Below are positions 1 through 64,000 of a stretch of 64,000 nucleotides of DNA, one piece after another (the first letter of the stretch is position 1; the number at the start of each line of letters is the position of its first letter). The notes beneath the pieces are model-generated. The model was not told the DNA's origin, did not search any database, and saw only the letters and a list, made by a program, of their open reading frames with translations. The stretch is from Syncephalastrum monosporum B8922 (Eukaryota > Mucoromycota > Mucoromycetes > Mucorales > Syncephalastraceae): positions 47,635-111,634 of the forward strand of contig JNEN01000810.1 in assembly GCA_000697355.1 (NCBI GenBank), in the 5' to 3' direction. The position numbers and the translations under genes are program-made.

Positions 1-68
1 ACATGGAAAATGGCACGAACTGCACAGAACGACGACGCTGTGTGTCTGTTATTGTATGTGTTTCTGTA

Positions 69-99
<31 letters not shown>

Positions 100-431
100 G
101 TGTGTGTGTATGTGTGTGTGTATCTGTATCTGTATCTGTATCTGTATCTGTATTTGTATCTGTGTCTGTATGTGCGAGTGCGCATGTTGTGTATCTCTCG
201 CTCGCTCTTCATCGCTTTCACTTTATTTCTGACCAGCGCGCGTCCTTTTGGCTTGTTTTCTTTTTTTCTCTGGTTTATTCTAGACGCACACGTAAGCCAA
301 CCCACCCCATCTCTCACTCCTCCTTCTATTCTTCTTGGTCATTCTCTAATCTGACCCTTATAACCGAATACAGTTTTGTTTCATTGACCTGTCCTTGTCC
401 TCCTGTCTCGTTCATACCTCATTCCGGAATT
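1..431. repeat. Microsatellite and pyrimidine-rich leader before the PP2A B55 gene
   Basis: Positions about 53-180 are an interrupted hexanucleotide microsatellite, first TATGTG units and then TATCTG units. The following 200 bases are T/C-rich and run to the start codon at 432, as expected for a fungal promoter and 5' leader. Long reading frames here encode only Val/Cys/Ser or Tyr/Leu repeats and come from the repeat itself. No TATA box is clear. Confidence 0.7.
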
Positions 432-2547
432 ATGCAAGCAGTCTTGGGCTCGACGAGTGAACCTGAGAACAAGTGGAAATTCGCTCAGTGCTTCGGTGAC
501 AAGGGCGACTCGGATGACATTACCGAAGGTACACCTTTATTTCATTTCATTCAAGTACTCTCCTCCTTGTCCTCTCCTCGCCCTCTCCTTCATTCGGACA
601 ATGACCTGGTTTTGTTGTCGGCATCCTCTTGTATCCCATGGCCCAGGACGACAAGGAAGAGGACGGGAGGGAGCGAACGTCAGGAAAGGAAGGGAACGGG
701 AAAGAAGAGAGATAGGAACTACGATGACTCACTACTACTATTATTGCTCCTCCTTTGACCACCATTATTTGGTTGTAATAGCTGACATTATATCTGCCGT
801 CGAGTTTGATCATACGGGTGACTACCTCGCCACAGGCGATAAGGGTGGTCGTGTCGTGCTTTTCGAGCGTAATGAAAGCGTAAGAAATACCAAGGAATGG
901 CACGTTGTATTTGGACTCACATGACCTCCATTCTATTCAATACTGTAGAAAAAAGGTTGTGAATACAAATTCCACACCGAGTTTCAGTCCCACGAACCCG
1001 AGTTTGACTATCTAAAGAGTTTGGAGATCGAAGAGAAGATCAACAAAATCAAATGGTGTCGACGTACCAATGCCGCTCATTTTTTGCTTTCCACCAACGG
1101 TACACTTGCTATATTTTTCATTCCTGCTTCATTCTGACTCATCTCACGTTTAGACAAAACAATCAAGCTCTGGAAGGTCTTTGAGCGGAATCTCAAGGTC
1201 GTGCACGAAAGCAACCTGATGGACCATCACCCCTCACCACCGGCACCATCGCCACCACAGCCCCACCAACCTGTTTCTACCAAACCCAACGGCAATCCAG
1301 CACTCGCTCTGCCAAAGTTTGTTATTCATGATACCATCATTGCCGCTGTCCCACGGAGGATTTATGCGAACGGTACGCCTATCAACTGCAGAGCATACAT
1401 TCAACTGAGCGATACTTCATTCTGTGATTTTTTTTTAGCTCACGCGTATCACATAAATTCGATTTCGGTCAATTCGGACGGCGAGACGTATATTTCGGCC
1501 GATGATTTACGCATTAATCTGTGGAATCTCGACATATCCGACCAGAGTTTCAGTACGCAAGAATGGTTTCTCTATCATCGAACCATTCCCACTCACCCAT
1601 CTACTATTAGATATCGTTGATATCAAACCAGCCAACATGGAAGAGCTCACCGAGGTTATCACTGCTGCCGAGTTCCATCCGCAACAGTGCAACCTGTTTA
1701 TGTACAGCAGTAGCAAAGGCACCATCAAGTTGGCCGACATGCGCGAATCGGCGCTCTGTGACCAAAAAGCAAAGAGTAAGTGTATAGAGAGAGAGAGAGA
1801 GAGACAGGGGAGAGAAGAAAAAAAGGAGCCATAGGGACCAATATGACTTATTTAAAAAAAAGCATTCGAGATGCCGGAAGACCCAACAAACCGCTCCTTC
1901 TTTTCCGAGATCATCTCATCCATTTCCGACGTCAAATTCAGTCGTGACGGCCGTTACATACTATCGCGTGACTATCTGACATTAAAGCTCTGGGACATCA
2001 ACATGGAAAACAAGCCCGTCGCGACGGTCAATATCCACGAGCACCTGCGAAGCAAACTGTGCGACCTGTATGAGAACGACTGTATCTTCGACAAGTTTGA
2101 ATGTACCTTTAGTGGGGATGGAAAGTAAGAGTTCTCGCGCTGGACATTTTGGAAGAAGCTGACGCGGCACGCTGTTCCATAGAAACATGATGACAGGCTC
2201 GTATAGCAACAATCTCCAGATATACAATTGCGATACGTTAGGCGAGATCACCTTGCAGGCGGACAAGAGTGCATTCAAGGCAAAACGGTTGGGATCGGCC
2301 AAGAACAAAATTACGCTTGGGAACCGCAACGGTGGTATCAAGACGCGTCGCGATGATGTGGATATGATTGATTTCCAGAAGAAGATCCTACATGCGTCGT
2401 GGCATCCGAACGAGAACTCGATCGCTGTTGCAGCAACCAACAATCTCTTCATTTTCACGTAAGTCTGCGTGTGATTAAGCGGTTTCAAATGCTCACTCTC
2501 CGTATTTTATTATGCATTCCATTTCATGGTTGCTATGCAGCGAGTAA
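432..2547 (+). CDS. CDC55: PP2A regulatory subunit B55 (PR55/Cdc55 family)
   Basis: WD40 beta-propeller subunit that gives protein phosphatase 2A its substrate choice in mitosis and stress signalling. Nine exons join in frame: 432-528, 782-879, 949-1099, 1154-1372, 1439-1552, 1611-1775, 1863-2124, 2183-2458, 2541-2547, all with GT-AG introns. Family signatures are [20 protein letters not shown] near the N-terminus, [40 protein letters not shown], and [17 protein letters not shown]. The last exon adds only part of a Thr codon, Glu and the stop. A Pro/Gln/His-rich insertion (about 1222-1310) replaces the charged loop before the conserved [15 protein letters not shown] segment; it may be species-specific. 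Family assignment is certain from the motifs; the exact ends of exons 7-9 are my reading of splice consensus. Confidence 0.95.
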
Positions 2548-2649
2548 GTGGTAAACTCGATGTTCCTGTCAAAATCTCACGCATGAATCCTGTATATAGG
2601 CTGTAAATTTCTCACCTTTATAACAGATTTGTACAAAGCGGCGATCCTA

Positions 2650-2903
2650 TTTCCATGTTCAACCTCACTTGTACAGTGAGCTCATACGATCGCTTTAAGC
2701 GACATCTTTTGCCCATTCTCTATCCCCTTGACACAGCCTCTCTCTCTCTCTCTCCTACTCACACACTCACACTCACACTCACACAGAGCACACAGCGCAC
2801 ACGCACACGCACATTCTTACACATTCTCAGGCACACTTTTTCGTTTCTATCCCTCTCTCGTTCTTCCTTTCTTTTTACCGTAACCAAAGAAATGACAAGA
2901 AGG
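2650..2903. repeat. CT and CA microsatellites in the 3' gap
   Basis: Short (CT)n followed by (CA)n runs at about 2740-2815 lie between the B55 stop and the end of the small gene on the opposite strand. Nothing else is recognised here. Confidence 0.6.
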
Positions 2904-3225
2904 TTAGACCTTCTGCTTTTGCAAAGCCGCCTTCTTTTCCAGACCGCCTATTTTTCGACTACGTAGCCTTGTCCCGTTTGAGCTACCTGATTGTAATAAG
3001 ATCTTCATGATAGTATAGGATCACGAGGAAGTAATCGGGCTTACCGATAGAGTGAATGAAAGAGATACCCTTCAATATTACAGGCTGCTCGCGCACTACA
3101 TTGGCCAAAGTGACGAGTTCTATCTCCTCGTTGACCCAAATGTATGGGTTATTCAAACGTGGGACTGCCCTGCTCTCCACCTTGTGAGTCGGTGCTTTCA
3201 CGCCGCTCTTGGCCCACAACAACAT
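2904..3225 (-). CDS. Small two-exon protein of unknown function
   Basis: An open frame from ATG 3225 gives 87 residues when a 58-nt GT-AG intron (3044-2987) is removed: exon 3225-3045, exon 2986-2904. The join restores the frame (264 nt in total). The protein has a mixed composition, with KAPTHKVESRAVPRLNNPY near the start and a basic tail ending LEKKAALQKQKV. The non-repetitive central part looks like a folded protein, not a shadow frame. It starts only 72 bp after the ARP4 stop on the same strand, so its promoter would lie in the ARP4 3' region, which is unusual; it could be dicistronic or misread. I do not recognise the family. Confidence 0.5.
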
Positions 3226-3297
3226 CACCAACCAGAAAAAAAAAAAGCAAAAAACAAACAAAAGCGGCGTATATGTATGTATTTTTTAAAGGGATGT

Positions 3298-5005
3298 TTA
3301 ATGGCACTTGGCCTCGACGACAGAAGGACCGACTTCTTCGTACTCCTTTTTCGAGATCCAGAGTTGATGGAAAGTACCGAGAGATGCAAGGATAGATCCA
3401 CCGAGCCAGCTGCTGCACTTGCGCTCGGTCTGATTGCCTGCGGCATGTATCTTGATCTTGCTCTGCTTTTTGGGTTAGAAAAGCCATGGAAAAAAAAAAA
3501 ACAAAAAAAACAAAAAAAACAAAAACAAATCATCACGTTGAGATAAGGACACTTACGCCTGGGGCGAGCATGGGCAGCTCATAGTTGAGACGTTCGGTGA
3601 AGCCAGGGAAGAGGGTGTTGCCGCCGGTAACGACGACGTTGTTGAAGAGGAGCGGCCGAAGATCGACATCGCAGTTGATTATACTGGAGCACACGAGCTG
3701 GTGCATGGAGAGCGCGGTATTGATCTGATGCTGCGTAAGGCCGCTCGAGGTGACCTGGTGTTTATCTGCGTCCTCGCTGGTCTGCTGGCCCCGGATGAAG
3801 CTTTGTGGCTGGAAGAGGACCTCGGGGATCTTGTATCGTTCGACGCCAAACATATTGTTGTAACCGTCAGGGAATTCAAACGGCTTCTGTGGCCGAGAGC
3901 CCATGATGCTGTGTGATATTTAAAGGAAAAGAGTGAGTCTCGATCGTCTAGCGCACGATGTTCGGCCTGCCGTTTTTGTGCCTTATTTTCCCTTACCCTT
4001 CATCAAAGGTCATTTCCGAGACTTGGCATACTGATTCCTTGAATTCGTGCATGACCCTTGACCGCTGATAGTCATCGTAGCTTTGTGTGATGCCAGATAC
4101 GTCGCGGAGCTGTGCGTCTGCGGGCTGGCCGGCCTGGACAGGCTTTTTGGACGCGACCTTATACTGTGGGGTGACCTGCAGGCCGGCGTCTGTCCGGAGC
4201 TGGTCAAGGATCTGCTGTGAGATGAATTCGCCAGCGACGGACTGCTTAAAGATGCCTTTCTTCAGGACATAACCGTCGTACACAGGCACAGCGCTCGTCA
4301 CGCTGCCGCCCGAGTCCAACACGAGCGCTGTCGCACGTCCCACGGAGAACCTAGTTGCAGAAGTGAGCTGCCTGGTGCTCTCTATCGTCTACCGCTGTAA
4401 CATACGCTGTCATGACGGCATCCTTGGCGAGGTAGAAGGCAGGAAAGTCAAACTTCTCAAAGGCGAGCTCGACCATCTTTTCGCGTTTCTCGGGTGTGTT
4501 CCATGCCGGTTCGGTGCAGATCAGCGGATGTTCTGTGGGGTCCACCCGCAGATTGTCTCTGAATGCCGCATGCCAAATCTGCTCCATACCGTCCCAGTCC
4601 TCCACTGTACAAGTTCATGTTTAGAACGGAAACTGGAGTCGTGAATGACGAGTGACAAACATTACCCAGGCCCTCCTTCATGGGATTCCGAATTTCCATA
4701 TTGGCGCGCCAGGAATTGATGTTGGTGTCACCCACAAAATACTTTGCAGAAGGCTTGTTGTTGTTGGCTTCTGCCATGGCAACGTCGCCGTCGCTGCTGG
4801 GCTGTGGATCTTGTGTGGGTTCGTCAATGTAGCCGTACGAGGTAGGAAAGACGGTGCGAGGTGTGTCTTCGCCAGCGTAGCCGGCACGCGTCGACGTGGA
4901 TCCGACATCGAGAACAAGCGCATTCACTTCATCTGAAGAGGCATTAGCTACGTGTCCACACTGTAAGCGGGTCGCCTGTCACTTGCCTCCACCGTAGGTG
5001 ACCAT
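3298..5005 (-). CDS. ARP4: Actin-related protein 4 (Arp4/BAF53 family)
   Basis: Nuclear actin-related protein, a shared subunit of the NuA4, SWR1 and INO80 chromatin complexes. Six exons: about 5005-4987, 4932-4665, 4604-4404, 4348-3999, 3912-3557 and 3471-3298. The start follows the family pattern: the first two exons join as [16 protein letters not shown], very like the Arp4/BAF53 N-terminus. That join needs a GC-AG first intron (donor AG|GCAAGT at 4987/4986, acceptor at 4934-4933). Actin-fold landmarks include [59 protein letters not shown], and a C-terminal [14 protein letters not shown] ending in KCH. An Ala/Asn-rich insert after the first phosphate loop is typical of this subfamily. Direction and family are certain. 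Confidence 0.93.
4987..5005 (-). other. 19-nt first coding exon of ARP4 with GC donor
   Basis: ATG 5005 starts a 19-nt coding exon followed by donor GCAAGTGAC. Using GC as the donor gives Gly-Gly-Asp-Glu-Val across the junction, matching the conserved family N-terminus. The alternative GT three bases downstream would break that match. Confidence 0.75.
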
Positions 5006-5199
5006 GTCGCTTTTCTGAGTTGGCAGGTGGCTCAAAGAGAAAAGGACTCTTGGATTCCAGCCGCCGACCCGCCCCCCCAAATCTAGTAACCTTCCTGTGT
5101 GACTTGCCATTGTTACAGGTGTATCATTCTGTTTCAACCGTGAGCCATAAATCAGTGTGTAAGCTCGGTCCTCTCTGACTGACTGACTCTCTCTGTGTG

Positions 5200-5265
5200 T
5201 ACGTATGTTTGTAATGCGTGGGTATGTGTATGTGTATGTGTATGCGTAAGTGTATGTGTGCACGA
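5200..5265. repeat. TATGTG microsatellite upstream of ARP4
   Basis: An imperfect GTATGT run at about 5220-5262 lies between ARP4 and the end of TAM41. It is the same unit as the repeat at the left edge of the window. Confidence 0.6.
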
Positions 5266-5413
5266 GAAAGGCAAATGCAAAAGCCAGTTGTTATTATTGA
5301 TTCTAGGGAAAGAGAAAAAAAAGAGAAAGAAAACACAGTTGCTCGACTGGGTATGCTTATTGTACAGATAGAAAGAAAGGTAGAAAGGGGATGCGAGGGG
5401 AACAAATATATAA

Positions 5414-7234
5414 TTATTTGGCTGTCTTCCACTTGGTCAGCTTCTCCAACGCATAGCGCGACGACTTGAGAGGGCCAGCTGTAAATATACCCTTGATGCT
5501 CTGCGTCAGAGCAGGGCGACCAATGATGCTCCGGATCGCTGTATGAATGAACCCTTAGACTCATATTCTGCTTTCTTTTTGTCAAGAACTTACACGCATC
5601 AATATACTTGGGCAAATTCTCAGCCGATGCGATCTGCTGGTGGAGCTCGATCTTGTCCTCCGCAACGGTGAACTTGTGGCGAATCGAAGCGAGTTGATGC
5701 TCAGACAGGACCTTTTTATACAAGGAACTCGGCAGTTTCTGGACCATCAGGCCACGGAAACGCGGGTTTTGGTTTTGCTAAACAGAAATGGGTTAGTATT
5801 GTTATCGTAATACTTCGGTGGAGTTGCATCCATTCCCTCGTATTTTTTTTTCGTTTACCTGATAGTAGCCATCGTTCAACGACGTCACATTAGGCAAATC
5901 GTCAAGCAAGCCGTAATACAGACGATGGAAATGGCTCATCTGCGCGTCAACAATATTCCGCACCTTGTTTGGATTTTCCCCGACCACCATACGGAAGTCG
6001 CCTACGTAACTGATGCCGGCGATGCGCTCAAAAAGTTCCTTCTCGCTGAATCTCTCAGGCAGCGTCAAGAGCGCAACACGCACCGCTTCCGTAAGGTTGA
6101 CTTGATTGGCCAGACGCACGCGCGCATCGTCCCGCAGGATCTTGACCTGGATAGGATGGGTGGGAATGGGTGAGTTCACATGACGCATACATTTGTTGTG
6201 TAAATGGTATTCGTGGCGGACTTACGGGTTTATGCATTCTACCCGCCAAATAGAGGGTCTCCCAGTCAATGAGGTCTTTGCACAACCGATCGATGGAGAC
6301 CACACCGTATTTGATGAGCTAAAACGAAGAGGGATGGGAGGAAATTCAGCCGTGAGATGATGACCACCGAATGAGATGAAAAAAAATCATACCACACCGT
6401 CGATCTCGACATAGGGGTTAAAGTAGACGCCTGCACCCACTTTATCCTGCAAGTGTGCAACCATGCTGGAGCCCAGCATACGCAGGCCCGAGTAGTGATG
6501 AGGGTTCTGCTGCATGTTTAGCGCATGCCAGTGCTCGGGATGCGAGACACCAAAGACAAAATCCATCATGGGCTTTTTCTGTAGGATAAAGAAGAAGAGA
6601 AAGAAACATGGGGTGTGAGCGATACTGTCTCACTCTGTGGCGCAATATGCGAGCGTATATGTGTATGTGTAAATGTGTGTCTATGTGTGCATTTGACAAC
6701 ACAGAAGAACATTTCATCGAATTCGCACCTGTGTATCATAACCCTTTTGCTTGAAGACGCCGCTGCCGTAAGCAAAGGCGTACCGGATAGGAGCATGGAA
6801 CTGTGAGACGATGCCCTTGAGCTGCTGCTTAAGTTCCTCGTTGATGTTGATGTATTGGTTCGTGCCGAAATCAGGCGAATCGGGGATGTTGGTTGGATGG
6901 AAATGAAGTTGTCGCATCCGCTGCAGTCTGTCTCGTGTTTCCTCTGTGAAAACCTGGGGTGCAGGCGACTGTGGCGGTTGCTGTTGACGGGTGGTTGGTC
7001 GTGCTTGCTGCTGTTCTTTCGGCTTCGTCTGCATGTGCGGCGGCAAGGGCTGCTCCGTTGACGACGACTGCGTGTCCATGTGAGTCGAGTACAAACGCAC
7101 AACCGCCAACCGGCCGGATCGCACTGCAGGCAGGGTAGAATGGACAGTCTACATATGAGAAAGAACAGGAGCAGGTCAGTAGCTATTCTGTTGGGGCCAG
7201 AAGAAAAGGGCTGTCAAATGGACCTTGAGCATCA
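5414..7234 (-). CDS. TAM41: Mitochondrial CDP-diacylglycerol synthase (Tam41-like)
   Basis: Makes CDP-diacylglycerol from phosphatidate and CTP on the matrix face of the inner membrane, the first committed step to cardiolipin. The frames assemble into a Tam41 protein. After a Gln/Pro-rich N-terminus comes RYAFAYGSGVFKQKGY, the nucleotidyltransferase signature, then MMDFVFGVSHPEHWHALNM, the YFNPYVEIDGVVIKYGVVS region, LYLAGRMHKPVKIL and the C-terminal SSRYALEKLTKWKTAK. I place the start at ATG 7234: a four-codon exon (MMLK), an intron of about 70 nt and then a Ser/Arg/Leu-rich stretch make a plausible mitochondrial presequence. The weak GTCCAT donor makes this tentative; the alternative is an in-frame start near 7124 or at the Met beginning MDTQSSST. 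About seven introns. Stop TAA is at 5416-5414. Confidence 0.9.
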
Positions 7235-8611
7235 TGACGTTCTATAAAGAGTTTAAAAAATAAAAGCTTAAAGGGAAAGAGATGCAATCGGTGAATCTTT
7301 TAACGCATTTCGAACCGATTAAGGACTGCGTAAAATAAAAAAAATAGAAACATCCTCGGCGAGTCTGATCGCCAAACCGCAAAAAACCCGCCCCGCATTT
7401 CCATCACTTTCGGCTGATATCCATTACCCTCGTTTACTACAGCACTACGGCACTATAGCACTACAGTACTTACTGTATTTTACACAGAAATCACATTATC
7501 TTGACCCTCTTCTTCCCAATAGGTCCTTTTCCACCGCTGCACACAGCGTCCCCACATTTGAGTGTTTGTAAACGTACTCCTTGGCCAACGCACGCGCAGT
7601 AATAAAGTTTATTAAGGGGGTCATCTCCATAAAAAATGACCCTCCCGAGCGCTGCATTCATTATTTGTCCTTGCCAATTCACCACGCACCTTGGGTCCAT
7701 GTACTGTCTACTGCTTGAAAAGAAAGACATTCTCGTTCTTTACTCCCCAACTTGGATGAACGGTAGATCCTGAAGCTATTGCACCAATATTGCATCCGAA
7801 ATGGCTCGTCTGTACCAAGACGGTCGCAATGCATTTTCGCTTGAAATGGGATAGACGCGTCACCACAAAGCCATATCGGACATGCAACTCTGAGAAGCAT
7901 ATTATGCTTTTTTTTTCTTCTCTCGTAGGTCCGTTTTCTGACCTGGATAGGTGGGCCAGACGTTTTACTCTAAGGAAGCATAACAAGAGGAGCGAGCGCT
8001 TGCGAAACAGAGCCATCCAACCATGAGCTCTCACAGCGGATTAAAGCATGGATGCCATCAACGCCACGTGATGCGGCCAAACATGTACCCGCAGTCTTGT
8101 GTAACAGTTCCGGATATCCCTGAGTCATGGCATATGAATGTTTCGGCAGGCAGCACTCAAAGGCACTCATGTCATGCATACAGTAATCTGAGCAACAAGG
8201 ACAATCATCAGCCCTTTGAATACAATGGTTGACGCTGATTCATACTATGTATCTCCAGGTAGTGATTCATGAACTTCATTTTTCACAGCGCCGTTCCGCA
8301 CAGCTTCTCTCGTAAAGTAATCGACGGTAAGGTCCTCTTTCCATTGCATCGCATTCCCCTGATTTATCTGGTCAAAATGTGGGTGCATTGGAAATAGAAA
8401 ATGGGTATCATAACGCGAAAGACTACAAGGGTCACTTTTGGGCCTGCATCATCTCGCAAATCTTGCTGTCGTACGTGCTGCAGACGTTGACCAAAAGAGA
8501 TATATCGTTCGGGTGGACGCTGTATGAACCAATACATATATCAACAGAACGCACAGAGAGAGAGAGAGAGAGAGAGAGGAGGGAAGGTGAGTTCATGAAT
8601 CTTTCTCCTTT
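7235..8611. other. Intergenic region between TAM41 and the FNIP-like gene
   Basis: No gene can be supported. There are A/T-rich patches, a direct repeat of AGCACTA-like units at about 7440-7470, and a (GA)n run at 8558-8580. Several open frames of 60-108 codons overlap on both strands with no splice logic or family motif. TAM41 starts at the left edge and FNIP ends at the right edge, so this gap holds one promoter and one terminator. Confidence 0.5.
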
Positions 8612-11600
8612 TTAAAACACATACCCAACTTCGCTTGCTAGTTTGGCTGGTTCGGGAAGCACGTCGTTTTCTTCAAGATGGTCATAGACACATTCTTGAA
8701 ACAGGAAGCTTTTGAGATACATGAGCTGCAATCCATCTTCGAACTGTTCAATCAGCTGTTGGACGTGATAGGATAAGTATATAGGAATCAACCGGGAAAT
8801 CCATGTACATACCTCCTCGGGCGAACGCTCAGCGTCCCGTCCCTCCTTGATAGACATGAGCAAATCATAGACCATGTCCGATTTGATAATGTTTTGCCAC
8901 TTGCTGGCGCGTTTCCTGGACACGTAATGAGAGAAGATTAAAAAAGAGACAATACGAAAGTGTAAATACTCACACTTGAGTATCTTCGTCTTCCTCCAGG
9001 TCATGAATATTTTGATGAAAAACGCGACATCGACTGCATTGACGTGTAAGATATCACATTGGATATGGACGAAGCAGTTGAACTCACTTGATGTTGGTGT
9101 CGATCACAAGGCAGGCCGCGTCCGTCACAGCATCCGAAATGGCAAATTGCTTGAGCATACTCTTCATGTCTGATTCGAGCTCCTTGATTCGTAACACGTT
9201 GGGCATGCCCATCAGCACAAAGTCAGGCTTGTACCCATTACAGTAGGACACCATGAGCGATCTGCCATAGGACTTTGCGAATAGCTGGTGCGCCGATTCG
9301 GTGGGCATGCCATCGTCTCGCATCTGTGTAATATCGGGTATCATACGAAAAATCGACGATCTGACAGGATGAAGATGAGTCACTGTCTCTCTCCTAGTCT
9401 CCATCGACACAAACTTACTTTGGCATAGTAACGGGATACATGGCGTTGGGGGAGCACAGGATCTGCTCTGTATCCAGAGAGGGTGCGGACCCACCGAGAT
9501 CATGCCGGTCGGAAGAGGAAGAAGATGGTTCCTTGGGCCGACGCAGTCTATCCGAGGTGTTGTACTGGGTATCTGTCGTGGACAGCGACCAGTGGCTGGC
9601 CGGGAAGAGATTAGGCGTACTGCTCAACGAGGTGGAGTTGGAGTTGTCTGTAAGCGACTCAGGCGACTCGGAGGGACGATACACATCTTGCTGGCCGTGC
9701 GTCTTGGGGATCGCAATCGATTCGACGTCGGTGGATGAGCCAATCAACTGTCTGACAATCTTGTCTTCGAGCTTGCAAATGTAGGCGTCGTCGTTGTAAT
9801 CGCGCTCGCGCGAAAAGATATTATCAGACGATGGATCAGCCATGGCTTCGAGGTTCTCATAGACCTCATTGCAACGAATTAAGTAGGTGAGAATGTAGAG
9901 GATACGCCGGACGATGCTCATGTCCTGACCGACCACGATGGTCCTTGATATGCGGGCTGGTGTACCGACATAACCATAGAGATCGCTAAAGAAGCAGAAG
10001 GACAGATGAGATGAATGAGTAACTTATCAGCCCCAGCTGATTTTGTCAAACCTCAGCTGAGCCCACAGAGGGTCGTAATTCCCGTGGCGACAGTTCCCGC
10101 TCTAATAGTCAAGAAAAGGAAAAAGGTGAATACAAAACCACGCGCTCCTAATGATTGATATATACCCGATCCCCTTCAGGTGGTGCGACCGTGTGCACCC
10201 AAGACAGATGATATGTCAGCACGCCGGTAATGAGGGTAGACACTAAGAAGTTGGAACCCTTGTTGTCAAACTCGTCTACCAGGTTCAGGAGTTCCAGGAT
10301 CAGCTTGTGGCTGTAATCGGATTTGCGCTGGGGAAAGGTCGACATGTTGAGCCACAGTGGTTCCTGCCAATTGTGTGGATGAGCTCCTTCATTTGGTTTC
10401 TACTTTTCCTTTTTTTTTTTCATTGCCATACTTGTATCCGCGGGGTACTGTACATGTCGTAGAGGGTGCGCTTGAAACGCATGGCTACGTCATGGAGTAC
10501 AGGATCGTGTTGAAACGCACTTGACCCGAGGCCGCCCCTGGACCTCCGTGTCTACCGAAATTGACTGGTGTGTCAGATGCATGACAAGAAATAAAATGTC
10601 TCAATCAACGACCTGGTGATGCATGGCCGGCGTACTCCGGCTGTGGTTACCCAGCAGCTGAAAGACGTCGGCCTGGAGTCGGTGCAGGTGATTCTCGATC
10701 AGGGCAAAGTGAGAAAAGACAAAGTCGTAGAGAGTCTTATTCTTTTCATCGAGGGTGATCACGATGGCCAGGGCATACTTGATCGAGCGCGAGTGGTGCC
10801 GTACAGACTTTTTTTTGTTTTCGAAGGAAAGAGTTAGCAGCACCATTCATTGCAAGCACAGAACCGCTAGGCTTACAGCGCCTCCAGTATTTTCCGCGCT
10901 TGCAGTGGTAGTATGGGAGGTAGTTGTGGTGGCAGTAGCAGTAGCAGTAGCAGACGTAGTCGCTGTGGGCGGCGTGCCTGAAGAGTTGGGGTCGATGATA
11001 GACTGAACGTTATTGGGCAGCGGCATGGGTTGAAACACGCCATTCTCCATACTCGTCTGACTGAACCTACGCGAGCGTTTTGAATTGAAAGAGCGCTTGG
11101 AACTGGATCGCAAGCCGAGGACAGGTGGGTAGATGGACGAGTTTGAGTAGTAGCTGCGGTCGTCATCGCTTGATTGGTCGTCCATGGAAACGGAGCGCGC
11201 CGACAAGGTGGAGGTTGAGCGGCGGCCATAATCATCCCCATAAGGCAGGCCGACGGTGGAAGAAGTAGTCGACCAATCGCTATTGATGGATGAAAAGGAC
11301 GTGCGTCGTGTCACGTCGTCATGCGGGCTAAAAGTGAAAAGCTTGGAGAGTACGAGCTGAGGCTCCTTGTCACGTTTGTAGTGCACCTTGGTACTCATGC
11401 CTTTGTATGCCAACGGGGCGGTGCCAAACACCATGTCACCAATCAGGTCCAACCTGCGGTTTACCTAATTAAGGAAATCAACAGTGTTCTCGAACAACCA
11501 AAGATCGACCTTCGAGCTTTGATATCGTGTTGCTTACATGGCGATGATGGAGATGCTGGGGCGAGGCAGAGTCGTGCATGGATAGAGGAGGCGTCGTGCG

Positions 11601-11992
11601 CACACTGTTGGAGCGCCAATCGCTTTTCCGATCTGTCAAAGAGCCCAGCAGCAGGCGGCCATGATGGCTGATAGACGCAGGGTGCATATCCTGACTGCCG
11701 TTCCACGACCGAGCCATCTCGGTATGGCCTGCCTGACTCGGAGGTTTGGCGGAGGAGACGCCCTGGCTTGAGTCGTACAGCACCGTCTTGTTGCAGTCAC
11801 CCCCGTCTTGGAAGAGCAAGATTCGAATCTGATCGTCACTCAGCGAAGCCGGTGACCATCTAACCACTCAGTCTCAATGACCCATTCACAAGTAAAAGCG
11901 TGTCATTACGGTTCAGGCTCGACAAGGGCTCGGGTATAAGCATCGTCGTGATCTTTAGAGGCCGATTTGGAACGAAACAATCGTTGTAACAT
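8612..11992 (-). CDS. Folliculin-interacting protein homologue (FNIP/Lst4 family)
   Basis: Partner of folliculin (Lst7) with longin and DENN domains, acting on Rag GTPases and TORC1 at the lysosome or vacuole. ATG 11992 opens MLQRLFRSKSASKDHDD, a typical FNIP start. After one intron comes SDDQIRILLFQDGGD with TVLYDS, the family's first conserved block. Next is DMVFGTAPLAYKGMSTKVHY with LVLSKLFTFSP, the second block. The C-terminal DENN part includes GYKPDFVLMGMPNVLRIKEL and DAACLVIDTNIK and ends EVGYVF (stop 8614-8612). Between these lie Ser-rich linkers and a Thr/Ala repeat (about 10900-10985). About ten introns. FNIP1/2 assignment rests on the block order; whether it is closer to Lst4 cannot be decided here. 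Confidence 0.85.
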
Positions 11993-13749
11993 GGAACGCG
12001 GAGGTATGAGCACAAGTATATATGATATGAATATCTCTATGTATACGTATAGGGAAGAGGGGGCGGGGTTAAAGAAGGAAAGAAGAAAAAGCAAGGCAAG
12101 AGGGGAGTGAGAGCGAGAAAGGAGACGGGGAAACAAGAGACACACGCACAGGAAGAAAGAGAGAGAAAGAGAGAGAGATAGAAAGTGTATGTATGCGTGT
12201 TGAACGAATAAGCGGTATGCGGCTGGGTGTCACGACGGACCAGATTGTTTATTTTTCCTAGCCAGATCCCCAGTTCATTAGGGCATGTCCACCCAGCTCC
12301 TGTAGCTATAGAAGTTGCTTCATACATCCAATATGGCTTTGCTCCACACACAGAACCAGTGCTGCAGTGCTTTCTTTTGTTTGCCTCAGCTGACTCTAGT
12401 CTTCATGCCTCCTTTTTTCATTTTCCTTTGTGCTCGCCTTCAGCACTGCAACCGCACCTTACCGCTCTCTGTACTTGGGGTCGATGTCGTGAGAGATGTC
12501 TGAGTCTGTTTCCGGATGTCAAACTTACCAATGCCATGTCACACGTTCACGGCCTTATTACTGCTTGCAGCCATCATGATCTTTACTGACCTCACGACCA
12601 GCAAAGAAAAGAAAGCTAGGCGGCGCATTCATGTTGTATTCTTCTTGTCACCACACTTTTCAGACACCTGACCTGAAAACGTACTGCCCCGCCCCCCTGA
12701 AACCAAGATCCTCGAAGCGCGTCCGACGTAAGAACGGAAATCTTGTCACTGCTCGCCCCTCCATACAGTACTAGAGCATATAAAAGACTAGAACGGAGAG
12801 GTGCGTGTGTTATTTCGGCAGTGTAACACGGGGCGCCGCTACAAAGCCGCCTGGGTACTCGAAGCTAAATAAGAAAATGGGATGGTCATAGCGCCATCTC
12901 CAGTCTTCCTCGTTGCATAAAAAAGTCTAGCGGTAATCAGCGTGTCAACAAACGTTTATGCAGCTCACATTTTATCTTTGGGAACGAACAAACTCTAAAG
13001 CAACTTGAACCCGTTTAAGGTCTTTTTACTTTCCATAACACACACGCTTCCGCTCTCTGTCTTTTTGCTCCTTGTCTTATCTATTACTACCAATTCAAGA
13101 ATTTAATATTCCTCTAACGTTATCAGTTCGTCATCAGAAAATAATGCCACATATACATTACAGCCGATAAAAGTGTGTTACAAGGACATCCATATCTCTC
13201 TGAGACCGATGAATCCGCTTCTTCCGTAGAGTCAAGGTAGCACATGGAAATTCAAGGCATTCGACGGAAAGTGCTACTGCACACACGCCGCATAAGAACA
13301 GCAATGAGATATTTGTGCGGCGTTATACAGAAATAGACCACAAAAGTAAGCAGAACAAGTTGAAATATAAAAAGTGATAGAAGGTTCTGTGCGGGTGTTC
13401 CTGAAGAGGATCGACACGTGTGTGTGACCTGGCCATAACAAAGCAACAGGCATATCGATGGTACACACACACAAACGTAGGTTTGGGCGGTGTAGCAACA
13501 AAAATAAATACGCAGGGTAAAAAACGGAAAAATGCAAACGACGTATACCTAGAGACTATGATATTAGTACATTCCACTGTCACGCTCTGCTTCCTTTCTC
13601 ATCCTCTCTTTTTTTTTTTTTTTCTCCTATATAACGACGCGCTAACTTATTTTCATTCTTTGTGTGTGTGTGTTAGCTGGGTGTGAAAAGTAAAGTCGTA
13701 CACGTCTCGGCATAGGCAGCATTTTTTTTCTTTTGCCTTCTTCTCGAAC
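11993..13749. other. Divergent intergenic region, FNIP-like and F-BAR genes
   Basis: Divergent 5' ends of the FNIP-like (-) and F-BAR (+) genes lie at the two edges. A purine-rich tract with (GA)n at 12050-12190 is the pyrimidine-rich leader of the minus-strand gene. The rest is unremarkable A/T-rich DNA, with a T13-15 run at about 13608-13623 ahead of the plus-strand gene. I tested 12780-12900 as a possible 5S or tRNA gene and found no supporting arms. No further gene is supported. Confidence 0.5.
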
Positions 13750-16610
13750 ATGTCCTCCATGGCCACCACAAACGGTTCGATACCGCCCGCCCGCATGGCC
13801 AATCACTTCTGGGTAATTGATCTACGCATGACTGCCACGCGACTGTAGGCTCACTCCATTTCAAGGCAAATGACAATAGCGCTCTCAACATTATACTCGA
13901 TCGCTTGCAGCGGTCGAAACGCACGTGCGAGACGATCATGAAAATGTTTGAAAAAAGGCATGTCCTCTAGAAAAAGAAAAAGCAATGAGCGCAGCTTTCT
14001 TACTGTTGCGGATAGGGCGCAAATTGAACAAGAGTATGGCGAAAAGCTGATGAAGCTATCACAGCTCTCATTGTCCGAGTTTGAAGAGCCACAGACAACA
14101 ATGTCTGAGATACTCGAAAGCGTACCGATTGCCACGGAAGCGACAGCACGAGCCCACACAGACCTTGCACAGCAGATTCACCATTTGCTCGAGAGTCCGC
14201 TCGCTAGCTTCATCAAAGACCAAAAGTCGTTGCGCAAAGCAGTAAGACATGCAATCGATGCTCACTTGGAATATTGCTCATGTTTATTTGCCACTGTCAT
14301 ACAAAATTAGACAATAGAGCAGATCGATAGAATCCAGAACCTGAAATACATGCATCTCGAAAATGTGAAGCGGGTAAGCTTCGTTCATACCGATCCCAGC
14401 CATCATATTCATATTCATCCGTTTGAGTGCAGGCACGGTCGGCATACGAGTCAGAACAATGCCAACTGGCGGAGGCACGCAGGGATGGTACCGAGGACAT
14501 AGAAGAGGTAAGCCTTCCTTTCCTTCCTTTTTCCCCTCCCCTAAGTCGTGAAATCAAGGAGTTGTAAAAAAAAATTACGTCCTAACTCTTCCACCCTTCT
14601 TGTCGCAGATCAAGCAAAAAGCGGTCGCCGTAGGTTAGTATGCCAAAGACTTTGGTCGCTTTCAGGGATGCTTGACGTGGGTCGATGCTGAACCTGGGGC
14701 CTCGTTTCCTTTTTATGCTACAGATCACGAGTATAAGCTTTCAGTGGGCATACTCGAGTCCGTCACAAACAACTGGGTAGACGAATGGGAGCGCGCTTGT
14801 GATGTTTTCCAAGGTCTCGAAGAGCGTCGACTGGAATATCTGAGTGCCACTCTCCTCGCGTACGTGTACGAAAAAGGGATGAATTGAAAGATCTGACTGT
14901 TCTTTCTAGATATGCCAACATGATCACCACCGTTTATACAGTAGATGATCAAGTACGTACTTTCAATGCAATGGGTAGGTTGAAAGCTGACTTACAAGGA
15001 CTGCAGTCATGCGAGCGGATACGAGCTGCACTGGAGAATATGAACATTGCAGGCGACATCAATACGTTTATTCAAATAAGAGGCACTTGCACCCAACGAC
15101 CAGGTAAAGCTGATGAAAGCAAGGTCCCGCATTCCTGTCTGACAAAAGCGAATTCCAACTTCACTCGGGTATACCCCTTCAGAAATACCAAAATACACAC
15201 CGAAAGAGGAACTGTCGCCGTCCATCGCAGCGCATGCCGCCACGAAACCACGCGCAGTTCACGAAATTAATATTCCCGTTGTCGACGAAGAGTTACGCTC
15301 CGTCAACGACCAGCTCAAAAAGTTACCCTCGCGCCGACCGACTGTAGTGGAAGAGAAGTCCGAGGTACCTATTCAGCATGATTTCTCCATTAAGCTTTTC
15401 TGACCTTGGATGCCAGGTCGCACCTCCGCGCAGCGCAGAGTTACAAAAACCGGCCGTCGCCGCAAGATCCGCTCCTGCGGGCGGCGATGGCGGCGTCAGT
15501 ACCATGGTGGAGAATGCTGCGCAGCCACTTCCGATGCAGTCTCCACATGATGAGCCTAAACCAGAGAGGAAACGAAGGTTAACTCCGCCGTTAGCGTAAG
15601 TACTACGGAAAAGACTTGTGTATAGGCCGATCGTGATTAGTGACATGCATCGTTTTTTTTTTTTTGCTACAGTCTGCCAGGACACCATGATCTGCAGGAG
15701 AAAGCTTTGCCTTCCCTGCCGCCCCTAGACACTCGCAATTTGCACCACCGCCACCCTGAAGCACGGGATTCCGGCTACCTGGCGAGCGGGTCTAACAAGG
15801 AAGTGAAGGACCCCGAAGAGTCTATCTCGATGGAGCCGTCCTCCTGGCGGTCGACAGGTATAAACTAACCCTCACGCACAGCAGATCTCTCTCACACTGT
15901 ATTCATCGTACTAAATTTACGGAAAAAGATCGCACAGATCTGGGTCCCGCAAACCAGAGCCGATCCGCCTTCCAAGAACTAGCACCTTTACCCGAGTTCA
16001 AAGAGAAAAACAAGGCCTACGGACTACCTTTTTTGAAAAAGTTATCCAAGGAAGATAAACCACGCTTTTCACTCGGTCTTTTCAAAAAGCAACCACAACC
16101 CAAGCCTGGGCAGACACCAAGAGCATCCTCCGCGCAATCCCATTCCACATCCCCACGCAGTGTCTCGTTCCCACCCAGCACATATACCCAATACGACCAT
16201 ACCATCAAAAGTTCCCGACTCGACGACGGCACACCAATCCTCGAATATGGTACGTCGGATTTATGGGGCGGAGTCATACCCTGGGTATCTCATGTACTTT
16301 TCTTTTCCATCGATATAGTGCAAGCCTTGTGGAATTATGATGCAAAGGTATGTGTGCTATTTTGAAACACCCAGCAGAAAATAATCGATTGAGAACGGAC
16401 CCCGCCTGATTTGTCCTTTTTTTTTTTTTTCTTTTGCATAATCGATGATAGATTGATTCCGAGATCCCTTTTGTCAAGGATGATATCCTGGCTGTGATCG
16501 ACAAGAAGGACGACGGCTGGTGGGAAGCCCAAATCGTGCACAGCTCCGTCGCCGAAGGAGCCCGTGGCCTTGTACCTGGCAACTTCATGGGTGCACTAGT
16601 ACAAGGCTAG
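13750..16610 (+). CDS. F-BAR and SH3 domain protein (Cdc15/Imp2/Hof1 type)
   Basis: Membrane-curving F-BAR protein with a C-terminal SH3 domain, the class that organises actin at septation and endocytic sites. ATG 13750 begins MSSMATTNGSIPPARM, then NHFW joins ANDNSALNIILDRLQ across a 53-nt intron. A GC-AG intron (13958-14015) then joins to MFEKRAQIEQEYGEKL, the classic F-BAR helix. Later F-BAR parts are HEYKLSVGILESVTNNWVDE and INTFIQIRGT. A Pro/Ser-rich linker follows, and the SH3 domain at about 16315-16607 contains ALWNYDAK, DGWWEAQ and GLVPGNFMG. Stop TAG is at 16608-16610. About ten introns. The order F-BAR, linker, SH3 matches septation proteins of the Cdc15/Imp2 group. Confidence 0.88.
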
Positions 16611-16743
16611 CGAGCATCCCTTCTATATAAATATATGTATCATCTCTCATTGAAAATTCCTTTATTCTGCGTATATACACCAATCTCTTCTTTTTTTCTT
16701 TGTCGTTTCTGTTTGTACACTATCTACAGGTAAACAATTTTTT

Positions 16744-17064
16744 TTACTTGAGGCGAACGGCGCGCAGCACACGAGCCTTGAGACTCGAAAGTGTCGAGGA
16801 GTTGGAGGACGATCGGGCGCGGGAGTAGATGGGTCGGTCTTGATTATGCGATGGGTAGCCAAACGACGACGTGCTTTCTTCCTCGAGAAGCGTATCGCGG
16901 CCTTCGTCTTGATCGGCCAAAAACTGATAGCGAGCCCGGTTACGGCCTGCGGACGGGCTGCTGCTCGGCTTCTTTCGATAGGCGGACGACGTGCGCGACA
17001 GCTTAGACGACGGCATCACATCATACTCCTCTCGTTCCTCCAGCAAGGGATGTGATCTATACAT
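16744..17064 (-). CDS. Small Ser/Arg-rich protein of unknown function
   Basis: Single-exon frame of 106 residues from ATG 17064 to TAA 16746-16744, convergent with the F-BAR gene. The N-terminus MYRSHPLLEEREEYDVM is followed by low-complexity Ser/Arg/Tyr and a C-terminal SLKARVLRAVRLK that could be a short amphipathic helix. No signal peptide or membrane segment is seen. A TATA-like AAATATAAAAAGG on the minus strand (about 17199-17211) and a pyrimidine-rich leader (minus strand) support a real gene. No family recognised; probably a disordered phosphoprotein. Confidence 0.55.
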   Translation of the reverse strand: MYRSHPLLEEREEYDVMPSSKLSRTSSAYRKKPSSSPSAGRNRARYQFLADQDEGRDTLLEEESTSSFGYPSHNQDRPIYSRARSSSNSSTLSSLKARVLRAVRLK

Positions 17065-17198
17065 CGTTTTGGTCTTTGTTCTGGAAGTGGCTATGGAGAT
17101 GGAAAAGGGAGGAAGACAGAGAAAGGAAGTAAGAGAAAGAAACAAAGAAAGAGAGAGAGGTGAATATAACGGATCGAGATTCTCGAACGTTGAATCAC

Positions 17199-17211
17199 CT
17201 TTTTATATTTA
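17199..17211 (-). promoter_or_regulatory. TATA-like box of the small gene at 16744-17064
   Basis: AAATATAAAAAGG on the minus strand lies about 135 bp before the start codon, followed by a purine-rich stretch on the plus strand, which is a pyrimidine-rich leader on the coding strand. Confidence 0.4.
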
Positions 17212-18177
17212 AAGTGTGTTCTGGTTTTGGAAAGACGCAAAAGGCAACCTTCATTTAGACGCTTTTTTCTTTTTTCCTTTTTCTTTGTGCGAGTTTGCAA
17301 GTCAGCCTGGACCATACACCCCTTCCTTCTTTACCGAAATCAGACAAATGCTATATGCGCTTGCATTCCTAATACTCATCGCGCGTAAAGAACTAGGTCG
17401 AGGTCGAAAGGAAGAAAATATTCATCGAAACCGCTGACTATCCTGGTATATGCAGATAAAAGGGAGAGATGCGGAATAATGTCAGACGAGAACTACTTTT
17501 CATGAAGACGATGATCACGATTCCTTAGTGAGACTTGATGAGTCTTCATCCAAGAATAGAGTGCATGGGTAATTAAGATAAACAATAAGGGATGTCGCAC
17601 GACGATACTCATTGATGAGATTACATAATTCGCTTGTGTATGTCAATTCAAAAAGAGCCCGACGACATATAGGAGAGCCCGCGCATGTGCCCATGTCGCG
17701 TGACCTTGTTGTCTCCTGTTGGTCCTTTGATCTACACATCCAGGCAGCGTGCGGGTGTATGCGCTTTTATGATGTCGATGCCTATCTTTGGATCCCATGC
17801 GAAAGGGACGAATGACAAGCCAGGGACTCGTATATTTTTTACAGTGTCCACATCAATGCTGCAGCTATCATTTTCGAATTTTGTTTTTTCCTGAGAGAAT
17901 CCGGTGATTTAAAGATTGCTTGTTTGGCTGCACGATCTCTTAAGCGTTCAAAAAAGCGAAGGTCTCGTGTACGTTGGGTGTAATTCGGTTTACCAGTACA
18001 TTTTGCCAAGATATACAGAAAAGCTAGCTGACCGATCAACTCTGCTGGCCTATTTTTCTTTGGGGAACCAGTACCTTCCCCGACCGATACAGAACAGGAC
18101 GACTTGTATAGCTTTATGTACATTTTCATTGTTGGAAGACTTCATTTGTTACAAGTGGGACTACGAAAAGACCACCA
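17212..18177. other. Intergenic region
   Basis: I see no supportable gene, RNA or repeat in these bases. Short overlapping frames on both strands carry no recognisable motif. Confidence 0.4.
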
Positions 18178-18531
18178 TTATTTGTTTATGGATGGACTCT
18201 CCTTGTTGACTGGCGCATGTTCTCTATCCTGGTATCCGGTAGCTGCGTCCCAGCGCTGGGCATCCTCATCGTCGGTCACTGCAGGCGTCGTCAGCCCAGA
18301 AGAAATACTTGCTGAGGTTGACCGCTGGGCCTCTTCGTCCTCGGCGATGGCATCTTCGGGGATGACAGCGTCCTGGTTCTTTTGCTTCTGCTTGTCCAAC
18401 ATATTTGAGAACTCTTTCCATGACATGTTGAGATACTGTTTCTGGGTGTCTGGAGTGACCGCCGCAGGGTTTTCGTCAATCAACGTTGGCATGTCCTTGG
18501 CGCGCTTAATGTATGATTCTCCGGGATCCAT
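18178..18531 (-). CDS. Small acidic protein of unknown function
   Basis: Single-exon frame of 117 residues from ATG 18531. It starts MDPGESYIKRAKDMPTLIDE, has a helical MSWKEFSNMLDKQKQKNQ segment, and then an acidic Ser/Thr/Ala-rich tail with repeated DEEAQR/DEDAQR motifs. No signal peptide, membrane segment or metal site. It lies downstream of the DCAF12-like gene on the same strand, 150 bp from its stop. The defined N-terminal block suggests a conserved fungal protein, but I do not recognise it. Confidence 0.55.
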   Translation of the reverse strand: MDPGESYIKRAKDMPTLIDENPAAVTPDTQKQYLNMSWKEFSNMLDKQKQKNQDAVIPEDAIAEDEEAQRSTSASISSGLTTPAVTDDEDAQRWDAATGYQDREHAPVNKESPSINK

Positions 18532-18682
18532 CGGATGATATTATTTAGAAGAGATGTAGTCGTAGTGATAAAATAGGTTCCAAAAGATTATCAGGCAAGA
18601 GGCATGGTCTTATATAAGCAAAAGTGACTGACAAAAAAAGATCGATGAGTTTTCGATGACAAGGGAATCATAATGATGTCAA

Positions 18683-19873
18683 TTAATGCCAGACGGCGGC
18701 GGAGCAACCCCGCTGGGCGGTGGCAAGCGGTCCGCCGGCTGCAAAGAGACGAGCATCATCTGGGCTATAATTGAGCGAATAAACCGCCTGGTGGTGACCC
18801 AGCAAAAATGACGTCTCATGAAACGCTCGCGCACGCACGTCGTAGAACGCAATGGTACCAGCACCGGTGCCACACGTCAGGACCTGGAATCCCATATCTA
18901 GAGCGCGCACACCCCACGGTCCGTCCGGCGATGAGACGGTGTCGACGACACTGTTGGCCCGTGGGTCGAGGAAAGTCATGTGGTCGCGCGAGCCCACAGT
19001 GAGCCATCCATGTGTCGCGTTGTCCGCAGCCAGGCAGACCAGTTCCTCCACATGGGGCAGAACCAGTTTCTGGTTTCGCTCGCCGTGCTGTGCATCCCAG
19101 AGCTCGACGAAGCCTGCTGCATTCAGGGTCACAGGGCCGAACGCAGGGTGCACGGCCACCGCGCGCACTTTCCCGCGTCGTCGGCTCGCCCACGTGCGTG
19201 TCAAATCTCCTGGAAAACCATCGTTCAGGCAGGTGGGGTGCTCGTACACTGCGACAGTCCCGTCCCGGGAGCCCGAAAGCAGATGGGTATCATCAATCCA
19301 GGCCACGCCAAAGACGGCGTCGGCATGCTCGTCGGGCCGCGTGCGTCGTGCTGTTTGGAGATCGCGTGAGTAAAGCGTGATCGCAGGTGGGTCCGCTGTA
19401 GCGGCGGCGAGCAGGGTATGAGACGGATTCAGGGCAAGGCTACGCACGCCTTCACAAGCGGGTCGCTTGGCAAAAAAGCGCCGCGAAAGGGGTTGTGGAG
19501 GCGTGAATGGCTCGAATGCCTGAGGCTGCTTCAGATGGATGGACAGGGTGTCATTTTCCTCTTTGGCAGTAAAATTGGCTGGAGACACTGTTGGTAAAAG
19601 CGGCAGTTCGTGTGCGGTAGCGAGGTTGAGGTCGAGCTGAATGAGTCTGTTGTCCTTTGTGCCGACCAGCACCTGGCGGTCATCAAGCCAGACGGAGGCA
19701 AATACCTTATCGTGCCCTTGAAGTATCTCTTTCTGGATCTTGTGCTTTAGACGCAGTTGAGGCCGTACATAGCGCCGGACATCTTCCATCTGGCGTCGTT
19801 GGAGAGCTCGGCTGGCGGGTGTGGTACGTCGCATACGGATCCACCGACGCAACTCTTGCATCTCTGTTGCCAT
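18683..19873 (-). CDS. DCAF12: DCAF12-like WD40 protein
   Basis: Probable substrate receptor of CUL4-DDB1 ubiquitin ligases. A single exon encodes 396 residues. The N-terminal basic helix (RRWIRMRRTTPASRALQRRQ) leads into KVFASVWLDDRQVLVGTKDN, the DCAF12 signature. It is followed by GVRSLALNPSHTLLAAATAD and FGVAWIDDTHLLSGSRDGTV, in the same order as animal DCAF12. Further WD repeats fill the rest to SAAVWH. The family is common in animals; I am not aware of a counterpart in the standard yeasts, so its presence here fits an early-diverging fungus. The 165-bp gap to the GTPase gene is a shared divergent promoter. Confidence 0.85.
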   Translation of the reverse strand: MATEMQELRRWIRMRRTTPASRALQRRQMEDVRRYVRPQLRLKHKIQKEILQGHDKVFASVWLDDRQVLVGTKDNRLIQLDLNLATAHELPLLPTVSPANFTAKEENDTLSIHLKQPQAFEPFTPPQPLSRRFFAKRPACEGVRSLALNPSHTLLAAATADPPAITLYSRDLQTARRTRPDEHADAVFGVAWIDDTHLLSGSRDGTVAVYEHPTCLNDGFPGDLTRTWASRRRGKVRAVAVHPAFGPVTLNAAGFVELWDAQHGERNQKLVLPHVEELVCLAADNATHGWLTVGSRDHMTFLDPRANSVVDTVSSPDGPWGVRALDMGFQVLTCGTGAGTIAFYDVRARAFHETSFLLGHHQAVYSLNYSPDDARLFAAGGPLATAQRGCSAAVWH

Positions 19874-20038
19874 AGTAAAATAAATTTCTGATAATCGAAA
19901 GGTAGAATACAGAGGGCAAAAGGCTTGTTAATTATATTATCTCTGGAGCGGGAACAAAAAAAGCAAGGCAGGATATAAGAGGCTAAGAGAAAAGAGCCAT
20001 TGTGTATTCGTGAAGAAAAAAAAAGTGTTATTTGACAT
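19874..20038. promoter_or_regulatory. Divergent promoter, DCAF12-like and YqeH-type GTPase
   Basis: Only 165 bp separate the two start codons. The segment is A/T-rich with an A-run before the plus-strand start. No specific factor site is claimed. Confidence 0.5.
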
Positions 20039-21547
20039 ATGACCAGCGTCTTGTTTAAGAGAACTTTGGCCATTGCATTACGCCAGTCCACTCGCCATGT
20101 CCGTCTACACAGCATCGCACGACCGATCTTTGCGATTCCACCCCCAGCCCGCTCCTGCATTACACCTCGCCGATCATGGTTCGCCTCGTCTGCAACACCC
20201 GATCCAGAAACAGCCGCCCTGCCGCCCCCCCAGAGCCATTGCCCTGGCTGCGGTGTCGCCTTCCAGACGACGGATCCACAGCTGCCTGGCTACTGGGCCC
20301 CTCCCAGGCCGAAGAAGCCGATCCACCGCAAGCAGAGCGCCAACACTATGAGCGCACAGGACTTTGAAGCAGCTGTCCAAGCACTCGAGCCCGAGCTGCA
20401 GGCCCAGCTCGCTATTTCGCCTTCGCCTTCGCCTTCTCCGATGGATGGAGGCGAAGGAACTGCTGTGGAGCCGAAGGAATCCAAAGAGTCTGCCAAGGGC
20501 CGCATAGAAAAGAAGGCGGTGTGCCAAAGGTGTTACAGCTTAAGGCACCATTCCCGGTCGGGCACGGTCGAGCGGTTACGAGACACCCAGCAGTACGGGT
20601 CTATCCACGTGCTCCAGACGAAGCGTAATCCGGTGGTGGTTGTCGTGGCAGACATGACCGATCTGCCCTTTTCGTTACCTGCGCGCGACGCCTTACCTGC
20701 ACAGTGTCGGATTATTTTGGCGGTCAACAAGGTGGATAAGCTGCCGAGCTCAGCCCGACAGCACGAGCAGCGGCTGCGGGACTGGATCAAGCAGCATGCG
20801 AAGCAGCAGGGCTACACACCCCACTCCATCTGCCTCGTCTCGGCCCGCAAAGGCTGGGGCGTGCCTGCGCTGTGGAAGCACGTCGAGAACGCCAGCTTAC
20901 CTACCGACGATGTGTACCTGGTTGGCACCACCAACGTGGGCAAGTCCGCCTTGCTGCAACGGCTGATTCGCAACCCGGCTAAATATCCAGTCACTGTCTC
21001 GCGCCAGCCAGGCACGACGCTAGGTCTGATCCGTATCCCCATGCATGATCTTGCTTATTGCTCGCCCGACCATAGACAGCGCTCTCTGATTGACACGCCT
21101 GGCCTCGTCAACCGCCTGCAGCTCGATTCGCCCAAATGTGACAGTCTCTTGCCTATCACCTTTCGCGTCCAGTCAGGCAAATCGCTCATTTTCGGTGATG
21201 ATCTGGCGCGTATCGACGTCGTCGAGGCATCCGATCCCCTGAACATGACCATCTTTACGCCCCATAGCATGCACTTGACCAAGATAAGCAAGCTCGCCAC
21301 ATCCACGAACTGGACGCCGCTGCCTAATCGCGTCGTCGGTCGAGGCCATCACCCTTCACATGCCTCGTTTGACTTGGCCTTTGCCAGTGTTGGTTGGGTG
21401 GCTATCTCTGGTCGCTTCGATCACGCTGCCTTCAGTATCTACACACGTGATGCGAACCCTGCGTATTTTGCTCTGCGCACCTCACCCTTATTACCCTATG
21501 AATTCAAAGGGAACCCGCGTAAATTTTACGGAAACCTGAAGAAATAA
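20039..21547 (+). CDS. Mitochondrial circularly permuted GTPase (YqeH/NOA1 family)
   Basis: A single exon encodes 502 residues. The Arg/Ser-rich start (TSVLFKRTLAIALRQSTRHV) looks like a mitochondrial presequence. A zinc-binding pair follows: CPGCGVAF about residue 68 and CQRCYSLRHH about 162. The GTPase motifs come in permuted order G4 (NKVDK), G5 (SAR), G1 (GTTNVGKSALLQR), G2 region (PGTTLG) and G3 (DTPG), the hallmark of YqeH/NOA1 proteins, which assist assembly of the small mitochondrial ribosomal subunit. The C-terminal domain is the treble-clef/RNA-binding part in relatives. S. cerevisiae Gep3 is a possible orthologue. Stop TAA is at 21545-21547. Confidence 0.9.
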   Translation: MTSVLFKRTLAIALRQSTRHVRLHSIARPIFAIPPPARSCITPRRSWFASSATPDPETAALPPPQSHCPGCGVAFQTTDPQLPGYWAPPRPKKPIHRKQSANTMSAQDFEAAVQALEPELQAQLAISPSPSPSPMDGGEGTAVEPKESKESAKGRIEKKAVCQRCYSLRHHSRSGTVERLRDTQQYGSIHVLQTKRNPVVVVVADMTDLPFSLPARDALPAQCRIILAVNKVDKLPSSARQHEQRLRDWIKQHAKQQGYTPHSICLVSARKGWGVPALWKHVENASLPTDDVYLVGTTNVGKSALLQRLIRNPAKYPVTVSRQPGTTLGLIRIPMHDLAYCSPDHRQRSLIDTPGLVNRLQLDSPKCDSLLPITFRVQSGKSLIFGDDLARIDVVEASDPLNMTIFTPHSMHLTKISKLATSTNWTPLPNRVVGRGHHPSHASFDLAFASVGWVAISGRFDHAAFSIYTRDANPAYFALRTSPLLPYEFKGNPRKFYGNLKK

Positions 21548-21739
21548 AATAAAAAAAAAAGCCCCCATAGAATGGCGCACCCGTTGGCCTCATCCACAGC
21601 ACAGTAGATAATGAAATGTAATGTAATGTGATGTGATGGATACGTACGCACAGCTTTCTTATATTTTTCTGCTTTTATAAGCGATGATCTGTCATCTTAC
21701 ACAGTATGAACTGACTATCATTAAGTCAACTTTTTTTAA

Positions 21740-24700
21740 TTAGAGCTCGTACTTGCGCAGCACTTCAGCCTCGATCCGCTGAGCAGGCGCGTGCTTGCCC
21801 GTCCAGATCTCGAATTGAGCCAAACCTTGCTCGATAAGGACCTCGATGCCCTCGACGCAGGACCAGCCCTTGTCTTCAGCCTGCAAGAGGAGCTTCGTAC
21901 GGCGCGGCTTGTACGCCATGTCGCACACGATGCCCTTGATGCCACCAAACACCGCAGGCGGCAGAGTCAAACCGCTGTCGGCCGGCACCGTCGACACGAT
22001 CGCCTCGGGCGCCAAACGTTCGTCTTCTAAGCTCTCCACGACCGTGATCTGGCAGAGCGAGGCGAATGCCTCACGCAGCTCGTGGGCCTTGCTGGCCGTG
22101 CGGTTCCAGAGGAAGATCTGCTGCACGCCCATCTTGTGGAGCGCATATAGAGCCGCGCGAGCCGTGCCGCCGCCACCGATGACAAGACCTTGCGCGGGCG
22201 GGCGGGCCGGGTCGAGCAGGAGAGGCTGCATGCGGCGCAGAATGCCAAGATAGTCCGTGTTGTCACCCACCAGACGGCGCTTGCCCTCACCGTCGTACTG
22301 CACCGACACGGTGTTGATGGCGCCAATGACCTTGGCGTTCTCTGTCACGTCGTCGAGGTACTTGCGGATGGCCAGCTTGTGCGGGATCGTCACTGAGGCG
22401 CCACCGAATTCGGGGTCACGTAGCGCCTCTTCGGCATACTCGACCATGTGGCACTCGAGTAGGCCGTACTCGTACGGCAAGCCGAGGGCCTGGAAACCCG
22501 TGTTGTGGAGCGTAGGCGACATGCTGTGCTTGATCGGGGTACCGATCAGCCAGAACTTCTTGTGTGGGACGAGGCCGAGCAGGTGGCGGGCGGCGTGGAT
22601 CTCACGGAGCGAGAGCTGGCCGGGCGCAGCCTTCTGCGGGAGCGCTGGGTGGGTGATAGGGGTAAGAGTGGTGTTGAGCACACGCGAGAGCTGGCCGGCG
22701 GCGCCCATATTGATCGCAATCAGCTCCTTGCCATCTGCCTTTTGCGCACGGAAGGTCTCGAGCTCAATGTTGCAGTAAGGGGTGGGTGCGACGCCGACAA
22801 GCTTGATGATATCACCGTACGCGGCGCCGGTTTCGTATTTGGCCTCGAGTGCAGGTGAAAGCCAGGGTGTTTGCTGCTTGACATCGTGCCAGGAGGCCAG
22901 GATCAGGCTCTCGCCCTTATTGGCTACAAAGTCTTTGATGCTCTCGCTTGGCAGCACCATCTCGACGTCAATGTACTCGCAGCCCCAGCGACGGCCCCAC
23001 TGCAGCAGATCCAGCATGCCATGTGGGTCGTTGTCCGGGTAGGCACCGCCTTGGCCGTGTGAACGCACGGTGTAGACAACGGGCAGTGTGACCGCGCGTC
23101 GAAGGATGGCCAGCTGCTCGCCCACGTATTCGATGTACGACAAGGCGTCACCGCCCTTGTCGGCCTGCTCGAGAAGGTCGACGCGGAGCTCGACAGCGTC
23201 CGCACCCTCGCACACTTCCAGAAGACGGTCGACGGTCGTGCGCAGGTCCTTCAAGGTGAGCGACACAAAGGTCGAGGGCGACTCGGCTGTGCCAGATTTG
23301 GCATGGTTGGCATCGCGGCCCGTCACAAAATTGAGGAAGCGTTGTAGGTCCTTTTTGATTGCGACCCACTCAGTGGGAGAGACCCAACCATCTTCGACAA
23401 CGGAGCGGGCGTACGCGACAAACTCGAGGTTGCACACCTCGCGGTACCAGCCACGGCGACGGCGCCACACGTTCATCATGTCCTCACCGTACATAGGGCG
23501 GGTCGTGTCCCGATTGAGGAAGCGGTTCACCTGGTCCATGTCGCGCACCAAGTGCAGCACCTTGCCGCCTGCACGGCAATGCTCCTTGAGCACCGCACGC
23601 GACTCCGCAGTCTCCACGATGCCGCCGCCGCAGGAAATCACATAGTTGCGGCCGTACTCGGGATTCGAGAGCAAGTCCTTGAGAGCCTCGGTCTCCTTGA
23701 TGCGGAACTGCTCCCAACCCCAGGTGTTAATGTAGTTAAAAATCGTATCTTGCTGGATCTTTTCAAAGTGGTGGTCGACGTCGACAAACTTGAAGCCCAG
23801 CACCTCGGCCGCGTACTGACCGAGCGTGGTCTTGCCCGTGCCGCGCATGCCAATGATGACGATTGACTTGGTCTGATCGACGTGTGCCTTGCTCGTCTTG
23901 GCGCGACCGAGCACGTTCTGGCCCTTCTTCTTGCCGAGGTCGACGCCATTGAGTCGGACGCCCATCTTGTGCTCAAAGTCGTCCCACCAAGTCGGCCAAG
24001 TCTTTTCAACGCACTTCTTTTCCTGGATGACCGTGCCGTTCGGGACGACGCTGGCCAGCACCGAGAAACTCATGGCGATGCGGTGATCGTCGTAGCAATG
24101 GATGCCTTCCTTCGGGGCCTTGAGATCCTTGATAGGCTTGCCGTGGATCTGGATGCCATCGGGCAGCTCGGATGCCGTGACGCCCAGTTTGGTCAGCTCG
24201 TGCACCATCGCGGCGATACGGTTGCACTCCTTGACGCGCTGGTTGGCGATGCCGGTGATACGGGTGATGTTCTCGCCCTTGTCCGCTGTAACAGCCGCTA
24301 GGACAGAGGCAGTCAAGAAGGCATCGGTCATGGTCTCCATGTCAATGCTGGGCAACGGGCGCAGCTGGCCAATAGGAGGTCCGGTGACAGTCGTGGTGCT
24401 CTCAGTCTGCTCGACGGCACAACCCATCGGGCGCAGGACGTTGACGGCAAAGGTAGCGTCGCCCTGAAGCGAGGCGCTGCCGATGCTGGTGACGGTGCAG
24501 GTCGTGCCGGTGATGGCGGCCAGCGCGAGCGGATAGGTGGCCGAGCTGGCATCGGATTCGACGAGGTAGTGCGCCGGGTTTTTATAGACCGAGCGCTCTA
24601 TCTTGTAGGTGTTGTTGGGCAGGCGTTCGACCTTCGCGCCAAACGACTCCATCATGGCAATGGTCATATCAATGTAGGGCTGCGAGATGACCTGGCCTCC

Positions 24701-26662
24701 GGTGAGGACAAGTTCAACGGGCTCGTTCGCGTAGGGCGCGCACAAGAGAATGGACGAAACGTACTGCGACGAGATGGAGGCCGAGAGCTCGATGCGGCCG
24801 CCCTTGAAGCCACCGCTGGGGGTGACCGCAATGGGCAAGAAGCCCTCTTTTTCGGTGGATTGGATCTGGGCGCCGTTCTTGGTCAGAGCCGTCAGGAGAG
24901 GAGCGATAGGTCGCTGTTTCATGCGTGCATTACCGGTCAGAACCGCCCTCTCGCCTTCTTTCCCAGACGCAATCATGGTCAGGACGGTGGTCAAGAAACG
25001 CGAGGCGGTGCCAGCATTGCCGATGTAAATCTCCTTGTCAGGCACGCTCAGCTGGCCACCTCGGCCATGGACGACGAGCGTATCGCCATTGTCCTCCCAC
25101 TCAAAGTCAGCAGCGCCGAGACTCTTGAGCGCAGCCAGCATGAACTGCGTATCGTCCGAGTGCAGCAGGTTCTTGACACGGACAGTGCCTTGGCCGAGGG
25201 CGGCGATGAGCAGTGCACGGTTCGAGATGGACTTGGAGCCAGGCGTGGTGAGTTCGACGTGCTTGCGCGGGCCAGACGGCGACTCGGTGACGGGCAGGAC
25301 GAGCTGCTCAGGCGCGAGGACCTTCATGATGGCAGCGTCGGCGACGACAGACGCCCTGGGTTCGAGCGTCTTGCCGATGGAAGCGAGAAGAACAATGCGC
25401 TTCTTGTCGCCCTGGTTCTTCTTGTCAACCTTCATGACATTCATGATGTCGTCAATATGACAGTGTAGGTTGCCGATGCGGTCTTTGACTTTCTTCTCGT
25501 CGAGAGTTATGGGTAGGCCGTAGGAGCTAAGGCAGCGGGCGAGACGACCGACTGCGACTTGGCTAAGGTGGCCAAGATTGCGGGAGAGTTCGGCCTCTTT
25601 CATGATACCGATCGACACGCATTCGCCGTGGAGCATGAGGGGCGACACAAGAGCCTCGATTCCGTGGCCGATGGAATGGCCAAAGTTGAGAAGACCACGA
25701 AGACCGCCCTCACGCTCATCCACTGTAACCACGTGCGCTTTCACGCGAGCTGATGCCATGATCACATCCAAAAGCAGAGACTGCGCCTCCGTCCGCGTAT
25801 CCAAGGTGGCGCCTGGTTCCCGTGATTCCCGTCAAATTCCTGATCCCCTTAAAATTTTGAAGGAAAAAAAAATCCCTTACCTTGAGTGGTGGCATTGACA
25901 TCGCCGTTGAGCACAGCTTCACGGATGGCGTCAACGCCGTTCTCCAACTTGATGAAGTCCTCTTCGCACCATATGGCAGCGGTCTACATATAACAAGCAG
26001 GTCTGCGTTTACCTTGTCTATCCATTCAAGCGGAAGAGCGTTTCAATTACCTTGACAACTTCGGCCATACCGTTGGCGAACTCACGCTCGGGAAGGGACT
26101 GGAGGAAGGCGAGGTCCATGAAAATGCGCTTGGGCTGCCAGAAGGCACCAATGAGGTTTTTTCCGGCGGGTGTATCGATTGCGGTCTTGCCGCCAATCGA
26201 CGAGTCGACCATAGCAAGAAGGGTGGTGGGGATCTGAACAAAAGGCACACCGCGCATGAAGGTGGCCGCCACAAAGCCAATCAGGTCACCAATGACACCG
26301 CCGCCCATGGCAAGGAAGCAGGTGTCGCGCGTCACAGCGTTCGAGAGCAGCCAGTCCTCAATGTCGTCTTTGGTCTTGCGCGACTTGGTCATTTCACCCG
26401 GAGGCAATACACGCGTGAAAAGACGAGGCTTCTTGCCCAGAAGATCACAGGCGCGGTGGAAGGCAGAGACGTAGCGCTCGAGGTAAATAGCCGCGAGATT
26501 GGTGTCGGTAATCAAGACATAATTCGATGCAGGGATGTTGGACAGCACATCGCGGATAATGTAGTCCGTCAAGTGGAAGCCGAGCACAATAGACTCAGAT
26601 CCAAGGATCGAAACCTTAGAGACGTCGGGATTTTCTACAGACGCCGTCGTAGCGTTCACCAT
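21740..26662 (-). CDS. ARO1: Pentafunctional AROM polypeptide
   Basis: Catalyses steps 2-6 of the shikimate pathway from DAHP to EPSP in one cytosolic chain. Three exons (26662-26051, 25983-25881, 25812-21740) give about 1595 residues, the usual length. Domain order by approximate residue: 3-dehydroquinate synthase 1-390 ([36 protein letters not shown]), EPSP synthase 400-850 ([31 protein letters not shown]), shikimate kinase 860-1050 ([11 protein letters not shown]alker A), type I dehydroquinase 1065-1290 (GDIIKLVG with the Schiff-base Lys), shikimate dehydrogenase 1300-1595 ([29 protein letters not shown]). Start ATG 26662 is the family-like one ([20 protein letters not shown]); upstream in-frame Met codons are in the leader. 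Both introns fall within the first domain. No break seen. Confidence 0.97.
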
Positions 26663-26916
26663 CGAAAAACGGTTGCGAACAAGAACAGGAAGATGCGGGG
26701 GCGACTTTTTTTGTTGCCAGTCTGAGTTTTCTGACTTCTGATCATCAATCAATTCAAATGAGTCACAGAACGAACTTCCCGCTTGGCTCCTATGTATGTA
26801 CATACAGTGCACATACAGTGAAAAGCCATATCCAAGATGGGATGGTGCTGCCTATGTCACACTATAGTCGTGTCTCTCTCCTCCTCTTCCCTTTCGTTCT
26901 TTGCCCGCCTTCGTCC

Positions 26917-27274
26917 ATGCCATTTCTTGATACCGATCCTTGGGTCTATACCATGGCGGAGACCGTTTATACAATTTTATCTTGGGATGTTGTCAGCAAA
27001 GAACGAAAGTAAGAGAAGTAAAGATTGTGGATACACAGTCATCATTTCTGCACCGAACAAACTCTCACTGATTGTCCTTTTTTTTTTTTTTGTTTGCAGA
27101 GAGTGGGCACACGGTATACATAGGCATGTGCATGGAATACTACGACATATGACGGACGAAAAGAAAGGAAGGGATATTTTGCGTGCCTTCTATCAAGTAC
27201 ATTCAACATCATGCAGGACGGTTACGCCGACTATACGACTGGCTCCACTGTTCCCTGAGACCCTTTTCGAATAA
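26917..27274 (+). CDS. Putative small two-exon protein
   Basis: Divergent from ARO1 (255 bp between starts). ATG 26917 opens MPFLDTDPWVYTMAETVYTI. A 91-nt GT-AG intron (27009-27099), with a long T-run and GCAG acceptor, joins ERK to EWAHGIHRHVHGILRHMTDE in frame. 88 residues in all, stop TAA 27272-27274. No known family. The consensus donor GTAAGA and the preserved frame argue for a gene; short length and an alternative upstream frame argue for caution. Confidence 0.45.
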
Positions 27275-27452
27275 GGATGGGGAAAGGGGGACGTGCAAGT
27301 CAAGACTTTCCTATGCCAGTAACTTTACCCATTTCCATTTCATGAGCCGCGCATTCAAAAGCAGAAACAATGTTTGAGGTTCCGCGTGTTTGAAAGGCGT
27401 CCTCACGCTTTTGAATTACATACGCAAAGATATACACAATACAACAGACACG

Positions 27453-27857
27453 ATGGCCAGCAGCGAGATCGATGTACCCTCTGAACAGTACATCGTTGGT
27501 GACGATGACATTAGCATCGACGACGACATTGACCGCTCGGAAGATGGCTACTTGACTGAAGAAGATAGTTATTATTCTTACGACGCCGAAGCAGAGTGGG
27601 AAGAAACCAAGGCACAGTTCAACGCTCTCTTTTCTCTCGTCATATTTCCTTTTGTCGGTCGATGGCTCGGCAAAAAAGTCTCTTTCTGGCGTAAGCTACA
27701 TATCAGTTCTGCTTGCTTTGACTCACCTTCGTTCTCTTTCGTATTTATATATGTATTATGGACATCTCAAGTCTGGTCTAAATATCTCGCCAAACCTGTT
27801 TCTCCTCCCTCCTTCACTCTCGAGTGGCTCAACAGTCTGAGACAAATCGCCTACTGA
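27453..27857 (+). CDS. MIM2: Mitochondrial outer-membrane import factor (Mim2-like)
   Basis: Two exons (27453-27690, 27772-27857) give 107 residues. The acidic N-terminus (DDDISIDDDIDRSEDGYL) precedes YYSYDAEAEWEETKAQFNAL, then one membrane segment (FSLVIFPFVGRWLGKKVSFW), the pattern of Mim2, which with Mim1 inserts alpha-helical proteins into the mitochondrial outer membrane. The intron at 27691-27771 restores FWLWSKYL, extending the post-membrane segment; without it the frame loses this. The assignment rests on the short motif and topology, so it is probable but not certain. Confidence 0.72.
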   Translation: MASSEIDVPSEQYIVGDDDISIDDDIDRSEDGYLTEEDSYYSYDAEAEWEETKAQFNALFSLVIFPFVGRWLGKKVSFWRKLHISSACFDSPSFSFVFIYVLWTSQVWSKYLAKPVSPPSFTLEWLNSLRQIAY

Positions 27858-28620
27858 TGCCATCTCGGTGTCTATGACATGATATCCATTTTACACTCTT
27901 CTTTTTAATCACTAGTTAGCTTGTGATGCATCCTTCTTCCTAACTGCATTAAAATGGCACCTACTTACCAATGCAGATGCTAGCATGGCTTTATCACATC
28001 TGCTACTATACTGCATCATATCTGTGAACTATTATATAAGCTAGTACACATTCATTGTCTCAGTCTTACCGGTTCTAGCTGTCCAACCTTGTGCTTATAT
28101 AACTAATTCATGAACCCTATTATTATTTACTCATGCGAACAAAGCAGCAGCATGTACACAGGTCAGCTTTCCGTCATAATACGGCTTCATACAGGCGTTG
28201 GCTCTGTATACAGCATTACACCAATACGTACTTTGCTTCTCGATGCAAGCGAGTTTATTCAGATATGTGCAGGAGTACAACACTATATCCATATTCCATG
28301 GAAGATTTCTGGTGACACGTATGTATAGGAAAGGAGAACGAGAACTCTATGTGCCGAGCTTTCAAAATCTTGACGTCTTCCATACAGCACCGCCATAGTA
28401 CTACTGTTATCCACATATTATGAAGGGTTGAGGTTACTATAACTCGATCTGCTTTTCTTATCGCGATGAATGGCTTTCATGCACTTAACCTAGAAAGAGC
28501 ATGACTAGACTGGATGGAAACACGGGTCTAACAACAAGCCATTGAAGATGACAGATTCTATCTAGCTATCCTTTTTATCTAGTTCGTGTTGACATGTATT
28601 TTTCACACTTCAATGCTTAA
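27858..28620. other. Intergenic region between MIM2 and repeat copy A
   Basis: A/T-rich sequence with no supportable gene. Open frames of 60-70 codons overlap on three frames with no motif. Confidence 0.4.
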
Positions 28621-29703
28621 CTAGACTACGATTTCGTTCCGAAATCAGTTCTTGTGGACTATACTTCAATTTCCCTACACACCCAAGCGGCCAGCCGCGG
28701 CCGGAGTCGTCGAGAAGCGCCTATGACACGCTGGCCGCTGTCTCACCTGGGACTGTTTTCTAGTCACAACTTCAAACTCACACTCGACAGTTTCTTACCG
28801 GTGGAAGTGGCGCATTGCACACGTCCAGGAGGGGTCTTGTCGAGGGTGATCACAGCCATCGACCGCTTAGACTATAACGACGCAAAACGGGAAAAAGGAA
28901 GTGAGGGGCAACGGGGACGAAGAAGAGCAAAGGGAAAGCGAGGATGGAGCGGAACTGAGACATTTGTTAATGTCTCGCATTCAGTGTATAGACATAATCT
29001 GTTTCACTTACAGGCAGAGGAAAAAGCGAAAAAAAAAAAAAAAAGACCTCTAGTATGAGGGGATCAAGCGGAAAGAAGGCAGAGGCGCGACGGAGAAGAA
29101 GACAGGAGAAGAGGCGATCAAGAAGATTGCAAGCTAAGTATACATTCGGAAGGATGTTAGTGATGTCCAAGTCCACGTACTCTTGACGCGACAACTTACT
29201 TTCATGCACACCGGCGCAATTGGGGACGGGCAACCGGTGGCAGAGGGACTTGGGGGAAACGCAGTGGTCTATGTTGCGCTTGGTAGTTTATACTTGTGGC
29301 CATAATTCTTTGCATGTGTACTTGCCAGCGGAAGACTTGACCAGAGTAAAGAAAAATAGAAGAAAAGTAGACGTGGGAGAAAACATTCGTCTTTTATGAG
29401 ACACACATAGATGGACTTCCATGCTATTGCATAAACCGCGTCTAAAATGGGGAATAGAACGCGGGAAATAAAGACCTTGATGAAGATTGACATCAAAATT
29501 TTTCGCCTTTAAGAGGATCCATTGGCCTACTCTGCTTTACGCGTATCACGTTTATCGAAGAACACAAGAAGAAAGACCCTGATGAATATTGACGTCAGGT
29601 ACCGTTCACGTTTTAAAATGGTTTACTTTGCCAGCCAGACGCCCTAAGGGGAATTGGACTCGGGTCTCCAGTACTTGCTTACTCAGTTACAGGACAAACT
29701 TAA
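28621..29703 (-). mobile_element. Repeat copy A: Helitron-like element, 5' truncated
   Basis: Reading the minus strand, the 3' end is hairpin ATTTCG-GAA-CGAAAT, ten more bases and CTAG (28624-28621), followed by T outside, as in copies B-D. Intron donors are at the same places as in the other copies: ATG-AAA|GTAAGT with ATG at 29205-29203, acceptor TACTTAG, and a second GTAAGTGAAAC donor. One TGACGTCA remains (29590-29597). The tRNA-like segment at its 5' side lies near 29645-29675. The copy is more diverged than B-D, the reading frame meets a stop in exon 2, and its 5' end is cut by the pogo-like element starting at 29704. Confidence 0.75.
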
Positions 29704-30066
29704 CAGTGCCCGCTCGATAACTCGATACTCGATCAGCCCCTCCCAAACGATCGAGTTAGAATCAACCAATAAAAATCGTCGAAAGTTGGATATTAACATG
29801 CCAGACGATAAGATTTGAACAAACATCCTGCAGCAATCTTGTTATTGACGTATTAGATGATGAAGTCTCACGTGAGTGACATAATGCTCTTCTCTATTTT
29901 ATTGGACGAATGCGAACAAACGTCTTATATTTTGGGACCAACGGGCTGGTACTGCGCTTTGCCTCAAGCTGCTCTTTTTCCATTTGCATGCGGTTCCTCT
30001 CCTCCCTGATCATAGCCGAGATGGTGGATTGGCTTCCTTTGTTGTCAGCCCGAACCCTTCCCTAAC

Positions 30067-30077
30067 CCACTGCGCTA
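30067..30077 (-). promoter_or_regulatory. Polymerase III A-box-like motif (tRNA-like)
   Basis: TAGCGCAGTGG on the minus strand fits the A-box consensus and is embedded in a tRNA-like stretch (GTTAGCGCAGTGGGTTAG). No complete cloverleaf could be drawn and a correctly spaced B-box is missing, so it may be a SINE-like relic inside the pogo-like element. Confidence 0.3.
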
Positions 30078-30297
30078 ACTGGCGTTGACTGTGCGGAAGC
30101 GTCGTACTCTTATGCTTCCGCATACAGTCTAGCTAATTTTCTTCAGCTACTAAGCTGTTGCATTTGTGATCGAAAGCAAGCGTGGAAGATGGCAAAGATG
30201 TCTTTATCTGTAGCTGTGCTACGCATCACATGTATCTATATATAATAATCTTAATATTCCGTACATCCATAATTACTTACATAAGCAAGACGCAAAA

Positions 30298-30330
30298 GAC
30301 CCCGATTCAATTCCCGGGCAGGGCGTCTGC
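30298..30330 (+). repeat. tRNA-like segment with B-box motif in copy C
   Basis: GATTCAATTCCCGGGC here, and GGTTCAATTCC in copies B and D, match the polymerase III B-box and a T-arm. The 5' half of a tRNA (A-box, matching acceptor strand) is absent, so this is a fragment and not a tRNA gene. Confidence 0.5.
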
Positions 30331-30343
30331 CAAAGTAGACAAC

Positions 30344-30660
30344 TTTGAGACGTCAACGGTACCTGAAGTCAATCCTCATGAAGGTCTTTTTCCCTTTGTC
30401 CTTGGTAAAGGTGAGCCGCGTGATAGCAAAGCAGGCCAATGAATCCTCTGAAACGCGAAAGATACCTGACGTCAACACCTGTCAGCGTCCTTCTCTTTAC
30501 GCTCTTTTTCCCATTGGTAAAACGTGGATTGCGTGATAGCTTGCTTAGCCAATGGAACCTATGAAACTTGGAAAAATGCTCTACGTCAATCCCTGTCAGG
30601 TCCTTATCTTTTACTTCTCTTTTCCCATTGGCACAGCCCGCCCGAGTCCTTGCATGAATA
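30344..30660 (+). promoter_or_regulatory. Three tandem CRE/CCAAT units of copy C
   Basis: Three imperfect units of about 101-109 bp each contain GACGTCA-like cores, CCCATTGG (an inverted CCAAT box) or its equivalent, and GCCAATG near the unit border. One perfect TGACGTCA lies at 30467-30474. The array precedes the TATA-like site and first exon, so it looks like an upstream activating region. Confidence 0.55.
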
Positions 30661-30877
30661 CCGATTGACACGCGCTCTTTCTCATAAAAGGTCCTTTGTT
30701 TTCTCTCACGTCTACTTTTCTTCTTCTTCTTTACCCTGGTCAAGTCATCCTGCTGGCAAGTATATACGAAAGGATTCTGATTACAAGTATAAACTAATAA
30801 GAAGTGCAACATAGACCACTGCGTTTCCCCCAAGTCCCTCTGCCACCGGTTGCCCATCCCCAACTGCACCGGTGTGC

Positions 30878-31342
30878 ATGAACGTAAGTTGTCGCGTCAA
30901 GAGTACACGGTTCTTGGACCGCACTAACCTCCTTCTGAATGTATACTTAGCTTGCAGTCTTCTTGCTCGCCTCTCCTCCTGTCTTCTCTTCCGCTCGCGC
31001 CTCTTCCACCTCCTTTCCGCTTTTTCCTCTGCCCGTAAGTGAAACAGATTCAGGTCTATGCATTCAATATGAGACATTAACACTCGTTCCAGTTCCGCTC
31101 CTTTTTCGCTCCTCCTTTGCTCTTCTTCCTCTCCGCTTGCTCTCCCTCTCTCCTTTTTCCCGTTCGCGACCCACTAGCCGGCTATCGGTGGCCGGGACCA
31201 CCGTCAAGACTACCCCCAAAGACATGTGCCTTTGCGCCAAATGTCTGCCCCACGCCCATCGGTAAGTGCTTGTGGTTAATAATATGAAACTGAGACTCAA
31301 AAATGCAATCTGCTGCACAGTCCAGATGAGGTTATAGTGGTC
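30878..31342 (+). CDS. Hypothetical spliced reading frame in copy C
   Basis: From ATG 30878, exons 30878-30883, 30951-31034, 31093-31261 and 31321 onward join into 91 codons ending at TAG about 31336-31338. The start MNLAVFLLASPPVF is hydrophobic like a signal peptide; the rest is rich in Phe, Leu, Pro and Ser. Copy B gives 87 codons with the same splicing and keeps APNVCPT at the end although a stretch in between is read in another frame; copy D stops earlier, in exon 3. No family recognised. The unit may instead be noncoding, with the frame present by chance. Confidence 0.3.
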
Positions 31343-31580
31343 AACACGCCGTGAGCGTATATGACGACCCCGGTCCCGGTAGCTGGTATGTATAATAAGA
31401 ATGAAGTGTAGTCCACGAGAACTGATTTCGGAACGAAATTTCGTAGGCTAGTTATAGAGTAAACAGAATAAATATCAGTCGTCAGCCTTTGGTTGGAGAT
31501 TCATTTTCATAACTCGATCATTCGATAAGTCGGTCACCAAGGGCTGCAACGGTGGTGATCGAGTTATCGAGCGGGCACTG

Positions 31581-34500
31581 TATATATATATGCTGATGAC
31601 AATATGATCTTGACGATGTCTAGCATACACATCAATGCATATCAGGATCCGATTAATGAGCACGGTGGTAGAAAGGCTGTGTGCGCTTATGAACGAAGAG
31701 AAAGGAAGTAATGATATGCATTAATTGACGTGCTGACGAGGAGAACATTATGTTTCTCGCACATTGACAGACTTGTGCTAGCCATATCACATCTACCTCT
31801 TAGTGTAAATCTCCAAACACAGAATTTTAGTGCATATGTATGTATAGAATAACACGAGGAATGCAATATTAGGGCTCCACTTTATGTTATGCGCAAGTAT
31901 ACTCAGACCGTGGTAATTTAACCTGTGGCGGTGAGTGTAATATACGTGCAACCTCAACATTTTGTTACCATGCAGCCTTGCTAAAAGAAGGGTATTACGT
32001 CTACAATGGAATGCTACTCGATTATTATGGTACAATGCTGGTGCTCCTCTTCAAATGGGTAAGGTGCCCGGTCCAGCACTTTTTATAAAGGCTCAGCCAG
32101 AACACCTTTCTGTTGTTGTGCAAAATCAAGAGACTGTCATACATGCTTTAAGTGGCGGGCGGATAGGCCAATCTGAGCTACATGCTCTTCTCCATCATCA
32201 TATGAGTGCTCACAATTTGCCTACCGAAACCTTAAACATCTGAACTTTAAGTGTCCATGTTTTGCTGTCATCGGCAATAAGTATTCCAATTTCGAGGGAA
32301 TTATAATATACGGACAACAATCTAATTAGTGGCAATACGTGCGCGCATTATTATTGGCTGACGTAGCTCCTCGCCAAGCCTGCTCGTCTTTGGCACGTTT
32401 TGCGTAGAGGTATCCATATTCCTTGTCAACTCTGCAGGAGATAAAATCTGCAGTCGTCTGGATCACGAATATCTTGTAGAGTCTGCCCATACGAGACTTT
32501 CCATCATGTGATACGCAAACGGAAGAACTTTTACGGCGAAGAGCCTACAACTGGGTAGTCACCCTTTTGTATGTTACAAACTTCTGTGCATCATCAGTGT
32601 GCACAAATATGACGTCTGAACTCCTTTAAAACAGAGAATACGAGTAAACTTTGCTTGTAATACAAGGTGGCTTACACGAGACAAAGGTGGCACAAAAATA
32701 AAGGATGCGAAATACAATCCTGTGATGCTCATACGGTCATGTGCGCAGTTTGCTCAAAGAAAAGTGCATCTCAGGTAGCATAACTCGAATATCTACTCAT
32801 CTGCCAAAGTTTATATATAAGTCTTATTTATCTGACTTTTTAAACAAAACCAACACGGATGTGCTCGGTTAAAATCATGCAACTGCAGAAACAACTTGGT
32901 ATATTTATGCCGGGTAAAGAGTTGCTCAGCACTACTTTCTAGTATACTGGCAGGCATGATTTTGGAGCCACAACTGCTAAGAAGGATTACCAGTTGTTTC
33001 TGTACATGTGCATGAATATGATACATGGGTAGATACCAGTTATGCGCGGGTGTTCGACAGGTTGCCCAGTAAGTCAGTAGCCCCGCTGGTCTATACTTTG
33101 ACACACACCCTACTTTTTTATTTTGTAAGGTTTTCCGTTTTACTAAAAACATATGCTAAGAGGGGCAGCAATATCAGTTTCAGTCTACTCGTAGCTCTAA
33201 GCTAAGCATGGGTAAGCTCTTTCAATGAAGAGTATACACATGTGCGCGTAGAGCTTATATAATTCCTGATCAATTAGGGTAATGGGGATCGTAGCGGTTG
33301 AATGCTTTTCAGCTCAACCATGTAAGCACACGACAAACATGTAAAGTGTGCCATACTACCACTTCCCGATTTCTGTTTCATTCAGTTATATACACATAGG
33401 CTTGTAACGTGTATCAAGCGCATGAAAATATCAGCAATAGAATACTATTTTTGCTCGTGTTAAAGAGAGAATCAGCGCATTACTGCTGGACAGGTATGCG
33501 TGGTGGAGCACATAAACGTCCTTCAAGCTGCGAGTGCGACAATACGTATGTATACAAATAAACCATTTATGTAGCTTCACCAAACGGAGGTTTACTTCAT
33601 ATCATGTATCATCTTTCTCACGATAGTTATATACATAAGATTCTATTTAGAAAAACAAGCAGTATCTTCGCCTCAATTTGTGCCTTTCATGTGCGGAGTA
33701 ACGAGAAGTGTCCGATTAAAGGACATTCGATTACGCACATGTGTGCTATAGCTATTAGAGCTACATGTATTGGACGGGACAAAAAGGGCGGTCTGACAAG
33801 AGCCCTTCATATATCTAGCGCAGGCGCTTACCAAATTCTTCGTGTTAGCTTCTAAGATTCCCTGTGTGAGTAGATGCACGCGACAAATCACATCAGACAT
33901 TCTTCTAGACATACTGGCCAGAGTCGCTGCTGGCTTGGGATGCTGATTTCGTCTGTATAGACGGCAACAAAAAGTAAATCAGGTGGTAGAGTGGCGTATT
34001 CCGAGGATAGAGCAGTAGGCTGAAACAGTCCTCCTTGGATAGGTATCGAAAAATAAATCTGTGTAGCATTTTTCCGTGCTTATGTGTATACGCGCACGAA
34101 ATGCGGGGGTGTGCTGCACTTGTTTACGTCGCCGTGAACCTTATTGGTGGGAAGAGAGCACAAAGCAAGAACGAGCAGTGCTCACGCGCATGCTCGCTTC
34201 TCTGTCTGCATTAAACGTTTGCCCACGGATCTACGTGCCATGTGCCGGGGGCTGTATTCGCAATAAGGACTGCGTGGCCATGTGGCTGCCCACTCATCAT
34301 GTCGAGGGAATTTGCTTGGTTGCGAGGATTTATCGTTGCATGAGAACATCATTTCATTTTATGGTGCGTACTGAGATTACCAGTTTGACGAACGAGAGCA
34401 TTTCGAAGTGAGTATTTGCGTAGGTAGAAAATTCGAGCAAAAAGCAAGAAAACTGGTTGGCGGTCGGGTTTGGATAGTAAACCACATGGTAACCTTAATA

Positions 34501-36121
34501 AAGAGACATGCCAAAAAAACCAGAGTAACATCGTCATTTGGGAAACGGGAAGATCATCCTGCGAAAACCAGGTACTACAACAAAAGACAGGGTGCACGCA
34601 CGAGTGTGTGTCTGGTTTCGAGATCGGCCTGCATTCAATAAATTTACAGAGGCGTGCATAAATTACGCGGATGGTGTTTTCAAGATACCCACCCCTCCCC
34701 CTCCTCGGCTTCCCATAATATCAAGGAAGAAAGATATGATTCATTGCCGATAGTAAACTATTTGTCGAGAAAGGAATGAGTTAATGACCCCAAGTGGAAT
34801 TGCAAACATGTATATGTGTATATGTATTTATGACCTCGGATCGGGATCCCAATACGCACTGACACGAAGCGTATGCACGCGTGCGCACTTGCTCCTTCGC
34901 GCATGTTTCTTACCATCATCGACACTTTCGAGAATAGCAGTATTGCTGAGGAAGAAGTAGAGCGGTGTTCGGACGTAGCCGACGCAAGAAGTTGAAAGCT
35001 CACAGAAATAGTAAAAAGCGGTTCTCACAAAATTCGATGACTAGTGCGTGTGAGGCTAGCTCGAAAATTCGGCGGGTGAATAAAGAAAAAAGCGAAATAT
35101 TTTGTATTGGTAGACAAGGGCGGGAGGAGGAGCACAGGCCTCTAAGAAAGGGCAAAACATAAGGCGAGAGATCAGGGACAGCTACATAACTACGCACAAT
35201 GAGAGCGAGAAAGGGGAATCAGTTTGGAGAGCACCAGAAGGGTATGAGCCCGCGGGGATCGACCGTCTCCTGGAGTTTCGGTGGTTGCATGTGACACCGG
35301 CCTGTGTAGCACGGTGTCACGCCAAGTAAGTGACTAACACATTTTGGGAAGTATTGAACGCAGAGACAAAAACGTTGCAGAAGAGGAGACGATAAAAGCA
35401 GAGCGAGAAAATACAAGGAGGCGGGACCGCGGGGCTTAGAATAGCATGGTAGGTAGAATGATTGATTGAGATGAAAGGGGCGGGAAAGATAAAGTTCTAA
35501 AAAAGTAACATGTTTATATTCCAATAAAAAAGAAGAAAAGAGAAGAAGAATGAGAGCGGAACGACAAGATAAGAAAATAACAAACGTAGCAAGTAAGAAG
35601 GCAGAGAGTATGGAGGTGCTTATGGATGGATCGAGTAACAGTGGCAAAGGAGGGGAATGCTGTAATAGAGAGAGTATGCCGAGAACAATGGTAGGGCCCC
35701 TGCTTTGGGAAAGGATAAAAAGGTGAGGTATAAGTTCGCCACGTGGGGATGCTGGAAAGAATAAAGAAAGCGTGGTATATTATAGCCTAAGAGAGGGTAT
35801 GCATGTATGTAAAAGAAAAAAAAGAGAAAAAAGAAAGTACAGCGTGCACCCGCTCGTAACACCGCCTTTTTTTGGTACTAACCTCACTGGACAAAAGACC
35901 TCGCACGCTCCCCGTTGAGTGGAAAGGAAACGCCCATTTTTTTCTCTTTCGACTCCTTTCTTCTCTCTCTTGCTTGTCTCTATAACCTTTTTTGCTTTTC
36001 CTCCAACCCCTTGTTGACACTTTTCGTTGTAACCTCTCACCTCTTTAATCCCTCAGTCGTAACGATCTTATCTCCACTCTGCCCCTCATTTGGCGAGATC
36101 CCAAGACGACACACTTGCGCA
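31581..36121. other. Gene-poor region right of the repeat nest
   Basis: About 4.5 kb with no supportable gene. Frames at 31962-32243 (+) and 34076-34411 (+) look partly protein-like but have no motif, splice logic or conserved neighbour. A 9-bp stem inverted repeat (GTGACACCG/CGGTGTCAC) sits at about 35291-35316. From about 35000 to 35880 the plus strand is strongly purine-rich and from 35930 to 36115 pyrimidine-rich. The latter is the leader of the phosphodiesterase gene. Confidence 0.4.
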
Positions 36122-38993
36122 ATGGACCCCTCTCGCTGTTCCGTTGTCATATCTTATTACCCTGCCCCAAGACCTTTTACGATCGACGGCAATCACGACA
36201 ATGCAACAAACCCTAGCCCTGAATACTTGAATGACCTTCAACAAGTCTTTGGTCAAGGTATATTTTATTTTCTTTTCTTTGTATTTTCGTTTTCTTCCTT
36301 TTATCTTCGGCCGGTCCAGACCTACAGTACCATGACAACCACCGTAGATACTATACTTAATGAAGAACAACACATTCATGTTTCTAATCACACTACTCAT
36401 AGTTGTCTTACATACGAACGCAGCAGACGCTGTCGAAGAGACGAAACAACTGAGCAAACTCACGCCTACGCTTCTTCTCCTCGATCTCGATACCGCCACA
36501 CCCGATATGATCGCAGACAACGACGATTTGGACGACGACGATACCGTATATACCCCCTCCTGCTCTTCTTCCTGCTCAAGTGCCTCCTGGGCCACCCCAA
36601 CTAGTGCCCGCATTAGAAAGATATCCCGCGAGCTCGATGCTCCCGTCATTGGTACTATTATTGCTACTATGATTACCATATATAACCCGTTCTTTCTTCT
36701 CAACAACCCGCGCTTTCTTTTGTACAGCCTGTTCCTCCAACGACAATCCCTGCTTCATGCTCGACTGTGTTCACGCAGGTGCGGCAGATTACGTCGTGAA
36801 ACCTCTCCGTATGGATGTCATTAAGACGATGTTCCTGGTAAGTTTACCCGCCTATCTCTTTTTTTTTCCTCTGTGATGCACCCTGCATAACCACATCTTT
36901 GCTCTAGAAATTGCACCGATGCCGACCCGATTTGAAAATGCACGACGCAGCTCACGGATCGTCCTCTTCTGACAATGTCCTCTCTACAGTCTCCACTCTC
37001 TGCCCTGAGGACGACGACATGCACCAGCGCATCAAAGATATCTTCAATAGAGATGTTCGGTAATTTGTTTTTTTCCATGTTTTTGTTGTATCAGGTCGTA
37101 TCTCGAGAAAATTTTCAACGCTGACGAGGTTTCTTTTTTTCTTAGATTCACTAAATCCGTCATGGACATCTACGCTAATCCTGTCGTTGTTCCGCCCCGT
37201 CCAAAATATCGGGGATTGCCTTCGTATGTAACTTAAAAAAGCGCGGGCCACCCCCATTCGTCTTCTACATCCAACTCTCACACATATGCTCATTTTCTTT
37301 TAAATAGAGAACGTGCTGTAATCCTCAAGCACAAGGTCTCCTCCTGGGACTTTAGCCCCTTTGACCTGAGCCACGATGACCTCATTCACTGCACCTGCAT
37401 GATTTTTGAGCAAGTCCTCTTGTTGCCTGAGCTTGCCTACATGTCCATCTCTCAAGGTAAGCGCTTTCTTGTTTTGCTTCGCCCCTGTGTCACGACCCTC
37501 CCACAATTAACATTGCGTAACGCATCCAGACCAATTGTACGACTTCATCACTGATCTTTCAAACGCCTACCTGGACGCGAATCCCTATCACAACTTTGCT
37601 CATGCTGTCGACGTTTTGCAATGCCTGTACTACTTTTTGTGTCAGCTCAATCTCCTTCCTCTCATTGACCGTGCCAGTCACACCACGCAGCCTAAAGTAC
37701 ACCCGAAACCTCAAGATTTGCTACGACCCAATGACATATTTGCGTTGCTGATCGCAGCCATCGGTCACGACGCAGGCCACCCTGGTGTAAACAATCTCTT
37801 TCTCGTAAGCATTTGCCCAGAACGCTTTTGTTGAAATTTTTTTGTCACGCGACAAATCCGAAAGATGGCGTGCAGCAGACTCATTTAATCCTCCCTTTAT
37901 TTCAGATCAATTCGGCTGCTCCCTTGGCTCTCCTTTATAACGACCGCTCTGTCCTTGAAAGCTTCCATTCTATGACACTTTTTCATATAATCAAGAAGCA
38001 TGGCCTTGATCAGATAGGCGGTGGCCCGGGTTCACCGGGCTATCAAGGTATGTTAGGATACCGCAAACCAAATTTATCAGTCTCTCTTACTGACTATGCC
38101 TGCCAGCCTTCCGCAAAACTGTTGTTACCAGCATACTTGCGACTGATATGTCGCTGCACGCCGATTATGTCAAGCAGATCAATTCTCATGCATTTCGGAT
38201 ATCGGGATCAGAAAATGACAATGAGAATGGCCGTCTTTTGCTCTGTAGTGCGCTGATCAAGTGTGCAGACATTAGCAATGTGGTACGTTGCGCACCTTTT
38301 GACATAGACATGTTCTTTGTACTGATAGCAGTATGTTAGACACGTCCCTTCCTGCGTGCTGCCAAGTGGGCTGAGCTCCTCGTACAGGAGTCTGTCTGTC
38401 AAGGCGACCTGGAACGTACACTCGGTCTACCCAGTCTGCCTTTAAACGATCGCGAGAAGGTGGTTTTGGAAGACTCCCAAATCGGTTTCATTCGTTTCGT
38501 GGCTCTCGAATTGTTTGAAAATGTGCGCGAGATTCTACCTGGTACGTGAATGAAGTTACTATGTCGTCCGTATTCTGAACAAGCGAAATTAGAACTGTCC
38601 TTTACCGTCGATTGCATCCGCGAGAATCTGATCCGATGGGAAAACCGGAAAAATGCAACGCACGATTCAGGTGTCGCCAGTTTGGGTGAAGACGAGGAGG
38701 AAGAGGAGGAAGAACTCGAAGTGAAAGAGGAAATCACGGTTGAAGCAGGCAGCAAACGTCGAAGCAACAGTCTCGATTACCATGCGCAAGCAGTAGAAGT
38801 GCTGAGGAAACGGCTATCTCTCGACACAAGCCATAAAGAGGATGGAGGCGAATTTACCAAATTACCCAGCATGCCTACCGTTGCTCTGCAAAGTTACGAT
38901 GGACATCATGCTCACCGTCACCACGCTGAACATCACGAGTACGCCGGCCCAGACGGACCAAGTCCTGTCTACTGCCAATGCACGATCCAGTGA
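36122..38993 (+). CDS. cAMP phosphodiesterase with N-terminal receiver-like domain
   Basis: Class I cyclic-nucleotide phosphodiesterase (HD-type) that lowers cAMP. Start ATG 36122. Intron 1 (36257-36408) gives FGQVVLHTNAADAVEETKQL, then LLLLDLDTATPDM with the phospho-acceptor Asp position. Intron 2 gives PVIACSSNDNPC and AGAADYVVKPLR: the Ser and Lys positions of a response-regulator receiver. The usual N-terminal acidic pair is absent (VVISYYPAP instead), so it may be a degenerate receiver. The catalytic part has HNFAHAVDVLQ, GHDAGHPGVNN and LIKCADISN metal-binding motifs. The tail is acidic, then His-rich. About 10 introns. Dictyostelium RegA and animal PDE8 share the receiver-plus-PDE order; I infer a similar control point. 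Confidence 0.9.
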
Positions 38994-39500
38994 AGGAACA
39001 TAACACCCTCCTTCAACTTACTGCATTGTGACGTACCCGACCCGAACCACGCCAAACTTACAGGATATACTTTCGCACATCACACACGTACATCCGCAAA
39101 CACACTCTCACACATACGCACAACTCCCACCACGAAGCATTACACATTGATCCCTTTTCTCCCTGCTGCATTCATCATTTCATATCCCCTTGTACTTCTT
39201 TTACTCATCCATCATTGTACAAATTCCCCTACCTGTCATATGTACAAGTATTGGCTCCTTCCCCCCAATGCACGCGTTCTTGTTTGTATAGAAGAAAAAT
39301 AGATTTACGCTTACAAGAAAATACAATTTGGGTGGGCGAAAAGCAAACGAAAAGCGATGGAAAGAGATCATAGAGAGCATAGTAAAAGAAAGGAAGGGTA
39401 AGCAATCATACATCGTGGGGCATATGCACAGAAAGGAAAACGCTGAAGGCTCCTGAGAGAAAAAAATAAGGGACGAAAGCAAAGTAGTAAGGAAAGCAAA

Positions 39501-42500
39501 CTAGTAAAGGTACTGGTAAATATGATTCGTTTTGTGAATGACAGTCCCGTTTCCCAAAACCAGCAGGATGTGAACGGGATCGGTGTTCTCTTCGGGGCTG
39601 TCAGGTATGCGGCATAAAAGAAGCTCGCGACCACGGTATTCAACGTGGGGAGAACGGACCGTGCCAAACCAGACTTGCAGGTCACGTGAGAAGTTTTCCC
39701 CGTGAAGCGATAGTGTCGAGGGATCCCGACCGGAAACAGTATAATGGGACAGGTATGGAAAGCGTTCAACAATAGGACTGTTGGGTTGAAGGGGCTGGTC
39801 TGGAGCCCAAAATTTGTAGTTAGCGCAATCTAGAATAAAAAAGAAATTAACTTTGTAGATATTCGCAATGGGCACCTTACCTGTGCCGACGATAGTCCAG
39901 ACAGCCGCATCCGACACATCTTCGGACCAATAGGCGCCGAGCTGAGAGACAGAGAGGCGGCGGCCCTGGTTGTAAGAAACATCAGGCACGCCACCCAAAC
40001 TGTTGACACGACGGCGAAATAGGAGCGGATTCTCTTCCATCATGAAGGTTTCATCGGATGAGACACGGCGCTTGCGTACGGCACGGCCAGTGTCATGGGA
40101 AGTGCCCTCCCCCCAGGAGATGCCGGCGTTGGGTGGCATAGGCGAGATCGGCCGACGAGGCTCGAGCGTTTTGTGCATACCGACCATATCGTTTAGGCAG
40201 GCCAGGTACGTGACGGGATGAGCTGCACGCGGCATGGGACCTATCGTAGGCGATGAAGCATCGGGTGGATGATAGGCAGGATCCTGGACGATCTGAAGTG
40301 CGACTTTGTGGAGCTGCGAGACCGGATCGCCCAAACACTCGTCGCCAAATTCGCCACCGCCGCCCATGATCTCTGGGGAATCCAACGCAGCTCGTGCGCC
40401 ACCCATAACCGTCGAAGCCTTGTCGATCTTACGAATTATCATTACTGGACTGACAAGGCCGGTAGTGAGACACTGCAAGACAATGTGCTGGTTGTAGTGG
40501 ATGGGGATGGGTTGGTTGGCTGTGCTGCGAAGAGCGATAGCGGGGGGTGGTGGGTGAGAGACAGCACTCTGCTGGGGACGGCCCTGATGTTGGTGATGCT
40601 CGGGTGCGTCGTCGGTGGGGGAGCGCGAGGTGTCAACAATCCAAATCACGAAGGGGTCCCAGCTGGTGGTACGTGCAACGAAGCAGGTACCACCCCCATT
40701 CGGTTCGTCAGACATGAAGCCTGGTACGGCAAAAGTGGACTGCCCGCACGAGACACCGAGATATTTGGTGGATACAGTTTGGGACCGGATGCGATTGAAC
40801 AACGAGACAGTCGTACCATGGTGAATGCATACTTGACGGTCCTTTTCTCACTTAGTCTACAGTCTGCGTGAAATCAGCCAAACTTACACTCCATGTTTTT
40901 GACGCTCTGTCGCTTCTTGCTTGGCTTGCTGATCACCTTAATACCGCGACTGGCAAGCGTACCCAGTAAGGCAGCGTTCCCGAGCTGGATGCGGACGAGG
41001 CATTCGACCCTCTTGCGCTTCTCATCCGCATCGTTAATGAAGAGATTCTTGGATACACAACGCCCGGCGGCAATGATTTGATCGCGTTGCTCACGCGCCC
41101 AATCCAAACCTTGTTGGACCTGTTGCGTCTGGTGGTGCTCCTCGTTTGGTTTGGCAAGCGCGGGTTGCCCTGTGTGACCGATCACGGTCCCTTGAGACGT
41201 ATACCATTCGACTTGGCCTGACTGCTGATAATGACTGCTCTCGCCTGAAATGCCTACTGTTAGTCGAGGCGGATTTTCTTTGTTCTGGCTCCACCATGAG
41301 GAGCCGATCAAGATGGCTGTAGGAGGCGGGCACAAGAATCTAAATTGATCATGACGTAGTGAGTGATGGATCATACAGAGAGACCCCCCGCACATTTGTT
41401 CTGGAGAAAACTTTAAATTTTCAGTTACCTCTTCTCGGTGCCGTAGCTCTTTTGTGCCACCTTGCTAGTGAGGATCATGACTGTTTTCTCGCCCATAGCC
41501 ACAGGATCGGAAGCGTGCAGGTAGTTGTTTATTAACGGCTGAAGCCGTGCCTCGCTCGCCTGAGCCTGAGCTAAGCGCGAAGAAGCAAGCGAGGCTTTGA
41601 GCATGCGATGGTCCAGAAACCGCGGCTCATTGCCGTCTTCGTCAGTTTCGGGGATCGTGGGAGTTAAACGCGAATGACCCAAGCGCGGGATCGAAGTCGT
41701 GGTACTGCTGCTGTTCGAACTGAAGCCGGGTGCGGGCGAAGAAGGCGATTCAGGGGGCGATAGAGCAGACCCGCTCGAAGACAGATAGTACGGATAGTGC
41801 TGCAATGATGACTGGCGCGACCGTCCTTGGTGTTGCTAATAGTGTAGCGCGTGTGTGATAGTACGTGTGTCCTGCAAGTTAGCCCCAGTGGTTTTTTTTT
41901 CTTTGGTTTTCCAAAATGGGTACGTACCACCGCTTCACTCGAAAAGGAAGGGTGCGCAAAATCGGGCGCAGGAGTGAAGGTATGGCTGCCGCTTGCGTTG
42001 TGGCTGCTGTGCTGCTGGTAAGTATGGCTGCCTTCCATTGGCTCGTTCAGCCGCATGGACGCTGTCTCGAGCGACCTATCATCTTCCTGGAGAGACTCGA
42101 GGAAACTCGGCGAGAAAAAAGCAGGCGTTCCGGGTGTGAAAGGGGGGCCCGCTGTATCGTGGTCTGGGTGGTGCTGCTGGTGGTGATGCTCGTGTGGACT
42201 GGAGCTTAGGTTTGGCTGCTGCAGAGCAGAAGGGGCTGTAGCGGGATCGGCGATGGAGCCGCCTCCTCCCATCCACGAGTGGATCAACTGAGGCTGGTGA
42301 CGTTCGTGTATGGCACCAAAGTCACCGAGGTGCAATGGCTCCCTGCTGTGTGCGTTTCTGTTTGCTGTGTGGGGTAACGTGGGAAGACCGTATGAAAGGC
42401 CACCCACATCTTGCCTCTCGCCTGCATCGTGGTGCTGGACCGCATCCTGGCTAGATGGATGCTCGTCGTGGAAGCCATTAGGAGCAGCAGAGGACTGCTG

Positions 42501-42941
42501 CATAAAGTCGAACCCGATCGGCTGAGGATGATGGGACCCTGACGTGAGCAGCGTATTGTCTGTGTTTGATGATGATGAAGAGGCAGAGCCCAAGAGGCCG
42601 CTGTCTAGTCCTGAAGGTACGCCAGTGCCTTCCTGCCCTGCTCTTGCCCCACCAACACTTCCTCCTCTTTCTGTGGCTGCTGCCGCTGGACCATTGGTCC
42701 GACTCTCGAAAGAATTTTGAGGATCCAGAAACGAGCTTAGCTCTGACCATTCGGCTTTATACACGGGCCAACTCAGCCCACTCGTATCCGTAGTTGTTGC
42801 TGTATTTGCAGCGGTAAAGCCAGCAGCCGCAGTACTGACATTAAGCTCTTGCGCGTGCGGGTCTTGTTTTCGTTTTCGACTGGTGGGTGGCGTTTGTGTA
42901 GAAAAGCCAATGGGCTCACCTCGGTCGGAAGGGTCAGCCAT
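39501..42941 (-). CDS. CSL-family transcription factor (Su(H)/RBPJ/Cbf11-like)
   Basis: DNA-binding factor of the CBF1/Su(H)/LAG-1 family, which binds GTGGGAA-like sites; fungal members act without Notch. ATG 42941 starts MADPSDRGEPIGFSTQTPPT; a long disordered Gln/His/Ser-rich region follows (to about 41930). The Rel-like N-domain begins at VAQKSYGTEKR and RFLCPPPTAILIG, followed by GRCVSKNLFINDADEKRKRV. The beta-trefoil carries VSLFNRIRSQTVSTKYLGV. The C-terminal TIG domain ends with GRELLLCRIPDSPE and NHIYQYLY (stop TAG 39503-39501). One intron of about 51 nt near 39838-39888 is a multiple of three without a stop; removing it restores WTIVGTDCANYKFW, the family pattern. Convergent with the phosphodiesterase gene, about 500 bp apart. 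Confidence 0.9.
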
Positions 42942-45900
42942 AATGAAAAGAAAGAACAAGAAAGGACAAAAACTGCAAAAGTGCGGGGAAGTTACCCGCT
43001 GTGCCTTGTTGCGTGAGTGCGCAATTCGCGCTTGCGGGTGTTCAAAGAGGTGACGACCTTCCCCGCTTGAACCCAATTCAGGTCTGTGTTGCATCACAGA
43101 TCGCCCTTTTCCTTCTGTTGTTGACTGCCACAGAAAGAAGTTTCCCGCCTTTTACCGTGAATTTGATGCGCGTATACGGCGTGGTAGCTGTGTGTTTGCC
43201 TGTGAACTGACTTTCTCTTTTTCTTTTTATTTTCCTGGCCGAAATAAATCGTCTTACAAAAGCAAAAAGTTTTTGGTAGCTGTATTGCTGTTAGATCACA
43301 CCCGTAAATAGGGATTCAGATATAGTCAAAGCTCAGAAGTGGGGACAGTTTATAACTTGACTTGTTGCACAGTCGCACATACATATGCGTCGTGGGCGTT
43401 GAAACACCATCACCCAAGCACGGTCATGATTTTTTTTATTTCTGTCGGCCCTGATGCCCAAAAATACACGACCGCCTGGCTCAGATACACCAATCATCAT
43501 ACTATGGACCGATGAAAGGTGATCACCCTGCCGAGTGATTAGCCGTCATAATGTCTCATAAGGAATGGTATATCTTCCAACGAGCTCGTGACCCAAACAG
43601 AAATACTCGACAACCATCATCGGAAACTTTGTTGCCCGCGCCCAGCCAATACGCCTTTGCAGAAACTCCAGATGTCGCTCGCTCGACTTGCTCATTGTAT
43701 GCCTTCATTGTGGATCTCGCGTGCACTAAATGGAGTACAAACAGCTACCCGTTATTTTTTGGATTCGGCTTGCTTTCTTCCCTTTATGTTTCTCCTCTTT
43801 TACAGATCAATAACGCAAAACTGGTCTGGTTAGTAAGATGAAGCTCCGTATCACATGCAGCAAACCCATTTGTTGCCACTTGGCGCTCCAAGTCCCACAT
43901 TCACACACTCGTGCAATCCATTCCACGTCACTCCATATATGCCGATACTCCTGTATAAGCATCGTCAGGGCGGTGTATAGAACGGTAACTGACAGGTTAC
44001 CATAACGCTATGCGAGTTTCATCAGGCGACAGCGTTTGGCAACAGAAGACGTGCATCACCACTTTACCTGAAGTCTTCCGATGCCATGGACGGTGCGTCG
44101 TAAATAAATGAACAGGTGATGTTTCTCCCTGGGGCTTTCCTTAAAAACCTCTTTGAAAAAATGCTCTCTTTTGTGATGACGGCATATGGACATTACCAGA
44201 CCAGAGCCTTCATATGTCATTGGCCAATATCAAATTTTGCTTTCATATTGATAAGCATTGCATGAGGAGTCGTCCAGGGTTTGTTCGACCCTGTAAATTC
44301 TCATGACCTTTGTGCCATGTATGCAATATGGCCGTAAGACAGCCTGGGCCGAGTAATATTCAGCGCTAAAAGTGCTCTATTTGCCGATTTCCACGCGCAT
44401 CTTGCTTTGGATATCAACCTTTGCTCGAAACAACTATCTTGCTCCACGACGGCTTTCATAGCTGAGCACTCGAAATACCTTTCACAGTGAGATTAAGATT
44501 GTTTTCTCGAACATCATGTGACAATGGTAGGGTGAGACATTACCACATTACCTAGCAAAAGCAATGACCAATAGGAAAGTGGTTTTTGCTGATTGCTCCA
44601 TGCATAAGATGTCTCGTGATTTATACGTGGCGGACATGTAAGAAAAAGGCTCAAATACTGCCCGACAAACGACAGAAACAGAGCAGCTGCTGTCGCGATG
44701 CCCACGCGGTCGCAAGTCCGCAAAGCCCCCAAGTACATCATCTTCCACTCTGGTATAATCAGCTACTCACTATAGAGTGTCCTACGTCTATCAGGTACGT
44801 AGTAGCTCTTGCACTAATGAATCATCCGTTGCATATGTGCACACTGTACTTCTCGACTGTAACACATTAATGTGATCTCATCCTGCAACGCCGCACTGTC
44901 AAAAGTGTACCCGGTAACCGAATGTCACTGCATTCTCGGCTATGAGTGATCCGGCATCTCTAGACTATATAGCCACCTGATATTATAATGATCTGATTGC
45001 ATATCAGAATTTAGGACTTAACACGCGCACCTTGGCTACTTTGTCTATTACTTGAAATGTTTATCATTCGCTTGGCAGCAGAGAGAAAATCCACTATCCA
45101 GTTAACTTAAACTAGCCTATCGAGATTCATTCTAAAGTCAGTTGGTAGTTCGACTGAAGTGCACTTTCTACATACCTACGGCAGAGCCGGGTTCGTTATT
45201 GATCGCGCAAGCCGGCGGGCCGCCGTCTCATCTAACTAACATGCCCGTGGAGGGCACGCGTATAATTCCTTTTGTCAAACCCATGTCTTAGGATATCTTC
45301 ATATAATTCGAATCACTTACCATGATGGGTGGGGCTGAAAGACATTTGGTTATATGCCTGTAATAAAAGGTTTAAACTACTACCGGCTTCTACCATAGGC
45401 TAGGGCGGAGAAGGAGGACAAAGGAGGGGGGACAAGGGATGTAGGACAAAGCAAGGAGGACAAAAGGAACGGAAAGGAAAAGGAGCGGACCTGACATCAA
45501 ATATGTTAACATGTTTCAGTTTCTTATTTAGTGCAGCTCACTTACATACAGAGGGAAAAAAACAGGAAAAAAATCTATGGGCGGGAGGGTGCGAGCGGAA
45601 GAAAGGAAGAGAGACACAAACGGGAGAGAAGACGGGAGGAGAAGAAAAGGTAATACGACAAGCTACGTATACGCTATGTTAACGATGTCCAATGTATTAT
45701 ATTTTTAACGCGACGACTTACTATCATGCACACCGGTGCATGGACAAGCAATCGGTGGCCGAAGGACTTGAGGGGAAGGAGAGTGCAAAATAACCAGGGT
45801 TCTGAATACCGTAGGTAGCACCAAACCAGACCCAGTGTGGTACCATGATTTCTTTGAGAAGTTGTCGTTGCGTTCCGTCGTTATACAACAGAAATGCCTG

Positions 45901-46970
45901 CCTTTGAAACACTATGAGTATCGTAGGTAATGCTCAAACGCATCATCACTAATTTAGTCCAGCCTTGTTACGCTACTCCTACACAGGCATGCACGCATAT
46001 AAAACTCTTGTCGGTAAAGTGTAGTGGACAATAAAAGCTTGTTGAACAAGATAGACCTTTTGAGTGAAGTTTGCGACAGTAATTAAATTCTTTTTTTCCG
46101 CCTACCTCTCGATGCCGATATGTGGCAAAGGAGTCATAAAAAGCTAGTATCATATAGCCTCTATCCAATATCTGATTTGATGGTCAAAAACCCCACACAT
46201 GAATGCAAGGTTCTGTAAAAGTACATACTAACCAAAGTGAGGTTTTTCTCTACAAAATCGCCCATTGGATGACACTAACCAATTAGACGTCGTGCTACCT
46301 TGGCGCAGTACTGTTTTTTTTTTCTTTTTTGAGTTCTCTCCTCTCCCATATCATCTTCGCGGGGTTTGCTGTACTTACGGATTGTTGCTTGCTATAAAAT
46401 GACAGCAGTACGATTTAACTTTCTTTTCTTTATTTGAGCAGCCCGGTCGAGGTGGTCCATGCGTGCGACAAAAAGGGTAATCTACCCACGATAGTAACCA
46501 CTGTTTATACAGTTTCTCGTTTATGGTGAAAAGAAAGAGACAGAGAATGAAGAAAAGAAAAAGGGCGCCATACAAGGCGCAGATCACGCGTCCGAAAAGG
46601 TACGGATACAGAAAAATTGCTCTCGGATGATGTAACACCGTGTGAGGAAGCGTAGGAGAAAGGGTAAGGTCGTGTACCCATAATAGATCCAAGGCTCACC
46701 ATAAGAGGAGGATATGCACCAGAATAGCTGAAAACAGCACGGGTGCATGACACACGGAAAATCGACCTGGCCTTCTTTTTTGGGATGGCTCCATTTATTC
46801 ATATTTTCCTCATCCTTATAAAATGAACCCATGGTGCTGTGCTGGACAAAAGGACTTTTATTTTTTCTCTTTTCTTTGTCGTTACTTTTCGCAGCCTTTT
46901 TCTACAGCGCCCAAATCGCATTTGCTACTGTCCGACATAACACAAATCTGCGTGAACTAAATTTGTGGAC
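42942..46970. other. Gene-poor region between CSL factor and sugar porter
   Basis: No gene can be supported over 4 kb apart from the repeat relic at 45400-45780. Short frames at 43551-43841 (+) and 46375-46753 (-) have no motif. Ahead of the sugar porter there is a T-rich stretch (46856-46900) consistent with its promoter. Confidence 0.4.
45400..45780 (-). mobile_element. Decayed repeat copy E (central part only)
   Basis: Aligns by eye with copies B and D over exons 1-3 on the minus strand. Kept are ATG-ATA|GTAAGTCG (ATG at 45727-45725, donor at 45721), a second donor GTAAGTGAGC at 45545 and an acceptor TGTCAG at 45492-45491 before GTCCGCTCC, which gives a 55-nt intron matching intron 2 elsewhere. 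Most exon sequence has diverged, and neither Helitron-like end is recognisable. Confidence 0.5.
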
Positions 46971-48998
46971 ATGTATAATATAGCGAAGAGCGTGCACGGC
47001 AGCAAACTGGTGTTCGCCATCAATAGTGCTGCTGGTCTCAGTATCTTTTTCTTTGGAGTAAGTTTCTCGATCTATACAGAAAAAAGTCTTATATACCATG
47101 TATTACAGTACGACCAAGGTGTCATGAGTGGTGTGAACATCTCGCCAGATTACAAGAATATCATGGGCCTTAACGACAACGAAGCGCTCCTTGGTGGCGT
47201 TGTGGCACTTTATTACGTTGGCACTTTGGTTGGTGCTCTCTTAGGTGGCTGGATTGGTGACAAGATTGGACGTATCAAGACGGTTGTCGTTGGGTGTATG
47301 TTTGCCGTTTTCGGTGCCGCTCTCCAAACAGGCGCTCAAAACGTTGCCTGGATGATTTGTGCTCGTATCATTACGGGTGTTGGAACAGGTCACCTGTAAG
47401 CTGTAAGACAGCTATGCTATCACGCATCACTCATAGAACATGTACCTAGGAATGCCATCGTGCCTGTCTGGAGCGCAGAGACATCACATTATGCTTCAAG
47501 AGGCATGTTCATAGCTATGGAATTTACTCTCAACATTTTTGGTGTTGTTATTGCTGTAAGTCAAAAAAAAAAAAAAAAAAAAAGGAAAAAAACTGGAGCA
47601 TTGTTACTCAAGCTACCATCGACGTTTTATAGTACTGGATTGCCTATGGCCTGAGCGATGTTGAAGGTGGTATGCGTTGGCGATTCCCTATTGGTTTCCA
47701 GCTCATACCATTGGTTGTTCTTTTGGTGGGTATCAATATCTTCCCCGAGTCACCTCGTTGGCTGCTCAAGAAAGGCCGTGAGGAAGAAGCCATGTTCATT
47801 TTGGCGGCCCTTCGTGGTGAGGGTGACTTGAACCATCCAGATGTCATTCGTGAACGTGATGAGATCATGGAAACCCTCAAGATCGAGGAAGCTGAAGGTG
47901 GTGAGCCCAGCTACTGGGCCATGTTGTTCAAGTACGATGAGTTCAATATCCCAAGACGCGTCCATTTGTCCATTTGGCTGCAAATCATTCAGGAGCTTAC
48001 TGGTATTGGCGTTGTACGTAAAAAGAAATGGACCAACTCTGTACATTGCTAGTGCGCTCACAGCCGCATTTTTTTTTTACAGATTACCGTCTATGCACCT
48101 GAGTGCTTCTCCAGTGCAGGCTTTTCAGAGAAAGTCGCTCAGCTGCTGTCTGGTATCAATGATATCTGCTATATGCTGTCGACTTTGGTTGCTGTGTTTA
48201 CCCTTGACCGTTGGGGCCGCCGCTTCACACTTTTCTATGGCGCTGTATTTCAAGGCATCTCGCTGATATTGGTAGCAGTGCTGACCAAACCAGATATTAT
48301 GGAACAAAACAAACTTGTAAGTCTTCACTGCTGAGTATTTTGTATCGGGTGACAAATAATGCCGAGAGCTCACATGACTGTTCTTCTGCAACAGGGATAC
48401 GGCATTGGTGCTACTGTCTTTATTTTCTCATACACTGCATTCTTTGGTATGACCTGGTTGACCGTACCCTGGCTGTACCCCGTCGAAATATACCCCCTTC
48501 GTGTTCGAGCTCGTGGCGGTGCTTGGAGTGTCGTTGGATGGTCCATCGGTAATGCTCTGGTCACCGAAATAACGGTATGTCTATCACAGCAATGTATGTC
48601 ATAACTGCATTGGCATACTCACTCACCCCTTCCACTTGCTTTAACAGCCACCTATGCTTGCTGGTATTGGTTGGGCAACTTTCTTGCTCTTTGGTGCCCT
48701 GAATTTCGTCGCAATTCCTTTTGTCTGGGCTTTATATCCTGAAACGATGAACAAAACGCTTGAGGAACTAGATGTCATCTTTTCCACGCGGTCACTCTTG
48801 GTCTGGAATGCTGAGAAGGAGCTCCGTGATAAAGGCATCGATCCCAACGATCCACTGCGTAACATTGAAGACGTAACGGGCATTCATATTAGCAAGGCGC
48901 ATGCAACAAGTGGCGACGAAGAGAAACGGGCAGAGAAGCATGAAACCGATGAAGCTGCAACGTCCGTGAAGCAAAAGATCGAGACAAAACATGAGTAA
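46971..48998 (+). CDS. MFS sugar porter (hexose/quinate-type)
   Basis: Twelve-helix plasma-membrane sugar transporter. ATG 46971 (MYNIAKSVHGSK); the first intron rebuilds GYDQGVMSG, the helix-1 signature. Sugar-porter motifs in order: GGWIGDKIGRIKT (loop 2-3), PESPRWLLKKGR after helix 6, LDRWGRR (loop 8-9), PVEIYPLRVRARGGAW (helix 10-11) and PETMNKTLEELDVIF after helix 12, then a charged Lys/Glu tail ending KTKHE-like at stop 48996-48998. About six introns, including one with an A-tract (47562-47583). Substrate cannot be read from the sequence; the family spans hexoses, quinate and lactose. Repeat copy B begins 81 bp after the stop. Confidence 0.93.
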
Positions 48999-49078
48999 TG
49001 CTAATTAACATGGAGTGATTGTATTCCCTATCGTATAGTCTTGTACCTATATTATCTATATTTTATGTGTATGCTAAA

Positions 49079-50449
49079 CTAGCCTACGAAATTTCGTTCC
49101 AAAATCAGTTTTCGTGGACTACACTTCATTTTTATTATACATACCAGCTACCGGGACCGGGGTCGTCATACACGCTCACGGCGTGTTGGCCACTAGTACC
49201 TCATCTAGACTGTGCAGCAGATTGCATTTTTGAGTCTCAGTTTCATATTATCAACCAAAAGCACTTACCGATGAGCGTGGGGCAGACATTTGGCGCTAGG
49301 CACATGTCTTTGGGGGGGGTAGTCTTGACGGTGGTCCCGGCCACCGATAGCCGGCTAGTGGGTCGCAAGCGGGAAAGAAGAAAGGCAGAGGAGGCGGAGA
49401 GGAAGAGACGCAAAGGGGACGCGAGAAAGGAGCGGAACTGAAACGTGCGTTAATGTCTCATATTCATTGCATAGACCTGAATCTGTTTCACTTACGGGCA
49501 GAGGAAAAAGCGGAAAGGAGGTGGAAGAGGCGCGAGCGGAAGAGAAGACAGGAGGAGAGGCGAGCAAGAAGACTGCAAGCTAAGTATACATTCAGAAGGA
49601 GGTTAGTGCGGTCCAAGAACCGTGTACTCTTGACGCGACAACTTACGTTCATGCACACCGGTGCAGTTGGGGATGGGCAACCGGTGGCAGAGGGACTTGG
49701 GGGAAACGCAGTGGTCTATGTTGCACTTCTTATTAGTTTATACTTGTAATCAGAATCCTTTCGTATATACTTGCCAGCAGGATGACTTGACCAGGGTAAA
49801 GAAGAAGAAGAAAAGTAGATGTGAGAGAAAACAAAGGACCTTTTATGAGAAAGAGCGCGTGTCAATCGGTATTCATGCAAGGACTCGGGCGGGCTGTGCC
49901 AATGGGAAAAGAGAAGTAAAAGATAAGGACCTGACAGGGATTGACGTAGAGCTTTTTCCCAAGTTTCATAGGTTCCATTGGCTAAAAAGCTATCACGCAA
50001 TCCACGTTTTACCAATGGGGAAAAAGAGCTCAAAGATATGGTCCCTGACAGGTATTGACGTCAGGTATCTTTCGCGTTTCAGAGGATTCATTGGCCTGCT
50101 TTGCTATCACGCGGCTCACCTTTACCAAGGACAAAGGGAAAAAGACCTTCATGAGGATTGACGTCAGGTACCGTTGACGTCTCAAAGTTGTCTACTTTGG
50201 CAGACGCCCTGCCCGGGAATTGAACCGGGGTCTTTTGTGTCTTGCTTATGTAATTATGGATGTACGGAATATCAAGATTATTATATACAAGCGGTGGGAC
50301 TCGCTTCGCTTCGTCCAAGAGTGACACTCCGATTGCGTTCCGGATGTGAGTGAGCCCCTTCGCCTGCGGCTTCGGGTCATCACAGCCTCCACTTAATCTT
50401 CGGTCACTCTAGTCCGCTCCCACCGCTTGTCAAGATTATTATATATAGG
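49079..50449 (-). mobile_element. Repeat copy B: Helitron-like element with nested insertion
   Basis: Minus-strand copy, about 1213 bp without its insertion. 3' end CTAG at 49082-49079 with A at 49078 (T on the element strand), 5' end A|CC at 50449 (C and D begin TC). ATG at 49652-49650, intron 1 49646-49580, exon 3 49437-49269 (169 nt, the same length as in copy C). TGACGTCA at 50056-50063 and 50159-50166. Poly(A)-like AATAAA lies near 49130 on the minus strand. It starts 81 bp after the sugar-porter stop, so it may provide or alter that gene's 3' region. Confidence 0.78.
50272..50445. mobile_element. 142-bp inverted-repeat element with 16-bp target duplication
   Basis: Element 50288-50429 with 12-bp terminal inverted repeats CAAGCGGTGGGA. 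It is flanked by perfect direct repeats TCAAGATTATTATATA at 50272-50287 and 50430-50445. Copies C and D keep the site uninterrupted, proving insertion into copy B. The interior is G/C-rich with CTTCGCTTCG-like units and no reading frame. A TIR element with such a long duplication fits no common superfamily that I can name. Confidence 0.85.
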
Positions 50450-51443
50450 TATCGCTGTTCCAAGCAAAATATTTCGAAAGAGCTGTCAGACCATAGAAAA
50501 CACTCTTAGACATACAAGCTGAAGAAAGATCGAGCCTTCGGATTGAGGAAAAATGTACACACCTCCATTCGTCCATCTGCTCGAACGAGATTCAAGGTCG
50601 TGCAAGAATTGACAATTTAAATTCAACTACGATTTCAAGGTGCTCATATGTTAGTGTTCGACAAGTTGCAACGAAGCATGTATTAGTCGAGGCCGAATTT
50701 CGGAGTAAAATTGTTGATGCATGCAGTCCTCAAGCGTCCATGGTAAAGCCAAGAACCTATTAGTCAGTCGAACGGCCGCAGAGACGCGATATGGAGATCA
50801 ACATAATGTACTCCCATGACTCTGTTCTTCGTAAATACTATATCGCTGCTGTATTGCACGTACAGTACAAAGGTCCATACGGCCAAAAGTGAACCGCACA
50901 TGCAATCTGCTCCCTGAGTGTGTGAAACAAGCCAGCAATTCGAAAGGTGGCAATGTTCCGGTATCGGGTAAGTGGACAAAGTATACACAAAGTGAGGTCA
51001 CTGCACGGATACATACCAGTCGGCTAGTCCGTCCTACGTCTCAATGGATACTGCACAGACAGATATACCCATGCTGCCTTTTGGTGGGTGAATAGTCTCA
51101 TATCGAGATACCTCAAGCGGATGCGCAATAGTATGTCAGACAAAGCCAAGCTCACGATGTGCATCCTGGTCAATATGTGCCCCGAATGCCGTACATACCT
51201 CCACCTTGGTGGCATGGCTGCCTAGTAGGCGCTTCCGATGGAAGTGCGTGCAGTTACTGAGAAGAAATCTACGTGCTTTATTATATCCGCTTCTGCAAAT
51301 TGAAGTCGGAGACCAGCAGTAGTGGCTCTACAGAAAGAAAAAATAAGGAAGAGGAAGACCGGGCCAAAAAATGCCTACGGAAAAGCGAATTATTGCAAAC
51401 TCCTCAAATGGGGAATCGCGCACCTCGTCCATATATGACTTTA
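50450..51443. other. Spacer between copies B and D
   Basis: About 1 kb between the 5' ends of the two facing repeat copies. No supportable gene and no similarity that I can see to the corresponding A-C spacer (29704-30234). Confidence 0.4.
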
Positions 51444-52661
51444 TCTATATATAATAATCTTGATATTCCGTACATCCATAATTACATAAGCAAGACACAA
51501 AAGACCCCGGTTCAATTCCCGGGCAGGGCGTCTGCCAAAGTAGACAACTTTGAGACGTCAACGGTACCTGACGTCAATCCTCATGAAGGTCTTTTTCCCT
51601 TTGTCCTTGGTAAAGGTGAGCCGCGTGATAGCAAAGCAGGCCAATGAATCCTCTGAAACGCGAAAGATACCTGACGTCAATACCTGTCAGGGACCATATC
51701 TTTGAGCTCTTTTTCCCCATTGGTAAAACGTGGATTGCGTGATAGCTTTTTAGCCAATGGAACCTATGAAACTTGGGAAAATGCTCTACGTCAATCCCTG
51801 TCAGGTCCTTATCTTTTACTTCTCTTTTCCCATTGGCACAGCCCGCCCGAGTCCTTGCATGAATACCGATTGACACGCGCTCTTTCTCATAAAGGTCTTT
51901 TGTTTTCTCTCACGTCTACTTTTCTTCTTCTTCTTCTTTACCCTGGTCAAGTCTTACGCTGGCAAGTATATACGAAAGGATTTTGGTTACAGGTATAAAC
52001 TAATAAGAAGTGCAACATAGACCACTGCATCCCCATAAGTCCCTCTGCCACCGGTTGCCCGCCCCCAACCGCACCGGTGTGCATGAAAGTAAGTTCTCGC
52101 GTCAAGAGTACATGGTCTTGGACAACACTAACCTCCTTCTGAATGTATACTTAGCTTGCCGTCTTCTTGCTCGCCTCTCCTCCTGTCTTCTCTTCCGCTC
52201 GCGCCTCTTCCACCTCCTTTCCGCTTGCTCTCCTCCCATCAGAGGTTTTTTTTCCGCTTTTTCCTCTGCCCGTAAGTGAAACAGATTCAGGTCTATGCAA
52301 TGAATATGAGACATTAACGCACGTTTCAGTTCCGCTCCTTTCTCGCGTCCCCTTTGCGTCTCTTCCTCTCCGCCTCCTCTGCCTTTCTTCTTTCCCGCTT
52401 GCGACCCACTAGCCGGCGATGGTGGCCACCGTTGAAAACACCTTTATAGACATCGCCCTAGCGCCAAATGTCTGCTCCCCGCCCACCGGTAAGTGTTTTG
52501 CAACTGGGTAATGCGCCACTGTGACTCAAACGTGTATTCAGCTCAGGTGAGGCGGCGGCCGCGCGCCGTGAGCGCGCATCAACGACCCCACGCCGGTATG
52601 TATAATAAAAATGAAGGATAGTCCACGAGAACTGATTTCGGAACGAAATTTCGTAGGCTAG
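51444..52661 (+). mobile_element. Repeat copy D: Helitron-like element with spliced unit
   Basis: 1218 bp, 5' A|TC at 51444 and 3' hairpin plus CTAG at 52658-52661, followed by T. TGACGTCA at 51569-51576 and 51672-51679; tandem CCAAT/CRE units 51549-51860. ATG 52083-52085 at the end of exon 1, introns 52089-52154, 52272-52329 and 52489-52546, AATAAA at 52604-52609. Exon 2 has 33 extra bases (11 codons, in frame) shared in diverged form with copy A; B and C lack them. The spliced frame stops in exon 3. Confidence 0.78.
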
Positions 52662-53576
52662 TTAAGATAAAAGCACCGATGCTGCATTTCAGATTTCCAC
52701 AATCCAGGACATTTATACTTTTTACAGCCATAGTAGTATATACCTTTCCTCTACCCTCTCGTCTGTGTTACTTTGATAAACTTTGCTGCTGCCTCTGGCA
52801 AGAGCAAATCTGGTTGAGTGCGGAGCTGAAGTGGCCTGCGCTAAAAGGGTGCAATCACTAAGAACGACGGCGCAATGTTATTTCCAACGGGCGATATGCT
52901 TAGCAAACTGGGACTACTTGTGGCTGTGGAAGAAATGAATACATACGCGATGATGGCTTGTTTTGGGCCACATGCCACAATCTTCTACGTGACAATAGCT
53001 GCTCTGATGGCTCCCAATTACGCATCCACTATCGCGTAAATACGGCGTTGTTACGTGGCGGCGTTTCCCTCTTACTTAGTATGATCATGGTGCTCGCGTG
53101 GTACGACACCCAAAAAGTACAGGCAAAGATATATGCTTTAAGCGTGTTCTCGCCATTCTGCGGATACAGTAGTCATCCTTTCGCAGCTTTTGAGGCTTGA
53201 AAAAACTTGCTTGGGCAATGCAACCTGGTGATGTGTTACCAAACGTGGGTACTTCTATTCCAAAAAGCGCATGCATGATATCTTAATAATTCTGGACGAC
53301 ATACGAAAGCAGGGCAGTGGGAGCCTCGCCGCCCCATAACTCGAAATTACTTTTGGTGAGGTAAGGCTGACCTTCCGAATATGATTGAGCAAGAGTCAAC
53401 ATGACACCCGGCCAGCTCAAATCATAAACCAAAAATAAGACAACATACATGCCTACAATCACAAAGCAAAAGCATTCTGTGGGAGGAAGAGAGGCAAAGG
53501 CTTTTCTCGGGCCGTCTCCTGTGAGGTATATAGATACTATCTGACAAACTTATTTTATGTATAAGACTATACATCT
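52662..53576. other. Intergenic region between copy D and the UDS1 gene
   Basis: No gene or repeat can be supported. Small frames (60-80 codons) carry no motif. Confidence 0.4.
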
Positions 53577-56371
53577 TTAGGCTGTGAAATATGTTTGGAT
53601 GCCCTTGTTCACACGCTCGTAGCGCGCCATCTCTCGCTCGTGTTTCAGGTCCTTGAGACGGTTCTCCAGCTCCCTGCGCTCCTTGTTTTCCCGTTCCATG
53701 GCATGCTGATGATCGCTCTTGATATCATTCACAAGTTTACGGAACTCGCGCCGCAAGGAGGCTGTCGTGGGTGCCTCGCCATCTGCATGATGACCGAGTT
53801 TATTGATCCTGTGCTCTGTCAACGAGGCATCCATCTCTTGCACCTGGCGAGTCAACTCCTCGATACGTTTCTCATATTTCATGCGGTCCGTCTCGAATTC
53901 CATCGCGGTTCCCGTTAGACGATCAAACTCCTTCAGAATGCCTTCAAAGTTGACCTCCATCGATTCGCTCTGCGCCAACCAGGCATCTTCGCGCTTGGAA
54001 AAAGCTGCCTGTGCTTCGCGCAGTATCTCGTTCCGGTCGACCGAGCTATGTTTTTCCCTCTTAACGTGCTGTATCTCTGCTTCCAGCTCATTGATACGCA
54101 GGTCACGAGCATCGACAATCCTTGCCTTGTCGCGAATAAGGTCCTCGAGATCTTTGCAGATGCCTTCCAGCTTCTCGCGGTCTGATTCGAGTTGTTGTTG
54201 TGCTCTCGTCGTTTTGTTAAGCAAAGCTCTTTGTTCATGCAATTGCGCCTCGTATTCTTCCCGCTGTTCCTCCAGCTGTTGTTCGTACTTCACCTTGATT
54301 GTTTCGCTTCCACCCTCCATCATCTGCATGACAGATTCTCGCTTGAGCACACGCTCATATCTCTGCTTTTCTGCACGTAGTTCCGCTGCTTCGTCTCTGT
54401 GTTGCTTCACTTCACTCTCCAATGTAGCCAATCTGGATTCAGCTGTGGCAGCACGGGACTCGGCCTTGCTGAGCTTAACTTCGAGATCAGCAATAACAGA
54501 CCGTAATTTGGAGGCATCGTCGTTGCTTTTTGCCAGCTCGTCCCGCGCCTGTCTCACCTCTTCTTGGCTATTGGAGAGCTGTCGCTGGAAGTAGGCATCC
54601 TCTTGCTTGCTTGTGCTATTTCATGTTAGAAAGAAGCAAGATAAAAACAGAAAGCGTACTTTGGCTTTTTAGACGCAGAACTATCTGCGATCTGACTAAG
54701 GCTTCGGCCAGGACTGTTTTCGAGCTCCTTACATCGAGCTTCAGCTGCTTCTTTTTTCTCTTGCACTGCGCGCAATTGGAGCTCGCATTTTTTGCGAGAA
54801 ATTGACTCGAGGCGTTCTTTTTCGTCCTTTGCTTTCACCTCACGTTCCAGATGGCGGATCTGTTGTCTGTACTCCTCGAATTGCCCTTCAATGCTGATAA
54901 GCAGGTGGGGTGCTTGTCCAGCTAAAGTCGAATTTTTTCTCGCATCCATATCGAGAACTAGTCCATCGCCTAAATTTCCGGGCGACAGTCGGTAGCGTTG
55001 AGCTAACGTATTCAAACTTTCCACCACTTGTTCTAGGGCAGACTGCGACTTATCATCCATGGATTGCTTGTTCTGCTGCTTTGGGTGTTCCAGAGCTATA
55101 TCGGTACTCCTTTTTTCATAGCCTTGTATCCCCTGTTGCAGGACGTAAGCGTTATGTTCCAATAGCTGCCGCCGTAGAGTAGCTTCGGTCGTTAGTGCGT
55201 CAATGAGCTCTGCAGACACATGGTGCATATTGCCATTGTCTTGATCCTTGCTTGCACCGACCGGAGGGTCGCCAGAGAGCATAGCCAGCGAGCGGGAGGC
55301 ATCATGCACATGCTTCTGCAGTGAATATTTGGATTCCAGGTAGGAGACATGCTCCTGTATTGCTTGATGTTTCTGTGGGGAAGAGAGGCGGAAATATTAA
55401 GCCAATAAGACCAGAGATGATTGCAAAACTCATACAATACCGTACCTCCTTCAAGTCATTAAGTTCCTCATACGACAACATTTTAAACTCGCGCGTATCC
55501 ATCACAGCTTGCGATACGAGTAGTTGAAGCAGAAGAGTTTCAATGGGTTCACCTCCGTCTGCCACGGTACTGGTACCGGGCAGCGAGTCGGCATCGGATC
55601 TAGGTTTTCTGTGCCAAAGCTCAGCAACCTCTGCAGATAATCTTCTCTTGGTTGAATCGCTTCCGGATTCTTCTGAATTTAAAGAAGATAAAGAGGAAGA
55701 GGGCATGTTTGGGCCGCCAGTAGATTGATGAGGAGTCGATAATGAGTTGGACAGATCGACTAAACATATAGCATACATGACAGAAGACGGAAGTATGTGA
55801 GTAGGCCTCAGCTTTAAATGCACAGCCTTCACTTACGACGAACGGTTGCAAAAGAGGGCTTTTGTGTTATGGAATTTTGAGAGTCTCTTGGTCGAAAGGG
55901 CGAGCGTGTAGGTATGGATGGAGACCGGCTGGAGGGATTGGCACCGGAATTGGAGCTGGTGGAGTACGTTTTGAAAGGTTTACCGGTCGCATAAATGTCC
56001 CTTGATGAGCGGGACGGCGCAAAAAACTCAAAGTCGTCGTCGTCGTTACCGTCGTCGCCGTCGTCATCGTCATCGTTGTCATTTGTTGCTGCAATTGCTT
56101 TCGGGTTCGGCTGAAAAGGACGCGGTGTGGATGGCGAGTGAAGCAATTCATGTGTGCTTTCCGAGAATGAGCTTGAACTCTTTGGTTCTCTTTCTCTGGA
56201 GAACCCGTAACCTCCGCGGTCAAGCTTCAAACCGGCCGGTCTCTCGTCTTCGCCCGATAGCCGAGCCAGCGGCATCTAGAGTCAATTAGGAATAAGCCAA
56301 TCTAGCATTCCACGGTATCATATCTCCAACTATCATGGTATGATAGTAGTAGACATACTCACCGTGTTCAT
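53577..56371 (-). CDS. Coiled-coil protein with UDS1 domain
   Basis: Large cytoskeleton-type protein. ATG 56371 gives a nine-base first exon (M-N-T), donor GTGAGT at 56362-56361, acceptor CTAG before 56275, then MPLARLSGEDERPAGLK; alternatively translation starts at 56275. A disordered Asp/Ser-rich N-terminal half follows. The UDS1 (up-regulated during septation) signature is ETLLLQLLVSQAVMDTREFK with LSYEELNDLKE. Long coiled coil follows to GIQTYFTA (stop TAA 53579-53577), including RDKARIVDARDLRINELEAE. Family members in filamentous fungi are linked to septation and polarity; the role here is inference. About five introns. Confidence 0.82.
56363..56371 (-). other. Nine-nucleotide first coding exon of the UDS1 gene
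   Basis: ATGAACACG|GTGAGTATG is a strong donor context just upstream; intron 56362-56276 has a CTAATTGAC branch-like motif and ends CTAG|ATG. It adds only Met-Asn-Thr in frame. Confidence 0.55.
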
Positions 56372-57449
56372 AATTAGGAGGAAAGAAAAGAAAGAGGGGT
56401 GAAAGCTAAATCATATAAGCAAAATAATTTTGTCTTGCACCCAACTTCAACGGTGCCTGGAAATCACCTTGCTTCCCTTCCCCACGCATTCTGATCGCCC
56501 TATTTTTTTTAGCAATATACGCATGTTGTCTGCATCTAAACTCCTAATTTTGCCGTTGACCGGCGCCACATCGCCTATACCCATTGACCGACTGCGAGAT
56601 TAGCGTTAGCCTTTTCCCACGTGAAAGATTACTGCAATTCAAGAGCATCAGCTTCAGTACGCATTCGGGCGCCTTTCATAAGAAGACATGAACTGCATTT
56701 GTTTCATATTTCAGAATGAGAACATTCAACGAGGTCTGTGAATGCTCTCGGTATATCAAGGCATCCATAAAATTGCCGACACGAAGTCTGAGGATGTGGG
56801 TTGTTCCCTCCTAGCAGCATTATTATAATGTGACGTCCTAGCGTAGCGCTGGACTCATTATTACACGAGAGGTCTGCTGCTTGGTTGGTGAGATATAGGT
56901 AGGAAGATAGATAATGAAGAGAGAAGAAAAATAAAGAGAAAGATAACAATAGAGAGCCTGTGAGAATGTGTGTAGGTTGTTTATAAGGTAGTTGAACTTG
57001 TGTTCTGAACTGATGCTACTTGGGTTCTATCTTCTACCCTTTATATACACTTCTTGGATATTATATTCAGATGCCGTTATCCGATGTTCGGTCTTGTACG
57101 AACCAATCGGTTATTAAGTGCGTAATGCGGATATTTCTGGAATGAGCCAGGCCATGGTCCTTTTACCATGTCTCATAATAAACACCAATGTTATTGACGT
57201 GTCAGATCATATCGTCATTGCCAAGCCAGTGAGACCTACTAATTCAGGTACTCAGCTCAGGTGCTAATATAATAACGAGTCCCGGCATCACTTAGTGTGG
57301 GCACTAGGCTAATAACGGATATCTCAGACATTCTTGTCTCGGCAATACTTTGTCACTTTGTTCTGGACAACATGTCTCGGTATTATTATTAGGCAGTATA
57401 GATGGAGAGTAACCGTTCTAAGACTAAGTGGTGACATTTACCACAACAA

Positions 57450-57500
57450 GGAAACAGGACAGGACAGGAACAGGACAGGACAGGAACAGGACAAGACTGG
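57450..57500. repeat. CAGGA tandem repeat
   Basis: About ten imperfect units of CAGGA/ACAGGA on the plus strand. A simple-sequence repeat. Confidence 0.7.
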
Positions 57501-57576
57501 GAAGTCAAGACCGGAAGGCAAGGATGCTATACGACACACACACGGTCAACACACCAACGACGGGAGGACGAAGACT

Positions 57577-58025
57577 TGAGATGTAGAGAGAAATTGACAG
57601 GTTAAAAGGAACAAGAGAGTAAGTGAGACTGAACTTATATTAAAGTTGAGTATGATATGATCTGTCTACATCTAATAATTAGGAAGTCTTTTATAGACTT
57701 CAATATGTTTCATCCAGCTGAGTAAAGAGAACCAGTGATAAGATAATAAAATATTTTCATCAGGGACGATGTGCCTGTGATTGAATATACAATGGCAGAT
57801 GCAGCTTGCATATGGAACTGTGCCATTAGATAAGAGTAGCGGTACGGAATACTTCTTTACGGTTTCATATGCAGTAATTGAACCGGCGATGGAGGAGTTG
57901 AATAAGTGCATGATAGCAACCGATACAACGATTGGGTATAGAGGCAAGTTTAGACTTTCTCAACGAAGACACAATTACCCGACGGGTGATGGTTTACCAC
58001 ACTGTCAATTTCTCTCTACATCTCA
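57577..58025. mobile_element. 449-bp segment with perfect 24-bp inverted ends
   Basis: The 24 bases at 57577-57600 (starting TGAGATGTAGAGAGAA) are the exact reverse complement of those at 58002-58025. Flanks show no clear target duplication and there is no reading frame of note. A MITE-like element is likely but unproved. Confidence 0.5.
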
Positions 58026-58418
58026 CTAACAGTCTAAAACAAGAATGATCCTACACAAGCTGGTCAGAACTCAAGTACGCATAAGCGTGGTGCCAGGTGC
58101 TGCGAACCTAAGATCGAGGACAAGACCAGGAAGACGCCGAGGGGAGGTAACAGGGACCAAGAGACAGAGACAACAGGAAACGAGGGAAGAGGCAACAGAG
58201 AAGCGGTTCAACGTTGGAAGAGCGTTGAATACACGCTGGAGAAGCAGGAAGGCAGCAGAGACAACAGAGAGGAACAATGTGCGAGGCACACGAAAGAGAC
58301 AGGGACAGCAGAGAAGACAGAGGCAGAATATGCAGGTCACATGTGCTGAAGCTATGCTTTGCACATGTCGCCCTGCATACATGCATGAGGACCTACATGT
58401 CGAGGTGTAGTCATGACA

Positions 58419-58699
58419 GTGGATAAGATATTGTTTTATTTTTGTTACTTCTCGCATATTTATAGTTTTCTAAAGTCTTGGCGATTGCCTGCGAGAAGGA
58501 GATAATTATATAAAAGGAATTGGGCTATGACGCGTATCGTCATAGCCAAGAGAGGTCGGAGAGAGGGGAGGAGAGGGACAGAGAGGTGACTATTCGGTGC
58601 CGCATTCACAAAAGGATGGACACTTCTTTACTGCCTTTCTAAAAACGGAACCATGGCCGCGCGCAGCACTTGATGTCATTTTGGAAAAGAGTAAGGGAG
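58419..58699 (-). repeat. LTR fragment 1 (truncated at both ends)
   Basis: Aligns with the full LTR at 58991-59341 but lacks about the first 60 and last 15 bases. Contains the hairpin GGCTATGACG-CGTAT-CGTCATAGCC at 58523-58547. Ends where LTR 2 begins with TGTCGG, so LTR 2 inserted into it. Confidence 0.75.
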
Positions 58700-58990
58700 T
58701 GTCGGAATCCTTTTGGCTGATAGGTCAGGGCCAGGTGGATTATCAGTGGAACAAAAGAATAGAGGGTGGATAAGATAATATTTTATTATTTTACTTTTCG
58801 CGTATTTATATTTTTTTCTAAGTCTTGGCAATTGCCTGCGAGAAGGGGATAGTTATATAAAAGGTTATAAGGCTATGACGCGTATCGTCATAGCCAAGAG
58901 GTCGGAGGGAAGAGGTAGGACGAGGAATCGGTATCGCATCCGTAAAAGGATGGAGGACTTCTTGGAGGTGTTTCTAAAAGCGGATTCATG
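58700..58990 (-). repeat. LTR fragment 2 (right part missing)
   Basis: Starts TGTCGGAATCC, carries the same hairpin at 58871-58895, and breaks off where the full retrotransposon's LTR begins at 58991. The remainder should lie beyond the right edge of the window. Confidence 0.75.
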
Positions 58991-59341
58991 TGTCGGAATC
59001 CTTTTGGCTGTTAAGTACAAGGCCAGGTGGATATGGAGATCAAAAGAGTAGAGGGTGGATAAGATGATGTTTTATTCTTGTCACTTCTCGCGTATTTATA
59101 ATCTTCTGATGTCTTGGCAATTGCCTGCGAGAAGGGGATAAATATATAAAAGGGAAGTTGGGCTATGACAATAATCGTCGTAGCCAAGAGGTCGGAGAGA
59201 GGAGGGAGAGGTGTACCGGTGCAGTGTCCGTAAAAGGACAGATACTTCTTGGAAGGCCTGTCCAAAAGGGGATCCATGGCCGTGCGCGGCATTTCCTGTC
59301 AACGGGCTCAAAATAGAATGGAGGGAGTTAAACACCCGACA
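58991..59341 (-). repeat. 3' LTR of the Ty3/gypsy element
   Basis: 351 bp, 6-bp inverted ends TGTCGG/CCGACA. Contains a CTTTTATATA TATA-like motif on the minus strand next to a partly conserved hairpin (59161-59184). Includes the pol stop codon (59330-59328). Confidence 0.88.
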
Positions 59342-62300
59342 ATACCTCCTCCCCAGAATGATGCTCGTCCTCGAGCAGCGAAGAGAAAAGCGCGGAGAGG
59401 GTGTCCATGACGGTACGCCAGTCATTACGGGCAGCAGTGGGATCGTACCAGGTGGCCTTGATGGGGGACGAATCCGAAACGTGCACAGGGCGGAGCCGGT
59501 CGGTGTGGACCCAAGAGGAGTATGGTTTGCCTTCGACCGTCTCCAGCTTGTAGATATCGGTCGCAGGGTTGACGGCGGTTACTCGGTATGGGCCCTTCCA
59601 GGTATACTCGAGGCTCAGGCGGTTTTCGTGACGCATGAGTACAAAGTCACCAACAGAAAAAACTTGTTTCTTCATGATCAGGTCCCATCGCGCTTTGTCT
59701 TTCTCGCGGTCCGTCGTCATGCGTTCCGTAGCTGTTGCGCGGGCGACGCGAAGTTCTTTCAGTGTACCGCCCACGCGGGCATCGACCGCTGTTTGGATAC
59801 CGGCCTCAGTGGGCTCTGGTGCGATAAAAGGGCGGAGTGGATCGCCAGGGAGTACCGGGTCTTGACCGTACGTCAGGAAGAAGGGAGAATGGCCGGTGGT
59901 GCGGTGTTTGCGAATGAGGCAAGCGAACACGGCGGTGGGCAAGAACTCATCCCATCGGTAGACGGCGCCGTGGACGTACTTACGCAGCATGGGTTTTAGT
60001 ATGCCATTTGTGCGTTCGCACTTGCCATTGGAACGAGGATGGAATGCGGACGTGAAGTGGTGTCTAAGCTTGATACGGCCAAGGTATGCACCGAGGACTT
60101 TGGACATGAAGTTCGCACCGCGATCGGTCACGATTTCGGTAGGGCAACCGAAACGCATGACGATTTCTTCGTAAATAAAATTGGCAATCGCCTCGCCGGT
60201 CGCGTCAGGCACGGCACGCGCAATAGGATGGCTCGTGGTGTAGTCCACAGCGACAAGGATCCAACGATTGCCTTTGGTCGTGATCGGAAGTTCGCCAATA
60301 AAGTCCAGGTGCCATCTTGAGAACGGAGGAGGGATATCAGGCAGGTGCATTGGACTATGATGTCCTTTTCGATCTGCGCCGGACGAGAGTTGACACTGTT
60401 GACACCGTCCGAGCCAGGTCCGAATGTCCTGTTGCATATTGGGCCACCACCATCGTTTCTTGATCAAGTCATATACCGTGGTTTTGCCGGCATGACCAAA
60501 ACTTGAATGGAACTGCGACACTAGGTCAGCGCGCCGAGCGAACATGGCGTATCGAACCTCCTGAGTAATGTCGCCAGATTTGATTTTCCGGTAGACTTGC
60601 TGGTCGTGTACCGTGAACTTGTCCTTGTGTTCGCGTAGTAGGTCGGCGTAGAGTGATGGCCATTTTTCTTCAGGTCGTAAGTAGAATTTTGGCCAATCAG
60701 ACTCTTGTACCGAAATACGGGCGGCATAAAGGTAGTCCGGTTCGATTTCCTCGGTGTTGGTCTCGCAGTCAGGTCCGTCTCGTCGTGACAGGACGTCGGG
60801 GACGTGGTTCTCCTTGCCCGGCTTGTATTGGATGTCCGGGTCATACAACTCCATCTCGGCGATCCACCTTGTGAGTCGAGGTGTTGGTTTGGTCTGCGTT
60901 CGGAAATACTTGAGGGGGTGATGGTCGGTGTGTACGGTATACGGTCGCCCTTCAATAAAACAACGCCAGGAACGGAGGGCGTGTAATATACCCAGCAACT
61001 CCCTTTCTTGTGCAGGGTAGTTGCGTTCAGCCGTAGACAACTTTTTGGACTCAAACGCAAGCGGGTGCAGAAGGCCATCCTGCGGATTCTCTTGAAGGAG
61101 TACTGCGCCTACTCCGTAATCCGAGGCGTCGGTTTCGATGATGTAAGGCAAATCAGGGTTAGGCGGCTGTAGGATGGGGGCTTGGATCATGCGGGACTTG
61201 ATTTCCTCAAATGCGGTCTGGCACTCTGGTGTCCAAACAATTGCCCTTTTCTTTGCTCCCGTTCCTTTCGTCAGGTCGGTCAATGGTGCCGCGATTGTTG
61301 AGAAGCCTTTGATGAAACGTCGGTAATGGGACCCGAGACCGATGAACTGGCGTACCTCTTGGACATTGGTCGGCTGTGGCCAGTCTTGAATCGCCTTGAC
61401 TTTCGACTCAGCCGGGAGGATACCTTCAGCACTGACGCGAAAACCCACGAACTCGAGACTGGACTTGTTAAATTCGCACTTCTTGAGATTTGCGTAAAGC
61501 TTGGCCTTGCGTAGCCGGTCGAGCACCTCCCGTACGTGTCGTTCGTGTTCTTGCTTGGTTTTGCTGAAGACTAAGATGTCGTCCAAATACACCAGAGCGA
61601 ACTTGTCCAAACAATCGCCAAGGACCGAATTCATGAGGCGTTGAAACGTCGGCGGGGCATTGGTGAGACCGAAAGGGAGAACCAGGAACTCGTAAGAGCC
61701 GTAGCGTGTGTTGAAAGCGGTTTTTGGGACGTCGTCGGCTCGAATCTTGACTTGGTGGTAGCCCGACTTGAGGTCGATGCTTGAAAAGTAGCGCGCTCCA
61801 CCTAGTCGTTCAAGGCACTCATCGATCCGCGGTAGAGGGTGTGAGTTACGCTTGGTGACTTGATTGATCGCTCGGTAATCAATGCACAGGCGCATGGAAC
61901 CGTCTTTCTTGCGCACGAAAAGAACAGGGGCACCCCATGGCGAACTACTTGGGCGAATTAAGCGTAAGTCTAGGAGTTCCGCAAGCTGCTTGCGAAGCTC
62001 ATCCAACTCCAAGGGGCTCATCTTGAACGGTTGTCGGTTTACGGGTGCTGCGTCACCAGTGTCGATCACATGCTCTACTGGTCGGTCCGGGGGAAGGCCA
62101 GGTAAGGTGTCCTTGAATACGTCCGCATATTCCTTCACCAGCGCCGCTTCGAATGCTGCATTATCCGTTTTGTTGACCATCTCACTTGTGCAGAAGAGGA
62201 CAAACATGCCTTCCGTCTGCTTGGACCGCGACCACCGTTGGACTTGCCGATGCGAAATCAGGTAGGACAGTTCGGGTACATCACGTCGGTGAGTAGGTCG

Positions 62301-62972
62301 CAACACATGTGTCTTGCCATTGAGTTCAACCTTCCAGCTGTCGTGGTCCCAGTCGGGCAGAGGCTTGACCCACCGGAACCAGTCTTGACCAAGGATTATG
62401 TCGAATTTGGTGTCGAGGACATATGCGGCCCAGGTCTGCTTGAAACCATCCGTCGTACTTAATGTAAACTGTGCTTTGGACTTTACGCCGATCGTATGTC
62501 CGCTGGCCGACTCGACTTCTCGTCCATGGACCGGTTCTTGGGGTAGGTCATGCACAAGGCGAGGTGAGATGTATGATGTACTGGCACCAGTGTCGAGGAG
62601 GACGTGTACCGTAGTATCATTGCAAATCATTGAATAAAGGGGTAGTTGAATGTCGTTTATTGAGTTCAACTGATCAAAATGCTGTAAGTCCTGCACTAAT
62701 TGCTGGTGTGCTATCCCGTCCTCTTCGCTGTCGAGATCGATGAGGTTTCCTTCTGGCACCTCGGTCGGTGGGGCTGCTTCCAGGGAGAATGCTTGAGTAG
62801 TGCGCGGGGGTCCTCCCTTTAAACCCGCCGCGCGTGATCTTTTAAATCGCTCGGTGACTGAGCAAAACGAGGAGCCGGTGAGCTGCGTCGGCCAAACTGT
62901 TGCGGCCGAGGTTGGCGCGGGGGTGACGGGCACTCGCGTGCGATATGGCCGAAACCTTGGCAGTTGTAGCAC
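59328..62972 (-). CDS. Pol polyprotein of the Ty3/gypsy element
   Basis: Open frame of 1214 codons in the -1 frame relative to gag; translated by frameshift, so its real start is inside the gag overlap near 62840. Domain order: protease with LLDTGASTSYIS (about residue 135), reverse transcriptase with FALVYLDDILVFS (about 462), RNase H with ETDASDYGVGAVLLQ (about 613), integrase with HHCC zinc site (HAGKTTVYDL ... CQQCQ, about 850) and DDE core (IVTDRGANF; SNGKCERTNG). The GPY/F-type tail has WKGPYRV near residue 1144. RT-RH-IN order defines Ty3/gypsy. No chromodomain is evident. No stop codon or frameshift was seen. Confidence 0.93.
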   Translation of the reverse strand: MLQLPRFRPYRTRVPVTPAPTSAATVWPTQLTGSSFCSVTERFKRSRAAGLKGGPPRTTQAFSLEAAPPTEVPEGNLIDLDSEEDGIAHQQLVQDLQHFDQLNSINDIQLPLYSMICNDTTVHVLLDTGASTSYISPRLVHDLPQEPVHGREVESASGHTIGVKSKAQFTLSTTDGFKQTWAAYVLDTKFDIILGQDWFRWVKPLPDWDHDSWKVELNGKTHVLRPTHRRDVPELSYLISHRQVQRWSRSKQTEGMFVLFCTSEMVNKTDNAAFEAALVKEYADVFKDTLPGLPPDRPVEHVIDTGDAAPVNRQPFKMSPLELDELRKQLAELLDLRLIRPSSSPWGAPVLFVRKKDGSMRLCIDYRAINQVTKRNSHPLPRIDECLERLGGARYFSSIDLKSGYHQVKIRADDVPKTAFNTRYGSYEFLVLPFGLTNAPPTFQRLMNSVLGDCLDKFALVYLDDILVFSKTKQEHERHVREVLDRLRKAKLYANLKKCEFNKSSLEFVGFRVSAEGILPAESKVKAIQDWPQPTNVQEVRQFIGLGSHYRRFIKGFSTIAAPLTDLTKGTGAKKRAIVWTPECQTAFEEIKSRMIQAPILQPPNPDLPYIIETDASDYGVGAVLLQENPQDGLLHPLAFESKKLSTAERNYPAQERELLGILHALRSWRCFIEGRPYTVHTDHHPLKYFRTQTKPTPRLTRWIAEMELYDPDIQYKPGKENHVPDVLSRRDGPDCETNTEEIEPDYLYAARISVQESDWPKFYLRPEEKWPSLYADLLREHKDKFTVHDQQVYRKIKSGDITQEVRYAMFARRADLVSQFHSSFGHAGKTTVYDLIKKRWWWPNMQQDIRTWLGRCQQCQLSSGADRKGHHSPMHLPDIPPPFSRWHLDFIGELPITTKGNRWILVAVDYTTSHPIARAVPDATGEAIANFIYEEIVMRFGCPTEIVTDRGANFMSKVLGAYLGRIKLRHHFTSAFHPRSNGKCERTNGILKPMLRKYVHGAVYRWDEFLPTAVFACLIRKHRTTGHSPFFLTYGQDPVLPGDPLRPFIAPEPTEAGIQTAVDARVGGTLKELRVARATATERMTTDREKDKARWDLIMKKQVFSVGDFVLMRHENRLSLEYTWKGPYRVTAVNPATDIYKLETVEGKPYSSWVHTDRLRPVHVSDSSPIKATWYDPTAARNDWRTVMDTLSALFSSLLEDEHHSGEEVLSGV
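62802..62846 (-). promoter_or_regulatory. Programmed -1 ribosomal frameshift signal
   Basis: On the minus strand, slippery heptamer TTTAAAA (62846-62840), read T TTA AAA in the gag frame, then a 6-nt spacer GATCAC. The stem GCGCGGCGGG (62833-62824) pairs with CCCCCGCGC (62810-62802) through nine base pairs and one bulge, around a 13-nt loop that contains the gag stop. Pol continues directly in the -1 frame as FKRSRAAGLKG. Confidence 0.85.
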
Positions 62973-63892
62973 CTGGTGTCGTTGTGGTCCTGTCGCCGGC
63001 GGTAGTTGTTGGGGCCAGGTCTGCCAACGCGATAGTGCCCTGTGAGGGACGAGCGGCGGAATTGGACCGCATCCAGGTCCATTGGCGTCACACCGGATGA
63101 GCGTATGTACTCCGGTACATTGTCTTGAGCTGCGTACTGTCGGTGGGCTTGACCGTATGGGACTTGCGGCGAGGCCGTAATGTTGTGTTGTATGTTTCTG
63201 GCGCTTTCGTAGGCTAATGCCATGCGTTCGGCTTCAGCGCAAATGGTCGGGTATCGAGTGACAACGTGTGCACGCACCTCGTGTTGCAGGCCACGCGTGA
63301 ATCGGTCAAGGGCCTCTTCGTCCGTCATGGTAGGCAGCTCGATGCGGATGCTTCTGAATGCCGCCACATAAGCACTAACAGTTGAGATCTGCTGGAGTGC
63401 AGCCAACTTATCTCTTGCGGTCTGTGTAGAGTTGACTGGCTTGAACTCCTCAATGAGCAACTTGCGAAAAATCGCCCAGTCGCTTATGATACCACTATAG
63501 CGTTCTTGTTGGCGCCACCATACTTCGGCTTCTCCTCGTAAGAGGTTAGCGGCGAATTGAACTTGCGTAATCTCATCCGAGCCTACTAGTTCGGCGTATC
63601 GTTCCAAGGAGGCAATCCATCCGTCGACGGCTGCTGCTGAGCGTTCTCCGTGGTAGGTATCTGGTGCACGAACTTGAATTCTCGGCCTTGTTTCTTTTTC
63701 TTGTAGAAGTCGGTGCATGGCCTTCATTAAGAGACTCATCTCTTCGCCGGAGATACTATCTTGCTCGGGCATGTTGTCGCTCTCGTTATCAGTGAAACTG
63801 GGCTCGGATCGTGTTGTGGGGTCTTCTTCTTCGAGCAAGGGGTCTTGTGGGATGCGGTATTTCTTGAAATCGGTCGATGCTTCGCTTGACAT
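62819..63892 (-). CDS. Gag protein of the Ty3/gypsy element
   Basis: 357 codons from ATG 63892 (MSSEASTDFKKYRIPQ), structural protein of the virus-like particle. A retrotransposon-gag domain occupies the middle (GWIASLERYAELVGSDEITQ; WWRQQERYSG; FKPVNSTQTARDKL), followed by one CCHC zinc knuckle (CYNCQGFGHIAREC) near residue 308. The gene ends in a frameshift signal before the stop TAA 62821-62819. Confidence 0.9.
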   Translation of the reverse strand: MSSEASTDFKKYRIPQDPLLEEEDPTTRSEPSFTDNESDNMPEQDSISGEEMSLLMKAMHRLLQEKETRPRIQVRAPDTYHGERSAAAVDGWIASLERYAELVGSDEITQVQFAANLLRGEAEVWWRQQERYSGIISDWAIFRKLLIEEFKPVNSTQTARDKLAALQQISTVSAYVAAFRSIRIELPTMTDEEALDRFTRGLQHEVRAHVVTRYPTICAEAERMALAYESARNIQHNITASPQVPYGQAHRQYAAQDNVPEYIRSSGVTPMDLDAVQFRRSSLTGHYRVGRPGPNNYRRRQDHNDTRCYNCQGFGHIARECPSPPRQPRPQQFGRRSSPAPRFAQSPSDLKDHARRV

Positions 63893-63906
63893 AAATAACC
63901 TTCTCC

Positions 63907-63915
63907 GCTACCAAT
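63907..63915 (-). other. Primer-binding site of the retrotransposon
   Basis: Directly inside the 5' LTR the minus strand reads A-TTGGTAGCG-GAGAAGG; TGGTAGCG is complementary to a tRNA 3' end CGCTACCA, as in initiator Met tRNA. Confidence 0.55.
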
Positions 63916-64000
63916 TGTCGGAATCCTTTTGGCTGTTAAGTACAAGGCCAGGTGGATATGGAGATCAAAAGAGTAGAGGGTGGATAAGATGATGTTTTAT
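63916..64000 (-). repeat. 5' LTR, partial
   Basis: First 85 bases of the LTR on the plus strand (TGTCGGAATCC...), identical by eye to 58991-59075. The remaining ~266 bases lie beyond the window. Confidence 0.88.

Follow-up and report, generated by a model that had tools for sequence, protein, structure and literature searches.

Background

Several copies of a dispersed repeat with Helitron-like ends are found in the stretch of DNA analyzed here (64 kb, referred to as the window), and the interior of these copies resembles a spliced transcription unit. An earlier note had described four such copies, A to D, as carriers of a whole gene from promoter to poly(A) signal. This locus raises two questions: whether the copies are genuine Helitrons, and whether the unit inside them is a duplicated cellular gene or a part of the Helitron itself. 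The window is a part of contig C63, and the whole genome (27.5 Mb, 198 contigs) was searched for related sequences. The genes seen in the window are compatible with a fungal host; they include a fused shikimate-pathway frame, which we take to be AROM-like.

In this work, we report that copies A-D are canonical (Helitron1-type) non-autonomous Helitrons, characterized by a 5' TC, a 3' hairpin followed by CTAG, and insertion between A and T. Comparison of the copies makes it likely that these non-autonomous elements contain an old, spliced and probably non-coding unit that is the lineage's own. If the unit is transcribed and spliced, a Helitron has kept its own intron-bearing, probably non-coding unit through the divergence of its families; splicing itself would then serve the transposon. 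A single 27.5-Mb fungal genome offers more than 100 3' ends together with empty sites, a Rep-helicase relative and a sister family, and the question is directly testable.

Results

Copies of the element in the window

All four copies of the earlier note proved to be real, and their positions and strands in the window were determined. The total of four was incomplete: an older, fifth copy on the minus strand, E, had been missed. The copies and one nested insertion are as follows.

28621 to about 29690, minus strand: copy A; 5' end lost and 5' limit approximate; CTAG^T end; located by blastn with the D consensus
30235-31451, plus strand: copy B; full length from TC to CTAG, with A before and T after; relatives with the empty site exist
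45112-45776, minus strand: copy E; fifth, older copy, from a second family; GTAAGT kept three times; without the hairpin
49079-50449, minus strand: copy C; 5' CC; split near the 5' end by a 142-bp insertion
50288-50429, no strand assigned: nested insertion in copy C; 142 bp, with the ends CAAGCGGTGGGA and TCCCACCGCTTG, read directly from the sequence
51444-52661, plus strand: copy D; full length from TC to CTAG, with A before and T after

Copy A aligns with the D consensus in three main pieces at 76-87% identity (blastn), and copy E at 70% identity over 255 aligned columns. The insertion in copy C has a 16-bp direct repeat, TCAAGATTATTATATA, on both sides; it splits the 5' end of C. In genome searches, copy D as a query gave at least 43 matches (40 of 259 candidates scored), and copy E gave at least 44 (40 of 132 candidates scored).

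Element ends

The 3' end of copy D is formed by the following feature.

52635..52661, plus strand: 3' hairpin ATTTCG-GAA-CGAAAT and terminal CTAG of copy D

Copies A, B and D match the hairpin ATTTCGGAACGAAAT perfectly, and copy C differs from it at one position. Its exact form occurs 90 times in the genome, compared to 0 for the reversed control pattern, and the 28-bp 3' end (hairpin plus CTAGT) has 124 genome matches with at most three mismatches (100 listed), again with 0 for the reversed control; the Helitron ends proposed in the earlier note are borne out by these counts. For a 27-bp core of the 5' end, 52 genome matches with at most three mismatches were counted, which include other elements such as C72 and C34. 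The 6-bp 3' stem folds with an energy z-score of -1.56; 14 of 200 shuffled versions of the 42-base end are equally or more stable, short of significance at the 5% level, so that the support for the stem is its conservation in many copies and not its energy.

Both ends were located by pattern expressions in 26 of 43 copies that have a 3' end, 25 of which begin with TC and one with CC. Because the expressions require a TC or CC start and a CTAG end (17 of the 43 copies are without either of the sought 5' forms), the flanking bases alone were observed independently of the search pattern: A precedes the start in 25 of the 26 copies, and T follows CTAG in all 26. In the wider flanks, TA before the element and TTA after it are each present in 23 of 26. 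The homology between copies ends at the 5' TC, and the flanks beyond it differ. As an exception, one of 29 copies examined, L032, has an 11-bp flank repeat; the next longest shared flank word is 6 bp. A copy on C20 (L007) was left out of the end counts, the joined-flank set and the 40-copy alignment.

The same element body may be preceded by different 5' ends. The main 5' end reads TCTATATATAATAATCTT..., and a second one, TCTATATAATAAAAAAAAAGAGTGCGCC..., is carried by L021, L026, L028, L030, L031 and L034; its 40-base core has 10 genome matches. L033 and L036 have a common upstream part that looks, by eye, like that of the E copies, and L027 and L032 are missing the first about 20 bases. In C34, the first 5' end is joined to a different interior. 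A T-arm-like stretch near the 5' end was also considered for a tRNA origin, which was rejected: ARAGORN reported no tRNA in the window, and the single-strand folding of the stretch is not better than that of shuffles (z = -0.1).

Empty sites

The joined flanks of 24 copies were searched against the genome. Copy B sits in repeated sequence, and eight places matched across the joint, five of which were fetched. Four of the five read CACATGTA^T(T/C)ATAGAG, with a length equal to that of the joined flanks and nothing duplicated, and the fifth is shorter by one T, not by three bases. Copy B therefore entered between A and T without target duplication, and the earlier claim of such insertion is confirmed by these five relatives together with the flanks of the 26 copies. 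For the other 23 copies, no empty sites were found among the 40 of 60 candidates scored.

The interior unit and its conservation between two families

The features predicted in the interior of copy D, all on the plus strand, are listed below.

51569..51840, plus strand: degenerate internal repeats, with TGACGTCA at 51569 and 51672 and CCAAT/ATTGG boxes
51888..51895, plus strand: TATA-like CATAAAGG (family CATAAAAGG)
51962..52020, plus strand: predicted intron 0, GC-AG (GCAAGT...CTAAT...CATAG), 59 nt; donor kept in the D and E families
52089..52154, plus strand: predicted intron 1 (GTAAGT...CTAAC...TTAG), 66 nt
52272..52329, plus strand: predicted intron 2 (GTAAGT...TTAAC...TCAG), 58 nt
52489..52541, plus strand: predicted intron 3 (GTAAGT...CAG), 53 nt; donor kept, body not
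52596..52601, plus strand: donor-like GTATGT, about 65 nt before the element end, kept in both families

The CRE/CCAAT repeats and the TATA-like site noted before are present in the copies. The internal repeats of D have a self-similarity of about 72-76%, and TGACGTCA occurs six times in the window, always within A-D. The CATAAA hexamer of the TATA-like site is intact in 95% of the aligned D copies. The three introns of the earlier note correspond to predicted introns 1-3, and that set lacked a fourth, GC-AG intron upstream of them. At the gathering score the window contained no Rfam family, and the interval 51400-52700 had no match at E <= 1.

The second family, represented in the window by copy E, contains the same unit as the D family at about 65% identity and is an older sister family; the 3' hairpin is absent from it, and no 5' end was found for it. 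In addition to the window copy, 13 E copies were fetched, and 12 copies, the window copy among them, were aligned after L084 and L085, which have no terminal CTAG, had been dropped. The window copy E and L067 are among the rows of the 40-copy D alignment, from which L004, L006, L026p1380 and L063 (partial) as well as L003 (too short) were dropped; counts over 39 copies exclude E.

Of 716 aligned sites, 466 are the same in the D and E consensus sequences. The two do not differ in any of the four splice-donor hexamers, and their intron bodies agree at 94 of 177 sites (22/44, 38/56, 20/33 and 14/44 for introns 0-3, respectively). Perfect conservation is seen in 106 of the 704 hexamers aligned, so that four identical donors would be expected by chance with a probability of about 5e-4, a value that comes from a single alignment of poor quality in intron 3. 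In the D family (39 copies), 95, 100, 95 and 90% of the copies have the respective donor intact; hexamers without CpG average 71%, and among these the donors take the percentiles 0.90, 1.00, 0.90 and 0.73. The corresponding values in the E family, whose copies are older, are 73, 67, 83 and 83% with a mean of 59%; the first two of these donors (0.73 and 0.67) are little above the mean of 0.59 (percentiles 0.65 and 0.60). As judged from these alignments, the splice donors of the unit look maintained.

Reading frame and 3' end of the predicted transcript

The spliced frame is open in many young copies, and an ATG precedes intron 1 in 39 of the 40 copies of the D alignment. In 29 of 40 copies the length of exon 2 is divisible by three; in the remaining 11 it breaks the frame, as that of exon 3 does in 16 of 40. 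At the position of the D-family ATG, eight of ten readable E copies have ACG, one has ACC, and only the window copy has ATG. A search of Pfam with one D-type translation gave no family match. An antisense frame of 166 aa, annotated in B and C, is not a general feature of the copies. A protein-coding unit across the families was rejected, as the sense and antisense frames that were checked over the copies are not conserved.

AATAAA, described in the earlier note as a feature of the family, is present in the last 85 bases of 17 of the 39 aligned D-family copies (among the window copies, only in C and D), and neither it nor ATTAAA occurs in the last 100 bases of any of the 12 E-family copies; it is thus not a family feature. 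Of the proposed whole gene from promoter to poly(A), the promoter-like repeats, the TATA-like site and now four introns remain, whereas a conserved frame and AATAAA do not. The sequence GGTATGTA, by contrast, lies within 100 bases of the 3' end in 37 of 39 copies of the D family and in 11 of 12 E copies. No acceptor partner for the terminal GTATGT was recognised inside the element. The donors have been kept while the intron bodies, the frame, AATAAA and the cross-family ATG have changed, from which we infer a spliced, probably non-coding Pol II transcript; its end is probably not set by a poly(A) signal.

A Rep-helicase relative and the C189 junction

The Helitron_like_N profile has seven matches on five contigs of the genome, the best of them on C72. 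This contig contains a Rep frame of 1095 residues and a helicase frame of 488 residues, with the domains Helitron_like_N (E = 4.9e-57) and PIF1 (E = 5.2e-65), and the Rep-helicase matches Helraiser (7lcc) with E = 1.1e-161. Among the best 120 of its 1696 relatives, the two closest are at 49-50%, and the highest-ranking ones from a named fungus, Circinella and Mucor, are at 42-44%. The helicase frame is shifted relative to Rep at a run of nine T, and the same run is present in C189. Upstream of Rep, positions 4583-4631 of C72 correspond to the first 49 bp of the family at 96%. Pattern and local-alignment searches for the 3' end of the C72 element gave nothing above shuffled controls. With its Rep-helicase and the shared 5' 49 bp, the C72 element is a candidate for the autonomous relative that had been postulated to exist elsewhere; its 3' end was not found.

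In a search for the unit on C72 and in the 8-10 kb around the Rep matches on C82, C191, C66 and C65, no match to the E consensus was obtained at E <= 0.05. The sequence 3' of the C72 helicase, when used as a query, led to C189 (79% over the first 160 bases). C189 contains a degraded helicase of the same lineage as that of C72; the identity between the two is 93% and 89% in the main pieces. The 3' flank of the helicase is also present on C189, and an E-type unit adjoins it with no base in between; both the helicase part and the unit are truncated. Between intron 0 and intron 3 the unit of C189 shows 76% identity, and all three donors in the aligned part are lost. Alternatively, two truncated elements may have become fused at this junction at a later time.

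Discussion

Proposed mechanism and alternative explanations

In the mechanism that we propose, a Rep-helicase of the C72-type lineage would mobilise A-D in trans through rolling-circle replication that starts with a nick at TC and ends at the 3' hairpin. An old unit that belongs to the Helitron lineage, with CRE/CCAAT repeats, a TATA-like site and four introns, would make up the 3' two-thirds of the element, and Pol II would transcribe this unit into an RNA that is spliced and probably yields no protein. The most likely role of the unit would be to keep the element expressed and mobile by spliced transcription directed outward through its 3' end, and the terminal GTATGT may splice the transcript into flanking DNA. 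The lack of a conserved frame, the presence of AATAAA in less than half of the copies, and the sharing of an old, helicase-adjacent unit with the E family argue for an old part of the Helitron rather than a recently duplicated cellular gene.

Capture of a host gene, the view taken in the earlier note, can be entertained tentatively: a Helitron would have taken up a host promoter together with the first exons of its gene and amplified them, in the manner documented for HelibatN3 and NUBPL (PMC4778049). The promoter-like repeats, the TATA-like site and the introns agree with this scenario, but the frame is not conserved across copies and no host copy was seen among the candidates scored (40 of 259 in the D search and 40 of 132 in the E search). 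As the unit is common to the diverged E family and adjoins a helicase, any capture must be ancient. It is rather doubtful that the unit acts as an exon trap, in which a promoter and leader exons are followed by a last donor, GTATGT, that splices into downstream host DNA and produces chimeric transcripts. Such trapping was shown experimentally for HelibatN3 (PMC4778049), and the near-constant presence of GGTATGTA in both families, set against the lower frequency of AATAAA, speaks for it; however, the longest downstream frames are in the sense orientation in 18 of 35 cases, which is no orientation bias in a weak test, and GTATGT is less than 70 nt from the end, in a region that may be conserved through transposase binding. 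Chance survival of neutral splice-like motifs in a repeat that gives no transcript is unlikely: many donors are lost in individual E copies and the C189 unit is without all three in its aligned part, but the consensus donors are identical in four of four cases at about 65% overall D-E identity.

The possibility that the D-family unit encodes a small secreted-like protein (MILAVFLLASPPVFSSARA...) would account for the open frame in young copies, the nearly invariant ATG and the exon 2 length divisible by three in 29 of 40 copies. We nevertheless consider it improbable, because stops are rare in pyrimidine-rich DNA anyway, most E copies have ACG in place of ATG, no Pfam family was matched, exons 2 and 3 have frame-breaking lengths in 11 and 16 of 40 copies, respectively, and the antisense frame of B and C is not general. 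Even less probable is the idea that the unit is a circle sensor, in which an intron formed only across the head-to-tail junction of a circle or tandem turns on a spliced transcript, possibly that of the Rep-helicase, solely while the transposition intermediate is present. A comparable arrangement exists in some bacterial insertion sequences, whose circle junction creates a promoter. The unit's promoter points outward and the terminal GTATGT has no recognised internal acceptor, and in a circle or tandem this 3' donor meets the 5' end, so that a junction-only intron is conceivable. The C72 element and the second 5'-end type contain an acceptor-like stretch (TTAAC/CTAAC...TAAGCAG) within about 80 bp of the 5' end; main-type D copies, however, read TAAGCAAG at this place, and C34 is without AG there. 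A non-Helitron transposon with TA target duplication (TA, then TC...CTAGT, then TA) would fit the prevailing TA and TTA flanks, but we give it hardly any credence, since four of five empty relatives of B have nothing duplicated, the fifth is one T shorter, and the sole related transposase found is a Rep-helicase.

Comparison with known Helitrons

The elements resemble Helitron1 (Helraiser/Helibat) in the 5' TC, the 3' hairpin with CTAG, the A^T insertion and the Rep-helicase (E = 1.1e-161 to Helraiser). Helraiser is described as preferring an AT-rich target on the 3' side (PMC4778049), a preference also seen here. The differences from Helitron1 are the very fixed flank TA^TTA, the conserved multi-intron unit inside, the alternative 5' ends on the same body, and the sister family without the 3' hairpin. 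Among the Helitron papers listed, no title or opening part of an abstract describes a family with a conserved non-coding spliced unit.

By analogy, the closest functional model is HelibatN3 of bats, which is reported to contain the NUBPL promoter and a splice donor and to trap exons in cells (PMC4778049). Both are non-autonomous Helitrons with a promoter and a splice donor, which in our case are predicted. As described there, HelibatN3 has one captured first exon from a known host gene, whereas the present unit has four predicted introns, no conserved coding exon and no known host source, and is common to two old families. Maize Helitrons are reported to contain captured, alternatively spliced genes with read-through into flanking exons (PMC4528327). 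They are thus similar in giving spliced transcripts from Helitron bodies, although transcription is only predicted here, and they differ in that their inserts are captured gene fragments and not an old unit common to families. The FoHeli elements of Fusarium are Helitron2-like, with asymmetric terminal inverted repeats and 3' ATTTT or CTCCTGT (PMC5148889), in contrast to the canonical Helitron1 ends found in this work. They are likewise fungal Helitrons, and some of them are described as having multiple 5' termini (PMC5148889).

Flanks of the Helitron copies

The third base of the 3' flank differs between the D family, to which window copies A-D belong, and the older sister family E: TTA directly follows 39 of 43 D copies, whereas TTT directly follows the E copies in 11 of 12 cases. 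Among the 29 copies examined for flank repeats, a repeat longer than 6 bp was found at one alone:

C68:158924-160130, Helitron copy (L032) with a truncated 5' end; 11-bp repeat TTAGTGATATA at both flanks

Sequences within and around the copies

Two further elements are associated with copies in the window, the boundaries of the second being read from the window sequence:

50288-50429, 142-bp insertion in Helitron copy C; inverted ends CAAGCGGTGGGA/TCCCACCGCTTG
29703-31582, repeated element enclosing copy B; inverted boundaries CAGTGCCCGCTCGATAACTCGAT / ATCGAGTTATCGAGCGGGCACTG

The insertion in copy C is accompanied by a 16-bp direct repeat, TCAAGATTATTATATA, of unusual length, and its relatives adjoin Helitron-like 5' ends in L028, a copy with a second type of 5' end on a D-family body, and near position 15090 of contig C72. 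A genome search with the joined flanks of copy B identified them as repeated sequence; the left end of the enclosing element adjoins copy A where the 5' end of that copy is broken. Around position 1736 of locus L056, two D-type copies are arranged head-to-tail, the 5' region of the second beginning ~10-20 bases beyond the CTAG of the first.

A T-arm/B-box-like motif, GGTTCRAATCCCG, occurs near the 5' end of elements whose interiors differ, in the first ~90 bp of both copy D and L066 on contig C34 and in L047:5091-5170; ARAGORN detected no tRNA in the window.

Putative LTR retrotransposon

59328-63892, minus strand, two long frames, putative pol and gag

By their motifs, these frames may represent the pol and gag genes of an LTR retrotransposon, and two identical copies of an 85-bp repeat are located at window positions 58991 and 63916.
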